A stretch of 64,000 nucleotides of DNA, taken from Microlunatus kandeliicorticis. Lineage in GTDB: Bacteria > Actinomycetota > Actinomycetes > Propionibacteriales > Propionibacteriaceae. The translations under genes were made by a program, and so were the position numbers. The notes below the pieces were generated by a model. It saw only the letters and a program-made list of their open reading frames with translations. It did no database searches and was not told the DNA's origin. The DNA lies in contig NZ_JACGWT010000002.1 in assembly GCF_014137855.1 (NCBI RefSeq), positions 744,001 through 808,000 on the forward strand. Reading direction: 5' to 3'. Positions 1 to 64,000 of the stretch are shown here, piece after piece (the stretch's first letter is position 1; every line of letters starts with the position of its first letter).

Positions 1-68
1 CACCCCAGCTCGAGCCCCACCTCCTCCCTACAGGCTGGACCAACACCCGATGTAGAGATCTTGGCGAC

Positions 69-761
69 CTACCTCTGGCATTGACGGGCGTCGGCCAGAA
101 GTTCCCATCGGATCTCACCGAGCGAAGCTACGGCACAAATTCCAGCCGGAACGGATGAGCGCTGGCGGTTCAACCAAATAGCTCGAAGTCGAGATCGGAG
201 AGCACCTTGTACGTCTTGACTCAGTGAATCGCCGATCATCAATGACTCTTCTGCCAAAGCTCCGATGATCGCGACGGCCTCCAGAAACGCCTCAGGAGCA
301 GGCTTTGCTGCTGAGAGAAGTGATGAGGCGATAAACACATCTACTTTCGAAGACAGCCCACACTTTTCTAACTTGAGGCGCTGGTGCCCGGCATCACCGT
401 TGGTCAACACCCCTACGATTAGACCTAGATTAAGCGCTGCATCTAACGCGGGCCCAGCATCTTCAAAAGCCCTCCAGCCGGACTCATACAATTCGAGGTA
501 CTCCTCGAACAATTGGTCCAACTCGTCGTTACCTGCCTTTACCTGCAAGAAATCCTGCACCCGCCGCCGACGCTGCTCCTGAAATGTGAGTTCTCGCCTC
601 TGAAAAGCAGCGTAATGCTTTTCCGAGAGGGCACGCCACTTGTCGACGGCGCCTTCGCCCTCGCCGCAGTGGCGGCAGGCCCACTCGGTGGCGGCTGCGT
701 CTGCGGCTGATCTTTGATCAATCAGAGTCTCATCGAGGTCAAACAATACGGCCTTGAGCAT
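69..761 (-). CDS. HAD-superfamily hydrolase (phosphatase-like)
   Basis: Predicted cytosolic phosphohydrolase of 230 residues, small-molecule substrate unknown. All four HAD motifs are visible: DLDET near residues 8-12 (nucleophile and acid Asp), VLTNG near 118, the Lys of AKPAPEAF near 150, and IGDSLSQDV near 173. The helical cap between motifs I and II fits HAD subfamily IA. I place the start at 761 because GGAAGG lies 7 nt upstream; an ATG at 776 is the alternative. It follows the Nudix gene by 17 bp on the same strand, so the two are probably co-transcribed as a small housekeeping or detoxification pair. Confidence 0.85.
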   Translation of the reverse strand: MLKAVLFDLDETLIDQRSAADAAATEWACRHCGEGEGAVDKWRALSEKHYAAFQRRELTFQEQRRRRVQDFLQVKAGNDELDQLFEEYLELYESGWRAFEDAGPALDAALNLGLIVGVLTNGDAGHQRLKLEKCGLSSKVDVFIASSLLSAAKPAPEAFLEAVAIIGALAEESLMIGDSLSQDVQGALRSRLRAIWLNRQRSSVPAGICAVASLGEIRWELLADARQCQR

Positions 762-778
762 GCTCGCGCCTTCCATCC

Positions 779-1303
779 TCAAAGACTTAGGAATGGGCTC
801 CGTTGCGTAGTGAACATCGTGCCGTCGACCGCAACATCGAACTGGTAGAAGGGAGTCCGTCCTGTGCACTTGTCGATACAGTAATCGGCGAAGGCGGCAG
901 CCACGGGAGCTATGGCCGTTGACTTCACCAACTCAGATGCCCTATCCAGAGACAGCCACGAAGCCGACCTTACGTTGCCACCGGGGTCCGTGTTCTGAGG
1001 GAGCTCAACGGTCTCACGCAACAGGAATTCAAACCCAATCGCCAGCCAACCATCCATGCCCCCCGCGTCATTCTGCATGAGCATATGTGTGACATAGGCA
1101 AGGCGAGTCGGAGACTTCACGTTCAGCCCCGTCTCTTCGGCAATCTCACGTATTGTCGCTTCGATAGGCTTCTCACCAGGCTCGACTTTGCCACCCGGGG
1201 CCGACCACTGAGGGCCAAATGGAGACGAGTTTTCAACGAGAACCACTTGGTCCCCGCTACGTAAGATGCCGGACACTACTAGGCTTACTTTTGCAGCTGC
1301 CAT
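779..1303 (-). CDS. Nudix hydrolase
   Basis: A 174-residue Nudix pyrophosphohydrolase, expected to cleave nucleoside-diphosphate-linked compounds with Mg2+. The Nudix box runs from G38 to L60 in the exact spacing GX5EX7REX2EEXG (E44, R52-E53, E56-E57, G59), so the catalytic site looks intact. The segment after the box is unremarkable and does not indicate a substrate. It precedes the HAD phosphatase by 17 bp; Nudix plus phosphatase is a plausible two-step nucleotide or sugar-phosphate clean-up pair, but that is inference. Upstream is a 270 bp gap holding one copy of the local dyad repeat. Confidence 0.88.
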   Translation of the reverse strand: MAAAKVSLVVSGILRSGDQVVLVENSSPFGPQWSAPGGKVEPGEKPIEATIREIAEETGLNVKSPTRLAYVTHMLMQNDAGGMDGWLAIGFEFLLRETVELPQNTDPGGNVRSASWLSLDRASELVKSTAIAPVAAAFADYCIDKCTGRTPFYQFDVAVDGTMFTTQRSPFLSL

Positions 1304-1473
1304 TTGCCCTCATGATGTCTCGTTAGGTCAGAGCGCCGTCAAGCCCTTAAAATACACTGACCCGCTAGGCAGGACAGATGCCCGCTCAGCTTCGGGTGGG
1401 TCAGCCCCAGACTCCTTCAGCCTATCGACCGGTACAGCGCGGCCTGGGTAGCGTGCTCCCTCCTCAGCGCGAG

Positions 1474-1525
1474 TCGTGCGATAGCCGGTGGTCACGCGGA
1501 CGCGTGCGGTAGCTGGTCGTCGGGC
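1474..1525. repeat. Dyad repeat family, locus 1 (about 1.9 units)
   Basis: One full 28-bp unit and a partial second unit of the local repeat family, in the 272 bp gap between the Nudix gene and the next gene. The core is CACGCG-GA-CGCGTG, a perfect 6-bp inverted repeat with a 2-nt spacer, preceded by CCGGTGGT. The rest of the gap (1304-1473) has no convincing gene; a stop-free stretch crosses it only because the repeat lacks stops. Confidence 0.8.
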
Positions 1526-1575
1526 AGCGCGCATCAACGCTCCTGCCGGGACCACCACTGCTAAAAGGGGGATCG

Positions 1576-2043
1576 CTAGTCGACGCTGAGTTCCCCAGAG
1601 GTCAAGGTCGGGGTGCCATCAAGCTCGCGGAACGAGATGTACACGGTCTCGCCTGAGGACTTGCAGCGAACGGTCAACTCGTCGGCTGCTGACTTGCACA
1701 CACGATCCCGAAGGAAGGTCGCCTGGACGTCAGCAGGCGCAAGCTCGGACGTGAAGGAGACAAAGCCAGCCCCATTGTTGTCGCAATCATAGGTTCCGGT
1801 CTGAACGTTCCGTGCCGCGATGTGCCTCATCACGAAATCGCGCTGGGCATCGAGTGTGGCTTGCGACGGGGAGCTGCATTCAAAAAGATCGTAGGCGACC
1901 CGGACGACAGGGAGGGCTGCAGCAACGATCGCGATGACGACCAAGAAGACGAGGAAGCGCCGCGGACGTTGGAGGTGCCGCCCCAAGCCCACGTCGCCAC
2001 TCTCGGGTACCCCCCGAGGCAAGGCGCTCTCCTCTGTCGTCAC
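1576..2043 (-). CDS. Single-pass membrane-anchored protein, unknown family
   Basis: 155 residues. A short cytoplasmic N-terminus ending in basic residues (GRHLQRPRRF) precedes one strong membrane segment at about 30-50, so the remaining 100 residues are predicted outside the membrane. That domain contains four cysteines (in FECSSP, YDCDN, RVCKS, VRCKS), which could form two disulfides. I do not recognise the family. Actinomycete lipoprotein or anchor proteins of this size are common, but there is no lipobox. The gene stands alone, flanked on both sides by blocks of the dyad repeat. Confidence 0.7.
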   Translation of the reverse strand: MTTEESALPRGVPESGDVGLGRHLQRPRRFLVFLVVIAIVAAALPVVRVAYDLFECSSPSQATLDAQRDFVMRHIAARNVQTGTYDCDNNGAGFVSFTSELAPADVQATFLRDRVCKSAADELTVRCKSSGETVYISFRELDGTPTLTSGELSVD

Positions 2044-2166
2044 GAGCCAAATGTTGCATGTACTGCGGCAGCATTGAGGTCAGCTCAGTCGAGCAACTGC
2101 TAAGAGCCTCACGTCACGACGAGTTTGGGTTTGCTAGGTGATGCGGTTCCCAGCCGGTCATCCGAA

Positions 2167-2285
2167 GCGTGCGATAGCCGGTGGTCACGCGGACGCGTGC
2201 AGTTCACGGTGGTCACGCGGACGCGTGCAGTTCACGGTGGTCACCGGGCGCGTGCAGTGACCGGTGATCACTCGGCCCGAGCGTG
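2167..2285. repeat. Dyad repeat family, locus 2 (4 units)
   Basis: Four head-to-tail units starting at 2167, 2195, 2223 and 2250. Each begins GCGTGC, has a variable 6-nt stretch, then CGGTGGTCACGCGGAC or a decayed version. Units 1-2 are 28 bp and intact; unit 3 (27 bp) and unit 4 show substitutions that break the dyad. The block lies between the start of the membrane protein and the stop of the MazG-like gene. Confidence 0.85.
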
Positions 2286-2304
2286 GTGGGTCCACAGACC
2301 CGTG

Positions 2305-2628
2305 TCAGGTGTTAAGGCGATCAGTCTCACGAAAGGCATCAAGAGTTCGCTGCACGCAGTCGTCCAAGGCGGCTTCTGCGCTGTAGTACCGGACGAGCGC
2401 GAAGGCGTTGTGGATGAGATCTTGGATCTCCTCGGCGAGGTGGTCAATGCTTGGCTCGCCATGCTTGGCTACCTTTGCTCCGTGGCGTTCGAGATGCGCG
2501 ACGGCTTCGGCGACCTCACCCAACTCCTCGGTGAGGCGGGCCAAGATGTGCAAGGGGCGGTCGCCATCGGGAAACGTGTCCCGGTAACCGCGTGCGATCT
2601 CCAGGAAGTCCTGTCCTGTGCTGTTCAC
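2305..2628 (-). CDS. MazG-like nucleotide pyrophosphohydrolase
   Basis: About 107 residues, an all-alpha NTP-pyrophosphohydrolase-like protein that would hydrolyse (d)NTPs to NMP and PPi. Visible metal-binding motifs are EELGEVAEAV (EExxE) in the first helix pair and HLAEEIQDLIHN (ExxD) about 30 residues later, the usual MazG pattern. The reading frame stays open upstream to 2754, but those codons lie in the repeat block, so I choose the GTG at 2628, which follows GGTGG. Single-domain MazG-like proteins of this size are common on mobile DNA. It is divergent from the APH-like gene. Confidence 0.75.
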   Translation of the reverse strand: MNSTGQDFLEIARGYRDTFPDGDRPLHILARLTEELGEVAEAVAHLERHGAKVAKHGEPSIDHLAEEIQDLIHNAFALVRYYSAEAALDDCVQRTLDAFRETDRLNT

Positions 2629-2693
2629 ATCGCCACCATAAAGGCAGGCTCCCAGGCCGAGCTGGCGAAGTTGGCGAGCGCAGGCCAAGGCGG

Positions 2694-2823
2694 TCGTCGG
2701 TGGTCTTGCGGACGCGTGGGATTGCCGGTGGTCACGCGGACGCGTGCAGTTCACGGTGGTCGCGCGGCCGCGTGCAATGGCCGGTGGTCACGCGGACGCG
2801 TGCAGTTGCCGGTGGTCGAGGGA
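2694..2823. repeat. Dyad repeat family, locus 3 (about 4.5 units)
   Basis: Units begin near 2694 (partial), 2714, 2742, 2770 and 2798. The unit at 2770 carries the intact CACGCG-GA-CGCGTG dyad. The unit at 2742 has GCGCGGCCGCG in place of it, also partly palindromic. The block fills the intergenic space between two divergent genes, so any protein bound here could act on both promoters. Confidence 0.85.
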
Positions 2824-2858
2824 GACGGAGGTCGGTGGTTGATCCGTACAGTCGTTAG

Positions 2859-3767
2859 GTGAATTCAGACGACCGCAGCGAAGGAGCCGACGGTCCACGG
2901 TCTCCCTCCGACCCCGACGTGGCGCGCGTCGCTGCAATCAACCGAAAGGCCGGCACGAGGTATGTCGCGACCGGACGAGCCAGCACCGGAACCCTCGGCG
3001 GCGGGGTCCTCATCGACTTGGGCGACGGTCGGACAGGTGTCGTCACACGGTTCCATGGTCCCAGGGCACACGCCGACCAGACCGCCGCCATCGCGAACCA
3101 GCTGCGCCAGCAAGGGCTGCCCATCGCCGCGCACCGCCGTGTCGTCGAGCTCGAGGACAGCATCTACTTCGTCCAGGAACGCCTGCCAGGTTTGCCGCCG
3201 CCGCGCATCCCCTCCGTCGACGCACTGCAGGCCATCGTGGCGGCCAACGACGCGTTCCGCGACGCGCTGGCCGACCGCACCGACGTTCCCCTTCTACCGA
3301 TGTGCCTAGTCCCGGACCACGACCCTGTCACCGCCAGACACGACCAGATCGCAGCACACTCACGCGCCACCCGCCGGGTCCTCGAACACATCCACGCACT
3401 CGGTCACCACCCGGAGGACGGATTAGGCAACGACGCCTTCCATATCGACCTCACTCCCTCCAACATCCTGATGTCCGACGGGACAGTCAGCGGCATCGTT
3501 GACTGGAACCTCGGTATCTACCGAGGCGATCGGGACCGTGCCCTGGTTAAGCTGTGCTTCGAGCTCGAGCGCGAACCCGTCAGCCAGGACCGTGAGTCTG
3601 CCGTCCGCTACCTCGACCAGATCCTGGCAGAACGCGTCCCCCCGGAGACGTTGCGCCGCTACTGGGCCTCACGCCTGGTCTACGAGCTTCACTGGGCGGT
3701 CCAGACAGGCGCTGACAAGGCGGTCGAGGCAATGCTTGGAATCGTCGACGAGCGGGTAGTCCTGTAG
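2859..3767 (+). CDS. Aminoglycoside phosphotransferase-family kinase (APH/ChoK fold)
   Basis: 302 residues with the APH catalytic core near residues 193-215: FHIDLTPSNIL (the HxDxxxxN brugada-type loop) followed by GIVDWN, whose Asp binds metal. The N-terminal lobe (about 30-120) has the expected beta-rich pattern. The substrate is unknown; many members phosphorylate small amines or sugars rather than antibiotics, so resistance should not be assumed. The GTG at 2859 has no clear ribosome-binding site and lies just after the repeat block; GTG codons further in are possible starts. It is the only rightward gene in this stretch. Confidence 0.75.
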   Translation: MNSDDRSEGADGPRSPSDPDVARVAAINRKAGTRYVATGRASTGTLGGGVLIDLGDGRTGVVTRFHGPRAHADQTAAIANQLRQQGLPIAAHRRVVELEDSIYFVQERLPGLPPPRIPSVDALQAIVAANDAFRDALADRTDVPLLPMCLVPDHDPVTARHDQIAAHSRATRRVLEHIHALGHHPEDGLGNDAFHIDLTPSNILMSDGTVSGIVDWNLGIYRGDRDRALVKLCFELEREPVSQDRESAVRYLDQILAERVPPETLRRYWASRLVYELHWAVQTGADKAVEAMLGIVDERVVL

Positions 3768-3774
3768 CACTCGG

Positions 3775-3796
3775 ACTAGCCGGTGGTGAAGTGGGC
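3775..3796. repeat. Dyad repeat remnant
   Basis: A fragment reading AGCCGGTGGT followed by diverged sequence, just after the stop of the APH-like gene. It matches the left half of the local repeat only and lacks the dyad. It is probably a relic, since the matching part is short. Confidence 0.4.
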
Positions 3797-3807
3797 TGGA
3801 GACAGTC

Positions 3808-4026
3808 TTACTCGCGAGGTGTCCGTCGACGGCGCCGAACACGGATCGCGGCTAGGACGACGGCGAGGCATACAACCAAGGTCGCCGCTCCCCACAGCAG
3901 TCCCATACGCCACCCCTGTCCGAACGAGACGGCAAAACCGACACTAGTGGCCAGCGAGGCAGGAATACTCATCACCAAAGCCCCGGCCAACCGGTTGGCC
4001 TCTTCCCGCCAAGGGTCGTATCCCAC
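3808..4026 (-). CDS. Small two-helix membrane protein
   Basis: 72 residues with two hydrophobic segments (about 15-33 and 42-62) and a very basic C-terminus (RVRRRRRTPRE). By the positive-inside rule both ends should be cytoplasmic. The start is a GTG; the ribosome-binding site is weak. I do not recognise the family. The gene is convergent with the APH-like gene and is followed on its 5' side by a decayed copy of the dyad repeat. It could be spurious, but the hydrophobic pattern and charge distribution favour a real product. Confidence 0.5.
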   Translation of the reverse strand: MGYDPWREEANRLAGALVMSIPASLATSVGFAVSFGQGWRMGLLWGAATLVVCLAVVLAAIRVRRRRRTPRE

Positions 4027-4087
4027 GGCTGCAGGCTATGACGCCAAGGGGTGCTCTCGGACGAGGAAGTCAGCTTTGCTGTCAGTC

Positions 4088-4113
4088 GGTAGCCGGTGGT
4101 CGCTCGGACGCTG
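4088..4113. repeat. Dyad repeat family, locus 4 (single decayed unit)
   Basis: One unit reading GTAGCCGGTGGTCGCTCGG then ACGCTGT, a diverged form in which the dyad is broken. It lies in the gap between the small membrane protein and the P-loop kinase, 20 bp past the kinase stop. Confidence 0.6.
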
Positions 4114-4133
4114 TCTCCCTCGGTATTCAGGTC

Positions 4134-4643
4134 TCAGAAGACAGCTAGCGCCACTCTGTGCAGAGTGTCAGGGTCCGCAGTGTCATCCGCGTCGACCAGA
4201 ATCGGGTCTTCCTTTGTCGGCGGCTCGAAGCTGTCCCCGTGAGCAGCGAGGACGTCATCTGAAACATCCATCCGGCCACGCTTCTCCCGGTTCGCTAGTA
4301 CGCGCTCGCGTTGCCGCGCTGAGTCAATGGTGACCCAGACCAGTGAAAATGAAGTACCGGCCTCAGCCGCAACCTCACGCCAAGCGTCTCGAATGAAGCA
4401 AGGGGATCCGGTGTCGTCCACGATGACGTGGCGGCCCTTGCGCAACGCCTCTGCGGCGACACGGTGCGCCAGGTCGTTCGTCTTCGCCCATTCCTCGAGT
4501 GGCAGTGCTTTGGAGCCGTCGAGTCCTCGGGCCGCATTGATCTGATCCAGATTGATGACCTCGGCATCACCGAGTTCGGCCAGTCCGGCGGCGAGCGTGC
4601 TCTTGCCGGAGAAGGAGTGCCCGCACAGCAGCGTCAGAGTCAC
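4134..4643 (-). CDS. P-loop kinase, AAA_33 type
   Basis: 169 residues. Walker A is GHSFSGKST near residues 8-16, and the end of the core strand VIVDDT near 80 resembles Walker B. The arginine-rich region (RQRERVLANREKRGR) resembles the lid of nucleotide and small-molecule kinases. The substrate is unknown; related proteins phosphorylate RNA ends, nucleosides or antibiotics. I choose the GTG at 4643 because AAGG lies 8 nt upstream; the frame opens at 4670. The gene is isolated, with repeat copies on both sides. It is unrelated in detail to the three other small kinases in this window. Confidence 0.7.
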   Translation of the reverse strand: MTLTLLCGHSFSGKSTLAAGLAELGDAEVINLDQINAARGLDGSKALPLEEWAKTNDLAHRVAAEALRKGRHVIVDDTGSPCFIRDAWREVAAEAGTSFSLVWVTIDSARQRERVLANREKRGRMDVSDDVLAAHGDSFEPPTKEDPILVDADDTADPDTLHRVALAVF

Positions 4644-4742
4644 ACCAAAAGACCTTAGGAGGGCTTGCACGCAAACCGCAGCCCACGAGGGCCTTGAGGC
4701 GCTGCGTGGAGCGATCTAGCAGCTGGCGGTACTCCCAACGGA

Positions 4743-5042
4743 GCGTGCGGTAGCCGGTGGTCACGCGGACGCGTGCAGTTCACGGTGGTCACGCGGACGC
4801 GTGCGATAACCGGTGGTCACGCGGAGGCGTGCGATAACCGGTGGTCACGCGGAGCGTGCGGTTGCCGGTGGTCACGCGGAGCGTGCGGTTGCCGGTGGTC
4901 ACGCGGAGCGTGCGGTTGCCGGTGGTCACGCGGAGCGTGCGGTTGCCGGTGGTCACGCGGAGCGTGCGGTTGCCGGTGGTCACGCGGAGCGTGCGGTTGC
5001 CGGTGGTCACGCGGAGCGTGCGGTTGCCGGTCGCCATCCGAG
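4743..5042. repeat. Dyad repeat family, locus 5: 11-unit tandem array
   Basis: Ten full units and one partial in direct tandem. Units at 4743, 4771 and 4799 are 28 bp; those at 4827, 4854, 4881, 4908, 4935, 4962 and 4989 are 27 bp; the unit at 5016 is cut short. The six units from 4854 to 5015 are identical, so this part amplified recently. The first two units carry the dyad CACGCG-GA-CGCGTG; later ones keep the arms CACGC and GCGTG with spacers of 3-4 nt (GGA, GGAG). There are no unique spacers. The rest of the gap between 4644 and 5186 holds no gene I can support. Confidence 0.95.
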
Positions 5043-5186
5043 ATGTCCCTCCTAGCGACCCAAATGGGCCGGCTCGGCGACATAGCCAGGCTCATGCAGC
5101 GCTGCTTGCGACTGTCGAGCCTGGTCAACTGCGAGGTGTCGCATATAGCCCGCCCGCATTGATTCTCAGTGAGGGGGCCTCAACTG

Positions 5187-5624
5187 CTACACGATTTGGC
5201 CACCGTGGGCACGGCGCCACAGGTCCATCCCATACACCGGCCCGAGCGACCGCCGGCCCCGTTCGAACCCGACCCGCAGATGCTCCTCGAGCTGGTTCAA
5301 GTCCGCGCCGGCGTAGATGCACAGCCCGGCCAGCAGCAACTCGGTACCGATATGAGTAGCCGGTGAGGCCACCCAGGTGCCGACACTCGTGCCGGCGGTC
5401 TGCGCCAACAGATCAGCTCGACCGTCCGCGATCGCCCTAAGTTCGGCGACCGCCGCATGGACGGAGCCTCGTTCGGTCGCCCGCCGCCACGCCGTCCCGT
5501 GCAGAGCCGCCACCGTCAAGTTGTCCCGCGTCGCCACCATACCAGTATCGAACACACGTTTGATTGCAGCAACACTGAGCGGTTGGCCTTCAGGACTGGC
5601 AGGCTGCGGTCGTGGAGGTTCCAC
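5187..5624 (-). CDS. Hypothetical protein, family not recognised
   Basis: 145 residues in a well-formed frame with helical, Ala/Leu-rich composition. There is no membrane segment; a mildly hydrophobic patch (ELLLAGLCIYAGADL) near 95-110 looks like a buried helix. The C-terminal part (LEEHLRVGFERGRRSLGPVYG) is amphipathic. The GTG at 5624 gives the longest form; an internal ATG at 5540 is possible. It starts about 20 bp from the divergent multi-HTH gene, so the two probably share a control region. No function can be assigned. Confidence 0.55.
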   Translation of the reverse strand: MEPPRPQPASPEGQPLSVAAIKRVFDTGMVATRDNLTVAALHGTAWRRATERGSVHAAVAELRAIADGRADLLAQTAGTSVGTWVASPATHIGTELLLAGLCIYAGADLNQLEEHLRVGFERGRRSLGPVYGMDLWRRAHGGQIV

Positions 5625-5644
5625 CTCGACCGGGCGTGCCGGTC

Positions 5645-6334
5645 ATGTCGAAGGTCTATGCGGCCTGGCTTGACTCGCTGCCCTGGACCGAGATCACCGC
5701 CCGGCAGCGCGCCGGCGAAAGCGTCAAAGCCCTCGCCGCCGAGCTAGGAATCAACCGAGCCACTCTGGCCCGCCGGATCGCCTCCGATGATCCGATCCGT
5801 CGCGGACCACCCAGCATCCAGCTGCCCGTCAGCGACGACGACCTCCGCGCCCGCCACGCGGCCGGGACGACCGTCACCGAGCTGGCTCGCACCTACCAGG
5901 TAAGCCGCGCCACCATCTGGCGCCACCTCACCGTCCAACCCCTCAACACCACTCCCGCCACCACGACCAACCCTCGAGCTGGGCGCAGTGTCCGCGCCAC
6001 CGCACGAACCCGCGATTACCGGGCCTGGCTGAACGGCCTTCCCTGGCCCGAACTGGCCCAGCGCTACCAGGCCGGCGAAACCATCATCTCCATGGCCAAC
6101 AGCCTCGACATCCCAACAGCCACGCTCTACAAACGACTACGACAACACACCACCATGCGACCAACCCGACAGCCAGCCGACATCTCAGCCAGCCCAGCCG
6201 AACTCGACGCCGCACACCGAGCCGGAGTCAACGCCACCCGCCTCGCCCAAGCTTTCGGCGGCACCGCCACCAGCGTGACCCGACGCATCAGACTCCACCG
6301 TCAAGCCCAGGCCTCCGAGAACGCCAGCGAGTAG
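5645..6334 (+). CDS. Protein with four tandem helix-turn-helix units
   Basis: 229 residues made of two copies of a two-HTH module. Units 1 and 3 start with the same signature (YAAWLDSLPW and YRAWLNGLPW) and continue with GESVKALAAELGINRATL and GETIISMANSLDIPTATL. Units 2 and 4 (TTVTELARTYQVSRATIW; VNATRLAQAFGGTATSV) are resolvase/transposase-type HTHs. No catalytic domain follows, so it should be a pure DNA-binding protein. The start at 5645 is an ATG; a GTG 9 nt upstream is possible. It lies 600 bp from the 11-unit DNA array and is divergent from the hypothetical gene. The repetitive reader next to repetitive DNA is suggestive only. Confidence 0.7.
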   Translation: MSKVYAAWLDSLPWTEITARQRAGESVKALAAELGINRATLARRIASDDPIRRGPPSIQLPVSDDDLRARHAAGTTVTELARTYQVSRATIWRHLTVQPLNTTPATTTNPRAGRSVRATARTRDYRAWLNGLPWPELAQRYQAGETIISMANSLDIPTATLYKRLRQHTTMRPTRQPADISASPAELDAAHRAGVNATRLAQAFGGTATSVTRRIRLHRQAQASENASE

Positions 6335-6335
6335 C

Positions 6336-6432
6336 ACTGCCGAATTTGGCTCTATGAGATCAAGGCGGCTCGCTGCGCTCGCCGCGGCTGCGGTCCGTGT
6401 CCTCACTCGCTGCGCTCGCTGCGGGCCGGTCC
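6336..6432. repeat. Flank repeat A, copy 1
   Basis: A segment beginning CTGCCGAATTTGGCTCTAT, then GAGATCAAGGCGGCTCG, then a low-complexity stretch of CGCTGCGCTCG motifs ending GCTGCGGGCCGG. A closely related segment occurs at 30175-30240 in the same orientation. It contains AAGGCGGCTC (6362-6371), which matches the last bases of the tRNA fragments at 9396, 10521 and 30737. It forms the left edge of an inserted-looking module ending at 9410. Confidence 0.75.
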
Positions 6433-8298
6433 TCGCTCCTCGCGGCCCTCTGGCAACGTGGGATGCCGCCAAGCTATTCGATGCGCTGACGGAACGACAT
6501 TGAAGGGCTGCTGGCTCCATTGAATTCCAATCTGAGCCAACTTCTTTGACTGCCTCCTTGGTAGGTGCATCTGAAGACCAAGAAACTGAATAATCGCTAC
6601 AATAAGCAAGAAAAGCGCGGCTAACGCCACCGTATAAACCGCAAGCGCGGATGCGCCACCCGTCTTTTGAGTGAATTGCACTACAACTGACTCTTGAGGA
6701 AACATCCCGGAAACAATGGTAATCGCATCACGCAACGCCGGCAGGCCAAAGACTACGGTGCCGATCAGACCAAGAAGTGTGAAAAAACCGGCACGTCGAT
6801 CTCGCTTCTCTGCCACAAATGCCTGGGACACCGCATGTAGACCGTTAACACGGTCCTTCAGTCGTTCATAAAGTTGATCGGCATTCGACATCCCGAGCAA
6901 CCTATCGACGACTGCCTGCAACTGGATCTGGCTGTGGAACCGGCGCTTGTACTCAACGAGACCCGCTGCAAGCTGCATCTGCGCCCACAAGAGTTTTCGC
7001 CTGGTTTGGCTTGGATTAGATGTCGCCTCATCGATCATGGTCAGCTGCCAGAATTGCAGCAAATACTGCTCAATTGCGGATACGACTGCAAATTGCGAAA
7101 ACAGCACGTTCGTCGATGCCCTTCGACGCACGTGCAACGCATTGCCCACTGCAAGCCAAAGGGACTCGCTATCTTGGAACATGACGTCCTCCAAGACTTC
7201 ATCGAGCGCGCGCCCTCGCAGTACAACCTCCCCTTTACCTAAGCGCGAGATGACGGACCCGAGTTCTGTCTTGTGATCCTCAACGAGGCTGAGGCAGCAG
7301 CCTTTCTGGCCATCACAGAATAGCGTGGTGTACCAGAGCCAATAGGAAGTAGTTAGACCGAGAACTGAAAGTAAGCTGTCGAGGTAGAGCACGCCCAAGT
7401 CTTCGGGAGCAAATGGGTACGACTGTTCTTGGGTGTCTTCAGCAGGGCTAAAGACGACAGTCTTCGCTCCTTCTGAAATTGCCGGCTGCTCTACGCCGTC
7501 AATGAGTCGTTTTTCGCGGAAGATTGGCCTACATTGGCCAACAATGTCACTCGACACTTCAACCTCCCGCAGAAACTGGGTGGTTACGGAAGAAAGCGCA
7601 GTGAGGTGGCCGACATCTCCAAGACTTTCATTCGGGAAGACTAGCGTTAGTATCGCCGCCCCTGACCGATGGAGTGTCAACCAGACCATCACCTGCCGCG
7701 GCTCGCCGTCGACTCCGTCGTCCGCCCACCTGACAAAGGCGGGTCGAGCCTGAAGACGCACATACGGCTCAGACTCTAGATATCCGTAACTATAGACAAA
7801 TTGATCAACTGCGTTCCGAAGGCCACCAAGTATTTGGGCTTCTTCCACAGCCACTGCGGCCGCCTGTCGCAAACTTGCTAGTTCCGCGATTTGTGCGTCG
7901 TATCTACCAGACCCGGAACGCTCTTCTTTCGCGTCAATGTTTTTACGCCTTAACAGCGCTGGCAGAAAGATCTTCGCAGACAGCAAGGGGTGGGCGGTCA
8001 GCAAGCTCGACATGCGAACTTCCTGGTCATTCAGCCTTGTCATGAAGTCGATAATCGAGTCTAGATCACGCTGTGATTTTTCGACATATTTAAATCTGTG
8101 GGCGACACGCACAGAAGCTTCAGCCGGCGTCGTTGAGGTTCGCGCCCAACCGACCCGGAGCAGCCTTTCCGCGGCACTGGAGAGATCTACGCCAGCCGCT
8201 AGTGAAAAGGCCATGCTGTAGACGGAGGTCTGTGCATAGAGATTGAGCGGATGCACGGTCGGTTTGCGACGATGCCAGTACATTACAGCATTGTACAT
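6403..8298 (-). CDS. Large protein with two C-terminal membrane helices, unknown family
   Basis: 631 residues, family not recognised. About 500 N-terminal residues are predicted soluble, with mixed alpha/beta content and a helical stretch (LYERLKDRVNGLHAVSQAF) leading into two membrane segments at about 505-529 and 551-575, then a basic tail. The soluble-stalk-two-helix layout resembles CorA-type proteins in outline only; no GMN motif is present. G+C is clearly lower than in neighbours, with rare codons, indicating transfer. The last 14 residues (EGREERGPARSERS-type) are encoded by flank repeat A, so the original C-terminus may have been altered. The start is the ATG at 8298; 8283 is possible. 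It is divergent from the 8525 gene. Confidence 0.7.
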   Translation of the reverse strand: MYNAVMYWHRRKPTVHPLNLYAQTSVYSMAFSLAAGVDLSSAAERLLRVGWARTSTTPAEASVRVAHRFKYVEKSQRDLDSIIDFMTRLNDQEVRMSSLLTAHPLLSAKIFLPALLRRKNIDAKEERSGSGRYDAQIAELASLRQAAAVAVEEAQILGGLRNAVDQFVYSYGYLESEPYVRLQARPAFVRWADDGVDGEPRQVMVWLTLHRSGAAILTLVFPNESLGDVGHLTALSSVTTQFLREVEVSSDIVGQCRPIFREKRLIDGVEQPAISEGAKTVVFSPAEDTQEQSYPFAPEDLGVLYLDSLLSVLGLTTSYWLWYTTLFCDGQKGCCLSLVEDHKTELGSVISRLGKGEVVLRGRALDEVLEDVMFQDSESLWLAVGNALHVRRRASTNVLFSQFAVVSAIEQYLLQFWQLTMIDEATSNPSQTRRKLLWAQMQLAAGLVEYKRRFHSQIQLQAVVDRLLGMSNADQLYERLKDRVNGLHAVSQAFVAEKRDRRAGFFTLLGLIGTVVFGLPALRDAITIVSGMFPQESVVVQFTQKTGGASALAVYTVALAALFLLIVAIIQFLGLQMHLPRRQSKKLAQIGIQWSQQPFNVVPSAHRIAWRHPTLPEGREERGPARSERSE

Positions 8299-8524
8299 AG
8301 ACCGAGCACGTAAAGTCGTGTGGCTCTAGAAGCCACCACGGAATTAGTCGCCTCAGCACTGCGGCTCGGCCAGCCGGAAGCCACTAATACCGGAGCGCCG
8401 TTGAACATTGCTTGGGCATACATAATATGTCATGCTGCCTGCCTTCACTGAGGGGTTCAGGAAATCTTGACCTTGGGTGGCCCCCCGAGTCGAGCGTCCC
8501 GACTAGCTTTGTCGCGAAAAGTTG

Positions 8525-9055
8525 ATGCAGACTTGCCCGATGGGACTCGAGAGGGCGCAGGCGGCCTGGGAGCGAGCAGCGCGAATGGTCGCCGACCTGA
8601 GCGCTCACGCTAGCAGCGGTGCGCCCTTCGAGTTCCCGGACAGACTCCCTTACGTCCTTGATCTCTTGGCAGGCGTGAGACGACAAATTAATGAAGGCCT
8701 CAAGTCCGCTAGCCCAACTGTCCTAGCGTGGTGGCGCTCGCAGCTCACCCCGCGCCGCCGAGCCATCACTGAGATGCGCAACGCAGCCTTGAAGAGGCTC
8801 GATCAGCAAGTGGAAGAAGCCGGCTTTTTTCAGGTTTTCAGTTCTGATGGCACGATCAAGACAACAACTACCTCACTGATGGGCGAGTCAACCAGCCAAA
8901 GAACGGTCCCCTCTGGGGACGTTGTACGTATCTCGACGGGCTGGCAGTTCGTCGGAGGCATCTTCAATGGCGAGGACGTGCTTCGAGTTGTGAGAGAGGA
9001 GCTTGACGACCTTGCGAAGCTGCTCGTTGAAGCCAAGCGGCGCGCTGGTGAGTGA
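8525..9055 (+). CDS. Hypothetical protein, partner of the 631-residue protein
   Basis: 176 residues, no recognised family. The N-terminal two thirds are helical (ERAQAAWERAARMVADLSAH; LPYVLDLLAGVRRQINEGL). A short beta-rich segment follows (TIKTTTTSLMGESTSQRTV; DVVRISTGWQFVGGIFNG) and a final amphipathic helix. No signal or membrane segment is present. I start at the ATG at 8525; one at 8540 is possible. It is divergent from the low-GC 631-residue gene across 226 bp, shares its composition, and sits inside the same flank A to tRNA-fragment module, so the two probably travelled together. Confidence 0.6.
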   Translation: MQTCPMGLERAQAAWERAARMVADLSAHASSGAPFEFPDRLPYVLDLLAGVRRQINEGLKSASPTVLAWWRSQLTPRRRAITEMRNAALKRLDQQVEEAGFFQVFSSDGTIKTTTTSLMGESTSQRTVPSGDVVRISTGWQFVGGIFNGEDVLRVVREELDDLAKLLVEAKRRAGE

Positions 9056-9360
9056 CTGTCTCGGTGACAACACTGCGGGCGGTGAGCCTATCGATGTCGA
9101 CGGGCACGGACGGCATCGACGCTCAGGATGCGTTCCGCGAACCGTAAAAGGGTGATTCGCATGCAGCAGTCCCGCCCAGCTTGAAGGCCGGGGGAGCGAC
9201 GCTGGACGCCACGGCTGCAATCCGGCGCCGCGGCAGATCTGCAAGGTGGCGTCGTCCGGCAGCCATGATGGCAGCCAAGCTCGTGCAACGGCCCTGACTT
9301 CGACACCCTTGAGTGGACACTCCCAGGCGGAGGCGGGCGAAGCAGGGCGTCCCGCGGCCG
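9056..9360. other. Non-coding stretch before tRNA fragment 1
   Basis: No gene is supported here on either strand. Open frames on the minus strand running through it are antisense to the tRNA fragment that follows. I see no promoter or terminator of note. The 280 bp after the fragment (9411-9689) are likewise empty apart from the leader of the next gene. Confidence 0.5.
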
Positions 9361-9410
9361 ACTCGTAATGCGTAGGTCCGGGGTTCGAATCCCCGAGGCG
9401 GCTCCCACCA
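9361..9410 (+). other. tRNA-Thr(CGT) 3'-half fragment (candidate att site), copy 1
   Basis: The sequence from ACTCGTAATGCGT through GGTTCGAATCC to AGGCGGCTC is the anticodon loop (anticodon CGT), anticodon 3' strand, T-arm and 3' acceptor strand of a threonine tRNA. The upstream bases cannot pair: the anticodon stem would need ACGCA, and no matching 5' acceptor strand is present, so this is not a working tRNA. Such 3'-half copies are typical remnants of tRNA-directed integration. 46 of 50 bases match the copy at 30702-30751. Confidence 0.8.
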
Positions 9411-9689
9411 CGACAGCTGATCGGTCTCCTCGTCCACTTCCTTGGTCCTGTCGATCGGACCAGTTGGCCAGCCGGTTCGGTTCACCTCCAGCCCGTACGA
9501 GGGGCCTCGAGGACGCGATCCCGCTGGTCGGCGACGGCCAGCGGCCGTCGCCGCAGACCCGGCGCTGTGCCTTGTTCGCTGAGTGGTCGTGCCCTGACAA
9601 CCGCGCGCACCCGATGAATTCGGCCCGGACCCGAGGTCGACCGCCTTGAGACCACCGAAAGCCACCGCCACTGCCACCCCGGAGGACCT

Positions 9690-10355
9690 GTGAAGCTCCT
9701 GCTGACGTCTGGCGGCGTCACCAACCCGTCCATCGAGGCCGCGCTGACCGGCATGCTCGGCAAGCCGGTCGCTGAGGCCGACGCACTCTGCATCCCGACG
9801 GCCCAGTGGGGTCACCCGGACTGTGGGCCGGCGTCCGTCCGCGGCTTCGTGCAGGGCGTGCCGCCGTGGAACCTGACCGGCCTGCCGTGGAGATCGGTCG
9901 GCGTCCTCGAGCTGACCGCGCTGCCGAGCATCGGCGCCGAACGCTGGCAGCCCTGGGTCCGCGACGCCGATGTGCTGCTGGTCGACGGTGGCGACGCGAC
10001 CTACCTGGCCCACTGGATGCGTGCTTCGGGGTTGGCCGAGCTTCTCCCCGACCTGACCGACACCGTGTGGGTCGGGATCAGCGCCGGCAGCATGGTGATG
10101 ACGCCCCGGATCGGGGAGACCTTCGTCACCTGGCACGGGGCCGCCGACGACCGCACGCTGGGTGTCGTCGACTTTTCGATCTTCCCCCACCTGGACTACC
10201 CGGGCTGGGAGACCAACACGCTCGCCCGCGCCGAGGCCTGGGCCGCCCGGATCGGCAGTCCCTCCTACGCCCTCGACGAGCAGAGCGCGATTAGCGTCGT
10301 CGACGGCGAGGTCACCGTCGTCTCCGAGGGCCGCTGGCGCCGGTTCCCGGGCTGA
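9690..10355 (+). CDS. Peptidase E-like protein (S51 family)
   Basis: 221 residues with the S51 / class-I glutamine-amidotransferase-like fold. The nucleophile elbow is GISAGSMVM near residues 130-138, where the family uses Ser in GxSAG. The early strand MKLLLTSGG and DADVLLVDGGDATYL near 88-102 match the family's core strands. Family members cleave Asp-Xaa dipeptides or act on cyanophycin; which applies is unknown. The start is a GTG after CCGGAGGACCT. The gene lies between tRNA fragments 1 and 3, so it may be part of the integrated material. Confidence 0.8.
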   Translation: MKLLLTSGGVTNPSIEAALTGMLGKPVAEADALCIPTAQWGHPDCGPASVRGFVQGVPPWNLTGLPWRSVGVLELTALPSIGAERWQPWVRDADVLLVDGGDATYLAHWMRASGLAELLPDLTDTVWVGISAGSMVMTPRIGETFVTWHGAADDRTLGVVDFSIFPHLDYPGWETNTLARAEAWAARIGSPSYALDEQSAISVVDGEVTVVSEGRWRRFPG

Positions 10356-10486
10356 GGGCGACCGACGCCCGTGGCTCACCGGTCCGGCGAGCCCGCTGGC
10401 GACAGCCCGCATGCTCTCGAGTCCGCCGACGGCTCAGAGCCGTGACCTCTGGACGAGGGTGAGGCCGGTCGGCTGTCAGGTGACCA

Positions 10487-10530
10487 ACTCGTCATGCGTC
10501 GGCCCTCGTGCAAATCCTCGAGGCGGCTCC
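10487..10530 (+). other. tRNA-Thr 3'-half fragment, degenerate copy 3
   Basis: ACTCGTCATGCGTCGG through AAATCCTCGAGGCGGCTCC aligns along its length with the fragment at 9361 with one gap and roughly ten substitutions, mostly in the T-arm. AGGCGGCTC (10521-10529) is preserved. It is therefore an older copy of the same site, 1.1 kb from copy 1, with the peptidase E gene between them. Confidence 0.65.
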
Positions 10531-10543
10531 GCAGCCGGGTCAG

Positions 10544-11323
10544 TCAGGCGGTTCCGCTGATCGCGGTGCGGAGGACGACGTAGATCGCGACGAGGAGGAC
10601 CAGGACCGCAAAGCCGCGGCGAAGCTTGAGTCCGGAGAGTTTGGGTGCGAGCCGGCCGGCGGCCAACGCGGCGACGACACTGGCTGCGGTGAACGCGGTG
10701 GCGACCGACACGTCGATGGTGGTGTCGCCGAGGTGAGCGACCAGGGCTGACGCCGAGTTGGCGACGATGACCACGAGCGAGGTGGCGGTGGCCGCGGCCA
10801 TCGGGAGCCCGAGGAGCAGGGTCAGCGCGGGGATGATCAGGAAGCCTCCGCCGACGCCGAACAGCCCGGTGAGGAAGCCGACGACCACACCGGCCGCGGC
10901 CGCCTTGGGGAGGCAGCTCCGCCAGTGGACGCCACCGCCCGGCAGGGCGCAGGAGCCGCCGACGGCGTCCCCGCTCCGCAGCATCCGCACGGCAGCCGCG
11001 ATCATGACCGCGGCGAAGCCGAGCAGCACGATCGACGGATCGAGCAGCTTGTTGACCGCGGTGCCGGCAAAGGCCGCGACGCCTCCGGTGACGGCGAACA
11101 CGAGGGCCAGCCGCCACTGCACCTGCTTGAGTCTCGGGAGGGCGCCGGCCGCCGAGGAGAGCCCGACGACCAGCAGCGAGGTGGGCACCGCCTCGGCCAG
11201 CGGGAGCCCGACTCCGTAGACGAGAGCGGGGACGGCCAGGATGCTGCCGCCACCGCCGAGCAGCCCGAGCAGTGCGCCCACCACCAGACCGAACGCGGTG
11301 GCGAGGACCAGGGTGCCGATCAC
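10544..11323 (-). CDS. TauE/SafE-family sulfite/sulfur exporter
   Basis: 259 residues, a membrane protein with about eight hydrophobic segments in two halves. Each half starts with the family's glycine-rich motif (GALLGLLGGGGSILAVPAL and GFLTGLFGVGGGFLIIPAL). The family exports sulfite, sulfoacetate or related anions. The GTG at 11323 overlaps the stop of the preceding rhodanese-DUF2892 gene by 4 bp, so it is the last gene of the leftward persulfide operon. Export of sulfite produced by persulfide oxidation is the likely role (known for cst operons; inferred here). Its end abuts tRNA fragment 3. Confidence 0.9.
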   Translation of the reverse strand: MIGTLVLATAFGLVVGALLGLLGGGGSILAVPALVYGVGLPLAEAVPTSLLVVGLSSAAGALPRLKQVQWRLALVFAVTGGVAAFAGTAVNKLLDPSIVLLGFAAVMIAAAVRMLRSGDAVGGSCALPGGGVHWRSCLPKAAAAGVVVGFLTGLFGVGGGFLIIPALTLLLGLPMAAATATSLVVIVANSASALVAHLGDTTIDVSVATAFTAASVVAALAAGRLAPKLSGLKLRRGFAVLVLLVAIYVVLRTAISGTA

Positions 11324-11928
11324 GAGGCCGGGCCGGCCGGAAGTCGGTCCAGCAGGGCCTGGTCGCCGGGCTGGCCGGCTCGGTTGTAGGGCAGCTTCCC
11401 GAGCAGCCGGGCCATCGTGCAGGTGTCGGTGAGCGCCGAGACGGCGAGGCCGGCGCCGATGCCGCCGGAAAGGATCAGGGTGAACGACGTCAGTCGGCTG
11501 GTGAGGACACCGAGGAGCACGAGTCCGCCGGCCACCATCCGAACCTGCCGCTCCATCGCCCACCGCGACCGTCCGGTGGTGACGGTGCCACCGGCCTGCG
11601 CGTAGCCGTCGACACCGCCGGTGAGGACGTGCAGGTTCGCCATGCCGACGGCGGCGAGTCGCTGTCGGGCCTGGTCGGCTCGGACCCCGGACTGGCAGAC
11701 GAGGACCACCTTGCGGTCCAGCCGTGCGGCCAGCGCAGCGGCATGCTCGCCGACGAGGTGCAGAGGCAGGTTGAAGGAGCCGGTGATGTGGCGGGTCTCG
11801 AACTCGCCCGGGGTGCGGACGTCGAGGACGGTGACAGCGTCGGGGTCGGCGGTCATCCAGGCGAGCACGCTGGACGCGTCGACCGGGCTGGCCTGGTTTC
11901 GCGGCGGGTGCTGGTTCGTTCGCGTCAC
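11320..11928 (-). CDS. Rhodanese with C-terminal DUF2892 membrane domain
   Basis: 202 residues. Residues 15-115 form a rhodanese domain with active-site Cys in LVCQSGVRAD. A DUF2892 domain with two membrane helices follows (residues about 130-190) and ends in the characteristic TCTMARLLGKLPYN segment. It should handle sulfane sulfur at the membrane face. The GTG start at 11928 is preceded by GGAAG at 6 nt. It is 11 bp from the upstream rhodanese and overlaps tauE by 4 bp: clear operon structure. Confidence 0.9.
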   Translation of the reverse strand: MTRTNQHPPRNQASPVDASSVLAWMTADPDAVTVLDVRTPGEFETRHITGSFNLPLHLVGEHAAALAARLDRKVVLVCQSGVRADQARQRLAAVGMANLHVLTGGVDGYAQAGGTVTTGRSRWAMERQVRMVAGGLVLLGVLTSRLTSFTLILSGGIGAGLAVSALTDTCTMARLLGKLPYNRAGQPGDQALLDRLPAGPAS

Positions 11929-11939
11929 GGGATCTTCCC

Positions 11940-12304
11940 TCACAGGACGGTGCCGGGGCCGCTGGCGGTGACGACGGGCAGTCCAGCGGCCGACCAGGCG
12001 GCCATCCCACCGTCGAGGTTGCTGACCGAGCGGCCGTGCGCGGCGAGCTGGCGCGCGGCGAGGGCGGATCGTCGGCCGGAGCGGCAGACGGTGATGACGG
12101 GACGGTCGGCGGGGATCTCGCCGAGTCGGTTCTCGAGCTGTCCGAGTGGGATGTGCAGGGCCGACGGGGCGTGGCCGGCCTGCCACTCGTCGGCCTCCCG
12201 CACGTCGAGCAGGAGTGGAGCTGCACCGTTGCCGGAGACGGCGGCGTGGGCGTCGAGGGGGGCGATGGTGATCGGCGCCGAGAAGGTGGCGCGGAGTCGC
12301 TTGA

Positions 12305-12308
<4 letters not shown>
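11940..12308 (-). CDS. Single-domain rhodanese (sulfurtransferase)
   Basis: 122 residues, one rhodanese domain spanning almost the whole protein. The active-site loop is VCRSGRRS near residue 75, with the usual LLLDVREADEW strand and LDGGMAAW near the end. It transfers sulfane sulfur between persulfides and acceptors. Its ATG overlaps the stop of the dioxygenase gene (ATGA, 12305-12308), so translation is probably coupled. It is the second gene in the operon. Confidence 0.92.
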
Positions 12309-14518
<2,210 letters not shown>

Positions 14519-14532
14519 ATCGCGCCTGCGAG

Positions 14533-15831
14533 TCAGCGGCGGTCGGCGGAGCTCCGGGCGGCCTCGACCCGGGCGATGTCGCGGTCGTCCGGTCCAGCCG
14601 CGTGGAACTGACGCACCAGCGCGGACTCCTGGTCGCGCAGCGCGGTCTGGACGGCCGGATCGTCGGAGACCCGACCGATCCGCATCCGCAGATCCAGGAG
14701 GGCGAGCACCACCTCGGTGGACGAGACGGCATAGGTGCGGATCTGGTCGAACGCGAGGTCGACCAGCTCGGCGACGCCCACCGGACGGACGAGCAGGCGC
14801 ACCTCGCCGTCACGCCCGAGCTGCCCCGGTGGATCGCCCAGCTCGCTGATCATGGTCAGCCCGGTGCCGATCTCGAGGATCGCGTTGATCGCGGTGTAGG
14901 GGTCGTTGGTGCCGCTCGACAGCGCCCGGACCGCCATCTCGGCGAGCTGTAGGACGGCGTACCGCTGGTCCTGGTGCGGCGTCCGCGAACGCCCGAAGTC
15001 GAGGTGACGCCGCAACCGCTGCTCGACCCGCTGAGGCAACTCCCCCACGCTGCGGAACTCGATCAACGGATCGCCGGCCACCACGTGGTCCCCGACGCGG
15101 ATCAGCAGCCGCGCCCAGCCGTGCAGTTCGGCGGTCGTCTCCACCAGTCCGCGGTAATCCACGTGCCGGAGGAAGCCGTGGTCCTCGGCGCGGAGGACGA
15201 GATCGGCTCTCGACTCGCCCGTCGGGTCGAGCACGACGTTTCCGGGCACCGCGAGATCGCGGTGGTCGTCGAAGCGCAGGCTGCTCTGAAGATCCTGGAG
15301 GACGCGGGCGGCGAGGTTGGCGATCTGGATCGACTCGGCGATGTGGTGGATGAAGTAGATCAGCACCGCGACGTCGAGCACGGCCAGCCCGATCGCCAGC
15401 GTCACCGCGAGGTGCGGCACGAACTCCGGACCGGCGGACGACTGCTCGCGCACCGACCGCAGCACCAGCAGCGCATAGAGGAAGGTGGCGCCGAAGGTGC
15501 CGAGCACCAGCTGGTTGCCACGGTCGGCCATGAAGTTGCGGACCAGGCGCGGGCCGTAGGTCGAACTGGCCGTGGCGATCACCGAGATGGTGATCGAGAA
15601 CGACGTCGCCGCCACCCCGAGCATCGATCCGCCGATGGCGGCCAGCAGGTCCCGGCTGCCCGAGGCGCCCACGTTGTTGACCAACGGCAGGCCGGCGACG
15701 CCCCGACCGACCAGGTCGCGGTCGAGCCCGACCAGGACCTCGGCGAGCACGGCGGCCACCGCCAGCAGGACCGCAGGGACGAACCAGAACGACTCCACCA
15801 CCGAGGCGAGCCGTTGACGCAGAGAGTGCAC
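14533..15831 (-). CDS. DUF2254 membrane protein
   Basis: 432 residues. Four membrane segments lie in the first 170 residues (for example FWFVPAVLLAVAAVLAEVL and HLAVTLAIGLAVLDVAVLIYFI). A soluble C-terminal half follows with the family motifs GTNDPYTAINAI and a regular helical end. The function of DUF2254 is not established. It lies 28 bp downstream of the LmeA-like gene and is probably the last gene of the leftward cluster that starts at the rhodopsin or its regulators. It converges with cstR. Confidence 0.85.
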   Translation of the reverse strand: MHSLRQRLASVVESFWFVPAVLLAVAAVLAEVLVGLDRDLVGRGVAGLPLVNNVGASGSRDLLAAIGGSMLGVAATSFSITISVIATASSTYGPRLVRNFMADRGNQLVLGTFGATFLYALLVLRSVREQSSAGPEFVPHLAVTLAIGLAVLDVAVLIYFIHHIAESIQIANLAARVLQDLQSSLRFDDHRDLAVPGNVVLDPTGESRADLVLRAEDHGFLRHVDYRGLVETTAELHGWARLLIRVGDHVVAGDPLIEFRSVGELPQRVEQRLRRHLDFGRSRTPHQDQRYAVLQLAEMAVRALSSGTNDPYTAINAILEIGTGLTMISELGDPPGQLGRDGEVRLLVRPVGVAELVDLAFDQIRTYAVSSTEVVLALLDLRMRIGRVSDDPAVQTALRDQESALVRQFHAAGPDDRDIARVEAARSSADRR

Positions 15832-15859
15832 GGCGCAGCCTAGCGGGAGGGCGTGACGG

Positions 15860-16606
15860 TCACGGCTGGACCACGATGCCGTCCCCGACCGCGGTGATCA
15901 CCAGCCCGTCGTCGGTCGCGCTGATGCCGCTCAGTCGCTGCGAGAACGGGAGCGATCCGAGCGGGATGGTGACGGTGAGCCGCTGACGCAGCAGGAGGCG
16001 TGCGGTGGCCCCGAGCGTGCCTCCGTTGGTCGAGACGGTCTGTGGGATCAAGCGGAGGTTGCCGTCGGTGACGGCGAGCCCGACCTCCGCACTCGCCTCG
16101 AGCCGTTGGTCAAGCACCTGCACCGTCCCGGTCAGCCGGACGCTCTGGTCGCCCTCGGCCCGGCTGATCGTGAGACGACGACCGGTGGCCGTGAAGTACC
16201 GGTTGAGCGCGTCGTAGGTCAACCGCACGGTGGCGTCGGAGTGGCCCACCCCGATGGTCCGGACGTCGCGGACCAGGACGTCGTGGAAGGGCACTCGGAC
16301 GTCGGTGAGCCGGGCGTCCACCCGGGCGATGGTCAGCGGTCCGTCGTGCAGGTCGTCGACCCGGACGTCGACCTCGTCGTAGGCGCCGCGGACGACCTGG
16401 GGGAGGAACAGCCCACCTCCGATGTCCACCGACGGCGGCCGGCTGCTCCCGGTCGCCGAGGCGAGGTCGCGGGAGATCAGGTCCTCAGCGGAACGCCGGG
16501 CGAGCCGATCCCCGGCCCAGCCGAGAAGCAGCAGGGCGATCACCACGGCGACGGCAGCCGTCCAGGAACGCGAGCGTCGCGCGGATCGGCTGGAGTCAGG
16601 CACGCT
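15860..16606 (-). CDS. DUF2993 / LmeA-like lipid-binding protein
   Basis: 248 residues. A single N-terminal membrane segment (residues about 14-33) anchors an extracytoplasmic DUF2993 domain, which in mycobacterial LmeA binds phosphatidylinositol lipids. Family hallmarks include VRGAYDEVDVRVDDL and the long beta-rich body. I choose the GTG at 16606 because AGGAGG lies 6 nt upstream. It overlaps the end of the MMPL transporter gene by 11 bp. Pairing with an MMPL transporter suggests a role in moving envelope lipids. Confidence 0.82.
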   Translation of the reverse strand, partial: SVPDSSRSARRSRSWTAAVAVVIALLLLGWAGDRLARRSAEDLISRDLASATGSSRPPSVDIGGGLFLPQVVRGAYDEVDVRVDDLHDGPLTIARVDARLTDVRVPFHDVLVRDVRTIGVGHSDATVRLTYDALNRYFTATGRRLTISRAEGDQSVRLTGTVQVLDQRLEASAEVGLAVTDGNLRLIPQTVSTNGGTLGATARLLLRQRLTVTIPLGSLPFSQRLSGISATDDGLVITAVGDGIVVQP

Positions 16607-18920
16607 GACCTCCTGGCAGGCCACCCGCCGTGCTCGGTGCCGGACCGCCGTCGGGCGTGGGGTGCGGGAGAGGCCGGGGGCCGGGCACTCGCGGCGGTCG
16701 GCTCGGCCAGCGCGCCGCGGGCCCGAGCAGGGCGAGGACCGCGGGCGTGAGCACCGGCCGTACCAGGAAAGTGTCCAGGAGCAACCCGACCGTCATGGCG
16801 AAGGCGATCTGCCGAAACGTCGCCAGCGGGATCACCGCGACCAGCGCGAACGTCGCCGCGAGGATGGCGCCGGCGGTCGTGATCGCGTGGGAGGCGCGCG
16901 GTACCGCCTCGATCAGGGCCGGGCGCATGGGCTGTCGTCGAGCTTCGTTCCAGATGGTGCCGATCGAGAAGACGTTGTAGTCCGAACCGAGGGCGATCAG
17001 CAGGACAGCGGCCGCGAAGGGCGCGTAGAAGGTCAGCCCCTCCTGGCCCAGGATGTCCTGGAAAACGAGCGTGGTGAGCCCGAGCGCGGCCGCCACGCTG
17101 AGCACGCTGCAAGCCAGCAGCGCGACTGGCGCGACGACGGCTCGCAGGAACAGCACGAGGATCATGAGCTCGATCGCCATCGCGACCAGCAAGGTCACCT
17201 CGAGGCTGCGTCGCGTGAGCTGTCCGACCTCGTCGGCGATCAGGGTCTGACCGGTGAGCGACAGCTGGGTGTCCGCCAGCCCGGCGCGAGCGCTGAGGGT
17301 GGGCAGCCGGTCGCGGAGCAACCGAGCGTCGGTGATGGCCCGGGAAGCCAAAGGATCGCTGTCGAAGACGACGACGTAACGCGCGGCACGACCGTCTGGG
17401 GTCAGCACCAGACCGCGCGCCTTCGCGGTGGGCAGATCGGCGGGGCCGATCACCCGACTGACCCCCGGCTGAGCCGAGAGCTTGCGTTCGAGAGCTGCCA
17501 GCGCGGTACGGCGACCGGTCAGGTTCGTGCCTTCGACGAGGATCTCGGTGGGCGCCGTGATGCCGCGCAGACCGACCTGGTCGAGCAGCCGAGCTCCCTC
17601 GGCCACGGCGTCGTCCCGCGGCAACCCTGCGGTGAAGGACAGGTCCAGCCGGGCGCGGGCCAACGGGAGGGTGGCCAGGCCGAGGACGACGACGACCAGC
17701 ACCAGCGTGACCAGAGCCGGACCACGGCGGGTGATCAGCGCGACGAACCTGGTGAGGCGGGAGTCCGTGGAGACCTGCCGTCGGCGGGTGATCGCGCGCT
17801 CGCGCTCGGAACGTCGGCCGGGCAGTGGTGTGAACAGTCGGCGACCGAGCACCGCCATCACCGCGGGGGTCAGGGTGAGGCAGACGGCGAGCCCGACCAG
17901 CACGGTGAGAGCGAGGGCCGGACCAAGGCCGCGGAAGATCGCGAACGGTGCCGCGAGCAGCGCGATCGTGCCGCCGGCGACGGTCAGGCCGGCGACGCCG
18001 ACGATCGACCCGTTGCGCTGCAACGCTGCTCGAGTCGCGTCCGCCACCGTCGGCCGGGTGTCGAGCTCGTCGCGGAAGTCGGCGAAGAAGAGGACGCAGT
18101 AGTCCGTGACCACGCCGAGCAGCAGGGCCACCAGCACCGGTTCGAGCTGGGTCGGGACCTCGAAGCCGAGGGCGGCTGCGAGCGAGGACAGCACGGGGAA
18201 GTAGACGCCGTAACCGACGGCGGCGATGGCGAGGACGGCGAGCGGGGCGAGCAGCGAGCGGAAGGCAATCGCCACCACCAGGATGATCAAGAGCACGGTG
18301 GCGATCTCGAAGAGCCGGAGGCGCTCGCGCAGATAGTCTCCCTGGGCCACCTGGGCCGGCACGAAGCCGGTGACGTAGGTGCCGACCCCGCTCTGGTTGT
18401 TGAAGTGGGCGGCGTACTGCTGGGCGAGGCGCACGGTGTTGCGCAGACCGGTGCCGTCGGTCATGAACAGATAGGTGACCGTGGTGTCGGAGCGGCCGGT
18501 GGGCACGGGGATCGCAGCCTGGATGGCGCCGGGTGGGGGCGGTTCCGGGGCTTCCAGCACCGTTTGGGTGGTGCCCAGGGCCCAGAGCAGCGAATCGGCC
18601 CGGGTCAGCACGCTGAGCCCGCCGGGCTGGTGGACGACGACCGTGGTGCCGGCGATCACCGGGACCCGGAACGTGGCCAGGATGCGCTGCTCGACCCGGA
18701 GCACCGGGCTGTCGGGTGGCAACAGATCGCCGAAGCCGCCGCCGTTGGTCTGGACCGGAACCAGGATGATCATGATCGTGGCCAGGGCGGTCCAGGCCCC
18801 GATCACCACCCAGCGGCCCCGGACGACCACGGTGCGATAGCCATGGCCGACCGCCGCGACCACGGCCGAAGCGCTGGCCGCCATCCGCTCGATCAGCCGA
18901 GGCTCTCCCGGATCCGTCAT
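16596..18920 (-). CDS. MMPL-family (RND) transporter
   Basis: 774 residues with twelve expected membrane segments in two repeats, each led by a long periplasmic loop. Typical motifs are VALLLGVVTDYCVLFFADFRDEL in the first half and IALGSDYNVFSIGTIWNEA in the second, carrying the transmembrane Asp-Tyr pairs used for proton coupling. MMPL proteins export lipids, pigments or siderophores. The ATG is 4 bp past the stop of the anchored protein and its end overlaps the LmeA-like gene, so it belongs to the rhodopsin-led cluster. Its substrate is unknown; a carotenoid or envelope lipid is possible. Confidence 0.9.
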   Translation of the reverse strand: MTDPGEPRLIERMAASASAVVAAVGHGYRTVVVRGRWVVIGAWTALATIMIILVPVQTNGGGFGDLLPPDSPVLRVEQRILATFRVPVIAGTTVVVHQPGGLSVLTRADSLLWALGTTQTVLEAPEPPPPGAIQAAIPVPTGRSDTTVTYLFMTDGTGLRNTVRLAQQYAAHFNNQSGVGTYVTGFVPAQVAQGDYLRERLRLFEIATVLLIILVVAIAFRSLLAPLAVLAIAAVGYGVYFPVLSSLAAALGFEVPTQLEPVLVALLLGVVTDYCVLFFADFRDELDTRPTVADATRAALQRNGSIVGVAGLTVAGGTIALLAAPFAIFRGLGPALALTVLVGLAVCLTLTPAVMAVLGRRLFTPLPGRRSERERAITRRRQVSTDSRLTRFVALITRRGPALVTLVLVVVVLGLATLPLARARLDLSFTAGLPRDDAVAEGARLLDQVGLRGITAPTEILVEGTNLTGRRTALAALERKLSAQPGVSRVIGPADLPTAKARGLVLTPDGRAARYVVVFDSDPLASRAITDARLLRDRLPTLSARAGLADTQLSLTGQTLIADEVGQLTRRSLEVTLLVAMAIELMILVLFLRAVVAPVALLACSVLSVAAALGLTTLVFQDILGQEGLTFYAPFAAAVLLIALGSDYNVFSIGTIWNEARRQPMRPALIEAVPRASHAITTAGAILAATFALVAVIPLATFRQIAFAMTVGLLLDTFLVRPVLTPAVLALLGPAARWPSRPPRVPGPRPLPHPTPDGGPAPSTAGGLPGGQRA

Positions 18921-18924
18921 CGGA

Positions 18925-19461
18925 TCATCGGGTCGGCGTGGGGCTGGGTGTCGGTTGCGAGGTGCTCGGCTCCGACGTGGCGACGGGGCTCCCCGGGGCG
19001 CTCGGGCCGGCGTTCACGTCGGTGCGCACGCGACAGTCGGCGAGGTCGGTGGCCAAGCGCGGTTCGACGGGCTGCAGCCGCCGGACGATGTCGTCGAGGG
19101 TCGTCAGGTCGTTCTGGTCGAGGGCGGGTCCGAGATCGCCGAGGGCCGCGTACACGTCCTGGGCGTCGTTGATCACGGCGAGACAGGCCGCATTGACCTG
19201 CGCCTGCGCCGCGGCGCCATTGGCGACTGGGGTGGGTGTCGATCGGCCCGGAAGCGTCGACGTGTTCGATGTGCGGGTGGCGAAGTCGGGCGTGCCGGCG
19301 TCGAGCAGTCCGACCGTGAGCACCCCGACCAACAACCCGGCGGCGAAGATCAGCACGGCGAGCCAAGGGGCGGGCCGGCGCGCCCGAAGCGACTGACCGA
19401 CAGTCGGCGGCGTCCCGTCGTCCGGTCGATCGTCCTGGCGGTGATCATCCGACGTCGTCAT
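18925..19461 (-). CDS. Membrane-anchored protein of unknown function
   Basis: 178 residues with an acidic cytoplasmic N-terminus, one membrane segment (about 35-53, APWLAVLIFAAGLLVGVLTV), a helical region with two Cys (AACLAV, ADCRV) and a Ser/Thr/Pro-rich tail. The helical region after the anchor looks like a short four-helix or coiled-coil unit. The ATG at 19461 follows GGAGGA; longer forms upstream have no support. It sits between blh and the MMPL gene with gaps of 52 and 4 bp. It may be an accessory subunit of the transporter; no family is recognised. Confidence 0.75.
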   Translation of the reverse strand: MTTSDDHRQDDRPDDGTPPTVGQSLRARRPAPWLAVLIFAAGLLVGVLTVGLLDAGTPDFATRTSNTSTLPGRSTPTPVANGAAAQAQVNAACLAVINDAQDVYAALGDLGPALDQNDLTTLDDIVRRLQPVEPRLATDLADCRVRTDVNAGPSAPGSPVATSEPSTSQPTPSPTPTR

Positions 19462-19513
19462 GATCGGCTCCTCCCGTCCCCCACGGCCACGGCCGCCCAC
19501 GCCGGCGATCGCC

Positions 19514-20536
19514 TCAGCGGTTCCGCCCGGCGTCACCCGGTCGCTCGGACAGTACACCGAGGTCGAGAGCGCCCACGATGATCAGGTGCGGAACCGTCAG
19601 CGCGAACAGGGCGCTGAAGGCGGACGCGGCGAGACCCGAGCCGCTGCGAGCCAGGACGACCAGCGCCGCCGTCCCGGTCAGCGCCAGCCCTGTGGGTACA
19701 GCGGCCGCGCGCAGGAACCGGCCGACCGGTGCCGCCCGGCGACCACGGCGGAGATCAGCTTGGTTTTCCGGCTGGCTCTCGATCATCCGAGCCGAGTGGC
19801 GCAGGCCGTGCCAGCCGCCGAAATAGACCCCGAAGGCCGCCAGCGGGGGCACGCAGCCGAAGAGGGCGAGCAGCGCGATCAGCTCGACCACCGTGAGCGG
19901 ATCGTGGCGACGCCCCGCCTCCACCAGGCTCACGGCCACACACCCGACCAGCAGCGCGATCAGCGCGAGTCGGATCGTCGGGGTGGCCGGGTGAGCCCCG
20001 GGCGCGACGGCGCGCAGCATGCGGTCCGTCCGTGCGGGCCAGACAGCGAGCGGGAGGACGACGGCCGGCAGACCGCGGGCGAGAACCGCGCATCCGAGCA
20101 GGAGTCGGCGCATGCGCGGGCGCGTCGTAGGCCCCGCGAGCCGCCCCCGGTCGGCCATCACGTCGCCGACACCGAAGTGCAGCACCGACAGCGCGAGCAG
20201 CACCAGCAGCGCAGCGGGACCGACCAGCCGTAGGGTCACCAGCACGGTGGCGGCCAGCGCGAGATAGCCGCCGAGGACGACGGTCATGGCCCGCGCCCCC
20301 GACCGCAGCCGGCCGGTCCAGAACGGCACCAGGTGGTCGACGGCCCCATGCGGCATCCCGATGACGATCCCGATCGCCAGGACGACCGGACCGCCCCGCT
20401 CGAGCACTACCGGATCGGCGAGCCCGAGCGCGACGGCAAGACCGGCGAGCACCAGCGAGCACCGGACCGCCGCCCGTTCCCACCGCACCGGCGACGGGTC
20501 GGGGCGGACGGTGACCGCGTGCTGGACCTGGGTCAC
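19514..20536 (-). CDS. blh: Brp/Blh-family beta-carotene 15,15'-dioxygenase
   Basis: 340 residues, an integral membrane enzyme that cleaves beta-carotene to two retinals. The His-rich iron-binding motifs are all present: GMPHGAVDH, LSVLHFGVGD, YFGGWHGLRH and LTVPHLIIV. Eight or more hydrophobic segments surround them. The start lies 2 bp past the rhodopsin stop, so translation is coupled. It would supply the chromophore for the adjacent rhodopsin. No beta-carotene synthesis genes are in the window, so those must lie elsewhere. Confidence 0.95.
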   Translation of the reverse strand: MTQVQHAVTVRPDPSPVRWERAAVRCSLVLAGLAVALGLADPVVLERGGPVVLAIGIVIGMPHGAVDHLVPFWTGRLRSGARAMTVVLGGYLALAATVLVTLRLVGPAALLVLLALSVLHFGVGDVMADRGRLAGPTTRPRMRRLLLGCAVLARGLPAVVLPLAVWPARTDRMLRAVAPGAHPATPTIRLALIALLVGCVAVSLVEAGRRHDPLTVVELIALLALFGCVPPLAAFGVYFGGWHGLRHSARMIESQPENQADLRRGRRAAPVGRFLRAAAVPTGLALTGTAALVVLARSGSGLAASAFSALFALTVPHLIIVGALDLGVLSERPGDAGRNR

Positions 20537-20538
20537 GA

Positions 20539-21393
20539 TCAGCGGACCGTGGCGCCGACCGGTCGGGCGTCGGCGAGGCGCTCACCGGAGACGAACACCG
20601 GATCCGGGTGCGGGGCCTCGCCGTCGGCGACCTCGGAGCCGGTGCGGTGCTTGGCCACGGTGTGGATGAAAATCCCAAAGCCCACCTTGGCGGCGATGTC
20701 GGCCAGGGTGAAAGCCAGCTGTCGTCCCACGGCCCACCCGGAGGAGTCGGCGAAGAAGAAGGGCACGCAGTAGGCGAGTGGGTAGACGCCCCAGGTGAGT
20801 GAGAGCAGCAGGCCGGCGCTCCGCAGCGCCGATCCGGCCGGCCCACCGAGGGCTTTGGCCGAGCGGAACGCCGTCCGCAGCAGCAGCACGTAGAGCGGGA
20901 TGAAGACGACGGTCGAGATCAAGCCCCAGACCAGTCGCCCGGTGTCGCTGGAGAAGGTGTCGGCACCGAGGAAGCCGGTGACAATCATCAACCAGGCCAA
21001 CACGATCAGGAGACCGCGCATCCGACGGGCCGCCCGCCCGACCAGGGTGGAGACCACCACGATCTCGACGGTCAGCAGCGGCACGGTGACCGACCAGTCG
21101 ACGTACCGGTAGGCGTTGCGGAACTGCAGCGCGTGACCGGACGGGACGTACATCGCGGTGCCCGGATCGAAGCGGAAGCCGACGATCCAGGAGATGATCA
21201 GCAGCAGGTAGGCGAGAAAGGCGACCAGGCAGACGATCGAGCCGGCAATGCCGGAGGACCGGAACCGGGCCGAGATCTCCCGCTTGGTGCTCAGCAGATA
21301 GACGAAGCCGCCCAGCAGGGCGAAGGCGGCCATCACGAACGAGGCCAGCACGATGTCCCACTGGGACTGGGTGAAACTGAGATGACTCTCCAC
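20539..21393 (-). CDS. Type-1 microbial rhodopsin, predicted light-driven proton pump
   Basis: 284 residues, seven membrane helices. Helix C reads RYVDWSVTVPLLTVE, giving D99 (counterion/acceptor), T103 and E110 (donor): the DTE signature of proteorhodopsin and xanthorhodopsin-like pumps. Leu107 at the spectral-tuning site predicts green absorption. The retinal Lys is K236 in LADIAAK, with D232 as second counterion. The VWGLIST stretch in helix E has Gly157 where antenna-binding pumps have their fenestration. Helix B has Ala61 where nearly all such pumps have His. I choose the GTG at 21393 (GAGGAG 5 nt upstream). It is followed by blh at 2 bp. Confidence 0.95.
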   Translation of the reverse strand: MESHLSFTQSQWDIVLASFVMAAFALLGGFVYLLSTKREISARFRSSGIAGSIVCLVAFLAYLLLIISWIVGFRFDPGTAMYVPSGHALQFRNAYRYVDWSVTVPLLTVEIVVVSTLVGRAARRMRGLLIVLAWLMIVTGFLGADTFSSDTGRLVWGLISTVVFIPLYVLLLRTAFRSAKALGGPAGSALRSAGLLLSLTWGVYPLAYCVPFFFADSSGWAVGRQLAFTLADIAAKVGFGIFIHTVAKHRTGSEVADGEAPHPDPVFVSGERLADARPVGATVR

Positions 21394-21444
21394 GAACACT
21401 CCTCATCGATGTCCGGGTCATTACCGCCCGGCTCGTGAAGAGCA

Positions 21445-21455
21445 TAGTTGCTATA
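21445..21455. promoter_or_regulatory. Dyad upstream of rhodopsin
   Basis: ATAGTTGCTAT (given on the minus strand) is a short inverted repeat, ATAG-TTG-CTAT, in the 71 bp between the GAF regulator and the rhodopsin start. This AT-rich patch stands out in the GC-rich background and could be a -10 region or a MarR-type operator. If it is a promoter, the rhodopsin cluster can be transcribed separately from its regulators. Confidence 0.4.
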
Positions 21456-21464
21456 TGACAATCT

Positions 21465-22202
21465 TCAGTCGGCGGGGTGAGCCCCGTCCGGCTCGAGGGT
21501 CGCTCCGAGGCGTCGGCCGGCGTCGGTGAGCGTGCGGTGCGCTTCCTGGGCTGCCATTCCCTGCCCGGTCAGCAGGGTGATGGCCACCCCGATCTCCCGG
21601 AACACCTCCGACGAGCGCTCGCTCGCCACCGGCTCACCGATCACCAGTTCGCTGAGGGAAGCCAGCGAGCAGTAGGAGGCGAGGATCGAGCCGAGCGCCA
21701 CGTCCTCGGAGTCGAAGGCCTCCGGCCACTCGGAATAGAGGGTGAAGGCCACGCGATGTTCGCGGGTCAGATACAGGCGGAAGCACAGCGCGCTCGCGAT
21801 CGACGTCTCCGCCCCGACGCGGCGGGCCCACTCCGGCCACCGCTCTTCGGTGCGCACGTCCGGGCAGACCACTACGTCGTTGCTGTGCAGGACCTCGAGC
21901 ACCGGGGCGGCTCCGGTTTCCTCGCCGATCCGCAGCACCGTGTCGATCGTCGCGTCCGTGCGACCCAGGGGGCGGAGGCGACCGTCGCGATGCTCAACCA
22001 GCTCGACGTAATGAGCTTGCGGGAGCAACCGTCGGGTCAGTCCGGGCACGACCTGGGCGGTGGTCGTCAGGGAACCGTCCGCCAGTTCGCGGACCAGGAG
22101 CCGGAACGCTTCCGCCAGCTCAGCCAAGGAGCTGCCGTCGCCCGCCGTCGAGCGGTCTGCGTCGTGCAGGTCGGGGTCTGCGGCAGAGGGGAGAGTGGTC
22201 AT
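21465..22202 (-). CDS. GAF-domain regulator with degenerate ANTAR-like tail
   Basis: 245 residues. Residues 25-190 have the pattern of a GAF sensor (HYVELVEHRDGRLRPLGRTD; LHSNDVVVCPDVRTEERWPEWARRV; ALCFRLYLTREHRVAFTLYSEWPEAFD). The end (REIGVAITLLTGQGMAAQEAHRTL) has the length and helix pattern of an ANTAR RNA-binding domain but lacks several usual residues. ANTAR proteins antiterminate transcription. The start overlaps the MarR gene by 4 bp, and the rhodopsin gene follows 71 bp later, so it is a candidate controller of phototrophy. Confidence 0.75.
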   Translation of the reverse strand: MTTLPSAADPDLHDADRSTAGDGSSLAELAEAFRLLVRELADGSLTTTAQVVPGLTRRLLPQAHYVELVEHRDGRLRPLGRTDATIDTVLRIGEETGAAPVLEVLHSNDVVVCPDVRTEERWPEWARRVGAETSIASALCFRLYLTREHRVAFTLYSEWPEAFDSEDVALGSILASYCSLASLSELVIGEPVASERSSEVFREIGVAITLLTGQGMAAQEAHRTLTDAGRRLGATLEPDGAHPAD

Positions 22203-22624
22203 CGTCGCTCCTGGTGGTCCGCACGGGCCTGGTCGGTCAGCCGCTCGACCAGCGACAGCAGCGTGCTCCGGTCGCCGGCCGCGAGTGGCTCCGTCATCCG
22301 GTAGAGCTCGCGGCTTTGTTCGCGTTCGATCTGCGACACCGCCTCCCGTCCACGGTCGGTGATCACCACCGAGAGAGCGCGCGCCGCGCCAGCCTGCCGG
22401 TCGACCAACCCATCCCGCTCGAGCCGCTGACCCAGGCGACTGGCCGAGGGATCACTCATCCGCAACTTCTGCGCCCAGTGGCGGAGTGGCACGCCGTCGG
22501 GTTCGTCGAGCAGGGCGTAGAGCGCGCGGAGCTGCACCAGGGTCAGCGGCACGTCGACGCGGTCGAGTACCTCGGCGAAGCGCTGGGTCACCGCTCGGGC
22601 CACCAGGCGGAGGCTCGCGGGCAT
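22199..22624 (-). CDS. MarR-family transcriptional regulator
   Basis: 141 residues. The winged helix is clear: LTLVQLRALYALLDEPDGVPLRHWAQKLRMSDPSASRLGQRL, then a basic wing region (QAGAARALSVVITDRGRE). It lacks cysteines, so ligand rather than thiol sensing is likely. I prefer the ATG at 22624 (AGGAG 6 nt upstream) to the GTG at 22681. It overlaps the GAF gene by 4 bp and both precede the rhodopsin cluster. Confidence 0.85.
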   Translation of the reverse strand: MPASLRLVARAVTQRFAEVLDRVDVPLTLVQLRALYALLDEPDGVPLRHWAQKLRMSDPSASRLGQRLERDGLVDRQAGAARALSVVITDRGREAVSQIEREQSRELYRMTEPLAAGDRSTLLSLVERLTDQARADHQERR

Positions 22625-22795
22625 CTCGGTCTCCTCATGCGGACGGCGCGCGTCCGAGGGATGCGAAGCCGGATCGTTCACGCCGTCACCTTCGTTTCGC
22701 CCTGGTCTGGACTGCCAGGATCATAGGCCGACACGCCAACGAGCCGGCGGAGATCACCGCCCAGGACGACGAGGCGAGAGCTCCCGCGACTTTGG

Positions 22796-23269
22796 TCAAC
22801 CCGAGTCGGTCTCGAGGACGGCCCGGAAGGTCTCACCCAGCTCGGCGGCGAGGACGAGTGACTCGCTGCGGAGCTCCTCGGCCCGGGCGGCGATGGCCGC
22901 CACGTGTCCGCGCATGGCCAGGCAGAGCTGCAGCGGTGACTCCGTGGTGTGGGAGGACGGGGCACCGGCCGGTGCTCGGCGCCACGACGTCCGTACGCAG
23001 TTCTGTTCGGGTTCGTAGCCGACCCCGGACGGCCCGTCCTGCAGGAGCAAGATCAACTCCGTCACCGTCGGTGGACGGTTCAGTCGTCCGCGCAGCACGA
23101 TCGGTCGATCGGGATGGCTCAAGCAGTCGGCGAGGTAGCGCGGTGACAACTCGACGAAGGAGACGATCCGCAACTGGACGGCGGGGGCCTCGACTGCCAC
23201 CTCCGCGTTGGGGCCGTCGTCGGCCGCCTCGCAGACGTGGGGGCCCGCACTCGGGATCCCCGCGGACAC
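22796..23269 (-). CDS. Hypothetical protein
   Basis: 157 residues from a GTG; no family recognised. The middle (VQLRIVSFVELSPRYLADCLSHPDRPIVLRGRL) has alternating strands and helices. The end is a long amphipathic helix (LAMRGHVAAIAARAEELRSESLVLAAELGETFRAVLE) suited to dimer or coiled-coil contacts. Residue use and third-position GC look like a real gene. It stands alone, 170 bp upstream of the MarR gene on the same strand. Confidence 0.55.
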   Translation of the reverse strand: MSAGIPSAGPHVCEAADDGPNAEVAVEAPAVQLRIVSFVELSPRYLADCLSHPDRPIVLRGRLNRPPTVTELILLLQDGPSGVGYEPEQNCVRTSWRRAPAGAPSSHTTESPLQLCLAMRGHVAAIAARAEELRSESLVLAAELGETFRAVLETDSG

Positions 23270-23581
23270 AGGTCTCGGGGCGATAACGATGATCTTGATC
23301 CTTTTGGCTCGGGGTGGGAATCCTCCCTAGAGTCGGCAACTCCTGGAGCGATTCGTCACCGACGACGGATTGATCGGCAGCACAGACCGGTCGGCTCCGG
23401 GGCTGTCCGGCGGCCGAGGGGATGGCCCGAGCCCTGGAGGGAGTCGGGTCGTCGCGGACAGCCGGGTTCCCGTCGCGCGCCGTGGGAGCGGGCGACGGGA
23501 ACCCAACCACCGCGGCGATCCAGGCCCGGGTGTCTCTCGACGAAGCTCTCGAGGCTCGCGTCGAATCGGGAACCGGTGACG
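23270..23581. other. Intergenic region without a supported gene
   Basis: 312 bp between two leftward genes. Open frames exist on both strands but show no start signals, no motifs and continue into neighbouring genes. I see nothing convincing here beyond an AT-richer patch near 23281-23310 that could be the promoter of the gene at 23269. Confidence 0.4.
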
Positions 23582-23836
23582 TCAGTTTCGGCCGCGCTCC
23601 CCGGACGCATGATCATGGGTGACGTCTTCGGTTCGGACCTGCGTGGATTCGTCCGCGGATCCCTCAGCCGCAGGCGGAACGATCGGCTGATCCGCCGACA
23701 AGGCGCCCAGGTCCGGAAGGCCCATGCGCTGGCTGGCCTGCGCGCTCACCTTGCGCGCTCGGACGGCCGCCACCACACACAACACGGCGACGACGACCAC
23801 CACGGCGACAATGACGAGAACGGTGGTTGTGCTCAC
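23582..23836 (-). CDS. Small single-pass membrane protein
   Basis: 84 residues. It begins with a strong membrane segment (residues 4-27, a Val/Ala-rich helix) followed by a basic RARK stop-transfer patch, then a polar, acidic tail likely in the cytoplasm. The start is the GTG at 23836, with GAGGAGG upstream. No family is recognised. A perfect dyad, TTGCATGAATGCAA, lies 88 bp upstream, so it may be regulated by the MarR encoded just beyond. Confidence 0.65.
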   Translation of the reverse strand: MSTTTVLVIVAVVVVVAVLCVVAAVRARKVSAQASQRMGLPDLGALSADQPIVPPAAEGSADESTQVRTEDVTHDHASGERGRN

Positions 23837-23923
23837 GGATTCGGCCTCCTCGGCTCGATGTCGTCCGCTGAGCATCTGCAGCGCCCAGCGGCTGTCAGGT
23901 CACTGACCACCGTTCCCAGGAAC

Positions 23924-23937
23924 TTGCATGAATGCAA
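23924..23937. promoter_or_regulatory. TTGCAT dyad, candidate MarR operator 1
   Basis: TTGCAT-GA-ATGCAA is a perfect inverted repeat, 6-bp arms and 2-nt spacer, an AT-rich island in GC-rich DNA. It lies between the stop of the MarR gene (24019) and the start of the small membrane protein (23836). Operators of this form are common for MarR dimers. Confidence 0.6.
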
Positions 23938-24018
23938 CCATGTGTCGGGATCGCGACGAATTCGTTACCTCGGGACGCTCGGAGGTGCGGGATGCGTCGT
24001 GCCCGAAGTCAGCCGGAA

Positions 24019-24549
24019 TCAGCCGGAGAGACTGCCGGTCCGCGGCTCGCCTGCCGCGTCGGCGAAACGCTCGAGGCTGCGGGTGAGGGTGCGCTGCTGC
24101 GTCGCTGGCAGGTCCGCGACGATCTGCGCGAACGCCCGACGCCGCTCGGCCATGATCGCTGAGAGCAGCGAGCGTCCTCGCCGGGTGAGGACCAGGAGCG
24201 AGCTGCGCCGGTCCGTCGGCGATTCGCGCCGGGTGAGCCACCCAGCGGCGACGAGACGGTCGCAGAGCCGGCTGGCCGAAGACAGATGGATCCGCAGTTC
24301 GCTGGCGACCGCCGTGGTGGTGACGTCGGGTCCGGAGGCGACCATCACCAGCACGCGGAGCTGCGGCATCGTGATCCGGTTGTCGTTCCGCGCCATCGAC
24401 CGTGCCACGATCGCGGTGACGACGCGAGAGGCGCGCATCAGGGCGTCGAGGGTGGCGGACTCCAGGTCGACGTCCTCGGTTGGGCGTGAAGCCGTGGCCG
24501 GGAGCCGAGGAGTCTTCGTCAGGTTCTTCTCACCTGTCCGCTGGTCCAT
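24019..24549 (-). CDS. MarR-family transcriptional regulator
   Basis: 176 residues. The winged helix is ITMPQLRVLVMVASGPDVTTTAVASELRIHLSSASRLCDRL with a typical wing TRRESPTDRRSSLLVLTRRG. The first 35 residues are polar and likely disordered. The start is the ATG at 24549. It is divergent from the gene at 24648, and the 98 bp between holds a TGCA-containing dyad, so autoregulation and control of the divergent genes are likely. Confidence 0.88.
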   Translation of the reverse strand: MDQRTGEKNLTKTPRLPATASRPTEDVDLESATLDALMRASRVVTAIVARSMARNDNRITMPQLRVLVMVASGPDVTTTAVASELRIHLSSASRLCDRLVAAGWLTRRESPTDRRSSLLVLTRRGRSLLSAIMAERRRAFAQIVADLPATQQRTLTRSLERFADAAGEPRTGSLSG

Positions 24550-24615
24550 GACACCAGTTTGCTTGACTCCGGCTGTGTCCGGGATGAACCCGGCTGTCGG
24601 CGTAGCGTGAACACC

Positions 24616-24637
24616 TGCAATAGTTGTCATCATGCAA
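24616..24637. promoter_or_regulatory. TGCA dyad, candidate MarR operator 2
   Basis: TGCAATAGTTG followed by TCATCATGCAA has TGCA at both ends and AT-rich centre. It is 10 bp upstream of the gene at 24648 and overlaps its leader. It resembles, imperfectly, the dyad at 23924, and its ATAGTTG core recurs upstream of the rhodopsin. Confidence 0.45.
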
Positions 24638-24647
24638 GGAGTTCGTC

Positions 24648-25022
24648 GTGGCGGCCGGCGCTGAGTCGGTCGCGGGTCCTCAGGGTCTCGCGCAGAAGCT
24701 GCAGGCTGTCGTGCTCGGAGTGCTGGACGCCTACGAGGGACGGCCGGAGCCCGAGGTCGCCGTCCTGCTGCGACGCTCGATCGCGCTCTCGAGGCTCCCC
24801 ATGCCGCCGGATCCCTGGATCCGCGCGGTGGCCAGCGAGATCGAGGGTCACCGGGTGTATGTGGTCGGTGCGATGACGATGCCGGCGGACTACTTCGCCA
24901 GCCCGGCGGCACGAAGCCGTCGTCGAGGCAACATCGGCGACGGTCACGACCTGGGTCCCGACCCGGAGGCGCGCCGAGAGGCTGATCAGGAGGGAGAAGC
25001 TCCCGGTGACCAGGTGGTCTGA
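24648..25022 (+). CDS. Hypothetical protein
   Basis: 124 residues from a GTG preceded by AAGGAG at 6 nt. The first 60 residues are helical (LAQKLQAVVLGVLDAYEGRP; VAVLLRRSIALSRL), followed by a short segment and a highly polar, Arg/Glu/Asp-rich tail that looks disordered. No family is recognised. Its end overlaps the DUF4383 gene by 17 bp, so the two are co-transcribed and divergent from a MarR. Confidence 0.65.
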   Translation: MAAGAESVAGPQGLAQKLQAVVLGVLDAYEGRPEPEVAVLLRRSIALSRLPMPPDPWIRAVASEIEGHRVYVVGAMTMPADYFASPAARSRRRGNIGDGHDLGPDPEARREADQEGEAPGDQVV

Positions 25023-25632
25023 CGACGGGCGACCCACCGGTCCTCGGATCGCGCCCGTCCAGCGAGGCGCCGGGTTGCTGGCCTTCGTGTTGTGCGCGGC
25101 TGGCGTCCTCGGCTTCGTTCCCGGGGTCACCGAGCACCTCGACCGGTTGGCCGTGGCCGGTCCTGGCTCGCAGGCAGAGCTGTTCGGACTGGTCAGAGTG
25201 TCGGTTCTGGTCAACGCCCTGCACCTGGTGGCAGGCGGGCTCGGCCTCCGAGCGGTCCGGCGGGGTCCGGCGTCGTCGGTCCGCTATCTGGCGGGGCTGG
25301 CCGTCGTCTTCTTCCTGATGTTCGCCTGCGGGGTGGAGACCCGGGCCGGGTCCGCAGCCAATTTCCTTCCGGTCGACGATGCGGCGACCTTCGTCAACAT
25401 CGCGACCGTGGTGGTGGCGCTCGTCTTCATGATCTTCCTCAACCGGACCGGCCCCGACGTCGTCCGTGAGGTCTACGTCAGCCCGGACCTGCCGTCCGGG
25501 GAGCCGCCGGCCTGGGTGGACGCGCCCGTGGTGATCGCCCCGCCGGTCGATCTCCGCGGTGCCACCGTGACCGGCCGCGAGCCGCCGCAGGCCATCACGA
25601 AGACCGCATCCCCCGGCGACAAGAACCCCTGA
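25006..25632 (+). CDS. DUF4383 membrane protein, copy 1
   Basis: 208 residues with four membrane helices: residues about 20-38, 62-82, 92-110 and 128-146. The order and the signature FLNRTGPDVVREV after helix 4 match DUF4383. The function of the family is unknown. The C-terminal 50 residues are polar. The GTG overlaps the previous gene. A second copy with the same signature lies at 31717-32292, 6.7 kb away. Confidence 0.85.
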   Translation: MTRWSDDGRPTGPRIAPVQRGAGLLAFVLCAAGVLGFVPGVTEHLDRLAVAGPGSQAELFGLVRVSVLVNALHLVAGGLGLRAVRRGPASSVRYLAGLAVVFFLMFACGVETRAGSAANFLPVDDAATFVNIATVVVALVFMIFLNRTGPDVVREVYVSPDLPSGEPPAWVDAPVVIAPPVDLRGATVTGREPPQAITKTASPGDKNP

Positions 25633-25736
25633 TGCGGCGTCGGCCCGGGCACCGTGGCCCGCGCCGGCGGCGCATCAGGTCAGACGATCGAGAAGCCAGT
25701 GCAGTGCAGACGCGAACGACACCAGGAGAGGACGCC

Positions 25737-26747
25737 ATGACACAGGTCGTGGTCATCACCGGGGCATCCGGTGGGATCGGCCGAGCGGTGGCCCGGGAGT
25801 TCGGCAGCCGAGGGGCCAGGGTCGCTCTGCTGGCCCGGGGCGAGACCGGGCTGCAGGGAGCCGCCGAGGACGTGCGGAACCGTGGCGGACAGGCGTTGGT
25901 GATCCCGGTCGACGTCTCCGACGCCGATGCCGTCGAGGCCGCCGCGCAGCGGGTGGAGGACGAGCTCGGGGAGATCGACGTCTGGATCAACGTCGCCTTC
26001 ACCGCGGTCTTCAGCCGGTTCTGGCACGTCAGCCCCGCGGAGTACAAGCACGCGACCGAGGTGAGCTATCTCGGTTACGTCTACGGGACGATGTCGGCGC
26101 TGAAGCGGATGATGGCGCGCGACCGGGGCACCATCGTCCAGGTCGGGTCCGCGCTGGCTTATCGCGGCATCCCGTTGCAGACCGCGTACTGCGGGTCCAA
26201 GCACGCGATCCAGGGCTTCAACGAGTCGCTGCGCTGCGAGCTGCTGCACGAGAAGAGCAATGTGCACACCACGATGGTGCAGATGCCGGCCGTCAACACC
26301 CCGCAGTTTTCCTGGGTGCTGTCCCGGCTGCCTGACCATGCTCAACCGGTGCCGCCGATCTACCAGCCGGAGGTGGCCGCGCGCGCGGTCGTCTACGCCG
26401 CCGACCACCCGCGGCGGCGTGAGTACTGGGTGGGGGCGAGCACGGTCGGCACGCTGCTCGGGGACAAGTTCTTCCCTGGTCTGCTCGACCGCTATCTAGG
26501 CTGGAAGGGCTTTTCCTCCCAGCAGACCGGCCAGCCCCGCGACCCGGATCAGCCGGTGAACCTGTGGGAACCGGCCGACGGGCCCGACGGACGGGACTTC
26601 GGAGCTCACGGGGTCTTCGACGACCGGTCGCAGTCCACCGCGCCGCAGCTGTGGTTCTCCCACCACCACAAGACCCTGATCGCGGGTGGTCTCGCTCTCG
26701 TCGCGGGCGTCGGCACGGCGGTGGCGCGAAAGCTGGCGTCCCGGTGA
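25737..26747 (+). CDS. SDR-family oxidoreductase
   Basis: 336 residues: a short-chain dehydrogenase domain (1-250) with cofactor motif TGASGGIGR, WINVAF in place of NNAG, catalytic Ser in VGSALAYRG and YCGSKHA (YxxxK). After this it has a C-terminal extension of about 85 residues ending in a hydrophobic segment (HKTLIAGGLALVAGVGTAVARK), suggesting membrane association. Long SDRs with this tail are common in actinomycetes and cyanobacteria; their substrates are unknown. The ATG follows AGGAGAGG. The next gene overlaps its stop by 4 bp. Confidence 0.9.
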   Translation: MTQVVVITGASGGIGRAVAREFGSRGARVALLARGETGLQGAAEDVRNRGGQALVIPVDVSDADAVEAAAQRVEDELGEIDVWINVAFTAVFSRFWHVSPAEYKHATEVSYLGYVYGTMSALKRMMARDRGTIVQVGSALAYRGIPLQTAYCGSKHAIQGFNESLRCELLHEKSNVHTTMVQMPAVNTPQFSWVLSRLPDHAQPVPPIYQPEVAARAVVYAADHPRRREYWVGASTVGTLLGDKFFPGLLDRYLGWKGFSSQQTGQPRDPDQPVNLWEPADGPDGRDFGAHGVFDDRSQSTAPQLWFSHHHKTLIAGGLALVAGVGTAVARKLASR

Positions 26748-27103
26748 GCGGCCGGCTCGGCGGCCTGCGACCGGTCGGCGTGCTGGGTCTCGCCTGGGGC
26801 GCGGTGCTGCTGTCGCGCGGGGACCAGCTCTTCGCGAGCCTAGAGGGTCGGCTGGCCGTGGGCATCGAGTCGGACGCGATCACCGTGCTCGGTCTGCGGC
26901 ACGCCGGGCAGGGACTCGTGCAGCTCATCGCGCCGAGGCGGTTCGCGCGCCTCTACACCGGGATCGACCTGCTCCACGCGGCGTCCATGGTGGCGCTCGC
27001 CGTCCGTGACCCCACCCGTCGGCGGGCCGCCGGGGTGAGCGCGGGAGTGGCGGCACTCTCGGCCGCGGCGTCCGCTCGCTCGGCCGGCTTTGGCCGCCGG
27101 TGA
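26744..27103 (+). CDS. Small membrane protein in SDR-GH15 operon
   Basis: 119 residues with hydrophobic stretches near 9-25, 75-92 and 97-112. The GTG overlaps the SDR stop (GTGA) and its own stop overlaps the GH15 start, so it is translated as part of the same operon. Its pattern (GVLGLAWGAVLLSRG; LRHAGQGLVQLIAPRRFARLYTGIDLLHAASM) resembles small actinomycete proteins annotated as hypothetical. No function can be assigned. Confidence 0.7.
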   Translation: MSGRLGGLRPVGVLGLAWGAVLLSRGDQLFASLEGRLAVGIESDAITVLGLRHAGQGLVQLIAPRRFARLYTGIDLLHAASMVALAVRDPTRRRAAGVSAGVAALSAAASARSAGFGRR

Positions 27104-28857
27104 CCACGCAACGGCCGCACGGCCTCGAGGCGGACTACCCTCCGCAGGCGCTGCGCGACTACGCCCTGATCGCCGACGGCCACCGCGGTGCCCTGATCGG
27201 ACCGCGCGGCGACATCACCTGGCTGTGTGCGCCGCGCTGGGACTCCCCGGCCGTGTTCAGCCACCTGGTCGGCGGGGACGGGCTGTACGCCCTCACCCCG
27301 GACGCACCGTTCGTCTGGGGCGGCAGCTACGAACCGGACTCGATGATCTGGCGCAGTCGCTGGGTCGCCGACGACACGGCCACCGTGCAGTCGCGCGAGG
27401 CGCTGGCCTATCCCGGCGAGGCCGACCGGCTGGTCCTGCTCCGACGCGTCTGGTCCACCGGAGGCCCGGCCCGGGTGTCGGTGTTGCTCCGGGTGAGCGC
27501 CGAGTTCGGACGACGACCGATGGAGCGTCCGAAGCTGGATCAGCACGGTCGTTGGACCGCGCGGGTCGGGGAGCTGCGGCTCCGCTGGTCCGGCGCGGCT
27601 GCCGCGCGATGGGAGGACCACGCACTCCGGCTCGAGCTCGACCTGGACCCGGATCGTCCGCACGACCTCGTGCTGGAACTGAGCGACCGGCCGCTGGCCG
27701 ATCCCGTCGACCCGGACCAGGCCTGGTCGGCCACCACACAGGCGTGGACCGAGCAGGTGCCCGACCTCTCCCGGACGGCGGCGCCCCGTGATGCCGCGCA
27801 GGCCTACGCGGTACTGCGCTCACTGACTGATCCCGGCGGCGGCATGGTGGCGGCGGCGACCCTCGGCCTGCCCGAACGAGCCAAAGCCGGGAAGAACTAC
27901 GACTACCGCTACGCCTGGATCCGTGACCAGGTCTACGCCGGCCTGGCCTGCGCAGTCGACGAGCCCTTGCCGCTCTTCGATGACGCCGTCGCCTTTACCA
28001 CGGCCCGACTGCTCGAGCACGGGGACGCGCTGTCGCCGGGATACCGGGTGGACGGCTCACCGATCCCGGGGGAGGAGCAGCTCGACCTGCCCGGATATCC
28101 CGGGGGCACCGTCGTCGTCGGGAACTGGGTGCGCCGACAGTTCCAGCTCGACGCTCTGGGCGAGATGCTCGAACTCCTGGCCGCCGGGTTGCGACTCGAC
28201 CGACTGGACACCCATCACGTCGAGGCGATCGACCTGGCGATCGACGTGATCGCGCGACGGTGGAACGAGCCCGAAGCGGGGATCTGGGAGCTCGACGACG
28301 CCTGGTGGACGCAGTCCCGGCTGGCCGCCGTGGCCGGACTGCGGGCGGTCGCCCACGAGCTGCCGGCCAGCCAGGCCGGCCGCGCGGCGACCCTGGCCGA
28401 TGCGGTGCTCGCCGAGACGGGACGCCGCGCGCTCGGGACCGACGGCGCGTGGATGCGCAGCCCGGACCATCCGGGAGTCGACGCCTCCTTGCTGCTGCCC
28501 GCCGTCCGCGGAGCGTTGCCCGCCGACGATCCGCGGACCGTCAACACCCTGGCCAAGGTCGAGGCGGACCTGGTCCAGGACCACCACGTCTACCGCTATC
28601 GACCCGACGGTCGACCGCTCGGTGAGGCCGAAGGCGCCTTCACGCTGTGCGGGTTCATCATGAGCCTCGCCCACCTGCAGCAGGGCAATGCCGTCGCCGC
28701 CTACCGCTACTTCGACGTCCAACGCACGGTGTGCGGTTCGCCGGGAATCCTCACCGAGGAGTTCGACGTCCAGCAGCGGCAGCTGCGCGGCAACACCCCT
28801 CAGGCCTTCGTCCACGCGATGCTGCTCGAGACCGCCCAACGACTGGGACGCGCCTGA
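27100..28857 (+). CDS. Glycoside hydrolase family 15 protein
   Basis: 585 residues: an N-terminal beta-sandwich (about 1-230) and an (alpha/alpha)6 barrel. Key barrel motifs are NYDYRYAWIRD near 265-275 and GNTPQAFVHAML near the C-terminus; the acidic pair EEFDVQ is just before it. Family members are glucoamylases, glucodextranases or trehalases; a cytosolic location is implied by the absence of a signal peptide, which fits trehalose or glycogen metabolism. The start overlaps the previous stop by 4 bp. Confidence 0.92.
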   Translation: MTTQRPHGLEADYPPQALRDYALIADGHRGALIGPRGDITWLCAPRWDSPAVFSHLVGGDGLYALTPDAPFVWGGSYEPDSMIWRSRWVADDTATVQSREALAYPGEADRLVLLRRVWSTGGPARVSVLLRVSAEFGRRPMERPKLDQHGRWTARVGELRLRWSGAAAARWEDHALRLELDLDPDRPHDLVLELSDRPLADPVDPDQAWSATTQAWTEQVPDLSRTAAPRDAAQAYAVLRSLTDPGGGMVAAATLGLPERAKAGKNYDYRYAWIRDQVYAGLACAVDEPLPLFDDAVAFTTARLLEHGDALSPGYRVDGSPIPGEEQLDLPGYPGGTVVVGNWVRRQFQLDALGEMLELLAAGLRLDRLDTHHVEAIDLAIDVIARRWNEPEAGIWELDDAWWTQSRLAAVAGLRAVAHELPASQAGRAATLADAVLAETGRRALGTDGAWMRSPDHPGVDASLLLPAVRGALPADDPRTVNTLAKVEADLVQDHHVYRYRPDGRPLGEAEGAFTLCGFIMSLAHLQQGNAVAAYRYFDVQRTVCGSPGILTEEFDVQQRQLRGNTPQAFVHAMLLETAQRLGRA

Positions 28858-29577
28858 ATGGAGGCGACCGGCACCTTCCCCGGGTGGCTGGACCGATTGG
28901 CCACCGTATCGCTCCTGCTGGCGGCCCTGTGCGCCGTGCTGGTGCTGATCGACGTGATCCGGCGGCCGCAGCCGATGGCGGTGATGAACGTGGTCTGGCC
29001 GATCACGATGCTCTTCGGGAGCGTGCTGTGGCTCGCCTTCTATCGGGCGAAGGGTCGGGCGCCGCTGCGCGGCCGCGACGACGACGCGCCGGACCGTTCG
29101 ATGCGGGTGTCGGTGGCGGTTGGAGCCAGTCACTGCGGGGCCGGCTGCACGCTGGGAGACATCGTCGGAGAATTTGCACTGGTGCTGCTCCCGGGACTGG
29201 CGGCCGTGTTCGGTCTCGGGTGGCTCTGGCCCGACCGGATCTTCGCCGCCTGGACGCTCGACTTCGTGCTGGCCTTCGCGATCGGGATCGTCTTCCAGTA
29301 CTTCTCCATCGCCCCGATGCGGGGGCTCGGACTCTGGGCCGGCCTGCTGGCGGCGATCAAGGCCGACACCGCCTCGATCACCTCCTGGCAGGTAGGCATG
29401 TACGGCCTGATGGCCGTCGGCCAGTTCTGGTTGTTCCCCCTCTGGTTCGGCGGCCGCGCCGAGGCGACCTCACCGGTCTTCTGGTTGCTCATGCAGCTGG
29501 CCATGATCGTCGGCTTCGGCACGGCCTACCCGGTCAACTGGCTGCTGGTCCGGCGCGGGGTCAAGGAGAAGATGTGA
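28858..29577 (+). CDS. DUF4396 membrane protein
   Basis: 239 residues with six or so hydrophobic segments. The family signature GASHCGAGCTLGDIVGE at about 90-106 has two conserved Cys that could bind copper or another metal; the family is uncharacterised. The start immediately follows the GH15 stop, and the next gene overlaps its end by 4 bp, so all are in one transcript from 25737 to 30077. Confidence 0.85.
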   Translation: MEATGTFPGWLDRLATVSLLLAALCAVLVLIDVIRRPQPMAVMNVVWPITMLFGSVLWLAFYRAKGRAPLRGRDDDAPDRSMRVSVAVGASHCGAGCTLGDIVGEFALVLLPGLAAVFGLGWLWPDRIFAAWTLDFVLAFAIGIVFQYFSIAPMRGLGLWAGLLAAIKADTASITSWQVGMYGLMAVGQFWLFPLWFGGRAEATSPVFWLLMQLAMIVGFGTAYPVNWLLVRRGVKEKM

Positions 29578-30077
29578 CGGCGTCGGTCGGCAGCTCGCGC
29601 TCCGTGGCTCGGCTCGGTGCCGCGCTGCTGCGACAGCGGTGGTTCGTCCGCGCGCCGATCCTGCTCTACCGGTGGCACCTCGGTGCGCTGGTGGGTGACC
29701 GTGTGCTGCTGCTCGAGCACCTCGGCCGCAGGTCGGGCCAGTGGCGCACGGTCTGTCTCGAGGTGGTCGACCGACCCGCCCCGTCCGCGCTCGTCGTGAT
29801 CAGCGGCTTCGGTCGACGCTCCCAGTGGTTCCGCAACCTGCAGGCCAATCCGGTCTGCCGGCTCAGCGTCGGGCGGCTGCGTCGGGTCGACGCCCGCGCC
29901 GTCGTGCTCTCCGAAGCGCAGACAACCGACGTCCTGGCCCGGTATGCCGACCGTCACCCGGCAGCGTGGCGGCGCCTGCGCGACGTGTTGACGGAGACGC
30001 TCGATGCCCCGACCGCGGTCCCGCCGGCGGTCAGGCTCGAACTCTGCGATTTGGGTAGCAAAAGCCGTCGAATCTGA
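29574..30077 (+). CDS. Deazaflavin-dependent nitroreductase family (DDN-like) protein
   Basis: 167 residues, a split-barrel protein. RAPILLYRWHLGALVGDRVLLLEHLGRRSGQWRT and VVISGFGRRSQWFRNLQANP are the classic DDN motifs that contact cofactor F420. Such enzymes reduce nitroaromatics or quinones. The GTG overlaps the DUF4396 stop by 4 bp. It is the last gene before flank repeat A copy 2, which begins 98 bp later. Confidence 0.88.
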   Translation: MTASVGSSRSVARLGAALLRQRWFVRAPILLYRWHLGALVGDRVLLLEHLGRRSGQWRTVCLEVVDRPAPSALVVISGFGRRSQWFRNLQANPVCRLSVGRLRRVDARAVVLSEAQTTDVLARYADRHPAAWRRLRDVLTETLDAPTAVPPAVRLELCDLGSKSRRI

Positions 30078-30174
30078 CATCCGACAGCCGTTCAGTTGGA
30101 CGACGACCGCGGCGGACCGGCGAGCCAGCACGTCGAACGCCTCGGGCCTGGTCAACGACACTGTCAACGCCACG

Positions 30175-30240
30175 AACTGCTGAATATGGCTCTAGGGGAT
30201 CAAGGCGGCTCGTGTCCTCGCTCCGCTGCGGGCCGGGCCG
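30175..30240. repeat. Flank repeat A, copy 2
   Basis: CTGCTGAATATGGCTCTAGG then GGATCAAGGCGGCTCG then TGTCCTCGCTCCGCTGCGGG. It aligns with copy 1 (6336-6432) except that about 30 bp of low-complexity CGCTGCGCTCG repeats are missing. AAGGCGGCTC is at 30202-30211. It opens a short module that closes at the tRNA fragment at 30703. Confidence 0.75.
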
Positions 30241-30286
30241 CCCAAATCAGGTAGCTGGCCGCACCACGCGCCCACGAGCTGAGTGG

Positions 30287-30560
30287 TCAGCCTGGAAAGT
30301 CCTCCGGAGGCGGCTTGATGATTCGTCTGATCAGCATGCCGATCCCGGTCCCGAGCAGCACGGCACCCAGCGTCACCAGAGTGCCCCAACGGTGTCGAAA
30401 GACGCCTGACCAAAGCCCGTACAGACCGAAGCCGACCCATACACACCGCCGATGCGATCGATCCACTGACGCACACGACTCCGCCCGCGAGCCCGACCGG
30501 CGTCTCTCCGCACGAGCGCACCATAGGCCAGGGTGGCTCGGAAGAAGCCCGTGGGAGGAA
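30287..30560 (-). pseudogene. Remnant of a LysE/RhtB-type exporter C-terminus, frameshifted
   Basis: One minus-strand frame from about 30549 reads GFFRATLAYGALVRR then RVRQWIDRIGG, the usual last loop of LysE/RhtB exporters. Near 30444 the similarity moves to another frame, continuing VWVGFGLYGLWSG and a further hydrophobic stretch to 30287. Joined across a one-base shift, the two halves give a sensible membrane C-terminus. The N-terminal four helices are absent; upstream is the tRNA fragment. It therefore looks like a truncated, decayed gene. The rest of 30078-30876 holds no intact gene. Confidence 0.45.
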
Positions 30561-30702
30561 AGGCTGAGGACCAGGCGAGCCTTGATCGGTGCCACCGACA
30601 TGCCCCCGCCGCCTCGTGGTCAGTCATCGGTACGAGTCATTACCCATCGATGCCGGAGCCTCCACGAGAGGCGCCAGGGCCTGCCATAAGACCGCGGAAT
30701 TG

Positions 30703-30751
30703 CTCCTAATGCGTAGGTTCGGGGGTCGAATCCCCGAGGCGGCTCCCACCA
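30703..30751 (+). other. tRNA-Thr 3'-half fragment (candidate att site), copy 2
   Basis: CTCCTAATGCGTAGGT, GGGTCGAATCCCCG and AGGCGGCTCCCACCA match the fragment at 9361 at 46 of 50 positions, in the same orientation. One difference changes the anticodon triplet (CGT to CCT). No 5' half precedes it, so it is not a tRNA gene. It closes the module that begins with flank A copy 2. Confidence 0.8.
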
Positions 30752-30876
30752 GGCCGCACGGTGGTCCGCTTCCAATGGCTTCCGCCTGGCGTCCGATCGT
30801 GGGCTTCGCACCAGCCGCCACGCGCGTGCAGTGGCTGGCGATCATCACACGACACAACTACTGCTGTGGCGCCCTT

Positions 30877-31395
30877 CTATGTCCAGCCGCAGTCGGTGAG
30901 CACGCGCCTCAAAGTGTGTGGGAGCGGCGAGTCGGCACCGATCACCTCCTCCGCAACCCCGGGCAGTGGATCGATGTCGCGCCACCACTCACGCATCTCC
31001 ACCTCGCCGAACTCGTCAGCATTCGCCTTCGTCGCGTGTCGCCTCAGCGTCTCTTCGAAGCTCATCTCGTAGCGGTAGCACCGCGTGACGCCCCGATGGT
31101 CAGCGATCAGGTGCCTCAAGACCTCTCCGTAGATCGCGGCGTGGAGGATCCCTTCGACGACCGCGTGCAGACCGCAGTTCAGGGCGTAGCGGACCGAGAC
31201 ATCCACATAGCCTGCGGCCGGTGTGTCGGGGTAGTCCCGGACGTGGAGGATCTCGCGGCGCAGTTGGTCCTGTCCGATGATCGCGATGCCGCGTGGCCGA
31301 GCTTCTCGGATCGCCGCCGCAAGTGTCGACTTTCCCGTGCCCGAGTTTCCGCGGACGATGATGAGGCGGGAGTCTCGTTCTCCGAAAGAAGCCAC
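30877..31395 (-). CDS. P-loop kinase (AAA_33 / uridine-kinase-like)
   Basis: 172 residues. Walker A is IIVRGNSGTGKSTLA at about 12-25. GIAIIGQDQLRREIL and VVEGIL follow as strands 2 and 3, and the lid region has RYEMSFEETLRRHATK. Related proteins phosphorylate small molecules or nucleosides; the substrate is unknown. It begins 126 bp after the tRNA fragment on the opposite strand and stands alone. It shares the family but little detailed sequence with the kinase at 4134. Confidence 0.78.
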   Translation of the reverse strand: MASFGERDSRLIIVRGNSGTGKSTLAAAIREARPRGIAIIGQDQLRREILHVRDYPDTPAAGYVDVSVRYALNCGLHAVVEGILHAAIYGEVLRHLIADHRGVTRCYRYEMSFEETLRRHATKANADEFGEVEMREWWRDIDPLPGVAEEVIGADSPLPHTLRRVLTDCGWT

Positions 31396-31716
31396 GCCAT
31401 GTTGTACAAGACGTGCGTATCGATGGGAACAGGCTCACCGGAAACCGGTGGTCGGGCGGAGCCAACAGAGAGCAAAGTGCTGGCGTTCTCGCTCCATCGA
31501 TCGATGGGGGTGGAGTCGGCGGTCTCCGGGAGAGTCCGGAACGCCGGCGCGGCGACCTCTCGGACCCTTCCTCCGCTGACCTCCGGGCCGGCACCCAGGT
31601 TGCTCAGGTGCGTCTCAACGCCGCGCGCATCCGCGGGAACCGTCGTGCGCGACCTGACGTGTGGCCCTGAGGAATCGAGCGGGTGGGGTCGAGCGGATCA
31701 CACGAGAGGTGACGGA
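31396..31716. other. Intergenic region without a supported gene
   Basis: 320 bp between divergent genes. Frames are open on both strands but lack start signals and recognisable protein features. It presumably holds the promoters for the kinase (leftward) and the DUF4383 gene (rightward); I cannot place either with confidence. Confidence 0.4.
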
Positions 31717-32292
31717 GTGGACAGGGTGGCGGAGACGGCGGGGTCGACCGAGCAGGACACGGGTGCGCGACGCCGTCCGGCACCGGTGCAGCAGGGCGCG
31801 GGTGCGCTCGCCTTCCTGCTGGCCGGTGCGGGGGTGCTGGGGTTCGTTCCTGGGGTGACCACCCACGTCGACCAGCTGGCGCTGCTCGGCCCGCGGTCCG
31901 GGGCGCTGCTCTTCGACCTGGTCCGGGTGTCGGTGCTGGTGAACGTGGTCCACCTGGTCGTGGGGCTGGTCGGGCTGGTCGCCGCACGCCGTGGCCCGCG
32001 ACCCTCCGTGCGCTGGTTCGTCGGGGTCGCGGTCGTCTTCTTCATCCTGTTCGTGATCGGGGTCGAGACCGGGCCGCACAGCACCACCAACCCGCTCCCG
32101 GTGAACGCCGCGGCCACCTTCACGGCGATCCTCGTGGTGATCGTGGCCGTCCTGGGCATCGTCTTCCTCAACCGGACCGGTCCCGACGTCGTGCGCGAGG
32201 TGTTCGTCTCCGACCGGCCCGTGCCGGGAGCGGACCACCCGGGGCCCCGGGCGCTGACGGCGGGTGCGCCGAGCCCGTCTCGGCACGGCTGA
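31717..32292 (+). CDS. DUF4383 membrane protein, copy 2
   Basis: 191 residues with the same four-helix plan as the 25006 gene. Shared blocks include QGAGALAFLLAGAGVLGFVPG against QRGAGLLAFVLCAAGVLGF, LVRVSVLVN, and the final FLNRTGPDVVREV. The N-terminus is longer and polar. The GTG at 31717 follows GAGAGG at 7 nt. It converges with the Gfo/Idh gene, 18 bp away. Function unknown. Confidence 0.85.
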   Translation: MDRVAETAGSTEQDTGARRRPAPVQQGAGALAFLLAGAGVLGFVPGVTTHVDQLALLGPRSGALLFDLVRVSVLVNVVHLVVGLVGLVAARRGPRPSVRWFVGVAVVFFILFVIGVETGPHSTTNPLPVNAAATFTAILVVIVAVLGIVFLNRTGPDVVREVFVSDRPVPGADHPGPRALTAGAPSPSRHG

Positions 32293-32310
32293 ACCGCGCG
32301 GCTCGGAGGA

Positions 32311-33321
32311 TCAGAGCTCGTCCGGCGACACCGACCGTCCGGTGCTGGCGGCCTGCTCGACCGCGCAGATCACCCGGGTCACCGCGAGACCATGATCGAC
32401 ACCGGGGCCGAGGTCGCCGCCGTCGATCAGCGCCCGGGCGAAGTGCTCGACCATCCAGACGGCCGGACCGACCTGGCTGCGCCCGATGGTGCCCGACAGC
32501 GGCCACTCCGAACGGGTGCGGTCGGTGACCACCGACAGCCCCTGGTGCGACAGGTCGGCGGTGATCGATCCCTCGGTGCCGACGACGCCGAACCGGAAGT
32601 CGACGATGCCTTCCCCGGCGTCGGGGAGCACCCAGGCCGAGGTCAGGTTGGCGGTCGCCCCGTTCGCGAAGGCGATCAGGGCGTGCACGACGTCCTCGGT
32701 GTCCACCCCGCGCGCCGCGAGCACGCCCCGCGAGCTCACCGCACGGACCGAGGCGACGGCGCTGTCGTTCAACCACATCAGCAGATCCACCGTGTGCGGC
32801 ATCAGGAACCAGGCCGGGGACGACCGCTCGGCCCACGCGAGCATCCGGGTCGGGACGAAGAAGGAGTTGCTCAGCGTCGCGTGCGACGTGATGGGCGAGC
32901 CCAGGCTCCCCGAGGCGACCACCTCGTGGGCCCGGTGGGCGTGCGGGTTCCACCGGTTCTCGAACCCCACCAGGCAGCGTCCACCGCCCGCGCGGACGGC
33001 GTCGGCGATCAACGTCGCGTCCTCGACGGTGGTCGCCAGCGGCTTCTCGATCAGCAGGTCGATCCCGGCGCCGGCCACGTCGACGGCCACCTCGCGGTGC
33101 GCGAAGTCCGGCGTGGCGATGATCACCGCGTCCGGCGACGTGGCCGCCAGCAGTGCCCGGTGATCAGGATGGACCGGGACGCCGGTGGCCCCGCTCGCCG
33201 CCTCGCCGGTCTGCGCGGAAGGCTCGGCGAACCCGGCCACGCGGACACCCGGGACGTCCGCCAGGGCGCGCGCGAACAGCTGCCCGCGCAGACCGGCGCC
33301 GACGATTCCGACGGTGAGCAT
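32311..33321 (-). CDS. Gfo/Idh/MocA-family oxidoreductase
   Basis: 336 residues. The N-terminal Rossmann fold has GIVGAGLRGQ at 5-14 and the catalytic IEKPLA (EKP) near 95. The C-terminal alpha/beta domain contains MPHTVDLLMWL, with the usual His-Asp pair. The family oxidises sugars, inositols or sugar acids using NAD(P). The start at 33321 gives the normal family length. It follows the SDR gene by 47 bp on the same strand; together they suggest a carbohydrate-oxidation operon. Confidence 0.9.
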   Translation of the reverse strand: MLTVGIVGAGLRGQLFARALADVPGVRVAGFAEPSAQTGEAASGATGVPVHPDHRALLAATSPDAVIIATPDFAHREVAVDVAGAGIDLLIEKPLATTVEDATLIADAVRAGGGRCLVGFENRWNPHAHRAHEVVASGSLGSPITSHATLSNSFFVPTRMLAWAERSSPAWFLMPHTVDLLMWLNDSAVASVRAVSSRGVLAARGVDTEDVVHALIAFANGATANLTSAWVLPDAGEGIVDFRFGVVGTEGSITADLSHQGLSVVTDRTRSEWPLSGTIGRSQVGPAVWMVEHFARALIDGGDLGPGVDHGLAVTRVICAVEQAASTGRSVSPDEL

Positions 33322-33368
33322 CGGGACTCCTCCCAGGATCAAGACGTGCGGACCGCGCGGGTGGCCGG

Positions 33369-34136
33369 TCAGAACAGGGTGAACCCGCCGTCGATCTTGA
33401 CGATCGAGCCGGTCATGAAGCTGGACGCGTCGCTGGCCAGGAAGATCGCCGCCGGCCCGAGCTCGTGCGGCAGTCCGTACCGCTTCATCGGGGAGGGGTC
33501 GACGACGAACGGGGTGAACTCGGGCTGGTCCACCGGCGACATCTCGGTGAGGAAGTAGCCGGGGGCGATGGCGTTCACCCGGATGCCGTAGGGCGCCCAC
33601 TCCGCCGCGAGTCCCTCGGTCATGTGGTGGACCGCCGCCTTCGACGTCAGGTAGGAGATCTGCCACCGCGGCTGGTTGACGATCTGCGCGGACATCGAGC
33701 CGATGTTGACGATCGCGCCGCCACCGCGCTCGGCCATCCGCCGGGCGACCGCGCGGCTGCAGAACCAGACGCCGTCGACGTTCACCGACATCACCGAACG
33801 CCAGACGTCGTCGGCGGCCTCGAAGGCGGTCGCGCCGACCCCGATCCCGGCGTTGTTGAGCAGGATGTCGATCGCGCCGAACTCCTCGCTCACCTGGGCG
33901 ACCGCGCGCTCGACGTCGTCGACGTCGGAGACCTCGAGCTGGACGCCGTAGGCCCGGATGCCGGTCGCCTCGAGCTCGGCGGCCGCCGCCTGCGCGCCGG
34001 CCAGTGTGGTCGCGCTGACCGCGACGGCGGCGCCGGCCTCGCCCAACGCCTGGGCCATCGCTCGGCCGAGCCCGCGGCTGCCCCCGGTGACCAGGGCGGT
34101 CTTGCCGGCCAGGGAGAAGGTGTCGAGTGCGCCCAT
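33369..34136 (-). CDS. SDR-family oxidoreductase, gluconate 5-dehydrogenase-like
   Basis: 255 residues, a classical SDR. TGGSRGLGRA at 18-27 binds NAD(P), NNAG near 93, catalytic Ser in IGSMSAQIV, and YLTSKAA (YxxxK). The C-terminal MKRYGLPHELGPAAIFLASDASSFMTGSIVKIDGG pattern is that of KduD/Ga5DH-like enzymes. It precedes the Gfo/Idh gene and likely acts in the same sugar-acid pathway (inference). Confidence 0.92.
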   Translation of the reverse strand: MGALDTFSLAGKTALVTGGSRGLGRAMAQALGEAGAAVAVSATTLAGAQAAAAELEATGIRAYGVQLEVSDVDDVERAVAQVSEEFGAIDILLNNAGIGVGATAFEAADDVWRSVMSVNVDGVWFCSRAVARRMAERGGGAIVNIGSMSAQIVNQPRWQISYLTSKAAVHHMTEGLAAEWAPYGIRVNAIAPGYFLTEMSPVDQPEFTPFVVDPSPMKRYGLPHELGPAAIFLASDASSFMTGSIVKIDGGFTLF

Positions 34137-34291
34137 GGTTGGTCCCTCCGGGGCCGGCGGCGGATGAGGTCGGAGCGCGGCCCGTCCCTGGGCGCGCGTC
34201 CGATCGTGACGGTGCCGGGGAGCCTACCGAGCGCCGGCGGCGCCCCGCGGTCGGCCACCGTCCGTCGGGTGATCGACGCCGCGGGAGGCGG

Positions 34292-35272
34292 CTAGCCGAG
34301 GCGGCGCAGGGCGCGCTCGACCACGACCTCCAGCCGCGCCGTCATCCCGGTGGCGTCCACCGGGCGACGCCCGGCGACCTGCCGCGCGATCGCCGACGGC
34401 GCGCGGTCGTCGTGGTGGAGCAGTGCGTACAGGTCCCACCACGGCTGCAGCGTGATCCCCACCGCCACTTCGTAGCGCTGTTTCAGCTCCTCGGCCCAGA
34501 CCGGTGACCAGAGCGAGGCGAGGTAGCGGCGGCACTGGCCGACGTCGACGGCGCGCGAACCGCGGTGGATGCTGTTCCAGTCCGTCAGCCCGGTGATCCT
34601 GCCGCGCGACCACAACAGGTTGACGGGCAGGTAGTCGCCGTGCAGGAAGACGGCGGGATCCTCGGGTGGCTGCGACTCCAGGGCGTCGAAGGCGGCGCGC
34701 CAGACCGACGGGTTCCTGGCACCGGTCGGGACCCGGAACCGGCCGAGCGGGGTGATCCACGAGTCCGTCCAGGGCCGGAACGCCGGCGCGGGCAGGTCGA
34801 CGGCATGGATTCGAGCCGCGAAACGGGCGACCTCCTCGATCCACGGCCCGCGCTCGGCAGGATCCAGGTGGACGTGGCCCGGCAGCCGGGTCATCAGGAG
34901 CGAGGGCGCACCACCGGTCGCGGCGCCCGAGACGTCGGTGGCCACGATCGTGGGCACCGGGAGTCCGCTGTCGGCCACCAGCGTGAGGTGCGCGATCTCG
35001 GTCTCCAGGGCGGTTCGGAGCGCGGCGCTGCCCGCCGGGTACTGACGCAGCACCAGCACGGTGCGGGTGCGGCCCCGCTCGACCGTCAGCCGGTGCACGG
35101 CGGAGTTGACGCCACCGGTCAGCCGACGGCGGCCGACGACCCGAGCGCCCGCGCCGACAGCGGCGGCGACCCAGGCCAGCGTCTCGTCGCTGGGCCGGCG
35201 TCGGAAGAAGGCGTGCTCCCGCCAGGCGCTGTCCTCGGTCAGGTCGGGAGCGTCGTCCCCGGTGCGGGTCAC
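34292..35272 (-). CDS. Aminoglycoside phosphotransferase-family kinase
   Basis: 326 residues. The N-lobe has the TGGVNSAVHRL loop near 50, and VLVLRQYP carries a basic residue for ATP. The catalytic loop is FLHGDYLPVNLLW, followed by GLTDWN, near residues 225-245. The substrate is unknown. The GTG at 35272 overlaps the LuxR gene stop by 4 bp, so it is in the same transcript. The pairing of a large LuxR with a small-molecule kinase is unusual but not informative about function. Confidence 0.82.
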   Translation of the reverse strand: MTRTGDDAPDLTEDSAWREHAFFRRRPSDETLAWVAAAVGAGARVVGRRRLTGGVNSAVHRLTVERGRTRTVLVLRQYPAGSAALRTALETEIAHLTLVADSGLPVPTIVATDVSGAATGGAPSLLMTRLPGHVHLDPAERGPWIEEVARFAARIHAVDLPAPAFRPWTDSWITPLGRFRVPTGARNPSVWRAAFDALESQPPEDPAVFLHGDYLPVNLLWSRGRITGLTDWNSIHRGSRAVDVGQCRRYLASLWSPVWAEELKQRYEVAVGITLQPWWDLYALLHHDDRAPSAIARQVAGRRPVDATGMTARLEVVVERALRRLG

Positions 35273-38085
35273 GCCGGGCGACGCGAGGAAGACGGTCCCG
35301 GCACGCCCCGGTCCTCGCCCGTCCGCCGTTCGTCGTCGCGGTCCAGCTGCCGCAGGACGCCGGAGAGCTGCTGCCGGGAGCTGACGCCGAGCTTGGGGAA
35401 GGCGTTGTAGAGATGGACGCCGACCGTGCGCGGGGACAGGAACAGCGTCTCCCCGATCTGCCGGTTGGTGAGACCCTGCGCGGCGAGCCGGACGACCTGC
35501 CGCTCCTGGCTGGTGAGGGTCGCCCAGGCGTTGACGTCGGTGGCGGGTGCCCCGCCGACGCGGTGCAGCTCGACGCGGGTGGCCTCGGCCCAGGCCGGGG
35601 TGCCGAGCCTGTCGAAGGTGTGGAGGGCGGGAACGAGCTGGTTGCGCGCCTCCGGACCGCGGCGGTGGCGTCGCAGCAAGCGTCCGTAGTCGAGTCGCGC
35701 GTTGGCGAGCTCGAAGGGCCAGGCGGCGTGCGCGGGGTCGTCGACGACCGTGCGGTACAGCCGGTCGACGTCCTCGTCGTCGGCCAGCAGCGCGCGGGCG
35801 TGCGTGGTCACCAGGACCTGGTGGACACCCGGCGCGTCGGGCAGTGCGGCCTCGACGCCGTCGAGCAGGGCGCGGGCGTCGTCCGCCTGCCCGACTCGGA
35901 GTGCGACGGACACGGCCGGGGCGAGCGCCCGGACGGACAGCCGCAGGTGGCGGGGGCGTCCGAGCGGCTCGAAGGCCGCGCGCAGCTGGCGGTAGCGCAG
36001 GTCGTCGTCCTCGCCGTACCAGCTGTCGGCGATCGCGACCCGGACACCGATCTCGAGCGCGACGCACGAGGCGAGGTCGAGCCGGGACCAGACGTCGTCG
36101 GCGATCTCGCGAGCCTCCTGGCGGTGGCCGCGGAGGGCCGCGACGGCTGCCCTGGTGTGCTGAGCCACGGCGCGTTGGTAGTCCAGTCCCTGCGCCTCGG
36201 CGATCTCGAACAGCACCCGCGCGGCCTCGTCGGCCTCGTCGAGGGCGAAGCGGTCGGCATGGACCTGGGCCAGCGCCACCAGGACCGGGACCAGCTCCTG
36301 GGAGTGCGGCCGTTCGAGGATGGCCCGGGACTCGCGCAGCTGGGCGGCGGCGAGGTCGGGCAGGTCGAGCAACCAGGCCGCGGCCCCGAACATCATGGCG
36401 CGGAGCCCCACCACGACCGGTGGTGTGCCTGGCGGCAGCGGCGGCGCCCCCCGGACCTCCTCGAGCAGGTCGGCGGGGCGGGCAGCAGGTTCGGCGGCCG
36501 CGCGGCTCCAGACCCTCGACGCGGTGATCAACGGGTGCTCGTCGTCGCGGCGGCCGAGCCGTCGGACCCAGTCGGTCAGGAACGTCGGGTCGCCGGCGGT
36601 CTGGTAGAGCAGGACGGCCAGGCTCGTGACGGAGGCCCAGGCCGCACCGAGGTCGACGGCGGAGGACTGGACGACGGAGTCCTCGAGGGCGAGCCGGGCC
36701 GCCTCGAGATCCATCGTCTGGGTCAGGGCCGCCGCGATCACCTGCTGCGCACCGGCCCGGACGACCGGGTCCGCGGTGTCGTCGCGGACCCGGCGGGCCA
36801 GGCCGAGCTGGGCCGAGAGCCGGCCCACCGGGACAGCGACCCGCAGCAGCTCCAGCGTCCGCCGTTCGCGGGCCGCAGGCTCCGGGGTGAGCTCGATGGC
36901 GCGGCGCAGCGCCCGGGCGGCCTCGGCGTAGGCGACCCGGTCGACCGCGCGGGACGCGGCCTCGACGAGCTCGCCGGCGACCTCCTCATCGGGGGTGGCG
37001 ACCGAGGCGGCCCGGTGCCACACCCGGCGGTCGGCCTCCTCGGGATAGGCCGCGGCCAGGGCGCGGTGCGCCCGGAGGCGTTCGGCGGCGGTCGCGCAGG
37101 CGTACACCGCCTGCCGGGCCAGGGGGTGGCGGAACCGGACGCAGTTCCCGCGCACGCTGATCAGGCCCAGCCGCTCGGCCGGCTCGAGAGCTTCGACGAC
37201 CAGGTCGGCATCCATGCACCGGGCCAGCACGGCGAGGTCCTCCGCACCCGTGGCGGCGAGCAGCAGCGCCTCGCGGGTCACCGCCGGCAGGCCCGGGAGG
37301 TCGGCGGCGAACGCCTGCTCGACCCGCTCGGGGACGCCCAGGTCGTCGGGCCCCTCGGTCAGCGTCCTCGGGCCGAGACGCGAGAGCTCGACCAGGGCGA
37401 GCGGGTTGCCGGCCGCACGGCGCAGCACGTCCGGGAGTGCCTGCGCCGGCACCGGTGTGCCGGTGTCGAGGAGCACCTGACGTGCGTCGTCCTCGGCGAG
37501 GGCGCGGAGCACCACCCCGGGGAGGCTGTCGAGCTCCTCGATCGAGCGGCCACTGCGACAGGCGAGCAGCAGGGCGACCGGACCGGCCGCGAGTCGGTGG
37601 GCGAGGAAGGCGAGGATCTGCCGGCTCGTCGGGTCGAGCCACTGGGCGTCGTCGACGGCGACCAGCAGCCGCCGGTCGCCGGCGACCTCCTCGAGCCAGG
37701 TGAGGACGTCGAGGCGGAGCCCCAGCGGGGTGGCGGTCCGCACCCCGCCGTCGCCGCGGACGTGGGCCAGCAGACGGTCGCGCAGGTCGCGCCCGGCCCT
37801 GGTGTGCGGGACGGGGGCGTTGACCAGGAGCTCGCTGAGCGCCGCGAACGGCAGCGACTGGTCCGCCGTCCGACCCGAGGCGGACAGCACCTGCCAGCCC
37901 TCCTCGCGGACCAGGTCCGCGACGGTGGCCAGCAGCAACGTCTTGCCCTCTCCGGGTGCGCCGAGCACCACCGCGCAGCGAGGGGGCGAGGTCAGCAACC
38001 GTTGCAGTTCGCCGAGCTCGCGGCCGCGCCCGCGGAGCAGGCCCGCGGCGTCGGCCCATGCCCGTGCTCCCGGTGCGGTCGCCAC
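35269..38085 (-). CDS. LAL-type LuxR-family ATP-dependent regulator
   Basis: 938 residues. An N-terminal AAA-like ATPase has VVLGAPGEGKT (Walker A, about 40-50) and LLVAVDDAQWLD (Walker B, about 140-151). A long TPR-like helical region follows (about 330-840), and a C-terminal LuxR HTH (TSQERQVVRLAAQGLTNRQI; TVGVHLYNAFPKLGV). LAL regulators activate antibiotic, maltose or steroid-degradation genes in response to a ligand. It is divergent from an alpha/beta-hydrolase gene 175 bp away, its most likely target, and is followed by the overlapping kinase gene. Confidence 0.92.
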   Translation of the reverse strand: MATAPGARAWADAAGLLRGRGRELGELQRLLTSPPRCAVVLGAPGEGKTLLLATVADLVREEGWQVLSASGRTADQSLPFAALSELLVNAPVPHTRAGRDLRDRLLAHVRGDGGVRTATPLGLRLDVLTWLEEVAGDRRLLVAVDDAQWLDPTSRQILAFLAHRLAAGPVALLLACRSGRSIEELDSLPGVVLRALAEDDARQVLLDTGTPVPAQALPDVLRRAAGNPLALVELSRLGPRTLTEGPDDLGVPERVEQAFAADLPGLPAVTREALLLAATGAEDLAVLARCMDADLVVEALEPAERLGLISVRGNCVRFRHPLARQAVYACATAAERLRAHRALAAAYPEEADRRVWHRAASVATPDEEVAGELVEAASRAVDRVAYAEAARALRRAIELTPEPAARERRTLELLRVAVPVGRLSAQLGLARRVRDDTADPVVRAGAQQVIAAALTQTMDLEAARLALEDSVVQSSAVDLGAAWASVTSLAVLLYQTAGDPTFLTDWVRRLGRRDDEHPLITASRVWSRAAAEPAARPADLLEEVRGAPPLPPGTPPVVVGLRAMMFGAAAWLLDLPDLAAAQLRESRAILERPHSQELVPVLVALAQVHADRFALDEADEAARVLFEIAEAQGLDYQRAVAQHTRAAVAALRGHRQEAREIADDVWSRLDLASCVALEIGVRVAIADSWYGEDDDLRYRQLRAAFEPLGRPRHLRLSVRALAPAVSVALRVGQADDARALLDGVEAALPDAPGVHQVLVTTHARALLADDEDVDRLYRTVVDDPAHAAWPFELANARLDYGRLLRRHRRGPEARNQLVPALHTFDRLGTPAWAEATRVELHRVGGAPATDVNAWATLTSQERQVVRLAAQGLTNRQIGETLFLSPRTVGVHLYNAFPKLGVSSRQQLSGVLRQLDRDDERRTGEDRGVPGPSSSRRPA

Positions 38086-38260
38086 GGGCGAACGCTATCC
38101 GGGCCGCCCGTCGGTCACCAGGGCCGTCTACGTCACCCGGCTAAGTCACCGACCTGGACCGGCATGGCGTGGCTGGCTAGCGTCCCCGGTGTCGACCTCC
38201 GGCTCGGCGGCGCGCCGAGGCGCCGGACCCGGCCACCCACCGCCACGAAGGGATGCACCC

Positions 38261-38974
38261 ATGACCACCGTCGTCCTCGTCCACGGAGCCTTCGCCGACT
38301 CGGCGAGCTGGGCGCCCGTCACCCGGCTGCTCCTCGACGCCGGGCACGACGTCCGCGTCCCCCCGGTCCCGAACCGCAGCCTGAGCGGCGACGCGGAGTA
38401 CGTCCGCCGCTTCGTCGAACAGCTCGGCGGCCCCGTGCTGCTCGTCGGTCACTCCTACGGCGGTGCCGTGATCACCGTCGCCGGTGTCGCCGACAACGTC
38501 GTCGGTCTGGTCTACGTCGCCGGCTACGCCCTGCAGGAGGGCGAGAGCCTCGGCCAGCTGCAGGGTGGCTTCCCCGACTCCGACCTCGCGGCGAACCTGG
38601 TCTACGAGCCGTACACGCTGCCCGACGGGACGGACGGCACCGACGTGTCGGTCAGGATCGACGCCTTCCCGGCCGTGTTCGCCGCCGGCGTCGACCCGCG
38701 GACCGCCGAGGTCCTCGCCGTCTCCCAGCGGCCGTTGTCCGCGCTCGCCTTCGGGGAGACCGCGACCGCGCAGGCCTGGGCGTCCAAGCCGAGCTGGGGA
38801 CTGGTGTCGGTGGAGGACCGGACCATCAACCCCGACGTCGAGCGCTTCGGTTACCGGCGCGCCGAGATGACCAAGGTGGTCGAGGTCGACGGTGCCCCGC
38901 ACCTGGTGATGCACCAGAACCCGCAGGCCGTCGTCGACCTGATCACCGAGGCCCTCGCCGGCACCGGCTCCTGA
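38261..38974 (+). CDS. Alpha/beta-hydrolase fold esterase
   Basis: 237 residues. VLVHGAFADSASW supplies the oxyanion-hole loop at 5-17, LLVGHSYGG the nucleophile elbow (Ser near 68), and PHLVMHQNP the catalytic His near 215. It is like the salicylate/methyl-ester hydrolases common in actinomycetes. No signal peptide, so cytosolic. The start at 38261 gives the normal N-terminus. It is divergent from the large LuxR and followed 89 bp later by a second esterase. Confidence 0.92.
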   Translation: MTTVVLVHGAFADSASWAPVTRLLLDAGHDVRVPPVPNRSLSGDAEYVRRFVEQLGGPVLLVGHSYGGAVITVAGVADNVVGLVYVAGYALQEGESLGQLQGGFPDSDLAANLVYEPYTLPDGTDGTDVSVRIDAFPAVFAAGVDPRTAEVLAVSQRPLSALAFGETATAQAWASKPSWGLVSVEDRTINPDVERFGYRRAEMTKVVEVDGAPHLVMHQNPQAVVDLITEALAGTGS

Positions 38975-39063
38975 CCCACCCAGCCCACGTCCGGTCGCGA
39001 CCGCCGTCACCGGACCCGTTCCGCCACCGCCCCGTCCCGCCCGTCCACCAGGAGAGGCCCGCC

Positions 39064-40026
39064 GTGCCCGCCAACCCGCACCACGTCTCGCTCGAGCCCG
39101 CTGCGCTCGCGTTCGCCGAAGCCACCGCCAACCCGCCCTTCCTCTACCAGCTGCCGCCCGAGGAGGGCCGCAAGGCCGTCGACAGCGTCCAGGACTCACC
39201 GATCGACAAACCCGACGTCGACGACCGGTGGATCACCGTGAAGGGTGGTCCCACCGGCTCGGTCCGGACCCGGATCGTCAAGCCCACGGGGGCGGTCGGC
39301 GTACTGCCGGTGATCATCTACACCCACGGTGCCGGCTGGGTCTTCGGCGACGCCCACACCCACGACCGGCTGGTGCGCGATCTGGCGGTGGGCGCCAACG
39401 CCGCCGTGGTGTTCCCCGAGTACGACCGCTCGCCGGAGGTGCGCTACCCGGTCGCGAACGAGCAGTCCTACGCGGTCGCGCGCTGGGTCGCGCAGTCCGG
39501 CGCCGAGGAGGGCCTCGACCCGAGCCGGATCGCCGTCTGCGGCGACTCGGTCGGCGGGAACATGGCCATCGCGTTGACCCTGATGGCCAAGGAGCGTGGC
39601 GATCTGGCGTTCGCCGCGCAGGTTCTGTTCTATCCCGTCACCGACGCCGGCTTCGACACCGACTCCTACCGTCGGTGGGCCGACGGCTACTGGCTCACCC
39701 GGGACGGGATGAAGTGGTTCTGGGACCAGTACACGACCAGTGAGGAGGACCGCGCGCAGATCACCGCCTCCCCGCTCCGGGCGACCCCGGAGCAGCTCGC
39801 CGGTCTTCCCCCCGCCTTGATCATCAACGCCCTCCAGGACGTGCTGCACGACGACGGCGCCGGCTACGCCGATCTGCTGCGGACCGCCGGGGTCCCCGTC
39901 ACCCACGTCACCTATTCCGCGATGGTGCACGACTTCGTCATGGTCAACTCGCTGCACGACACGCTCGCGGCGCGGGCCGCGATCGCGCAGGCCACGGCGT
40001 TCCTGGCCGCCGCGCTCGCCGGCTGA
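39064..40026 (+). CDS. Alpha/beta-hydrolase, HSL-type (family IV) esterase
   Basis: 320 residues. The oxyanion motif is YTHGAGWVFG (an HGGG variant) near 93, the nucleophile is CGDSVGGNMA (Ser near 162), the acid is QDVLHDDG and the base His VHDFVM. Family IV esterases cleave short acyl esters. The GTG follows AGGAGAGG. It probably shares a transcript with the upstream hydrolase, both under the divergent LuxR. Confidence 0.92.
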   Translation: MPANPHHVSLEPAALAFAEATANPPFLYQLPPEEGRKAVDSVQDSPIDKPDVDDRWITVKGGPTGSVRTRIVKPTGAVGVLPVIIYTHGAGWVFGDAHTHDRLVRDLAVGANAAVVFPEYDRSPEVRYPVANEQSYAVARWVAQSGAEEGLDPSRIAVCGDSVGGNMAIALTLMAKERGDLAFAAQVLFYPVTDAGFDTDSYRRWADGYWLTRDGMKWFWDQYTTSEEDRAQITASPLRATPEQLAGLPPALIINALQDVLHDDGAGYADLLRTAGVPVTHVTYSAMVHDFVMVNSLHDTLAARAAIAQATAFLAAALAG

Positions 40027-40126
40027 TCGGCCGGCCGCAGGTCGTCGAGCGCATGATCAACGGCGTCCGCGGGTCTCGAGCGCAGTCTGCCCGATCACCC
40101 CGCTCGGTCGCGGTCTGCGCCGGTGA

Positions 40127-40837
40127 TCAACTCCGCTCGGCGAGGAGCGCGAGATCGCGGGCGACGAAGCGATGGTGTTCGAGGTTCTCGGTCAGGACCG
40201 TCCGCAGGCACTGGCCCACCGTGCGCCCGCGGGCGTAGGTCGGCCACACGTCGCCGTCGGGGACCGGTGCCGTCGCCTCCAGCTCCTCGGCGGTGACGTC
40301 CGCGAGCCAGGTCGTCAGCTCGGTGCGTTGTTCGTCGCGGACCGCGACGACCGCGTCGGCGCCCGGCTCGAGGGACGGGTCGAGGCCGTAAGCACGGTGG
40401 TAGGGCTCCGCCGACGGCCCGATGCCCCACGGGGTGAAGAGCTGGGCCGAGCCGAGACAGCAGCGGCGGAACCAGGAGTCGTGGACGAAGACGAGATGCC
40501 GAAGCGTCTGCAGCACCGACCACTCCCCGTTGACGCTCTCGTGCTCGAGACCTCGAGCACGCGCCGTGCTGGTCGTCCTCTCCCACTCCGCGCCGAGCTC
40601 CCGCCACGCAGCGCGAAGATCATCGGGCCGCCCCGACCGGATCAGGACCCGGACCGGGTGACGGCGGTCGAGCTCGGCGTCGACGTAGGCCGACACGTCG
40701 ACCCCGTTGACGACCAGGTGGTCGAACGAGCCGTCGATGTCGACCCGGTCCATGATCACACCGACGAACCGGGCACGCGTGAGGTCGCACTCGCGGAACT
40801 CCGCCCCGCTCAGATCCTCCTCGACGAATCGCTGCAT
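40127..40837 (-). CDS. Pentapeptide-repeat / DinB-fold protein
   Basis: 236 residues. The first 45 residues form short pentapeptide-like repeats (LSGAEFRECDLTRARFVGVIMD). The rest has the DinB four-helix layout, with HLVFVHDSWFRR and ENLEHHRFVARD supplying possible metal-binding His. DinB-superfamily enzymes are often thiol-dependent (mycothiol or bacillithiol) metalloenzymes. Fusion to a short pentapeptide segment recurs in actinomycetes. It converges with the esterase gene and follows the S9 peptidase start region on the opposite side by 22 bp at its start. Confidence 0.78.
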   Translation of the reverse strand: MQRFVEEDLSGAEFRECDLTRARFVGVIMDRVDIDGSFDHLVVNGVDVSAYVDAELDRRHPVRVLIRSGRPDDLRAAWRELGAEWERTTSTARARGLEHESVNGEWSVLQTLRHLVFVHDSWFRRCCLGSAQLFTPWGIGPSAEPYHRAYGLDPSLEPGADAVVAVRDEQRTELTTWLADVTAEELEATAPVPDGDVWPTYARGRTVGQCLRTVLTENLEHHRFVARDLALLAERS

Positions 40838-40859
40838 GCCCTCGAACCTAGAGGTCGGC

Positions 40860-42815
40860 TCAGACGGGCAGGTGGGTGGTGAACCAGTCCACGACCCTGG
40901 TCATCAGGTCGACCTGGTGTCGATGCTCCTCGATGCCGTGCGGCTCGCGCGGATAGACCACGAGCTGGACCGGGAGGTCACGGCCGCGGAGCGCCCGCTG
41001 CATGCCGATGGACTGGCTGAGCGGCACCCGGACGTCCTCCTGGCCATGCAGCATCAGCAGCGGCGTCGTCACCTGCGTCGCGCGGGCGATGGGGGAGTGC
41101 TCGAGGCTGTGACCGGGCTGATCCGACCAGGGAGCGGCACCGGCGACGTCGGCGGAGAACGTGGGGACGTCCGACGTCATCACCATGGCCGGCCACGAGC
41201 TGACGCCGGCCCCCATCACGGCGGCGCGGAAGCGGGTGGAGTGGGTGACCGCCCACGCGGTGAGGAAGCCTCCGTTGCTCCAGCCGCCGATCCCCAGCCG
41301 CTCCGGGTCGGTGATGCCGGCCTCGACGGCGCTGGCGATCACCGCCTCGACGTCGTCGAACTCGACCCCCGGGTCGCCCAGGACGGCGGAGGCGAAGGCG
41401 TTGCCGTGCCCGGACCCGCCCCGGAAGTTGGGCAGCAGCACGGCATAGCCGGCGGCGGCCAGCAGCTGCGACCAGTCGTGCCAGGCGCAGTGCAGGTTGC
41501 GGGCCATCCGCCAGTACGGTCCTCCGTGCGGGAGCACCACCGTCGGGTGCGGGCCCGGCCGACCGCCCGTCGGCAGGACCACGACCGAGTGCAGCTCCCA
41601 CCCGTCGTCGGTCCGGCTGATCAGCTCCTGCACGGCGCCGAAGGTGATGCCCGACCATGCGGCGTGGTGGTCCGAGAGCTGGCGCAGGTCGCCGGGGACT
41701 CCGGCCCACACCTCGAGCGGCCCGGAGCCGGCGTGCACCAGGGCCGCCAGCACCGGGCCGTCGGCGGTCATGGCCACGTCGACGTCGAGGATCTCCCCGT
41801 CCGACTCCCACAGCGTCGTGGTCGCGTCCGGGCCGTCGCCGCGCCACTCCAGCCGCGTCTCTATCCCGTCCGCGATGGTGATCACCGCGGGCGCCGGGGC
41901 TCCGGGCCCCGGACTCCGCACCCCCAATGCACACAACGGTTCCTCGATCCGCGGTCCGAGGACGCGCCCGGTCGAACCCGCCGCCGCCGGCATCGTCCAC
42001 ACCGTCGCCGACGACTGCAGGCTGGTCGCCTGACGACCCAGCACGAGCAGCTCCGTCCCGTCCGCCGTCCAGCACAGGTCCTCGGCCCACGGGGCGGCCC
42101 CGACCCGCTCGACCTGCGGAGTGCCGCCGGGTTGCCCGGGATCGGCGGCGACGAGATAGACCGCGGCGTCGGTGGAGAGGTCGAGCTCGGGCTCCGGACG
42201 CGCGATGAAGGCGATCCGCGACCCGTCCGGCGACCAGGCCAGCACGGTCGGGTGCAGGTCCCCGACGGGGAGGACCACCGGGTCGCCACCGGTGACGGGC
42301 ACGGTCAGCAGCTGGTTGCGCGCCAGTCTCTCGCCGGAGACGATCGCATCGTCACGTTCCTTCTCCCGGCGCTGGTCCTCGTCGTCCGGATCGGCCGGGA
42401 CGGCCAGGGCGAGCGCGGACCCGTCGGGGGACCAGGCGATCGTCTCGACCGCCCTGCTGCGGACGACCAGCGGCTCGGCCTCGCCGCCGTCCGGATCGAT
42501 CAGGTAGAGGCCGGCCGTGCCGCGCTCGGCCCGGTCGGAGAGGAAGGCGATCCGGGAGCCGTCCGGTGACCAGCGGGGAGCGGTGTCGTTCCCGCCGCGG
42601 GTGAGCCGCCGGGCCGAATCCGGGTCGGCGACCGAGGCCGTCCACAGCCCGCTCTCCGGGTGCTCACCCGTCCTGCCGTGCGGGGCGGCGGCCCAGACGA
42701 CCCGGCCGCCGTCGCGGGAGAGCCGCACCACGGTGGGTTCCCAGGTGGTGCTGATCAGGTCGGGGGTCAACCGACCGGGGCCGGAGGCGGGGCTGCGGTC
42801 GGCCGTGGCGTCCAT
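40860..42815 (-). CDS. S9-family prolyl oligopeptidase-like peptidase
   Basis: 651 residues: a seven-bladed propeller (WSPDGSRIAF, WSPDGSALAL, WSPDGSRIAF repeats) over residues 40-400, and a C-terminal hydrolase domain. The catalytic Ser is in GGWSNGG near 500, Asp in HGQEDVRV, His in REPHGI. No signal peptide is seen. Family members cleave small peptides after Pro or act as acylaminoacyl peptidases. The ATG at 42815 is chosen as it matches the family start; the frame is open beyond. Confidence 0.92.
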   Translation of the reverse strand: MDATADRSPASGPGRLTPDLISTTWEPTVVRLSRDGGRVVWAAAPHGRTGEHPESGLWTASVADPDSARRLTRGGNDTAPRWSPDGSRIAFLSDRAERGTAGLYLIDPDGGEAEPLVVRSRAVETIAWSPDGSALALAVPADPDDEDQRREKERDDAIVSGERLARNQLLTVPVTGGDPVVLPVGDLHPTVLAWSPDGSRIAFIARPEPELDLSTDAAVYLVAADPGQPGGTPQVERVGAAPWAEDLCWTADGTELLVLGRQATSLQSSATVWTMPAAAGSTGRVLGPRIEEPLCALGVRSPGPGAPAPAVITIADGIETRLEWRGDGPDATTTLWESDGEILDVDVAMTADGPVLAALVHAGSGPLEVWAGVPGDLRQLSDHHAAWSGITFGAVQELISRTDDGWELHSVVVLPTGGRPGPHPTVVLPHGGPYWRMARNLHCAWHDWSQLLAAAGYAVLLPNFRGGSGHGNAFASAVLGDPGVEFDDVEAVIASAVEAGITDPERLGIGGWSNGGFLTAWAVTHSTRFRAAVMGAGVSSWPAMVMTSDVPTFSADVAGAAPWSDQPGHSLEHSPIARATQVTTPLLMLHGQEDVRVPLSQSIGMQRALRGRDLPVQLVVYPREPHGIEEHRHQVDLMTRVVDWFTTHLPV

Positions 42816-42888
42816 GGGCGAAATGTATTCTGCGGCTATCGGCAGCCGTCCGCGGCCCGTTCCCACCCGATCGGCTGGAAGAGGAACC

Positions 42889-43932
42889 GTGACCTGGCCC
42901 ACCGACACCGGCAGCTTCGCCCTGGGGGACCTGCCGGTCGAGCACGGCGGCGTCATCCGCGACGCGCGGCTGGGCTGGGCGACCCACGGGACGCTCAACG
43001 CCGCCCGGGACAACGTGATCGTCTATCCGTGCAGCTACGGCGCGACTCACGACGACCTCGCCTGGCTGATCGGCCCGGACGGGGTGCTGGACCCGACCCG
43101 GTGGTTCGTGATCATCCCCGACATGTTCGGCAACGGGATCTCCTCGTCGCCGGGCCGCTCCGGGCCGGACGAGCCCGACGACCCGGACTATCCGGCGCTG
43201 GTCACCATGGCCGACAACGTCCGCGCGCAGCACCGGCTGCTGACCGAGGTGTTCGGGGTGACCGAGGTCGCCTGTGCCTACGGCTTCTCCATGGGTGCCG
43301 GGCAGGCCTACCACTGGGCCGCGCTCTATCCGGACCTGGTGCGGCGGGCGATCGTGGTGTGCGGCAGCGCGCGGACGGCCGTGCACAACCGGGTCTTCCT
43401 GTCCGGGCTGCTCCGGGTGCTCGAGGCCGCTCCCGAGCACCTGGGCGACGGACGGTTCTCGGCCGAGCCGACGCGGGCGGTGCGGGCGTTCGCGCACGTC
43501 TACGCCGGCTGGGGCCTGAGTCAGGACTTCTACCGGGAGGGCCTGTACGAGACCGCCCTGGGTGCGCCCGATCTGGAGACCTTCCTGCGGACGGACTGGG
43601 AGGACTCGTTCTCCACGAGTCGTGCCGCCAACCTGTACGCCCAGGCGCTGACCTGGTCGGCCGCCGACATCAGCGCCGGCCACGGGTCGGACCTGCCGGC
43701 TGCGCTGGCCTCGATCCGGGCGAGCGTGCTGCTGCTGCCCGGCAGCACCGATCTGTACTTCCGGGTCGCGGACAACGAGGCCGAGCTGCCCTTCCTGCGT
43801 GACGGTCGGCTCGAACCGATCCCGAGCATCTGGGGCCACCGGGCGGGGTCGCCGGCCGGCAACCCCGAGGACCTGGCCTTCCTGACCCGGCACGTCCGGG
43901 ACTGGCTCGACCGCGACCCGGCTCCGCGCTGA
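42889..43932 (+). CDS. MetX-like alpha/beta-hydrolase (acyltransferase fold)
   Basis: 347 residues. LGWATHGTLNAARDNVIVYP, FVIIPDMFGNGISSSP and AYGFSMGAGQAYHWA (nucleophile Ser) are typical of homoserine O-acetyltransferase-like proteins, and GHRAGSPAG near the end supplies the His. The family includes true MetX and many hydrolases; substrate residues for homoserine are not evident. The GTG follows GAAGAGGAA. It is divergent from the S9 peptidase, 73 bp away. Confidence 0.85.
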   Translation: MTWPTDTGSFALGDLPVEHGGVIRDARLGWATHGTLNAARDNVIVYPCSYGATHDDLAWLIGPDGVLDPTRWFVIIPDMFGNGISSSPGRSGPDEPDDPDYPALVTMADNVRAQHRLLTEVFGVTEVACAYGFSMGAGQAYHWAALYPDLVRRAIVVCGSARTAVHNRVFLSGLLRVLEAAPEHLGDGRFSAEPTRAVRAFAHVYAGWGLSQDFYREGLYETALGAPDLETFLRTDWEDSFSTSRAANLYAQALTWSAADISAGHGSDLPAALASIRASVLLLPGSTDLYFRVADNEAELPFLRDGRLEPIPSIWGHRAGSPAGNPEDLAFLTRHVRDWLDRDPAPR

Positions 43933-43940
43933 TCACCCGA

Positions 43941-43954
43941 CCTCGCCGGCGAGG
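43941..43954. terminator. Palindrome between convergent genes
   Basis: CCTCGCCGGCGAGG is a perfect 14-bp palindrome in the 25 bp gap between two convergent stops. Without a U-tract it is a weak candidate, but high-GC actinomycetes often use such hairpins. Confidence 0.45.
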
Positions 43955-43957
43955 AAC

Positions 43958-44986
43958 TCACGCGAGGGAAGCGGTCGTCCCCCGTGGCTCCAGGTGCGGG
44001 GCGGCGCCGGTGCGGGCGGTCGGGGCGGCTCCGGCCATCACCTCCAGCAGCAGCCGGGTGACCTGGACACCGTACTCCTGAACGTCGTGGCTCATCGCGG
44101 ACAGCGGCGGCGTGGTGACCTGGCAGAGCACCGAGTCGTCCCAGGCGAGCAGACTGAGCTGGTCCGGCACCCGCAGCCCGAGCTCGGAGGCCACCCGGAG
44201 ACCGGCGACGGCACTCAGGTCGTCGTCGAAGATCAACGCGGTGGGACGGGACCGGCCGAGGAGCAGGCTGCGGGTCGCGCGCGTCGCCTGATCGACCGAG
44301 TAGTCCGTCGACCGGGTCACGGACTCCAGGCCGCGCTCGGCGCAGGCGAGCGCGAACGCGTCGGCGCGCACCTGACTGTGCGCCAGGCGTTCGGGTCCGC
44401 CGACCCGGCCGATCCGACAGTGGCCCAGGGCGGCGAGATAGCCGACCGCCTCGTCCATCGCAGCGGCGTCGTCGGTCCAGACGCTGGCCAGCCCGCCGGC
44501 GTGCGCGGGGGGCCCGGCGGCGACGACCGGGAAGGGCCCGTCGGCCAGCGCCCGTACCCGTGGGTCGTCGAGCTCGACGTCGACCAGCACCGCGGCGTCG
44601 ACCCGCCGCGACCCCGCCCAGTTGCGGTAGATCCCGAGCTCGGTCCGCTGGTCGGTGGCCACCTGCAGCAGCAGCGCGCGGCCCTGCGGCGCGAGCACCA
44701 GCTCGATCCCGCTGATGAACTCCATGTACCAGGGCGAGACGCCGAGCGTTCCCGCGACCCCGGCCGGCAGGACCAGCCCGACCGTGTCGGTCTGTGCACT
44801 GGCCAGTGCGCGGGCGGCGCTGTCGGGCTGCCAGCCGAGCTCCTCGGCCACCGCGCGGATCCGCGTCCGGGTCTGCGCCGAGACGCCGGGTCGGTCGTTG
44901 AGCGCGTACGAGACCGCGGCGGTCGAGACACCGGCCCGGGCGGCGATCTCCTTGATCGTCTGACGGGCGACACGCCGTTCGGTCAC
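43958..44986 (-). CDS. LacI-family transcriptional regulator
   Basis: 342 residues. The HTH is TIKEIAARAGVSTAAVSYALNDRPGVS at the N-terminus with hinge helix SAARALASA, followed by a periplasmic-binding-protein-like sensor domain (about 60-330). It should repress glycoside genes and respond to a sugar. The GTG at 44986 leaves a normal N-terminus. It is divergent from the secreted glycosidase, and two LacI-type dyads lie in the 159 bp between them. Confidence 0.92.
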   Translation of the reverse strand: MTERRVARQTIKEIAARAGVSTAAVSYALNDRPGVSAQTRTRIRAVAEELGWQPDSAARALASAQTDTVGLVLPAGVAGTLGVSPWYMEFISGIELVLAPQGRALLLQVATDQRTELGIYRNWAGSRRVDAAVLVDVELDDPRVRALADGPFPVVAAGPPAHAGGLASVWTDDAAAMDEAVGYLAALGHCRIGRVGGPERLAHSQVRADAFALACAERGLESVTRSTDYSVDQATRATRSLLLGRSRPTALIFDDDLSAVAGLRVASELGLRVPDQLSLLAWDDSVLCQVTTPPLSAMSHDVQEYGVQVTRLLLEVMAGAAPTARTGAAPHLEPRGTTASLA

Positions 44987-45021
44987 GCGAGCAGCGTATC
45001 CGGCCGTCGCCAGTGCTGAGA

Positions 45022-45039
45022 GTGAAACGCTTAAGTCGT
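45022..45039. promoter_or_regulatory. LacI-type operator 1
   Basis: AAACGCTTAAGT, an imperfect dyad around the CG centre typical of LacI-family operators. It is 36 bp upstream of the regulator start, so it would serve autoregulation. Confidence 0.65.
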
Positions 45040-45087
45040 CAACTATGCCCGAGCGGCCGCGCACTCGGTGGACCTTGACGTCGCTGT

Positions 45088-45105
45088 GCTCAAGCGCTTA
45101 AGTTG
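45088..45105. promoter_or_regulatory. LacI-type operator 2
   Basis: CTCAAGCGCTTAAGT carries the palindrome AAGCGCTT and matches operator 1 (CGCTTAAGT shared). It lies 41 bp upstream of the glycosidase start. Confidence 0.75.
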
Positions 45106-45145
45106 CCGCGACGCGACCAGCCACTCGGCCAACGAAGGACGGGCA

Positions 45146-47749
45146 ATGACGCACCTGCTGCGACGACTGGGGACCCTGCTGGCCGGAAGCGGCCTGGTGG
45201 CCGGGCTGGTGCTCGGGCTCGGCGTCCCCACCCCGGCGTCCGCTGCCCCTGGCGCGCCGCGCGCCGCCGCCTCGCGCTTCGTCACCCGGGTCGGCACGGC
45301 GCTCCAGCTGGACGGGAAGCCGTTCCGCTTCTCGGGCCCCAACATGTACTGGACCGGGCTGGACGAGAACGTGGGCGGCATCGACCCCTCGGCGAAGCCG
45401 ACCGTCGACTACCCGTCCTTCTTCCGGATCAGGGACGGTCTGGTCACCGCCAAGGCGATGGGCTCGACGGTGGTCCGCGCGCACACCGTCGGGATCTCGA
45501 CCGGGTCGCCGCTGTCGCTGGAGCCGTCCCTCGGGCGGTTCAACCCGAAGGCGTTCGCCACCATGGACTACACCGTCGCGGAGGCGCACCGGCTCGGGCT
45601 GCGGTTGATCGTCCCGCTGACCGACAACTACCGGTACTACCACGGTGGCCGGTTCGACTTCCTGACGTGGCTGGGCCTGAGCACCGCGAACGACGGCGCC
45701 CTGTTCTACACCGATCCCGACGCCCGCGCCGCCTACCAGCAGTACGTCCGCACGCTGCTCACGCACGTGAACATCTACACCGGTGTCCGCTACGACCAGG
45801 ACCCGACGATCATGGCCTGGGAACTCGGCAACGAGCTGAACGGGATGACTGCCGACTGGGTCCAGGACAACGCGACGTTCGTCAAGCGACTGGCTCCGCA
45901 CCAGCTGGTGGCGGCCGGCCGCCAGAGCGGCGTGGACCCCGCTGTGCTCGCCTCGTCGGCGGTCGACATCAGCGACTCGCACTACTACCCGCCGAACGCC
46001 GCCACGATCAGTGCCGACGCCGCCCGGGTGACCGCGGCCGGCAAGGTCTATCTGGCGGGGGAGTACGGCAGCCCGTCCGCGAGCACGGACCTGCTCGACC
46101 AGGTCGCGGCCGATCGCCACGTCAGCGGTGCGCTGTTCTGGTCGTTGTTCCCGCACGCCGACCACTACGGCTACGTCCAGCACGACGACGGCTTCACCCT
46201 GCACTATCCCGGCGACACCACCGCCATGCGCGCCGAGGTGGACGCCATCGCCGAGTTCGCGCACCAGTTGTCGGGATCACCCACCCCACGGGTGTTCGGC
46301 GACCCGCCGCTGATCACCGCGATCAGCAAGAACGCCGGGGTCAACACGGTGAGCTGGCGCGGCACGGCCGGTGCCGACGGCTACCGCGTGCAGCGGTCCG
46401 TGCTGGACGGTGGTTGGAAGACGGTCAGCGGGTCGACGCCCGTCACCGACGACGACACGCCCTGGATCGACGTGCACTCGGTGGCGGTCCGGTCGTCCTA
46501 CCGCGTCCAGGCCCTCGACCGGAACGGCTCGGTGGTCGCGACCTCGACCGCCCGGACGGTGACCGCCCGCCAGCGGGTCAGCGTCGACCCGCTGGCCGAC
46601 TGGTACCTGACGAGTGCCCACAGCAGCTCGCTGCAACGGGTCCCGACCGCGCACGGCGTGCTGGTGGCGCCGCAGGCAGGACGCAGCGGTCAGCTCAGCT
46701 ACCACGTCCCGGGCTTGACCTCGGCGGTGATCGACTTCGCCGGTGCGCACCGCCCGCGACCGGTGATCGCGCTCGAGCAGGCCGGCACGTCCCGCTGGCA
46801 CCAGGTCTACAGCCAGGTCCGGTCGGTCGGCTCGGGTCGCTGGCGGCTCACGCTGACCGGGCTGCGCGGCGTCGACGGCCTGCGGATCAGCTGGCCCGCT
46901 TCCGGGGCGTCGTTCGCGGTCACGTCCGTCGCGTGGACCGACGTCACCGAGGTGCCCACCGCAGCGCCGGGATCGTTCGCGGTGACCGCTCCGGCTCCCG
47001 GTCAGACCGGGGTGAGCACCTTGGCCGGGCTGCAGTGGAGCAGCGCCGGGCAAGCGGCGTTCTACACCCTGACCGCCTCCACGCACAGCGATCTGAGTGA
47101 TCCGCTGGTCTCGGTCGACGGGCTCCGGGCCACCGCGTACCGGCCGAGCACCCCGTGGCCGGCGGACACCACCCTCTACGTCGGGGTCACCGCGCATAAC
47201 GGCGTCGGCACGACGGCGGCGACCGGGTCCCCGATCACGTTCCACACCCGTCCGGCGACCCCGGGCGTGCTGGTCGACGACTTCGACTCCTACGCCGACG
47301 ACGCCGCTGTGGCGGCGGCCTACCCGGCCAACTCCGGCGGCGACCCCATCACGGCTTCGCTCGGCCCGGCCGGCGAGGACGTCGGGCACAGCCTGGTGCT
47401 GAGCTACGGATCCGGGTCCAACGGGTACGCCGGGGTCATCCACACGCTGCCCGCCGCCCAGCACTGGAGCGGGACGTCGGGGCTGCGGATGTGGGTCAAG
47501 CCCGGGTTCGCCGGTCAGCAGCTCAACGTCCAGTTCGTCGCGTCCGGCTCCTACTGGGAGAAGTCGGTGACCCTGTCCGACACCACGGCCCGGGTGATCA
47601 CCATCCCGTTCAGCGCGTTCGCACCGCCGCCCTGGGCCGACCCGAACGCCAAGCTCGACCTGTCCTCGGTCACCCAGCTCTCGCTCTATCCCTCGGAGTC
47701 GGGCAGCTCGGACACCATCGCCATCGATTCGATCTCGGCCACCCCGTAG
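45146..47749 (+). CDS. Secreted multidomain GH5-type glycosidase (mannanase-like)
   Basis: 867 residues. Signal peptide residues 1-33 (cleavage near PASA/AP). The catalytic barrel (about 40-390) has the acid/base Glu in WELGNELNG near 230 and nucleophile Glu in LAGEYGS near 305, as in GH5 beta-mannanases. FnIII-like modules follow (about 395-480 and 610-700), with a spacer domain between. The last 150 residues (VDDFDSYADDAAV; LRMWVKPGFAGQQLNVQF) look like a CBM11/CIA30-type carbohydrate-binding domain. GAAGGA precedes the ATG. It is controlled by the divergent LacI. Confidence 0.9.
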   Translation: MTHLLRRLGTLLAGSGLVAGLVLGLGVPTPASAAPGAPRAAASRFVTRVGTALQLDGKPFRFSGPNMYWTGLDENVGGIDPSAKPTVDYPSFFRIRDGLVTAKAMGSTVVRAHTVGISTGSPLSLEPSLGRFNPKAFATMDYTVAEAHRLGLRLIVPLTDNYRYYHGGRFDFLTWLGLSTANDGALFYTDPDARAAYQQYVRTLLTHVNIYTGVRYDQDPTIMAWELGNELNGMTADWVQDNATFVKRLAPHQLVAAGRQSGVDPAVLASSAVDISDSHYYPPNAATISADAARVTAAGKVYLAGEYGSPSASTDLLDQVAADRHVSGALFWSLFPHADHYGYVQHDDGFTLHYPGDTTAMRAEVDAIAEFAHQLSGSPTPRVFGDPPLITAISKNAGVNTVSWRGTAGADGYRVQRSVLDGGWKTVSGSTPVTDDDTPWIDVHSVAVRSSYRVQALDRNGSVVATSTARTVTARQRVSVDPLADWYLTSAHSSSLQRVPTAHGVLVAPQAGRSGQLSYHVPGLTSAVIDFAGAHRPRPVIALEQAGTSRWHQVYSQVRSVGSGRWRLTLTGLRGVDGLRISWPASGASFAVTSVAWTDVTEVPTAAPGSFAVTAPAPGQTGVSTLAGLQWSSAGQAAFYTLTASTHSDLSDPLVSVDGLRATAYRPSTPWPADTTLYVGVTAHNGVGTTAATGSPITFHTRPATPGVLVDDFDSYADDAAVAAAYPANSGGDPITASLGPAGEDVGHSLVLSYGSGSNGYAGVIHTLPAAQHWSGTSGLRMWVKPGFAGQQLNVQFVASGSYWEKSVTLSDTTARVITIPFSAFAPPPWADPNAKLDLSSVTQLSLYPSESGSSDTIAIDSISATP

Positions 47750-47756
47750 CGAGCGC

Positions 47757-47781
47757 GGCGACGCTAAGTTGGGACGTCGCC
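47757..47781. terminator. Hairpin after glycosidase gene
   Basis: GGCGACG and CGTCGCC form a 7-bp stem with an 11-nt loop, 8 bp past the stop. It has no U-tract, so it is at most a weak terminator; it is also close to the next gene's start. Confidence 0.45.
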
Positions 47782-47835
47782 CCGTCGTTCCGAAGGCGTG
47801 GACGCGACATCGGCAGCGTGACCTGGGGGTTGGTC

Positions 47836-48192
47836 GTGGTGAAGCGAGTGGTGCCGTCGGTGCTGGCGGCGGCAGGTCTGGTGATCGGCGGTCTGGTGAT
47901 CAGCACGCCTGCGGCAGAGGCCGCGTCGACCCAGAGGATCTGCAGCAGCAAGGCCTCGGCAGCCGACTTCTACCTCTACTTGCCGAACGGCAACTATCAC
48001 CGCATGCACCGGACCGACTGCTACACCGTGCCGTTGCGGACGGTGGTGGGGATGGAGGCCGGCTCCTACCGGGTCGGGTACGAGTACGGCCCCTATTCGG
48101 AGTGCCGCATCGGCGTGCGGAACTTCATCCCCTGGCAGCAGGCCAAGATCATCTACTTCAAGACCTACGCCACCTCGAACTGCTCGAGCTGA
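47836..48192 (+). CDS. Small secreted protein, unknown family
   Basis: 118 residues. A signal peptide (first 30 residues, Val/Ala/Leu-rich, ending PAAEA) leads to a mature domain of about 88 residues with four Cys (RICSS, TDCYT, SECRI, SNCSS) that probably forms two disulfides. No family recognised. Three GTGs (47818, 47836, 47839) are possible starts; GGGGG at 47825 favours 47836. It may be part of the LacI/glycosidase regulon but the spacing does not prove this. Confidence 0.65.
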   Translation: MVKRVVPSVLAAAGLVIGGLVISTPAAEAASTQRICSSKASAADFYLYLPNGNYHRMHRTDCYTVPLRTVVGMEAGSYRVGYEYGPYSECRIGVRNFIPWQQAKIIYFKTYATSNCSS

Positions 48193-48254
48193 CACTGCTG
48201 CCCGCCGTGTGGCGGCGGACCGTACGGCTGCGCCTCGCGGGCGGGACCGGCGAG

Positions 48255-48527
48255 TCAGTCCGGTGCGTCGAGCGTCGAGAACGTCGCCGGGAGCCACTCG
48301 CCGACCACGTTCGCCGCGATCAAGGTCGGGCCCTCGGGATCCCACAGCAGGACGCCGGCTGCCTGCACCAGCGCCATCACGCCGGCGACCTGATCGACGG
48401 GAACGGCCTGCGAGTGCCGCTCCTCGTCCTCGGTGACGATCAGCAGCTCGAAGTGCGGTGAGGTCCCAGGCGTCCAGTTGCCGTTGACGAAGCTGACGCG
48501 TCGGGTCCGGTCGCTGGCGCCACTCAT
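48255..48527 (-). CDS. Hypothetical protein
   Basis: 90 residues with alternating strands and helices (RRVSFVNGNWTPGTSPHFELLIVTEDEERH; DQVAGVMALVQAAGVLLWDPEG). It is compact and likely a single small domain. No family recognised. The ATG at 48527 has no strong ribosome-binding site. It converges with the secreted protein gene; a 5-bp hairpin CCGCC-GTGT-GGCGG (48202-48215) lies between. Confidence 0.6.
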   Translation of the reverse strand: MSGASDRTRRVSFVNGNWTPGTSPHFELLIVTEDEERHSQAVPVDQVAGVMALVQAAGVLLWDPEGPTLIAANVVGEWLPATFSTLDAPD

Positions 48528-48708
48528 CGTCCGACGCTAGCGCAGCCGTTGACCGGGTCACGCCGAGCCGAGAGAGCCGCTCCACTCGACGCGGACGTCG
48601 TCGGTCCTGCAGTCCGCCCCAGCCCGTCGCCACCGGGTGCCGCAGGCCCTCGGGAGGGAAGATCCTGACGGGAACAGCGTGCTGCCTCGGGCGCCCGAGC
48701 GGCGGAGC

Positions 48709-49662
48709 TCACGAGGTGCGCTGCAGCCGCTGCCGGTAATGCAGAGGGGACTCTCCCACCTCGCGCTTGAAGGCATTGCTGAAGGCGGCCTCGGAGCGGT
48801 AGCCGACCTCGGTCGCCACCGCGCCGACGCGCGCCCCGGGCGCACGCAGCGCCCGCTGCGCGAGCAGCATCCGCCACTGCGACAGGTAAGCCAGCGGCGG
48901 GACACCGGCCACGCTGCGGAAGCGTTCCGCAAAGCTCGTCCGCGACATGTTGGCCGCGCGCGCCAGCTCGAGCAGCCTCCACGACCGGCCGGGCTCGCCG
49001 TGGATCAGCCGGACGGCCGGGGCGAGCTCGTCGTCGATCAGGAGCCGAAGCCACCCGGCGGGCAGCTCGGTCTGGTCGACGTAGGTCCGCAGCACCTCGA
49101 GCAACAGCAGCTGGGCGCACTGGCGCACCGCGAACGCCGACCCCGGCCGCTGGCTCGAGGCCTCCGCGAACAGACGACCGACGAGCTCCCCGACGGGCGA
49201 CGCCTCCGTCCTCGAGGCCCGGACGTGGAGCACCCCAGGGAGCGCTGTGCTCAGCAGAGTCAGACCGGCGGGCGTGACATCGATCCAGCCTCCGATGACC
49301 ACGGTGTCGCGGTCCAGATCGGCCGCGGCCAGGGCCATCGCATCGAAGCTGGTCTCCGGAACGAGCTCCCTCACCCGGCCGTCGCCCGTGCCGCCGGTCA
49401 CCTCCAGCCGGGTGCGGTGGTTGAGCAGCACGACGTCTCCGGGCCCGAGGGCGACCGGCCCCTCGTTCTTCCCGGGTCCGTCCGCGCGGACCTCGGCCCT
49501 GCCGGCGACCAGCGCCACCAGCTTGAGCGGTCGGGAGATCTCACCCCGCGAGACCCACGGCCCGCGGACGGCGAATCCGCCGGTCACGATGCCACGGACC
49601 TCGATCTGCTCGAGGACCTCGGACAACAGGTCGGACGGGGCAGACGGGCCAGGTGTCGGCAT
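48709..49662 (-). CDS. AraC-family transcriptional regulator
   Basis: 317 residues. An N-terminal cupin-type sensor (RGEISRPLKLVALVAGRAEV; LGPGDVVLLNHRT) and a C-terminal double HTH (WRLLELARAANMSRTSFAERFRSV; RVGAVATEVGYRSEAAFSNAFKREVG). This is the AraC_N cupin-6 type, often controlling neighbouring oxidoreductases. The start at 49662 leaves a normal N-terminus. It is divergent from the SDR gene 73 bp away, its likely target. Confidence 0.92.
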   Translation of the reverse strand: MPTPGPSAPSDLLSEVLEQIEVRGIVTGGFAVRGPWVSRGEISRPLKLVALVAGRAEVRADGPGKNEGPVALGPGDVVLLNHRTRLEVTGGTGDGRVRELVPETSFDAMALAAADLDRDTVVIGGWIDVTPAGLTLLSTALPGVLHVRASRTEASPVGELVGRLFAEASSQRPGSAFAVRQCAQLLLLEVLRTYVDQTELPAGWLRLLIDDELAPAVRLIHGEPGRSWRLLELARAANMSRTSFAERFRSVAGVPPLAYLSQWRMLLAQRALRAPGARVGAVATEVGYRSEAAFSNAFKREVGESPLHYRQRLQRTS

Positions 49663-49735
49663 GGCCGTATTCTCGCGCAACAAAGACGGACGCAGGAGCA
49701 TTCTCCGTACGGCGCGAGCGCAGCAGGCTTGCGGC

Positions 49736-50716
49736 ATGAGAGATCAGCGGGCTCCCCTGCACACCCCGTTCACCGCCGCGTCCACCGCCACCGACGTCCT
49801 CGACGGCCTCGACCTCTCCGGCCGGCGAGCCATCGTCACGGGTGGGCACAGCCGCCTCGGCCGAGAGGTCACCCGCGCTCTCGCCTCCGCCGGAGCATCG
49901 GTGACGGTGGCCGCCCGCAACCCGGATCGCGCCGCCGCCGCGCTCGACGGCATGCTTGGGCTGGCGATCGAGCCGCTCGACCTCACCGATCCGGCATCCG
50001 TCGAGGCGTTCGCCCGTCCGTGGCTCGACGGCCGGCCGCTGCACATCCTGATCAACAACGCCGCTGTCTTGTTCAACCCTCAGCTGCAGCGCGACCGCCG
50101 GGGTCACGAACTCGCGTTCTCGACCTCCCACCTCGGTCACTTCCACCTGACGCAGGCGCTCATCCCGGCGTTGACCGCCGCCCGCGGAGCCCGCGTGGTC
50201 AACGTCACCTCCGGGGCCGCGCGCATCGGTCAGATCCGGTGGGACGACATCGACTTCACCACCGGCTACGACCCCGTCGCTGCCTACGCACAGTCGAAGC
50301 GCGCCAATGTGCTCTTCACGGTCGAGCTGGACCGTCGGTACGCCGCCGTGGGCATCCGCGCCCTCGCCGTACACCCCGGCGTGATCATCGGCCCCGGCCC
50401 GCACCGCCCCGAGGTGCTGTCCTCCCTTCGTGATCAAGGACTCGTCGACGAGCAGGGCAAGACGATCATCGACCCCGCGGCCGGGAAGAAGACCATCGAG
50501 CAGGGCGCCGCCAGCATCGTCCTGGGCGCGGCCAGTCCGCTCCTCGACGGCATCGGCGGTGTCTACCTCAAGGACTGCGACGTCGCCGTCATCGACGACG
50601 AGGAACGCCCGATGACCGCAGACAGCATCCCGGCGGACGCCAACTCGGCCATGCTCGACCCGGACGACGCCCGCCGGCTCTGGGACCTGACCGAGGAGCT
50701 GGTGCGGGCGAGGTGA
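49736..50716 (+). CDS. SDR-family oxidoreductase
   Basis: 326 residues. VTGGHSRLGREV replaces the usual GxxxGxG with an intact nucleotide loop, NNAAV is NNAG-like, catalytic Ser is in VTSGAARIG, and YAQSKRA is YxxxK. The sequence order resembles retinol-dehydrogenase/WWOX-type SDRs that act on hydrophobic alcohols. It is divergent from the AraC gene and is the probable target. Substrate unknown. Confidence 0.92.
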   Translation: MRDQRAPLHTPFTAASTATDVLDGLDLSGRRAIVTGGHSRLGREVTRALASAGASVTVAARNPDRAAAALDGMLGLAIEPLDLTDPASVEAFARPWLDGRPLHILINNAAVLFNPQLQRDRRGHELAFSTSHLGHFHLTQALIPALTAARGARVVNVTSGAARIGQIRWDDIDFTTGYDPVAAYAQSKRANVLFTVELDRRYAAVGIRALAVHPGVIIGPGPHRPEVLSSLRDQGLVDEQGKTIIDPAAGKKTIEQGAASIVLGAASPLLDGIGGVYLKDCDVAVIDDEERPMTADSIPADANSAMLDPDDARRLWDLTEELVRAR

Positions 50717-50763
50717 TCACCGGGCTCGACCTCGGCCTCGAGGCGCCGTTAGCCTCGTCGTCC

Positions 50764-51240
50764 ATGGAGGCCGCCGACCGGACCGAGCGGGATGCGCTGG
50801 AGCACTTCCTCGACGCCAACCGCGCTGCCGTGACCGCCGTCGTCGACGGGCTCGCGGACGCCGACGCCCGACGGTCGGTGGTCCCGACGGGCTGGACGCC
50901 CCTCGAGCTGATGGTTCACCTCGGCGGCGTCGAACGCCACTGGTTCCTCCGCGTGGTGCGGGGCGATCGGTCGGACCGCCCCGCCCACCACGGACCGCTC
51001 GCGTCACTCGCGGACGCGACCGCCGCCTACCGCGCGGAGTGCGCGAGGTCGAGGCAGATCCTCGAGCGCTTCGGTCTGGACGACGCCGTCTCCTTCGACC
51101 AGCCGGCCGATCTCGTCGGCGAGGTGCGGACCGTCCGGGACGTCGTGCTGCACGTCATCGAGGAGACGGCCCGGCACGCGGGTCATCTCGACATCCCGCG
51201 GGAACTGTTGGACGGTCGCACCGGGCTCGGTCCACGCTGA
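50764..51240 (+). CDS. DinB-family (DUF664) protein
   Basis: 158 residues. HLGGVERHWFLRVV and HVIEETARHAGHLDIPREL carry the three metal-binding His of DUF664/DinB proteins, which in actinomycetes include mycothiol-dependent enzymes. I choose the ATG at 50764; a GTG at 50713 is possible but adds residues not seen in the family. It follows the SDR gene by 47 bp on the same strand. Confidence 0.85.
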   Translation: MEAADRTERDALEHFLDANRAAVTAVVDGLADADARRSVVPTGWTPLELMVHLGGVERHWFLRVVRGDRSDRPAHHGPLASLADATAAYRAECARSRQILERFGLDDAVSFDQPADLVGEVRTVRDVVLHVIEETARHAGHLDIPRELLDGRTGLGPR

Positions 51241-51268
51241 CCTGCTAAGCCCAGCCGGTGCCCCCGAC

Positions 51269-52246
51269 CTACTGGTGGCCCTGGATGGCGTGCGGCGTGT
51301 AGGCCGCTTCGAGCTCCTCGATCTCGTGGTCGTCCAGGACGATGTCCACGCTGGTGATGGCCTCCGCGAACTGCTCGGGCTTGGTCGCGCCGATGATCGG
51401 GGAGTGCACGAAGGGCTTGCTCAACATCCAGGCGAGCGCGACGCCCGCGCGCGGCACCCCGCGGTCGGCGGCGATCCGGGCCACCGTCTCGACGATCGAC
51501 TTGTCGCCGGCGTCGTTCGGGGAGGGCTCGCGGTTGCTCTGCTCGGACCGGGCGGTGCCCCGCACACCCCAGTCCCTGACCAGCCGGCCACCGGCCAGCG
51601 GGCTCCACGGGATGACGCCCACGCCGGTCGCGGCGCAGTACGGCATCATCTCGCGCTCCTCCTCGCGGTAGAGCAGGTTGTAGTGGTTCTGCATCGAGAC
51701 GAACGGGGTCCACCCGTTGGCCTCGGCGACGTTCTGCAGGGCCTGGAACTGCCACGTCCACATCGAGGAGGCGCCGATGTAACGGGCCTTCCCGGCCTTG
51801 ACGACGTCGTGCAGCGCCTCCATGGTCTCCTCCATCGGCACCTCCGGGTCGTACCGGTGGATCTGGTAGAGGTCGACGTAGTCCATGTTCAGCCGCCGCA
51901 GACTGTTGTCGATCTCGGCGAGGATCGCCTTCCGCGACTGGCCGTGCCCGTAGGGACCGGGACGCATCTCGCCGTGCACCTTGGTCGCGACCACGATGTT
52001 CTCGCGGTCGGTGAGCTCCCCGAGCACCTTGCCGGTGATCTCCTCCGAGCGGCCCGTCGAGTAGACGTTCGCGGTGTCGAAGGTGGTGACGCCCGCGTCG
52101 AGGGCCTGCTTGATGATCACGCGGCTCTCGTCCTCGCCGAGCGCCCAGGAATGACGGCCGGGACCACCCCCGAAGCTCATGCACCCCAGCGTGATCGGCG
52201 AGACCTTCAGCCCGCTGTCGCCCAGTCGCACCACGTCCATCGTCAT
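51269..52246 (-). CDS. Aldo/keto reductase
   Basis: 325 residues, a TIM-barrel NADPH-dependent reductase. DAGVTTFDTANVYSTGRSEE holds the catalytic Asp and Tyr, VVATKVHG the Lys, and YQIHRYD the His. GATKPEQFAEAI near the C-terminus binds the cofactor phosphate. The ATG at 52246 has GAGGAG 8 nt upstream; GTGs just before it are less well placed. It converges with the DinB gene. Confidence 0.93.
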   Translation of the reverse strand: MTMDVVRLGDSGLKVSPITLGCMSFGGGPGRHSWALGEDESRVIIKQALDAGVTTFDTANVYSTGRSEEITGKVLGELTDRENIVVATKVHGEMRPGPYGHGQSRKAILAEIDNSLRRLNMDYVDLYQIHRYDPEVPMEETMEALHDVVKAGKARYIGASSMWTWQFQALQNVAEANGWTPFVSMQNHYNLLYREEEREMMPYCAATGVGVIPWSPLAGGRLVRDWGVRGTARSEQSNREPSPNDAGDKSIVETVARIAADRGVPRAGVALAWMLSKPFVHSPIIGATKPEQFAEAITSVDIVLDDHEIEELEAAYTPHAIQGHQ

Positions 52247-52425
52247 CTCCACCACTCCTCGATCGCGCGTCGCTTCGCCAAGCCTGGGTGCCGGTTCGCG
52301 GCCACCCGCGTCTCACTATGTCAAGGGCGATGTCGCTCGCTCGCCCGGGTCGGCGACCATGGCCGCGGACGCTTCCCACGCCGCCCACCCGGGCGATGCC
52401 GGCACGAGCGCAGGAGGGAACCCTG

Positions 52426-53139
52426 ATGGCCGCGCAGACCTTCTCGTTCCGGTCCTACGTCGCCCACCCGACGCACGGCCCGCTCCCGGGGATCCTGTTG
52501 CTGCTGACAATCAGCACGGGCGTCGTCGACGCGACCAGCATCCTCGGCCTGGGGCGGGTGTTCGTCGCGAACATGACCGGCAACATCGTGTTCATCGGAT
52601 TCGCCCTGGCTGGGGCGCCGGGGTTCTCCCTGCTGGGCTCCATCACCGCGCTGGCTGCCTTTCTCGTCGGTGCGGCCGTCGGCGGGATGATGATCGGCCG
52701 GACCTCGCACCGAGCGCGGCTTCTCCGCAACGGCCTCGTGTTCCAGGTCGTCTGCGCCACGCTCGCGACCTGCGTCGCCGCGGTGGGCGGCGGTGGAACG
52801 GCTGCTCAGGTCGCGATCCTCGCGACGATCGCCCTGGCGCTCGGCGTGCAGAACGCGGTCGTCCGGTCGCTCGCCGTCCCCGACCTGACCACCACGGTGC
52901 TCACCCTCACCCTGACGGGCATCGCGGCTGATCTCCGCAGCGGCGAGATCGCGACCGCGCTGCGACGACTGACCGCGGTTCTGGCGATGCTCGTCGGTGC
53001 CCTGGCCGGGGCGGTTCTCGTGCTGCAGGAAGGAGTCGTGGCCGGACTGATCGCGGTGGTCGCGCTCTTCGTCGTGGCGCTCGTCGGGGCAGCGCTGGCG
53101 AGTCGCTCCACCCGTCCCTGGACAGCGCGCAGGCGCTGA
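52426..53139 (+). CDS. DUF1275 (YoaK-type) membrane protein
   Basis: 237 residues with six membrane helices. The family motifs are TGVVDATSILGLGRVFVANMTGN at 32-54 and ALGVQNAVVRSL in helix 4. The biochemical function is unknown. The ATG follows AGGAGGG. It is divergent from the aldo/keto reductase. Confidence 0.9.
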   Translation: MAAQTFSFRSYVAHPTHGPLPGILLLLTISTGVVDATSILGLGRVFVANMTGNIVFIGFALAGAPGFSLLGSITALAAFLVGAAVGGMMIGRTSHRARLLRNGLVFQVVCATLATCVAAVGGGGTAAQVAILATIALALGVQNAVVRSLAVPDLTTTVLTLTLTGIAADLRSGEIATALRRLTAVLAMLVGALAGAVLVLQEGVVAGLIAVVALFVVALVGAALASRSTRPWTARRR

Positions 53140-53140
53140 C

Positions 53141-53158
53141 CGGGTGTGGGGTCACCCG
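53141..53158. terminator. Hairpin after DUF1275 gene
   Basis: CGGGTG-TGGGGT-CACCCG, a 6-bp GC-rich stem with a 6-nt loop starting 1 bp after the stop codon. It has no U-tract, common in this GC range. The following 60 bp hold three near-copies of CACCCCGCCGT. Confidence 0.6.
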
Positions 53159-53219
53159 AGAAGCCGACGGCCCACCTCGGCTGAGCTCACCCCGCCCTCA
53201 CCCCGCCGTCACCCCGCCG

Positions 53220-53816
53220 TCACTCCGCCTTCACGACGCCGGACCGGCGGAACGTCTCGCCCAGGAGATGGGCGTAGCCCAGCGCGTCGTCGATGGCTCG
53301 GTGGGTATGGGGCACGTCGCCCAACCAGGCGGCAGGCAGAGCTGCGGGTCCGGCGTCGGCGAAGTCACGCCCCGTGACGGCGGCGGTGTAGGAGCGCAGG
53401 CACAGGGCGTGGTCGAAGAGCCCGTCGACCTCGTAGAGACCTTGGAGCAGCCCGAGCGGGGTGAAGCGACGCAGGTAGTAGTCGATCCAGAGGCCGTCGA
53501 AGGCGAGCGGTGACGCGACGAAGACCCGTGGCCCGGTGATCCGGGTGACGAACTCGACGAACCCGGCCATCACCGCCGCGGGATCGCGGGGTTCGGCGGT
53601 CGCGGCAGCGAGGGCTTCGGGTTCCGAGCTCTCGAACCACCGTCTGGTGCCGGGGTTCCAGTCGGCGCCGGGCAGTTCGGCGAGCACGGCCTCGAACCGG
53701 TCGAGTTCCTCGCCCTCGGCCGTCACGGCCACCGTGGCGAAGGAGAGCATCGAGTTGTCGCCGGGCCGGAAGCCGGTGCACTCGATGTCGGTGACGAAGT
53801 AGCCGGCGGTGTCCAC
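53220..53816 (-). CDS. DEDDh-type 3'-5' exonuclease-like protein
   Basis: 198 residues. FVTDIECTGF contains the first DxE motif, FVASPLAFDGLWIDYYL the second Asp, and HRAIDDALGYAHLL the HxxxxDA motif, giving an RNase T/DnaQ-like core. The start at 53816 (GTG) trims a long implausible N-terminus. It probably degrades or trims nucleic acid ends; the substrate is unknown. The gene stands alone between the DUF1275 gene and the SDR. Confidence 0.78.
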   Translation of the reverse strand: MDTAGYFVTDIECTGFRPGDNSMLSFATVAVTAEGEELDRFEAVLAELPGADWNPGTRRWFESSEPEALAAATAEPRDPAAVMAGFVEFVTRITGPRVFVASPLAFDGLWIDYYLRRFTPLGLLQGLYEVDGLFDHALCLRSYTAAVTGRDFADAGPAALPAAWLGDVPHTHRAIDDALGYAHLLGETFRRSGVVKAE

Positions 53817-54052
53817 GGACGCACTCTGCCCGATCCGGCTGTGCCGGAGCCCCGGAACCCCGACGTCGCGGAGAGGACCCGCACCAGCTGGGGTCTGGCG
53901 GCGTACGCAGCTCGACGCCTCAGGATGATCTTGCTCGACCAGGGCGGGGCGGGAGGACGGCACCGTCGCCCGTCTCCTGCCCACCCTGGACACCGCGACC
54001 ACCGGGCTGATCACCGCGGCCGTGGCCCGGCTGACCTCGTGGGCACCCCTGA

Positions 54053-54802
54053 TCAGACGGCGATCCGGCCGCCGTCCACCGGGAGCACGGCGCCGTGGAC
54101 GAAGCTGGCGCCGTCACCCGCGAGAAAGGCGATCGCGGCGGCGATCTCCTCAGGCTGACCAGGGCGCCCGGCCGGTCCGCCCGCGGCGAGCTGGTCGAGC
54201 GCTTTGCCCATGCCGGCGGTCCCCTCCGTGCGGGTCGGCCCCGGGCTGACCGCATTGACCCGGACGCCCGAGGGCCCGTACTCGGCGGCCCAGGACTTGG
54301 TGAGCAGGACCAGTGCTGCCTTGCTCGCGCCGTAGAGACCCATGCCGGCCGCCCCGAACTCGGCGACCATCGTGGTGACGTTGACGATCGCGCCGTGCCC
54401 GCGGTCGGCCATCGCCGGGGCGAGGGCGGCGACCAGGAAGTACGGCGCGGTGACGTTGACCGCGAACACCTGGTCGAGGTCGGCCGGGCGGGTGGCAGCC
54501 GTCGGCCCGAACGGGAAGATGCCGGCGCTGTTGACCAGCACGTCGACACGACCGCCACCGAGGTCGGTGGCCCGGGAGGCGAGGTCCCGGGCACTGGACG
54601 CGTCCCGGAGGTCGGCGGCGACGAAGTCGGCTCGTCCGCCGGCGGCGCGAAGGGCGGCGACGGCGGCGTCCCCCCGAGCGGAGTCGCGCCCGGACACCAG
54701 GACGTGGGCGCCGCGCGCGGCCAGGGCGGTCGCCGTGGCGCGGCCGATGCCGCTGGTGGCACCGGTGACCAGGGCGACGTGATCGGCGAGGTCGTTGCTC
54801 AT
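54053..54802 (-). CDS. SDR-family oxidoreductase, TetR-controlled
   Basis: 249 residues, classical SDR. TGATSGIGRAT, NSAG, the Ser region VNVTTMVAEFG and YGASKAA (YxxxK) are present, and the C-terminal GAVLPVDGG is normal. The start at 54802 follows AGGAAGGA in the minus direction. It is divergent from the TetR gene, and two identical-form operators lie between the two starts, so it should be induced when the repressor binds its ligand. Confidence 0.92.
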   Translation of the reverse strand: MSNDLADHVALVTGATSGIGRATATALAARGAHVLVSGRDSARGDAAVAALRAAGGRADFVAADLRDASSARDLASRATDLGGGRVDVLVNSAGIFPFGPTAATRPADLDQVFAVNVTAPYFLVAALAPAMADRGHGAIVNVTTMVAEFGAAGMGLYGASKAALVLLTKSWAAEYGPSGVRVNAVSPGPTRTEGTAGMGKALDQLAAGGPAGRPGQPEEIAAAIAFLAGDGASFVHGAVLPVDGGRIAV

Positions 54803-54819
54803 GAGAGGTCCTTCCTGAA

Positions 54820-54835
54820 TGGAGTGATTGCTCCA
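54820..54835. promoter_or_regulatory. TetR-type operator 1
   Basis: TGGAG-TGATTG-CTCCA, a perfect 5-bp inverted repeat with a 6-nt spacer, 18 bp upstream of the SDR start, in an AT-rich patch. Confidence 0.75.
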
Positions 54836-54852
54836 CTATCAGAGCATCTTTC

Positions 54853-54868
54853 TGGAGAGACAACTCCA
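54853..54868. promoter_or_regulatory. TetR-type operator 2
   Basis: TGGAG-AGACAA-CTCCA, the same arms and spacer length as operator 1, 33 bp away centre to centre, 20 bp upstream of the tetR start. Confidence 0.75.
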
Positions 54869-54887
54869 AAACGGCTACGGTGGTGGC

Positions 54888-55541
54888 GTGCCCAGGACCG
54901 GACCCCGTGCCGCGAGCGCGGCCCCGCGTCGGCTCACGGCCAAAGGAGAGGCGACGCGCGCCCGGATCATCGAGGCGGCCTCCGGTCTGGTGTTCGCGCA
55001 CGGCGTCACCCGGACGGGTGTCGAGGACGTCCAGCGCGAGGCCGGTGTCAGCGCTTCGCAGCTCTACCACTACTTCGGTGACAAGCAGACCCTGATGCGC
55101 GCGGTGATCGCCCACCAGACCGCCGAGGTGCTGGCGGCCCAGCAACCCGAGCTCGACGCCCTCGACAGCTTCGACGCGCTGGCGCGGTGGCGGGACCGGT
55201 TGGTCACCCTGCAGCGGTCGCGGCACTGTGCCGGCGGGTGCCCGATCGGCTCGATCGCCGCCGAGATCGCCGACGACGACCCGGAGGCGCGGGCTGATCT
55301 GGTCGAGAGCTTCGAACAGTGGGAGTCGCCGATCCGGTCAGGGCTGGCGTCGATGCGCGAGCGCGGTCTGCTCCGCAGCGAGGCCGACACCGACCGGCTC
55401 GCTCTCGCTCTGCTCGCCGCTCTGCAGGGCGGCCTGTTGCTCACGCAGACCCGCAGGACCACGGTGCCGCTGGAGACTGCTCTCGACGCCGTCCTGGAGC
55501 TGATCAGCAGCTACGGGACCGTTCGCTCCGAGCACCGCTGA
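54888..55541 (+). CDS. TetR-family transcriptional regulator
   Basis: 217 residues. The HTH is ARIIEAASGLVFAHGVTRTGVEDVQREAGVSASQLYHYFGDKQTL at 25-70, and the rest is a helical ligand-binding domain; CAGGCPIGSI near 113 is the TetR_C-type motif seen in many SDR-linked repressors. The GTG at 54888 is followed by a basic N-terminus. It is divergent from the SDR gene, with two operators between. Confidence 0.92.
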   Translation: MPRTGPRAASAAPRRLTAKGEATRARIIEAASGLVFAHGVTRTGVEDVQREAGVSASQLYHYFGDKQTLMRAVIAHQTAEVLAAQQPELDALDSFDALARWRDRLVTLQRSRHCAGGCPIGSIAAEIADDDPEARADLVESFEQWESPIRSGLASMRERGLLRSEADTDRLALALLAALQGGLLLTQTRRTTVPLETALDAVLELISSYGTVRSEHR

Positions 55542-55554
55542 CTAGGGTGAAGCG

Positions 55555-56136
55555 GTGGTGAAGCGGGCCGGGGAGGGCAGCGCGTTGGTGATCATGGTCG
55601 GCGAGCTCGCGCTCCTGGTCTGCAGCGCCTGCTACCTCGTCTGGTGGACGCTCACCTTTCGTCCCACGGCGCCGGGTGGCGGCGGTGGGCCGTTCCTCGG
55701 CGGCGCCGTGCTCGGTGGTCTGGCCGGACTGGTGCTGCTGGCCGTGGGCATCGCCGCGCTGATCCCACGGGCGTCCCTGCCGGGCCTGGTCGGAGTGATC
55801 ATCGGCGGGGTGCTGGTCGGGGTGCTGCTGCTGGTGCTGACCACGACGATCGCGCACCGCCCGGTCACGACGGAGCTGCCGTTGATCATCGTCTGGGGAA
55901 CCGCGCAGCTCGCCACCGCCGTCACCCTGAGGACGGCCGGGGCGCTGAGCGGCTCGGCGGCGACGCTGTGGGTCGTCCTCCTCGCCCTCGCGACCGTGGT
56001 CGGGCTGGTCTGCTATCTGATCTTCTACCGGCTCGACCCGGCACCGGCCTACTGGGTGGGCATGGTGCCGCTGGCCGTGGACGGGGTCGTCGCGGCGGCG
56101 CTGGCCGTGCTCGCCTGGCAGTCCCACGCGCGCTGA
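55555..56136 (+). CDS. Multi-pass membrane protein, unknown family
   Basis: 193 residues, six hydrophobic segments (for example LVIMVGELALLVCSACYLVWW, LVGVIIGGVLVGVLLLVL, LWVVLLALATVVGLVCYLIF). A Gly-rich loop (TAPGGGGGPFLGG) lies between helices 1 and 2. No family recognised; it may be a small transporter or a membrane-organising protein. It follows the TetR gene by 13 bp on the same strand and may be read through. Confidence 0.75.
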   Translation: MVKRAGEGSALVIMVGELALLVCSACYLVWWTLTFRPTAPGGGGGPFLGGAVLGGLAGLVLLAVGIAALIPRASLPGLVGVIIGGVLVGVLLLVLTTTIAHRPVTTELPLIIVWGTAQLATAVTLRTAGALSGSAATLWVVLLALATVVGLVCYLIFYRLDPAPAYWVGMVPLAVDGVVAAALAVLAWQSHAR

Positions 56137-56169
56137 TCTCGAACCCGAACAGGTCCGGGACTCGCGCGG

Positions 56170-56451
56170 TCAGCGAGCGTCGAGACCGTCGAGCCGCAGG
56201 GTCGCCTCGGCGTCGCGGTGGCTCCCCGTGCTCCCGACATGCTTCGCCGGGGCGACCGGTCCGTTCTTGAGCACCCCGTACAGCGCCATCGCGTGACCCC
56301 GGCCCAGGTCGTAGGTCCCACCCAGCCAGGCGACGACCTCCGCGGCCTTGGTGCTCGGTCCGTACCCGCGCTCGGCCGCCTCGTCCAGCAGCTGTCGCGG
56401 GGTGCGTCCGGTCTTGCGTTCGATCGCGTCGAGATAGGCCTGGTAGGACAT
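56170..56451 (-). CDS. DUF4287 protein
   Basis: 93 residues. MSYQAYLDAIERKTGRTPRQLLDEAAERG and AAEVVAWLGGTYDLGRGHAMALYGVLK are the DUF4287 family's hallmark, an alpha-helical small protein of unknown function. The ATG has GGAGGAGA upstream. It converges with the membrane protein gene and is divergent from the VOC gene. Confidence 0.88.
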   Translation of the reverse strand: MSYQAYLDAIERKTGRTPRQLLDEAAERGYGPSTKAAEVVAWLGGTYDLGRGHAMALYGVLKNGPVAPAKHVGSTGSHRDAEATLRLDGLDAR

Positions 56452-56547
56452 CTGCTCGTCTCCTCCGTGCGGGTGCGTTGATCATCAGACCGTGGCGGTG
56501 GAGAAAACTCATCGGCCGGCGGAAGCTGCCGGGGGCAGGATGGCGGG

Positions 56548-57252
56548 ATGACCAGCACCCTGCGCCTCGAGTCGATCAGGTTCGCGACCGTCGACGCTCC
56601 GTCCGCCGCTGCCTTCTGGGCCGGTCTGCTCGCACGGGAGGTCCACGCCGACGCGGACGGGCTGTTGCTGCCCGGCGACCGGGGCCAGGTCGGTCTGCGG
56701 TTCGCCCCGGCCCTTGCTGCACCTGCGAACCGACCCTGGCTCCACCTGCACGTGACCAGCCGGAGCCTCGAACACCAGCAGCAGCTCGTCGAGACCGCAC
56801 TCGGCCTCGGCGGGCGTCGTCTCGACGTGGGGCAGGGCCCGGAGGACAGGTTCGTGGTGCTGGCCGATCCGGGTGGCAACGAACTGTGCTTCATCGAACC
56901 GGGCAACCGGTTCCTGGCCGGCACGGGTCCTCTCGGTGAGGTGACCTGTGAGGGCACCCCGCGGGTCGGGCGCTTCTGGCACGAGGCGTTGGACTGGCTG
57001 CTGGTCTGGGACGAGGGCGAGCAGACGGCGATCCAGTCGCCCGAGGGGGGCACCAAGATCTCCTGGGATGGTGAGGGCTGGGAGGGCCGGTCGTCGGGCG
57101 GGGAGCGGAGGCGTCAACGCTTCGTCCTGGTCGGCTCGGAGCCCGAGCGTGAGATCGCACGGCTGCTGGGGCTGGGAGCGACGAGGTCTGGGGAGGACCC
57201 CACGGAGCTGGCCGACCCCGACGGCAACCTCGTCACCTTGCGCGCCGGCTGA
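56548..57252 (+). CDS. VOC-superfamily (glyoxalase-like) two-domain protein
   Basis: 234 residues with two VOC beta-alpha-beta modules. The first (1-120) has FVVLADPGGNELCFIEPG and the second (130-230) ends TELADPDGNLVTL, each contributing the final metal-site Glu or its remnant. Functions range from glyoxalase to antibiotic binding; none is evident here. The gene is preceded by GGGGCAGGATGGCGGG and converges with the XRE regulator 16 bp away. Confidence 0.85.
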   Translation: MTSTLRLESIRFATVDAPSAAAFWAGLLAREVHADADGLLLPGDRGQVGLRFAPALAAPANRPWLHLHVTSRSLEHQQQLVETALGLGGRRLDVGQGPEDRFVVLADPGGNELCFIEPGNRFLAGTGPLGEVTCEGTPRVGRFWHEALDWLLVWDEGEQTAIQSPEGGTKISWDGEGWEGRSSGGERRRQRFVLVGSEPEREIARLLGLGATRSGEDPTELADPDGNLVTLRAG

Positions 57253-57267
57253 CCGACGGCTGCGTCC

Positions 57268-58110
57268 TCAGCCCACCGACGAACCCAGCACCGACAGCAG
57301 CTCGAGCTTCTCGTGGCTCTCGCTGCCGGGAACGGCGGTGTAGACCAGCAGCAGGTGCGACTGGTCGGGATCGAGCAGGGTCTGGCACTGCAGATCGAGC
57401 TGGCCGACCTCCGGGTGGACGAACCGCTTGCCGCTGCCGGGGCGCAGCCCCACCTCGTGAAGCTCCCAGTACTCGCGGAACAGCGCGCTCTCGGTGAGCA
57501 GCTGGTCGGCGAGCCGAGCGGCGCGGGAGCGCGGGCCGCGGAGGGTGACCAGGTCGCGCAGCCCGGCCGCATAGATCCGGGACAGCTGATGATGATCATC
57601 GGCGAGATAGCGGGCCCGGGTGGCCGGGTCGGTGAACCAGCGGTAGCCCAGGCTCCGGGCCGGTCCGCGGAAGCCGGTCAGGTCACCGGTCAGCGCGACG
57701 CCCATCCGGGTCTGGCGCAGCGTCTCCCCGAGCTCGGTGACGATCTCGGCCGGGGTGTCGTCGAGCCGGTCGAGCACCCGGAGCAGTCCGGGGCTGACGT
57801 GCCGGTCGTCCGAGGCTCCGCGGACCGGCGGCTGGTGCCCGGCGAGCCGGAAGAGATGATCACGTTCCTCCAGCCCGAGGTGCAGTCCCTGGGCGATCGC
57901 CGCGATCATCTGCTCGGACGGCTGCGGCCCGCGCGCGCGTTCGAGCCGGGCGTAGTAGTCGGTCGACATCGAGCAGAGCACCGCGACCTCCTCGCGCCGG
58001 AGTCCCTCGGTCCGCCGCCGCTGTCCGCGCGGCAGCCCGACGTCCTCCGGCTGCAGCGCCTCGCGGCGGCGCCGCAGGAACTCGGCCAGACCGGTGCGGT
58101 CGATCGCCAT
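57268..58110 (-). CDS. XRE-family regulator with MmyB-like C-terminal domain
   Basis: 280 residues. The N-terminal HTH has [47 protein letters not shown]; the C-terminal domain (about 100-270) has [13 protein letters not shown] and [27 protein letters not shown], the MmyB-like ligand-binding signature. These regulators often control a divergent SDR, and one starts 199 bp away on the other strand. The ATG at 58110 is chosen from the family N-terminus. Confidence 0.92.
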
Positions 58111-58308
58111 GCGCACCTCCTCGGCAGCGTTTCTACCCTGCCGTCGCCACCGGAGCCACGGTCCGTCGATCCGCCCCTCGGCACGTACGCACGCTCGACC
58201 ACCCCGCGGGGCGGACCCGCCAGCCACGGATCGCCAGGCCGTGGACAGTCGCCAGGGTGTGCCGCAGGCTCGTTGATCACCGACCCGACGACGAAGGAGC
58301 CCACCACC

Positions 58309-59250
58309 GTGGCACGCCGATCCACCGACATCACCGTCCCCGACCTCACCGGCCGGCGCGCCGTCCTCACCGGCGGCAGCGACGGCATGGGCCTGGTGAT
58401 CGCCGCCCGGCTGGCGGCCGCCGGGGCCGAGCTGGTCCTCCCGGTCCGCAACCCGGCCAAGGGCGAGGCCGCGCTCGCGGCCATCCGCCGGCAGACGCCC
58501 GACGCCGACGTCACGCTGCGTGCGCTCGACCTGTCCTCGCTCGCCTCGGTGGCCGCCCTCGGGGAGACGCTGCGTCAGGACGGTCGGCCGATCCACTTGT
58601 TCATCGGCAACGCCGGCGTGATGACGCCGCCCGAGCGGCAGTCCACCGCGGACGGCTTCGAGCTGCAGTTCGGCACCAACCACCTCGGGCACGCGGCGCT
58701 GGTCGGGCACCTGCTGCCGCTCCTGCGGGAGGGTCGCGCCCGGGTCACGTTCCAGCTCAGCGTCGCGGCCCGACGGGGCGCGGTGCACTGGGACGACCCC
58801 AACTGGGAGCGCTCCTACGACGGCATGGCCGCCTATGCGCAGTCCAAGATCGCCTTCGGCCTGCTCGGTCTCGAGCTCGACCGGCGCAGCCGGGCCGGGA
58901 ACTGGGGCATCACCGCGACCCTCGCGCACCCCGGCGTCGCCCCGACCAACCTGCTGGCCGCGCGACCCGAGATCGGCCGCTCCCAGGCGGTGTCGGCCCG
59001 ACGGCTGATCAGCGCGCTGTCCCGGATCGGTCTGACGGGCACGGTGGAGAGCGCCGCGCTCCCGGCGCTGGTCGCCGCGACCGCCCCGGGTGTCCGCGGC
59101 GGCGCGTTCGTCGGCCCGAACGGCCCCGGTGGGGTGGCCGGCCGGCCCGCGGAGCAGAAGCTGTACCCACCGCTGCGGAGCCCGGAGGACGCCCGGCGGG
59201 TCTGGGAGCTCACCGAGGAGCTGACGCAGGTGCCGCTCGCGGTGTCCTGA
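58309..59250 (+). CDS. SDR-family oxidoreductase, XRE/MmyB-linked
   Basis: 313 residues. [11 protein letters not shown] at 22-32, GNAGVM (NNAG-like), the Ser region [10 protein letters not shown] and YAQSKIA (YxxxK). Its order matches the retinol-dehydrogenase-like SDRs encoded next to MmyB-type regulators. AAGGAG precedes the GTG by 9 nt. A strong 14-bp stem terminator follows at 59300. Substrate unknown. Confidence 0.92.
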
Positions 59251-59299
59251 CTCCGCCAGCCGTGCGCTCGCGGCAGCTCCAGCGGGCCGGAACGCCGAC

Positions 59300-59331
59300 G
59301 AGGCGGCACGTCGGGATCGACGTGCCGCCTC
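59300..59331. terminator. Bidirectional terminator hairpin
   Basis: GAGGCGGCACGTCG and CGACGTGCCGCCTC form a perfect 14-bp stem with a 4-nt loop (GGAT). It lies 50 bp past the SDR stop and 40 bp from the wrbA stop, between convergent genes, and would work in both directions. No U-tract is needed in hairpins of this strength. Confidence 0.9.
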
Positions 59332-59371
59332 GGAGCGGTGCTGCGGGTCTCCGGGGCGTCCCGGAGCCGGA

Positions 59372-59935
59372 TCAGGCGTTGAGCTTGGTGCTGATCCCGA
59401 TCGCCCGGGTGACCAGGTGGTCCAGCGCGGTGTTCACCGTGTCGTCGACCGGCGCGTCATTGGCCGGGCCGGTGACGTGGCTGACGCCGTAGGGGTTGCC
59501 GTCGACGAACTTCGAGCCGTCGGTGTAGCCCGGGGACACGATCAGACCGCCGAAGTGGTGGATCGTGTTGTAGAGCGCGAGCAGCGTGGTCTCCTGGCCG
59601 CCGTGCGCGGTCTGGCTGGAGGTGAAGCCGGCGTACACCTTGTCGGCGAGCTGGCCCTGCGCCCACTGCGCACCCAGGCTGTCGATGAAGACCTTGAGCC
59701 GGCCGGCCACGTTCCCGTAGCGGGTCGGAGTGCCGAACAGGACCACGTCGGCCCAGACGATGTCGTCCGGGGTCGGGCGCTGCGGCTCGTCGGCGGCGGC
59801 CTCGTCCCCGTCGCGCCCGACCGAACGGACGCGGACCTCGGCACCCAGCGACTCGGCGGTCTGCGCGAGGCGGTTCGCCATCGTGGCGACGGTGCCCGTC
59901 TGCGAGTAGTAGATGATGGCGACCTTCGTCGACAT
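59372..59935 (-). CDS. wrbA: NAD(P)H:quinone oxidoreductase, WrbA type
   Basis: 187 residues, flavodoxin-like. YYSQTGTVATMANRLA binds FMN phosphate at 9-24, PTRYGNVAGRLKVFIDSLG near 69-87 and SSQTAHGGQETTL near 106-118 are WrbA signatures. It reduces quinones with two electrons and protects against redox stress. The ATG at 59935 matches the family N-terminus. A dyad, GTTGATACTTCAAC, lies 15 bp upstream, so it is probably repressed by a MarR/HxlR-type sensor. Confidence 0.95.
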   Translation of the reverse strand: MSTKVAIIYYSQTGTVATMANRLAQTAESLGAEVRVRSVGRDGDEAAADEPQRPTPDDIVWADVVLFGTPTRYGNVAGRLKVFIDSLGAQWAQGQLADKVYAGFTSSQTAHGGQETTLLALYNTIHHFGGLIVSPGYTDGSKFVDGNPYGVSHVTGPANDAPVDDTVNTALDHLVTRAIGISTKLNA

Positions 59936-59950
59936 ACAGCCTCCCAAGTA

Positions 59951-59964
59951 GTTGATACTTCAAC
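59951..59964. promoter_or_regulatory. Operator dyad upstream of wrbA
   Basis: GTTGA-TACT-TCAAC, a perfect 5-bp inverted repeat, with AAGTA and CTTT extending it imperfectly. It sits 15 bp upstream of wrbA and would block its promoter. The regulator is not identified. Confidence 0.65.
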
Positions 59965-60046
59965 CTTTCTACCAGGTGCGCAGGTCGTTCTCAAGCGGGG
60001 GGACAACTCGGTTGCCGAGGGTTCACCGGCGAGGGAGGGTGGCGCC

Positions 60047-60706
60047 ATGCAGTTGTTGCTGGTGATCGGTCCGCCCGCGGTCGGGAAGATGACGGTCGGC
60101 CGGGCGATCGCCGCGCGCAGCGACTTCCGGCTGTTCCACAACCATCACACCATCGAGCCGCTGGTCGAGGTGTTCGGCTACGGCACCCCGCCGTTCGCCG
60201 TGCTCAACGCCGAGTTCCGGCGGCGGGTGATCGAGGAGGCGGTGGCCCACGACGTCGACCTCGTCTTCAGCTTCGTCTGGGACCTGCAGAGCGAGGACGA
60301 CGCGCGGTACGTCGAGGAGCTGGTCGCACCGGTCGAGCGCGGCGGCGGCCGGCTCGCCGTGCTCGAGCTCGCCGCCGACCTCGACACCCGGCTGGTCCGC
60401 AACCGCGGCGAGAGCCGGCTGGCCTCCAAGCCGACCAAACGCGATCTGGCCTGGTCGGAGGCCAACGTGCGGGAGAACGAGGCCTTCGTGCTCAACAGCG
60501 ACCCGTCCGGGACGGTGCCGACCGTGGCCGACCGCTTCCTGGCCCGGCACCCGCACCTCCGGCTCGACACCTCGGGGATGGAGCCCGACGAGGTCGCGCG
60601 GGTCGCGCTCGACTGGCTGGGGGCCCGACCGGCCGGCGCGGATGAGCCGATCGGAGGCGACGGGTCCGGCGCGCGCGCGGCGGACGCGGTCAGTCGAGGA
60701 CGGTGA
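60047..60706 (+). CDS. P-loop nucleotide-kinase-like protein
   Basis: 219 residues. VIGPPAVGKMTVGRAIA is the Walker A (about 6-22), with Met in place of the usual Ser/Thr after Lys followed by Thr. RLFHNHHTIEPLVEVFGYG and FSFVWDLQSEDDARY follow; RNRGESRLASKPTKRD resembles a kinase lid. Such shikimate/AAA-type kinases act on small molecules. Its end overlaps the convergent kinase gene by 17 bp. GAGGGAGGG precedes the ATG. Confidence 0.8.
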   Translation: MQLLLVIGPPAVGKMTVGRAIAARSDFRLFHNHHTIEPLVEVFGYGTPPFAVLNAEFRRRVIEEAVAHDVDLVFSFVWDLQSEDDARYVEELVAPVERGGGRLAVLELAADLDTRLVRNRGESRLASKPTKRDLAWSEANVRENEAFVLNSDPSGTVPTVADRFLARHPHLRLDTSGMEPDEVARVALDWLGARPAGADEPIGGDGSGARAADAVSRGR

Positions 60707-61304
60707 CCTCACCTCGCGCTCCCGGCCGGTGCCGACCGAAGGTGGCGACCACCTGTGCGGCTAGCGCCTCGGGTGACCGGCCCTCGACGTGGATCCGGAG
60801 ATCGCAGGGCAGTTGGTCGACCACGGCGGCGTAGGCGTCGTGGTGACGACGCAGGAAGTCGGGATCCCGGCTGAGGCCGCGGCCCGGATCGCCCTGGGCC
60901 CGGGCGAGCGACGCGGCGTAGTCGGCCGTCAGCACGACGTGGAAGACCCCGCAGTCCGGCGGGGCGGCGGCGAGCACCTGACGCACCTCTTCCGGGGTGG
61001 AGGTGCCCTCGTCGACGACGAGCTCGATCCCCGTGCGGAGCCAGGCCCCGACGACGTCGGCGTGGATGCGGTGCGCCCACTCCCAGTCGGGGAGCGTCGG
61101 CAGCGCCATCTCCGCCACCGTGTCGAGATCGGTGCGGGCGACGGTCCGCCGCTGGCTGCGCAGCAGCTCGCCCACCGCCACCGCGAGGGTGCTCTTCCCG
61201 GCGGCGATCGGACCGCTGATCATCAGCAGCCTTGTCCGGCCCACCTTGTCCTGATGATCGTCAGGCGAACGCGCATGATCATCCAGATCATCCGGACCGG
61301 TCAC
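60690..61304 (-). CDS. P-loop kinase, AAA_33 type
   Basis: 204 residues. LLMISGPIAAGKSTLAVAVG is the Walker A near 25-44, TDLDTVAEMAL and VVDEGTSTPEEV follow, and the C-terminal part is a helical lid. The first 22 residues are polar and may be an extension. The start is a GTG that overlaps the MarR stop (GTGA). It likely phosphorylates a small molecule. It is read from the OhrR-like gene's promoter. Confidence 0.8.
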   Translation of the reverse strand: MTGPDDLDDHARSPDDHQDKVGRTRLLMISGPIAAGKSTLAVAVGELLRSQRRTVARTDLDTVAEMALPTLPDWEWAHRIHADVVGAWLRTGIELVVDEGTSTPEEVRQVLAAAPPDCGVFHVVLTADYAASLARAQGDPGRGLSRDPDFLRRHHDAYAAVVDQLPCDLRIHVEGRSPEALAAQVVATFGRHRPGARGEVTVLD

Positions 61305-61801
61305 CCGCGGCCCTGCCGGGCTTCGGTGAGGGCCTCGCGGCTCCGCTCGATCAACGGCGTCAGAGCAGCGTGCAGGGCCAGCACATCGCTCTCGTCGAGA
61401 CGGAGACGTTCCATCACCGTCACCGGCACGGCCAGGGCGCGCTCACGGAGCCGGGCGCCGGTCGGGGTCAGTCCGATCCGGATGCTCCGCTCGTCCTTCG
61501 GGTCCCGCGACCGGGTGACGTAACCGATCGCCTCGAGCCGCTTGACCAGCGGCGAGAGCGTCGCCAGCTCGAGCTGGAGCAACCGTCCGATCTCGCTCAG
61601 TGACAGCGGTGCGTCCTCCCAGAGCGCGAGCATCACCAGGTACTGCGGATGGGTGAGGTCGAGCTCCTCGAGGACGGGGCGGTAGACGCTGATCACGTTG
61701 CGCGAGGCGACCGCGAGCGCGAAGCAGACCTGCCGCTCGAGCGACAGCGGGTCCGCCGCCGGCTCCGCGGCGAGGTCGTCGGAGGAACCCGTGGTCTTCA
61801 C
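61301..61801 (-). CDS. OhrR-like MarR-family redox regulator
   Basis: 166 residues. ERQVCFALAVASRNVISVYRP and LDLTHPQYLVMLALWEDAPLSLSEIGRLLQLELATLSPLVKRLE match OhrR closely; Cys26 is at the position of the peroxide-sensing Cys. Family members release DNA on organic hydroperoxide or hypochlorite oxidation. No ohr gene lies within the window. It is divergent from a small membrane protein, and the imperfect dyad at 61829 is in the 44 bp between them. The kinase gene follows with a 4 bp overlap. Confidence 0.9.
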   Translation of the reverse strand: MKTTGSSDDLAAEPAADPLSLERQVCFALAVASRNVISVYRPVLEELDLTHPQYLVMLALWEDAPLSLSEIGRLLQLELATLSPLVKRLEAIGYVTRSRDPKDERSIRIGLTPTGARLRERALAVPVTVMERLRLDESDVLALHAALTPLIERSREALTEARQGRG

Positions 61802-61828
61802 CTGCCGAACTTTACGCGTCCCCTAATA

Positions 61829-61842
61829 CTTCGTACACTAAG
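61829..61842. promoter_or_regulatory. OhrR-like operator
   Basis: CTTCGT-AC-ACTAAG, an imperfect inverted repeat (five of six arm positions match), 27 bp upstream of the regulator start and 4 bp before the start of the divergent gene. It is within the only AT-rich stretch here. Confidence 0.5.
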
Positions 61843-61845
61843 CAT

Positions 61846-62157
61846 ATGACGACCTCCACCCCGATCGCGCCCGAGGACAGCTTCGGACTCTGGTACCGGT
61901 TCAGCGCGCCGCTGGTGATCAGCCTGCTCTCGGTGATCGGACCGGCTCAGCTCGAGGACCACCAGGATCCGCGCCGGCAGGCCGAGGCGGACTACATCCG
62001 GCGCGCCAACCTGCACCGCGCACGTCAGGGGAAGGGGCCGCTGCGCAAGAACCCGTTCCACTTCGGGCGCAGCATCGACCCGCTGGTGGTGGCGCTCGTC
62101 GCCGGGCCGCTGGCCCTCGTGGTGCTGCTGGCCTGGGCCGTGGCCAGCAAGTTCTGA
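61846..62157 (+). CDS. Small single-pass membrane protein
   Basis: 103 residues. A polar N-terminal part with a mildly hydrophobic patch (SAPLVISLLSVIGPA), a basic central stretch (RRQAEADYIRRANLHRARQGKGPLRKN) and a C-terminal membrane anchor (VVALVAGPLALVVLLAWAVAS). This is a tail-anchored layout. No family recognised. It is controlled with the OhrR-like gene by its position and followed 5 bp later by a serine hydrolase. Confidence 0.72.
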   Translation: MTTSTPIAPEDSFGLWYRFSAPLVISLLSVIGPAQLEDHQDPRRQAEADYIRRANLHRARQGKGPLRKNPFHFGRSIDPLVVALVAGPLALVVLLAWAVASKF

Positions 62158-62162
62158 TCCGC

Positions 62163-63107
62163 GTGCCCGACGACCTGCGCGACCGGGCGCGGCGTGCGGC
62201 GGTGGCCGTACAGGACGCGGTGACGAACGACCTGCGTTACCACCGGACCAGCCGGCTGCTGATCGTGGCCGACGACGCCGTGCTCGTGGACGACCGCTAC
62301 CGCGATCCCGGGGCCGAGCACGTCTTCTCGGTGACCAAGAGCGTGCTGGCCACTGTGCTCGGGGTGATCGCCGGTCGGGAGGGACTGCCGTCGCTGGAGG
62401 CGCCGGTCTCGGACGTGCTCGCCGAACTCCGCGGCACGCCGTCGGCCGGACAGACCTGGCGCCAGCTGTTGACCATGACCCGCGGCGCCGTGACCGACGG
62501 CACGTGGGAGATCGACGCGGTCAACGGGCTCCCGTCCGGTCAGGTCGCGCACCTGGCCCGGGCGCCGCAGGTCAGCCCGCCGGGTGAGCAGTTCGGTTAC
62601 GACAACGGCGCCGCCCACCTGCTCAGCGCGGCGGCGGCGGAGCACGTCGGGGTCTCGGTCGCCGACTACGCCGAGCGGCACCTCTTCGCGCCGCTCGGGA
62701 TCGAGGGCGCCCGTTGGGCGCACGACCCGGACGGCATCGCCCAGGGCGCCGACGGGCTGCAGCTGTCGGCCGACGGCGTCGCGGCGATCGGGCGGCTCTG
62801 GCTCGGTGCGGGTCGGCACCACGGTCACGAACTGGTCGAGCAGGGGTTCCTGGAGGCCATGACGAGCCGGCAGAACGACGGCGGTCCGCCCGAGGACGTC
62901 CCCTACGGCTTCCTGACCTGGCTGCCCCCGGGGCTGGTCATGGCCGCCGGCTGGGCGGGCCAGCACCTGCTGGTCGACCGGTCACGCCGGCTCGTCGTGG
63001 TGGTCACCACGGACGCCGGCTTCCGGCCGGGACCACCGCCCATCGACGCGATGCCGCAGGACTGGCGCCCCGCCGTCGAGCTGGTGCGTCCGGTCCTGTT
63101 CGGCTGA
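62163..63107 (+). CDS. Serine hydrolase, beta-lactamase/DD-peptidase-like
   Basis: 314 residues. The three motifs of the fold are present: VFSVTKSV (SxxK, about 55), GYDNGA (YxN, about 145) and AAGWAGQHL (HTG-like, about 262). No signal peptide, so a cytosolic esterase or D-amidase is more likely than a penicillin-binding protein. The start is a GTG, 5 bp after the small membrane protein gene; the two are co-transcribed. Confidence 0.9.
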   Translation: MPDDLRDRARRAAVAVQDAVTNDLRYHRTSRLLIVADDAVLVDDRYRDPGAEHVFSVTKSVLATVLGVIAGREGLPSLEAPVSDVLAELRGTPSAGQTWRQLLTMTRGAVTDGTWEIDAVNGLPSGQVAHLARAPQVSPPGEQFGYDNGAAHLLSAAAAEHVGVSVADYAERHLFAPLGIEGARWAHDPDGIAQGADGLQLSADGVAAIGRLWLGAGRHHGHELVEQGFLEAMTSRQNDGGPPEDVPYGFLTWLPPGLVMAAGWAGQHLLVDRSRRLVVVVTTDAGFRPGPPPIDAMPQDWRPAVELVRPVLFG

Positions 63108-63136
63108 GCCCACCCGGGTCCCCGGCGGCCTCAGCC
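63102..63136. terminator. Hairpin over the two convergent stops
   Basis: GGCTGAG and CTCAGCC form a 7-bp stem whose arms include the stop codons of the serine hydrolase and the histidine kinase. The loop is 21 nt and GC-rich with internal pairing. A plausible bidirectional terminator. Confidence 0.5.
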
Positions 63137-64000
63137 GACCCCGTGCTCCGGCAGGGTGATCACGAACTCGGCACCCTGTTCGCGGCCGACGGTTGCGGTG
63201 ACCTGCCCGTCCATGGCCTGGACGAGGCGGCGGACGATGTGCAGGCCGAGCCCGGTGCCCTCGATGCCGCTGGTGTTCGAGCCGCGGACGAAGGCGGTGA
63301 ACAGGTCCTCCTGGTCGGAGCCGCCGGGCAACCCGACGCCGTGGTCGGAGATCACGAAGACGATCTCCCGGGTCTCCGGCCGCCGGCTCAGGGCGATGGT
63401 GATCACGCCGCCGTCCGGGGAGTACTTCACCGCGTTCTCGGCGAGGTGCCAGAGCGCCTGGCGAGCCGCCTCCGGGTCGGCGTGGACCCAGAGGTCCGGG
63501 ATGATCTCCCGCGCGATCCGGTGATCGGGACCGCAGAGGCCCTGCAGGTCGTCCGCGATCCACTCGGACAGCCGGCTGAGGTCGAGCGGCTCGGGACGCA
63601 ACGACGCCGACAGGCTGCGGTCGCGTGCCTCCTCGAGCAGCGAGTCCAGCTGGCCGACCGCCCGCTTCGACGCCTCCTGGATGCTGGTCAGCCCGCGTTG
63701 CAGCTTCGGCCGCTCACGGACGTCGGTGTCCTCGAGCAGCGTCTCCGCCCACCCGGTGATGATCGCCAGCGGCGACTTCAGCTGGTGCTCGGCCTCGGCC
63801 AGGCCGACGTCGTGGTCGCGGGCCAGCTGCTCGAGGTCGCCGAGATGGTCCATCGCCGCGCGGTGGGTGCGGTCGCGGTTCCAGTGCTCGGCGATCAGCT
63901 GGGCCAGCACCAGCAGGACCGGTCGCGCACTACTGGCCACCCGGTGGTGGTCGTGACTGGCGCCGCACAGCGTGGCCACCAGCCGACGGTCGTCGTCGAC
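63131..64000 (-). CDS. GAF-domain sensor histidine kinase (5' end outside window)
   Basis: At least 290 residues; the frame is open to the window edge. Residues before LCGASHDHH look like the end of a GAF domain (VVDDDRRLVATLCG). A HisKA-like segment EHQLKSPLAIITGWAETLL carries the phospho-His, and the HATPase has ENAVKYSPDGGVITI (N-box), DHGVGLP (G1) and GTGLGLHIV (G2). A cytosolic GAF-histidine kinase of a two-component system; its response regulator would be upstream, outside the window. Confidence 0.85.
   Translation of the reverse strand, partial: VDDDRRLVATLCGASHDHHRVASSARPVLLVLAQLIAEHWNRDRTHRAAMDHLGDLEQLARDHDVGLAEAEHQLKSPLAIITGWAETLLEDTDVRERPKLQRGLTSIQEASKRAVGQLDSLLEEARDRSLSASLRPEPLDLSRLSEWIADDLQGLCGPDHRIAREIIPDLWVHADPEAARQALWHLAENAVKYSPDGGVITIALSRRPETREIVFVISDHGVGLPGGSDQEDLFTAFVRGSNTSGIEGTGLGLHIVRRLVQAMDGQVTATVGREQGAEFVITLPEHGVG

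Follow-up and report, generated by a model that had tools for sequence, protein, structure and literature searches.

The 64,000-nucleotide stretch of the Microlunatus kandeliicorticis genome analysed here (the window) contains two modules with the same flanks and different cargo, and the question was what kind of element repeats its borders in this way. The first-pass annotation had noticed a sequence, flank A, that occurs twice and is followed each time by a 3' fragment of tRNA-Thr; the order, orientation and spacing of these parts were all confirmed. The matches of the flank A model (model R1) span positions 6336–6431 (49.2 bits) and 30176–30272 (46.6 bits), both on the plus strand, and the two copies showed 82% identity over ~57 bp in BLAST (E 1e-7 for the genome). 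The distance from flank A to the tRNA-Thr fragment is 3.0 kb in copy 1 and 0.54 kb in copy 2. The first fragment (9361–9405, plus strand) is 45 nt long and identical to the 3' part of the complete tRNA-Thr(CGT) gene at C2:721159–721232 (C2 being the contig that holds the window), and the second (30703–30746, plus strand) has 2 mismatches in its last 34 nt, the last 21 being identical. When a 24-mer of tRNA-Thr was searched with up to 3 mismatches, the 4.30-Mb genome gave only three copies, the complete gene and these two fragments. We consider it probable that both modules are the far (right) ends of two conjugative islands stacked at the same tRNA gene, and flank A is what looks like a sti-like single-strand origin (sso) placed near their right attachment sites (attR).

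The complete tRNA-Thr(CGT) gene was found 22.8 kb left of the window, beside genes for a tyrosine integrase, RepSA and FtsK/TraB. An integrase gene at the complete tRNA gene, followed by two attR-like fragments, fits the repeated use of one integration hotspot, and this half of the earlier explanation was borne out; its other half, a site-specific cassette system, was not. The left end of the element (C2:721159–725839) carries tRNA-Thr, int, a xis-like gene, RepSA and FtsK/TraB. The integrase matched Pfam Phage_integrase (E 1.5e-26), and the 3' end of its gene lies 33 bp from the end of tRNA-Thr; RepSA matched PF20199 (E 1.7e-72) on the 385 of its 506 aa that were given; FtsK/TraB matched PF01580 (E 3e-9) and was 26% identical to pIJ101 TraB over 227 aa, its score against NCBIfam plasmid_TraB being far under the cut-off. 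The right part occupies positions 1–9405 of the window (plus strand), as indicated by the left-end genes, the attR at 9361–9405 and a GC step at this attR; the GC content is 64.4% within the element, 74.0% to its left and 70.6% to its right, and the 45-nt identity provides the direct repeats attL and attR. Judging from its sequence, this 32-kb element (C2:721.2–753.4k) is an actinomycete integrative and conjugative element (AICE). Near its right end, a 240-aa protein with resolvase-type helix-turn-helix stretches (5612–6334, plus strand; Pfam HTH_7, E 3.5e-12) ends just before flank A copy 1, and the cargo between flank A and attR comprises open frames of 631 aa (6403–8298, minus strand) and 177 aa (8522–9055, plus strand), neither of which matched anything in Pfam, PADLOC or NCBIfam.

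The fragment at 30703 is most likely the attR of an older, gutted neighbour AICE acquired by tandem accretion, and the block at 9406–30746 is presumed to be a remnant or a cis-mobilisable block. Its body (9406–30175) carries chromosome-like genes by Pfam (peptidase S51, MMPL, rhodopsin and beta-carotene dioxygenase, SDR and GH15), and tblastn found no match to integrase, Rep or TraB in it. At the right end are flank A copy 2, an open frame (30192–30524) that matched no recombinase family, and the diverged tRNA-Thr fragment. The absence of core genes, together with a chromosome-like GC content (70.6% for the 21-kb block, near the 72.3–74.0% of its flanks), would also suit a block from 9.4 to 30.2 kb that is native chromosome, the 30703 fragment and its sso having arrived by a small insertion or rearrangement of their own with no older tandem element. 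We regard this as quite possible, albeit on the improbable side, because the block lies between two tandem tRNA-Thr fragments, its peptidase S51 and GH15 genes have best homologues that do not adjoin the tRNA-Thr locus in the relatives in which both were located, and the same stacking at tRNA-Thr was seen in relatives G019 and G006, making three genomes of one genus with our own. No conserved neighbourhood of the 21-kb block was seen in the relatives. Flank A could be an sso even if the block is of native origin. As the remnant of an older element, the block resembles what we take to be a CIME (a cis-mobilisable block flanked by att sites), sharing with it the att-like fragments at both ends and the lack of a core mobility gene, and differing in that it keeps an sso-like copy.

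Flank A belongs to a family of ~100-bp elements that has a copy in plasmid pIJ101, the relation being supported by alignment A2, which takes in pIJ101, Streptomyces plasmids and AICEs, and by model R1, whose training set included five copies from the own genome and none of the other copies of the genus. The pIJ101 copy (7272–7355) lies past spdA2, in a stretch without listed genes where the sso is placed, and is about 80 bp long, the annotated size of sti being 76 bp; the identification of the element with sti rests on this position and size. The best conserved part is a box around TTTCTCTAC-NNN-ATCAAGG, ahead of the hairpins, and CGCTCCTGTCTCCGCCCC, a 3' box present in most Streptomyces copies, is missing from the five own copies aligned. 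Many copies contain G+C-rich hairpins; RNAalifold found no consensus pair in the element alignment, DNA folding of six copies was no better than that of shuffles (z −0.79 to +2.17), and an Rfam search up to E 0.5 at four loci gave nothing at the element. A megablast search of the module against plasmids returned no match. A strict 25-mer searched in 57 genomes hit the own genome only, and its absence from relatives reflects sensitivity, since a later search with the profile detected the family in 14 of the 20 genomes of the genus, at 41 places. Matches to a plasmid (H1, Gryllotalpicola, 41 bp) and a phage (H15) were taken as chance. A 15-nt pattern proved too unspecific for scanning viral sequences: it gave at least 120 stretches, of which 80 were made into loci, and the best locus among those scored agreed at 20 of 46 positions, little beyond the pattern itself.

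The surroundings of 34 copies were studied, 28 from the 41 places in the genus (mostly the stronger ones) and six from g22, a genus of the class that their likeness suggests to be Streptomyces. The nearest of Int, Rep and TraB was sought upstream only, within 25 kb; such a core gene was present for 29 of the 34 copies, with the element on the opposite strand in 29 of 29, and the five copies without one include both copies of the window. An attR was found downstream of 24 of the 34, the other 10 having none in the stretch examined. The first-pass annotation had proposed to look elsewhere for flank A with a tRNA fragment behind it, and 23 of the 28 genus copies did have downstream a fragment of the tRNA used by the AICE concerned, with seven kinds of tRNA; in the own genome this held for all six copies (Thr twice, Ile, Ser, Ala and Glu). 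In a control on 23 chosen copies, which omits five genus copies (G005 642k, 666k and 413k, G012 61k and G009 2520404), the matching tRNA tail was present in 22 and other isotypes in 0 of 362; 22/23 describes this chosen set and 23/28 is the unchosen figure. Since seven kinds of tRNA lie downstream, flank A belongs to the element as a constant feature and does not form part of the attachment site. The opposite-strand polarity and the own-tRNA fragment downstream together translate "same flanks, different cargo" into a putative sso, cargo and attR, the right end of an AICE, and a vague pattern has thus become a testable rule.

The hairpins of many copies, the position of the copy at 6336 between convergent open frames and the fixed polarity could also be accounted for if flank A were a strong bidirectional transcription terminator with a conserved place in AICEs and no replication origin. 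This is unlikely, as the strongest conservation falls in the TTTCTCTAC-NNN-ATCAAGG box before the hairpins, the element is common to pIJ101-type plasmids and AICEs, and its position in pIJ101 agrees with the sti region. A double-strand origin (dso) nicked by Rep, or a clt site bound by TraB, would likewise keep one polarity to the core genes and adjoin attP on the circle; we find such a role very improbable for an element that stands beside differing Rep families and TraB proteins only 22–26% alike, and the dso and sso of pIJ101 are described as separate in PMC4170104. The own RepSA matched pIJ101 Rep with an E-value of 8.9, and the S. formicae Rep showed a weak likeness to it (34% over 56 aa, E 0.028), meaning that the Rep families are not wholly unlike. 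The same element beside differing Rep families is as expected of an origin read by the host, as an sso would be.

Cargo exchange by one enzyme acting on flank A and the tRNA end, with AGGCGGCTC as the crossover, is hardly credible despite the same order and orientation in both modules, the different cargo and the common 9-nt string, because the longest string common to the two ends is 9 nt here and 5–7 nt at the 12 other sites compared, where flank A is still of the same type, the open frames 6403–8298, 8522–9055 and 30192–30524 match no recombinase family, the sequence upstream of flank A varies too in Streptomyces plasmids, and the cargo has unlike ends, with attR at one of them and what resembles a replication origin at the other. 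AGGCGGCTC had been described as common to five sites; the window holds six occurrences (expected 1.74; 1 of 100 shuffles reached 6), four of which fall within flank A and the tRNA fragments, features unrelated to each other. Its presence in both is best read as coincidence.

The arrangement suggests that the 3' end of tRNA-Thr(CGT) received two AICEs in succession. The more recent would read tRNA-int-xis-repSA-traB-cargo-sso-cargo-attR, and the older one (753.4–774.7k) would have lost its core, its right end retaining the sso and attR. From this anatomy and that of its kin, the integrase would recombine attP with the tRNA end and so leave the tRNA fragments. After excision, RepSA may start rolling-circle replication, the displaced single strand exposing flank A, and host enzymes may prime the second strand there, flank A being the presumed lagging-strand origin of the pIJ101 sti family; second-strand origin activity has been reported by others for pIJ101 and pSN22. 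The cargo would differ between modules owing to passenger genes that accumulate both before and behind the sso. For AICEs across Actinomycetes, we propose only tentatively that a dedicated, host-read sso of one family has been selected to sit next to attP on the circle, in some of these AICEs within a conserved ~300-bp end block (the end block is common to 6 of 10 short-spaced copies), that second-strand synthesis is the last step before re-integration, and that the interval from sso to attR is a docking zone of cargo gain and loss.

AICE accretion and sti are both already known, and none of the papers searched was found to report a sti-like sso beside attR in AICEs. The accounts of pSAM2-type AICEs in PMC3218068 and PMC9513070 agree with our element in the tyrosine integrase at a tRNA 3' end, RepSA, FtsK/TraB, the att-tra-rep-int-att order and the stacking of elements in tandem at a single tRNA; the term sso is absent from their main text, and unlike in these accounts, a sti-like origin is mapped here at a constant place before attR. 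With the presumed sti/sso of pIJ101 our copies share the element family, the polarity to rep, a stretch in which no genes are listed and the size of about 80 bp, and they differ from it in lying on integrated elements with RepSA and outside Streptomyces, and in their 3' half. By its description in PMC4595007, sso1 of ICEBs1 is comparable in being orientation-specific and in serving as a single-strand origin for an integrated element of the rolling-circle type; ICEBs1 moves as a single strand, whereas pSAM2-type elements move as double strand via an FtsK-like channel (PMC7433901). A sti-like origin beside attR would, if true, explain how AICEs finish rolling-circle replication. Such an origin also provides a short sequence marker for the otherwise hard-to-see right end of AICEs, gutted remnants such as that at 30176 included.

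The 4.30-Mb genome (9 contigs), in which the window lies at C2:744001-808000, carries a complete tRNA-Thr(CGT) at C2:721159-721232, left of the window. Beyond this gene, the tRNA-Thr 3' end recurs only twice genome-wide (24-mer, up to 3 mismatches): at window 9361-9405, where 45 nt are identical to the complete tRNA, and at 30703-30746, where the last 34 nt differ at 2 positions. The first-pass annotation had suspected a cassette system or a repeatedly used integration hotspot, and the integrase it envisaged at the complete tRNA is present directly after it (C2:721266-722471, minus strand). Next on the same strand, after this tyrosine integrase, lie a short frame resembling xis, an initiator of the RepSA type (C2:722838-724358; 385 of its 506 aa submitted to Pfam) and an FtsK/TraB-like protein (C2:724355-725839); the frames were called with a simple gene finder of our own, and the families come from profile searches. 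Together they are the gene set of an actinomycete integrative and conjugative element (AICE). Given these genes and a GC content of 64.4% in the element, as compared with 74.0% ahead of the tRNA and 70.6% past the first fragment, we take the fragment at 9361-9405 to be the attR of this AICE, which spans 32 kb.

AICE cargo at locus L014 includes a beta-lactamase-family (PF00144) protein (10063-10971), an APH-family phosphotransferase (15123-16142) and an MFS transporter (7892-9097). Interspersed with the cargo genes of the tRNA-Thr AICE are 19 clusters of a short palindromic repeat of 27/28 bp, CGGTGGTCACGCGGA(C)GCGTGC..., with 1-24 units each (fuzzy count), all on the plus strand, at window 2180-5031 and C2:729251-749021. 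All 45 exact genome-wide matches of a 20-mer from it fall in the AICE cargo stretch, and an exact search of 39 other genomes returned none; the cargo units look as if set apart by directional repeats. A 240-aa protein with resolvase-like helix-turn-helix stretches (window 5612-6334), directly 5' of the first flank A copy, could be a binder of the repeats or of flank A.

Flank A occurs in the window at 6336-6431 and 30176-30272, and four more copies are found in the genome at C2:338k, C2:597k, C6:213k and C1:90k. A sequence profile, trained on 24 copies of which this genome supplied five, detected the element at 41 places in the genus, in 14 of its 20 genomes (E up to 0.01), and, under stricter filters (E up to 1e-4), in 25 of 148 genomes and 11 of 82 genera of the class. 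The core common to the 24 copies is a TTTCTCTAC-NNN-ATCAAGG-like box with a G+C-rich, hairpin-forming sequence after it. The structural claim is weak, since the folding energy of six copies was no better than that of shuffles and RNAalifold found no pair common to the aligned copies. A pattern scan of genome contigs gave 10 stretches, four with the same motif and hairpin (Pseudonocardiales, Phytoactinopolyspora and two Streptomyces), and plasmid searches found the element on Streptomyces rolling-circle plasmids and AICE-like plasmids. The copy on pIJ101 is at 7272-7355, within a stretch without listed genes (7209-7673). Thoma et al. (2014, PMC4170104) put spdA2 between rep and sso (sti), the single-strand origin, and a frame with the spdA motif lies at 7970-8482 (minus strand), so the element is on the side expected for the sso. 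On a pIJ101-derived vector, sti is given as positions 4366-4441, 76 bp (PMC11985553). In six Streptomyces plasmids (L168 and L172-L176), homologues (72-100%) of one 415-aa HTH protein stand about 500 bp past the element; the upstream side differs (polymorphic toxin-type and SUKH-3 proteins, GntR), with a homology break directly before the element.

Of the 41 genus places, 28 were studied with their surroundings, six in this genome and 22 in seven relatives; so were six places in g22, a genus of the class that we take for Streptomyces. An integrase, Rep or TraB homologue was present within 25 kb upstream in 29 of 34 copies, and in all 29 it and the element lie on opposite strands. The five copies without include both in the window; at 6336 the AICE core is just past the 25-kb limit, likewise on the opposite strand. 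In another set, of 26 loci on plasmids and in genomes, six of which are g22 places already counted, 17 had a core gene and agreed in polarity; nine had none. The proposed succession of flank A and tRNA fragment held in further genomes: up to 13 kb downstream and in the same orientation, 23 of the 28 genus copies and one of the six from g22 have a 3' fragment of the AICE's own tRNA (Thr, Ile, Ser, Ala, Glu, Lys or Met within the genus). The distance from element start to fragment was 254-547 bp in 10 of 24 and 1.5-10.5 kb in 14, one of which (G009 2520404) has another element copy in between. A control with 23 selected genus copies recovered the matching tRNA tail for 22 of them, whereas none of 362 trials with the tail of another isotype gave a match. 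The rule is thus an sso-like element, cargo in some cases, and finally attR. The acceptor end of this tRNA-Thr shares the string AGGCGGCTC with flank A, most likely by coincidence; at 12 other sites the sequence type of flank A is unchanged, and the longest string it has in common with the tRNA is 5-7 nt.

The anatomy, polarity and recurrence of flank A and its link with attR are established here. Fixed polarity alone is also compatible with a terminator or another cis element; a role in second-strand priming is inferred from the pIJ101 element and from ICEBs1. Single-strand accumulation is reported for pIJ101 lacking the sso (PMC4170104), and the sso of ICEBs1 was shown to be orientation specific and to matter for maintenance and acquisition (PMC4595007). 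Excision would unite the ends at attP, bringing the putative sso directly before attP and int; RepSA would drive rolling-circle replication of the excised element, and the displaced strand would bare the sso, where host enzymes could begin the second strand. The literature searched, including PMC7433901, revealed no account of an origin like sti in AICEs, which is weak evidence of absence because the AICE review PMC2440964 and most subscription papers lay outside its scope.

A homology search of the 21 kb between the two tRNA-Thr fragments found no AICE core gene, and its genes are chromosome-like. With a flank A copy and a diverged fragment at its right end, the block is best explained as an older element, gutted and displaced by the newer AICE, or as an att-flanked passenger block; in relatives it showed no conserved neighbourhood. 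In the relative G019, fragments lie 12.5 and 31.3 kb past tRNA-Thr, each with an element copy ahead of it, and both segments encode an integrase and Rep; the locus has two fragments in G006 and one in G005. Tandem AICEs are described for Frankia and S. avermitilis (PMC3218068) and for a Streptomyces population, including a remnant without traB (PMC9513070). Six of the 10 short-spaced copies have stretches of about 100 to 400 bp in common between the sso-like element and attR although their tRNAs differ (90% over 260 bp for the Thr copy of G005 and the Ala copy of G006), some with a second inverted repeat GTCAAGGG...CCCTTGAC; among these 10, both copies from the M. kandeliicorticis genome lack this end block. 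Two peptidase S51 genes, 71% identical to each other, stand outside an AICE attR, at about 3.5 kb (C1:84799-85455) and 0.3 kb (window 9690-10355). Within the att-flanked block, a bacteriorhodopsin-like gene (PF01036, E 6e-30) adjoins a beta-carotene dioxygenase gene (PF15461, E 5e-45) at 19514-21399 (minus strand), likely a rhodopsin and its retinal supply.
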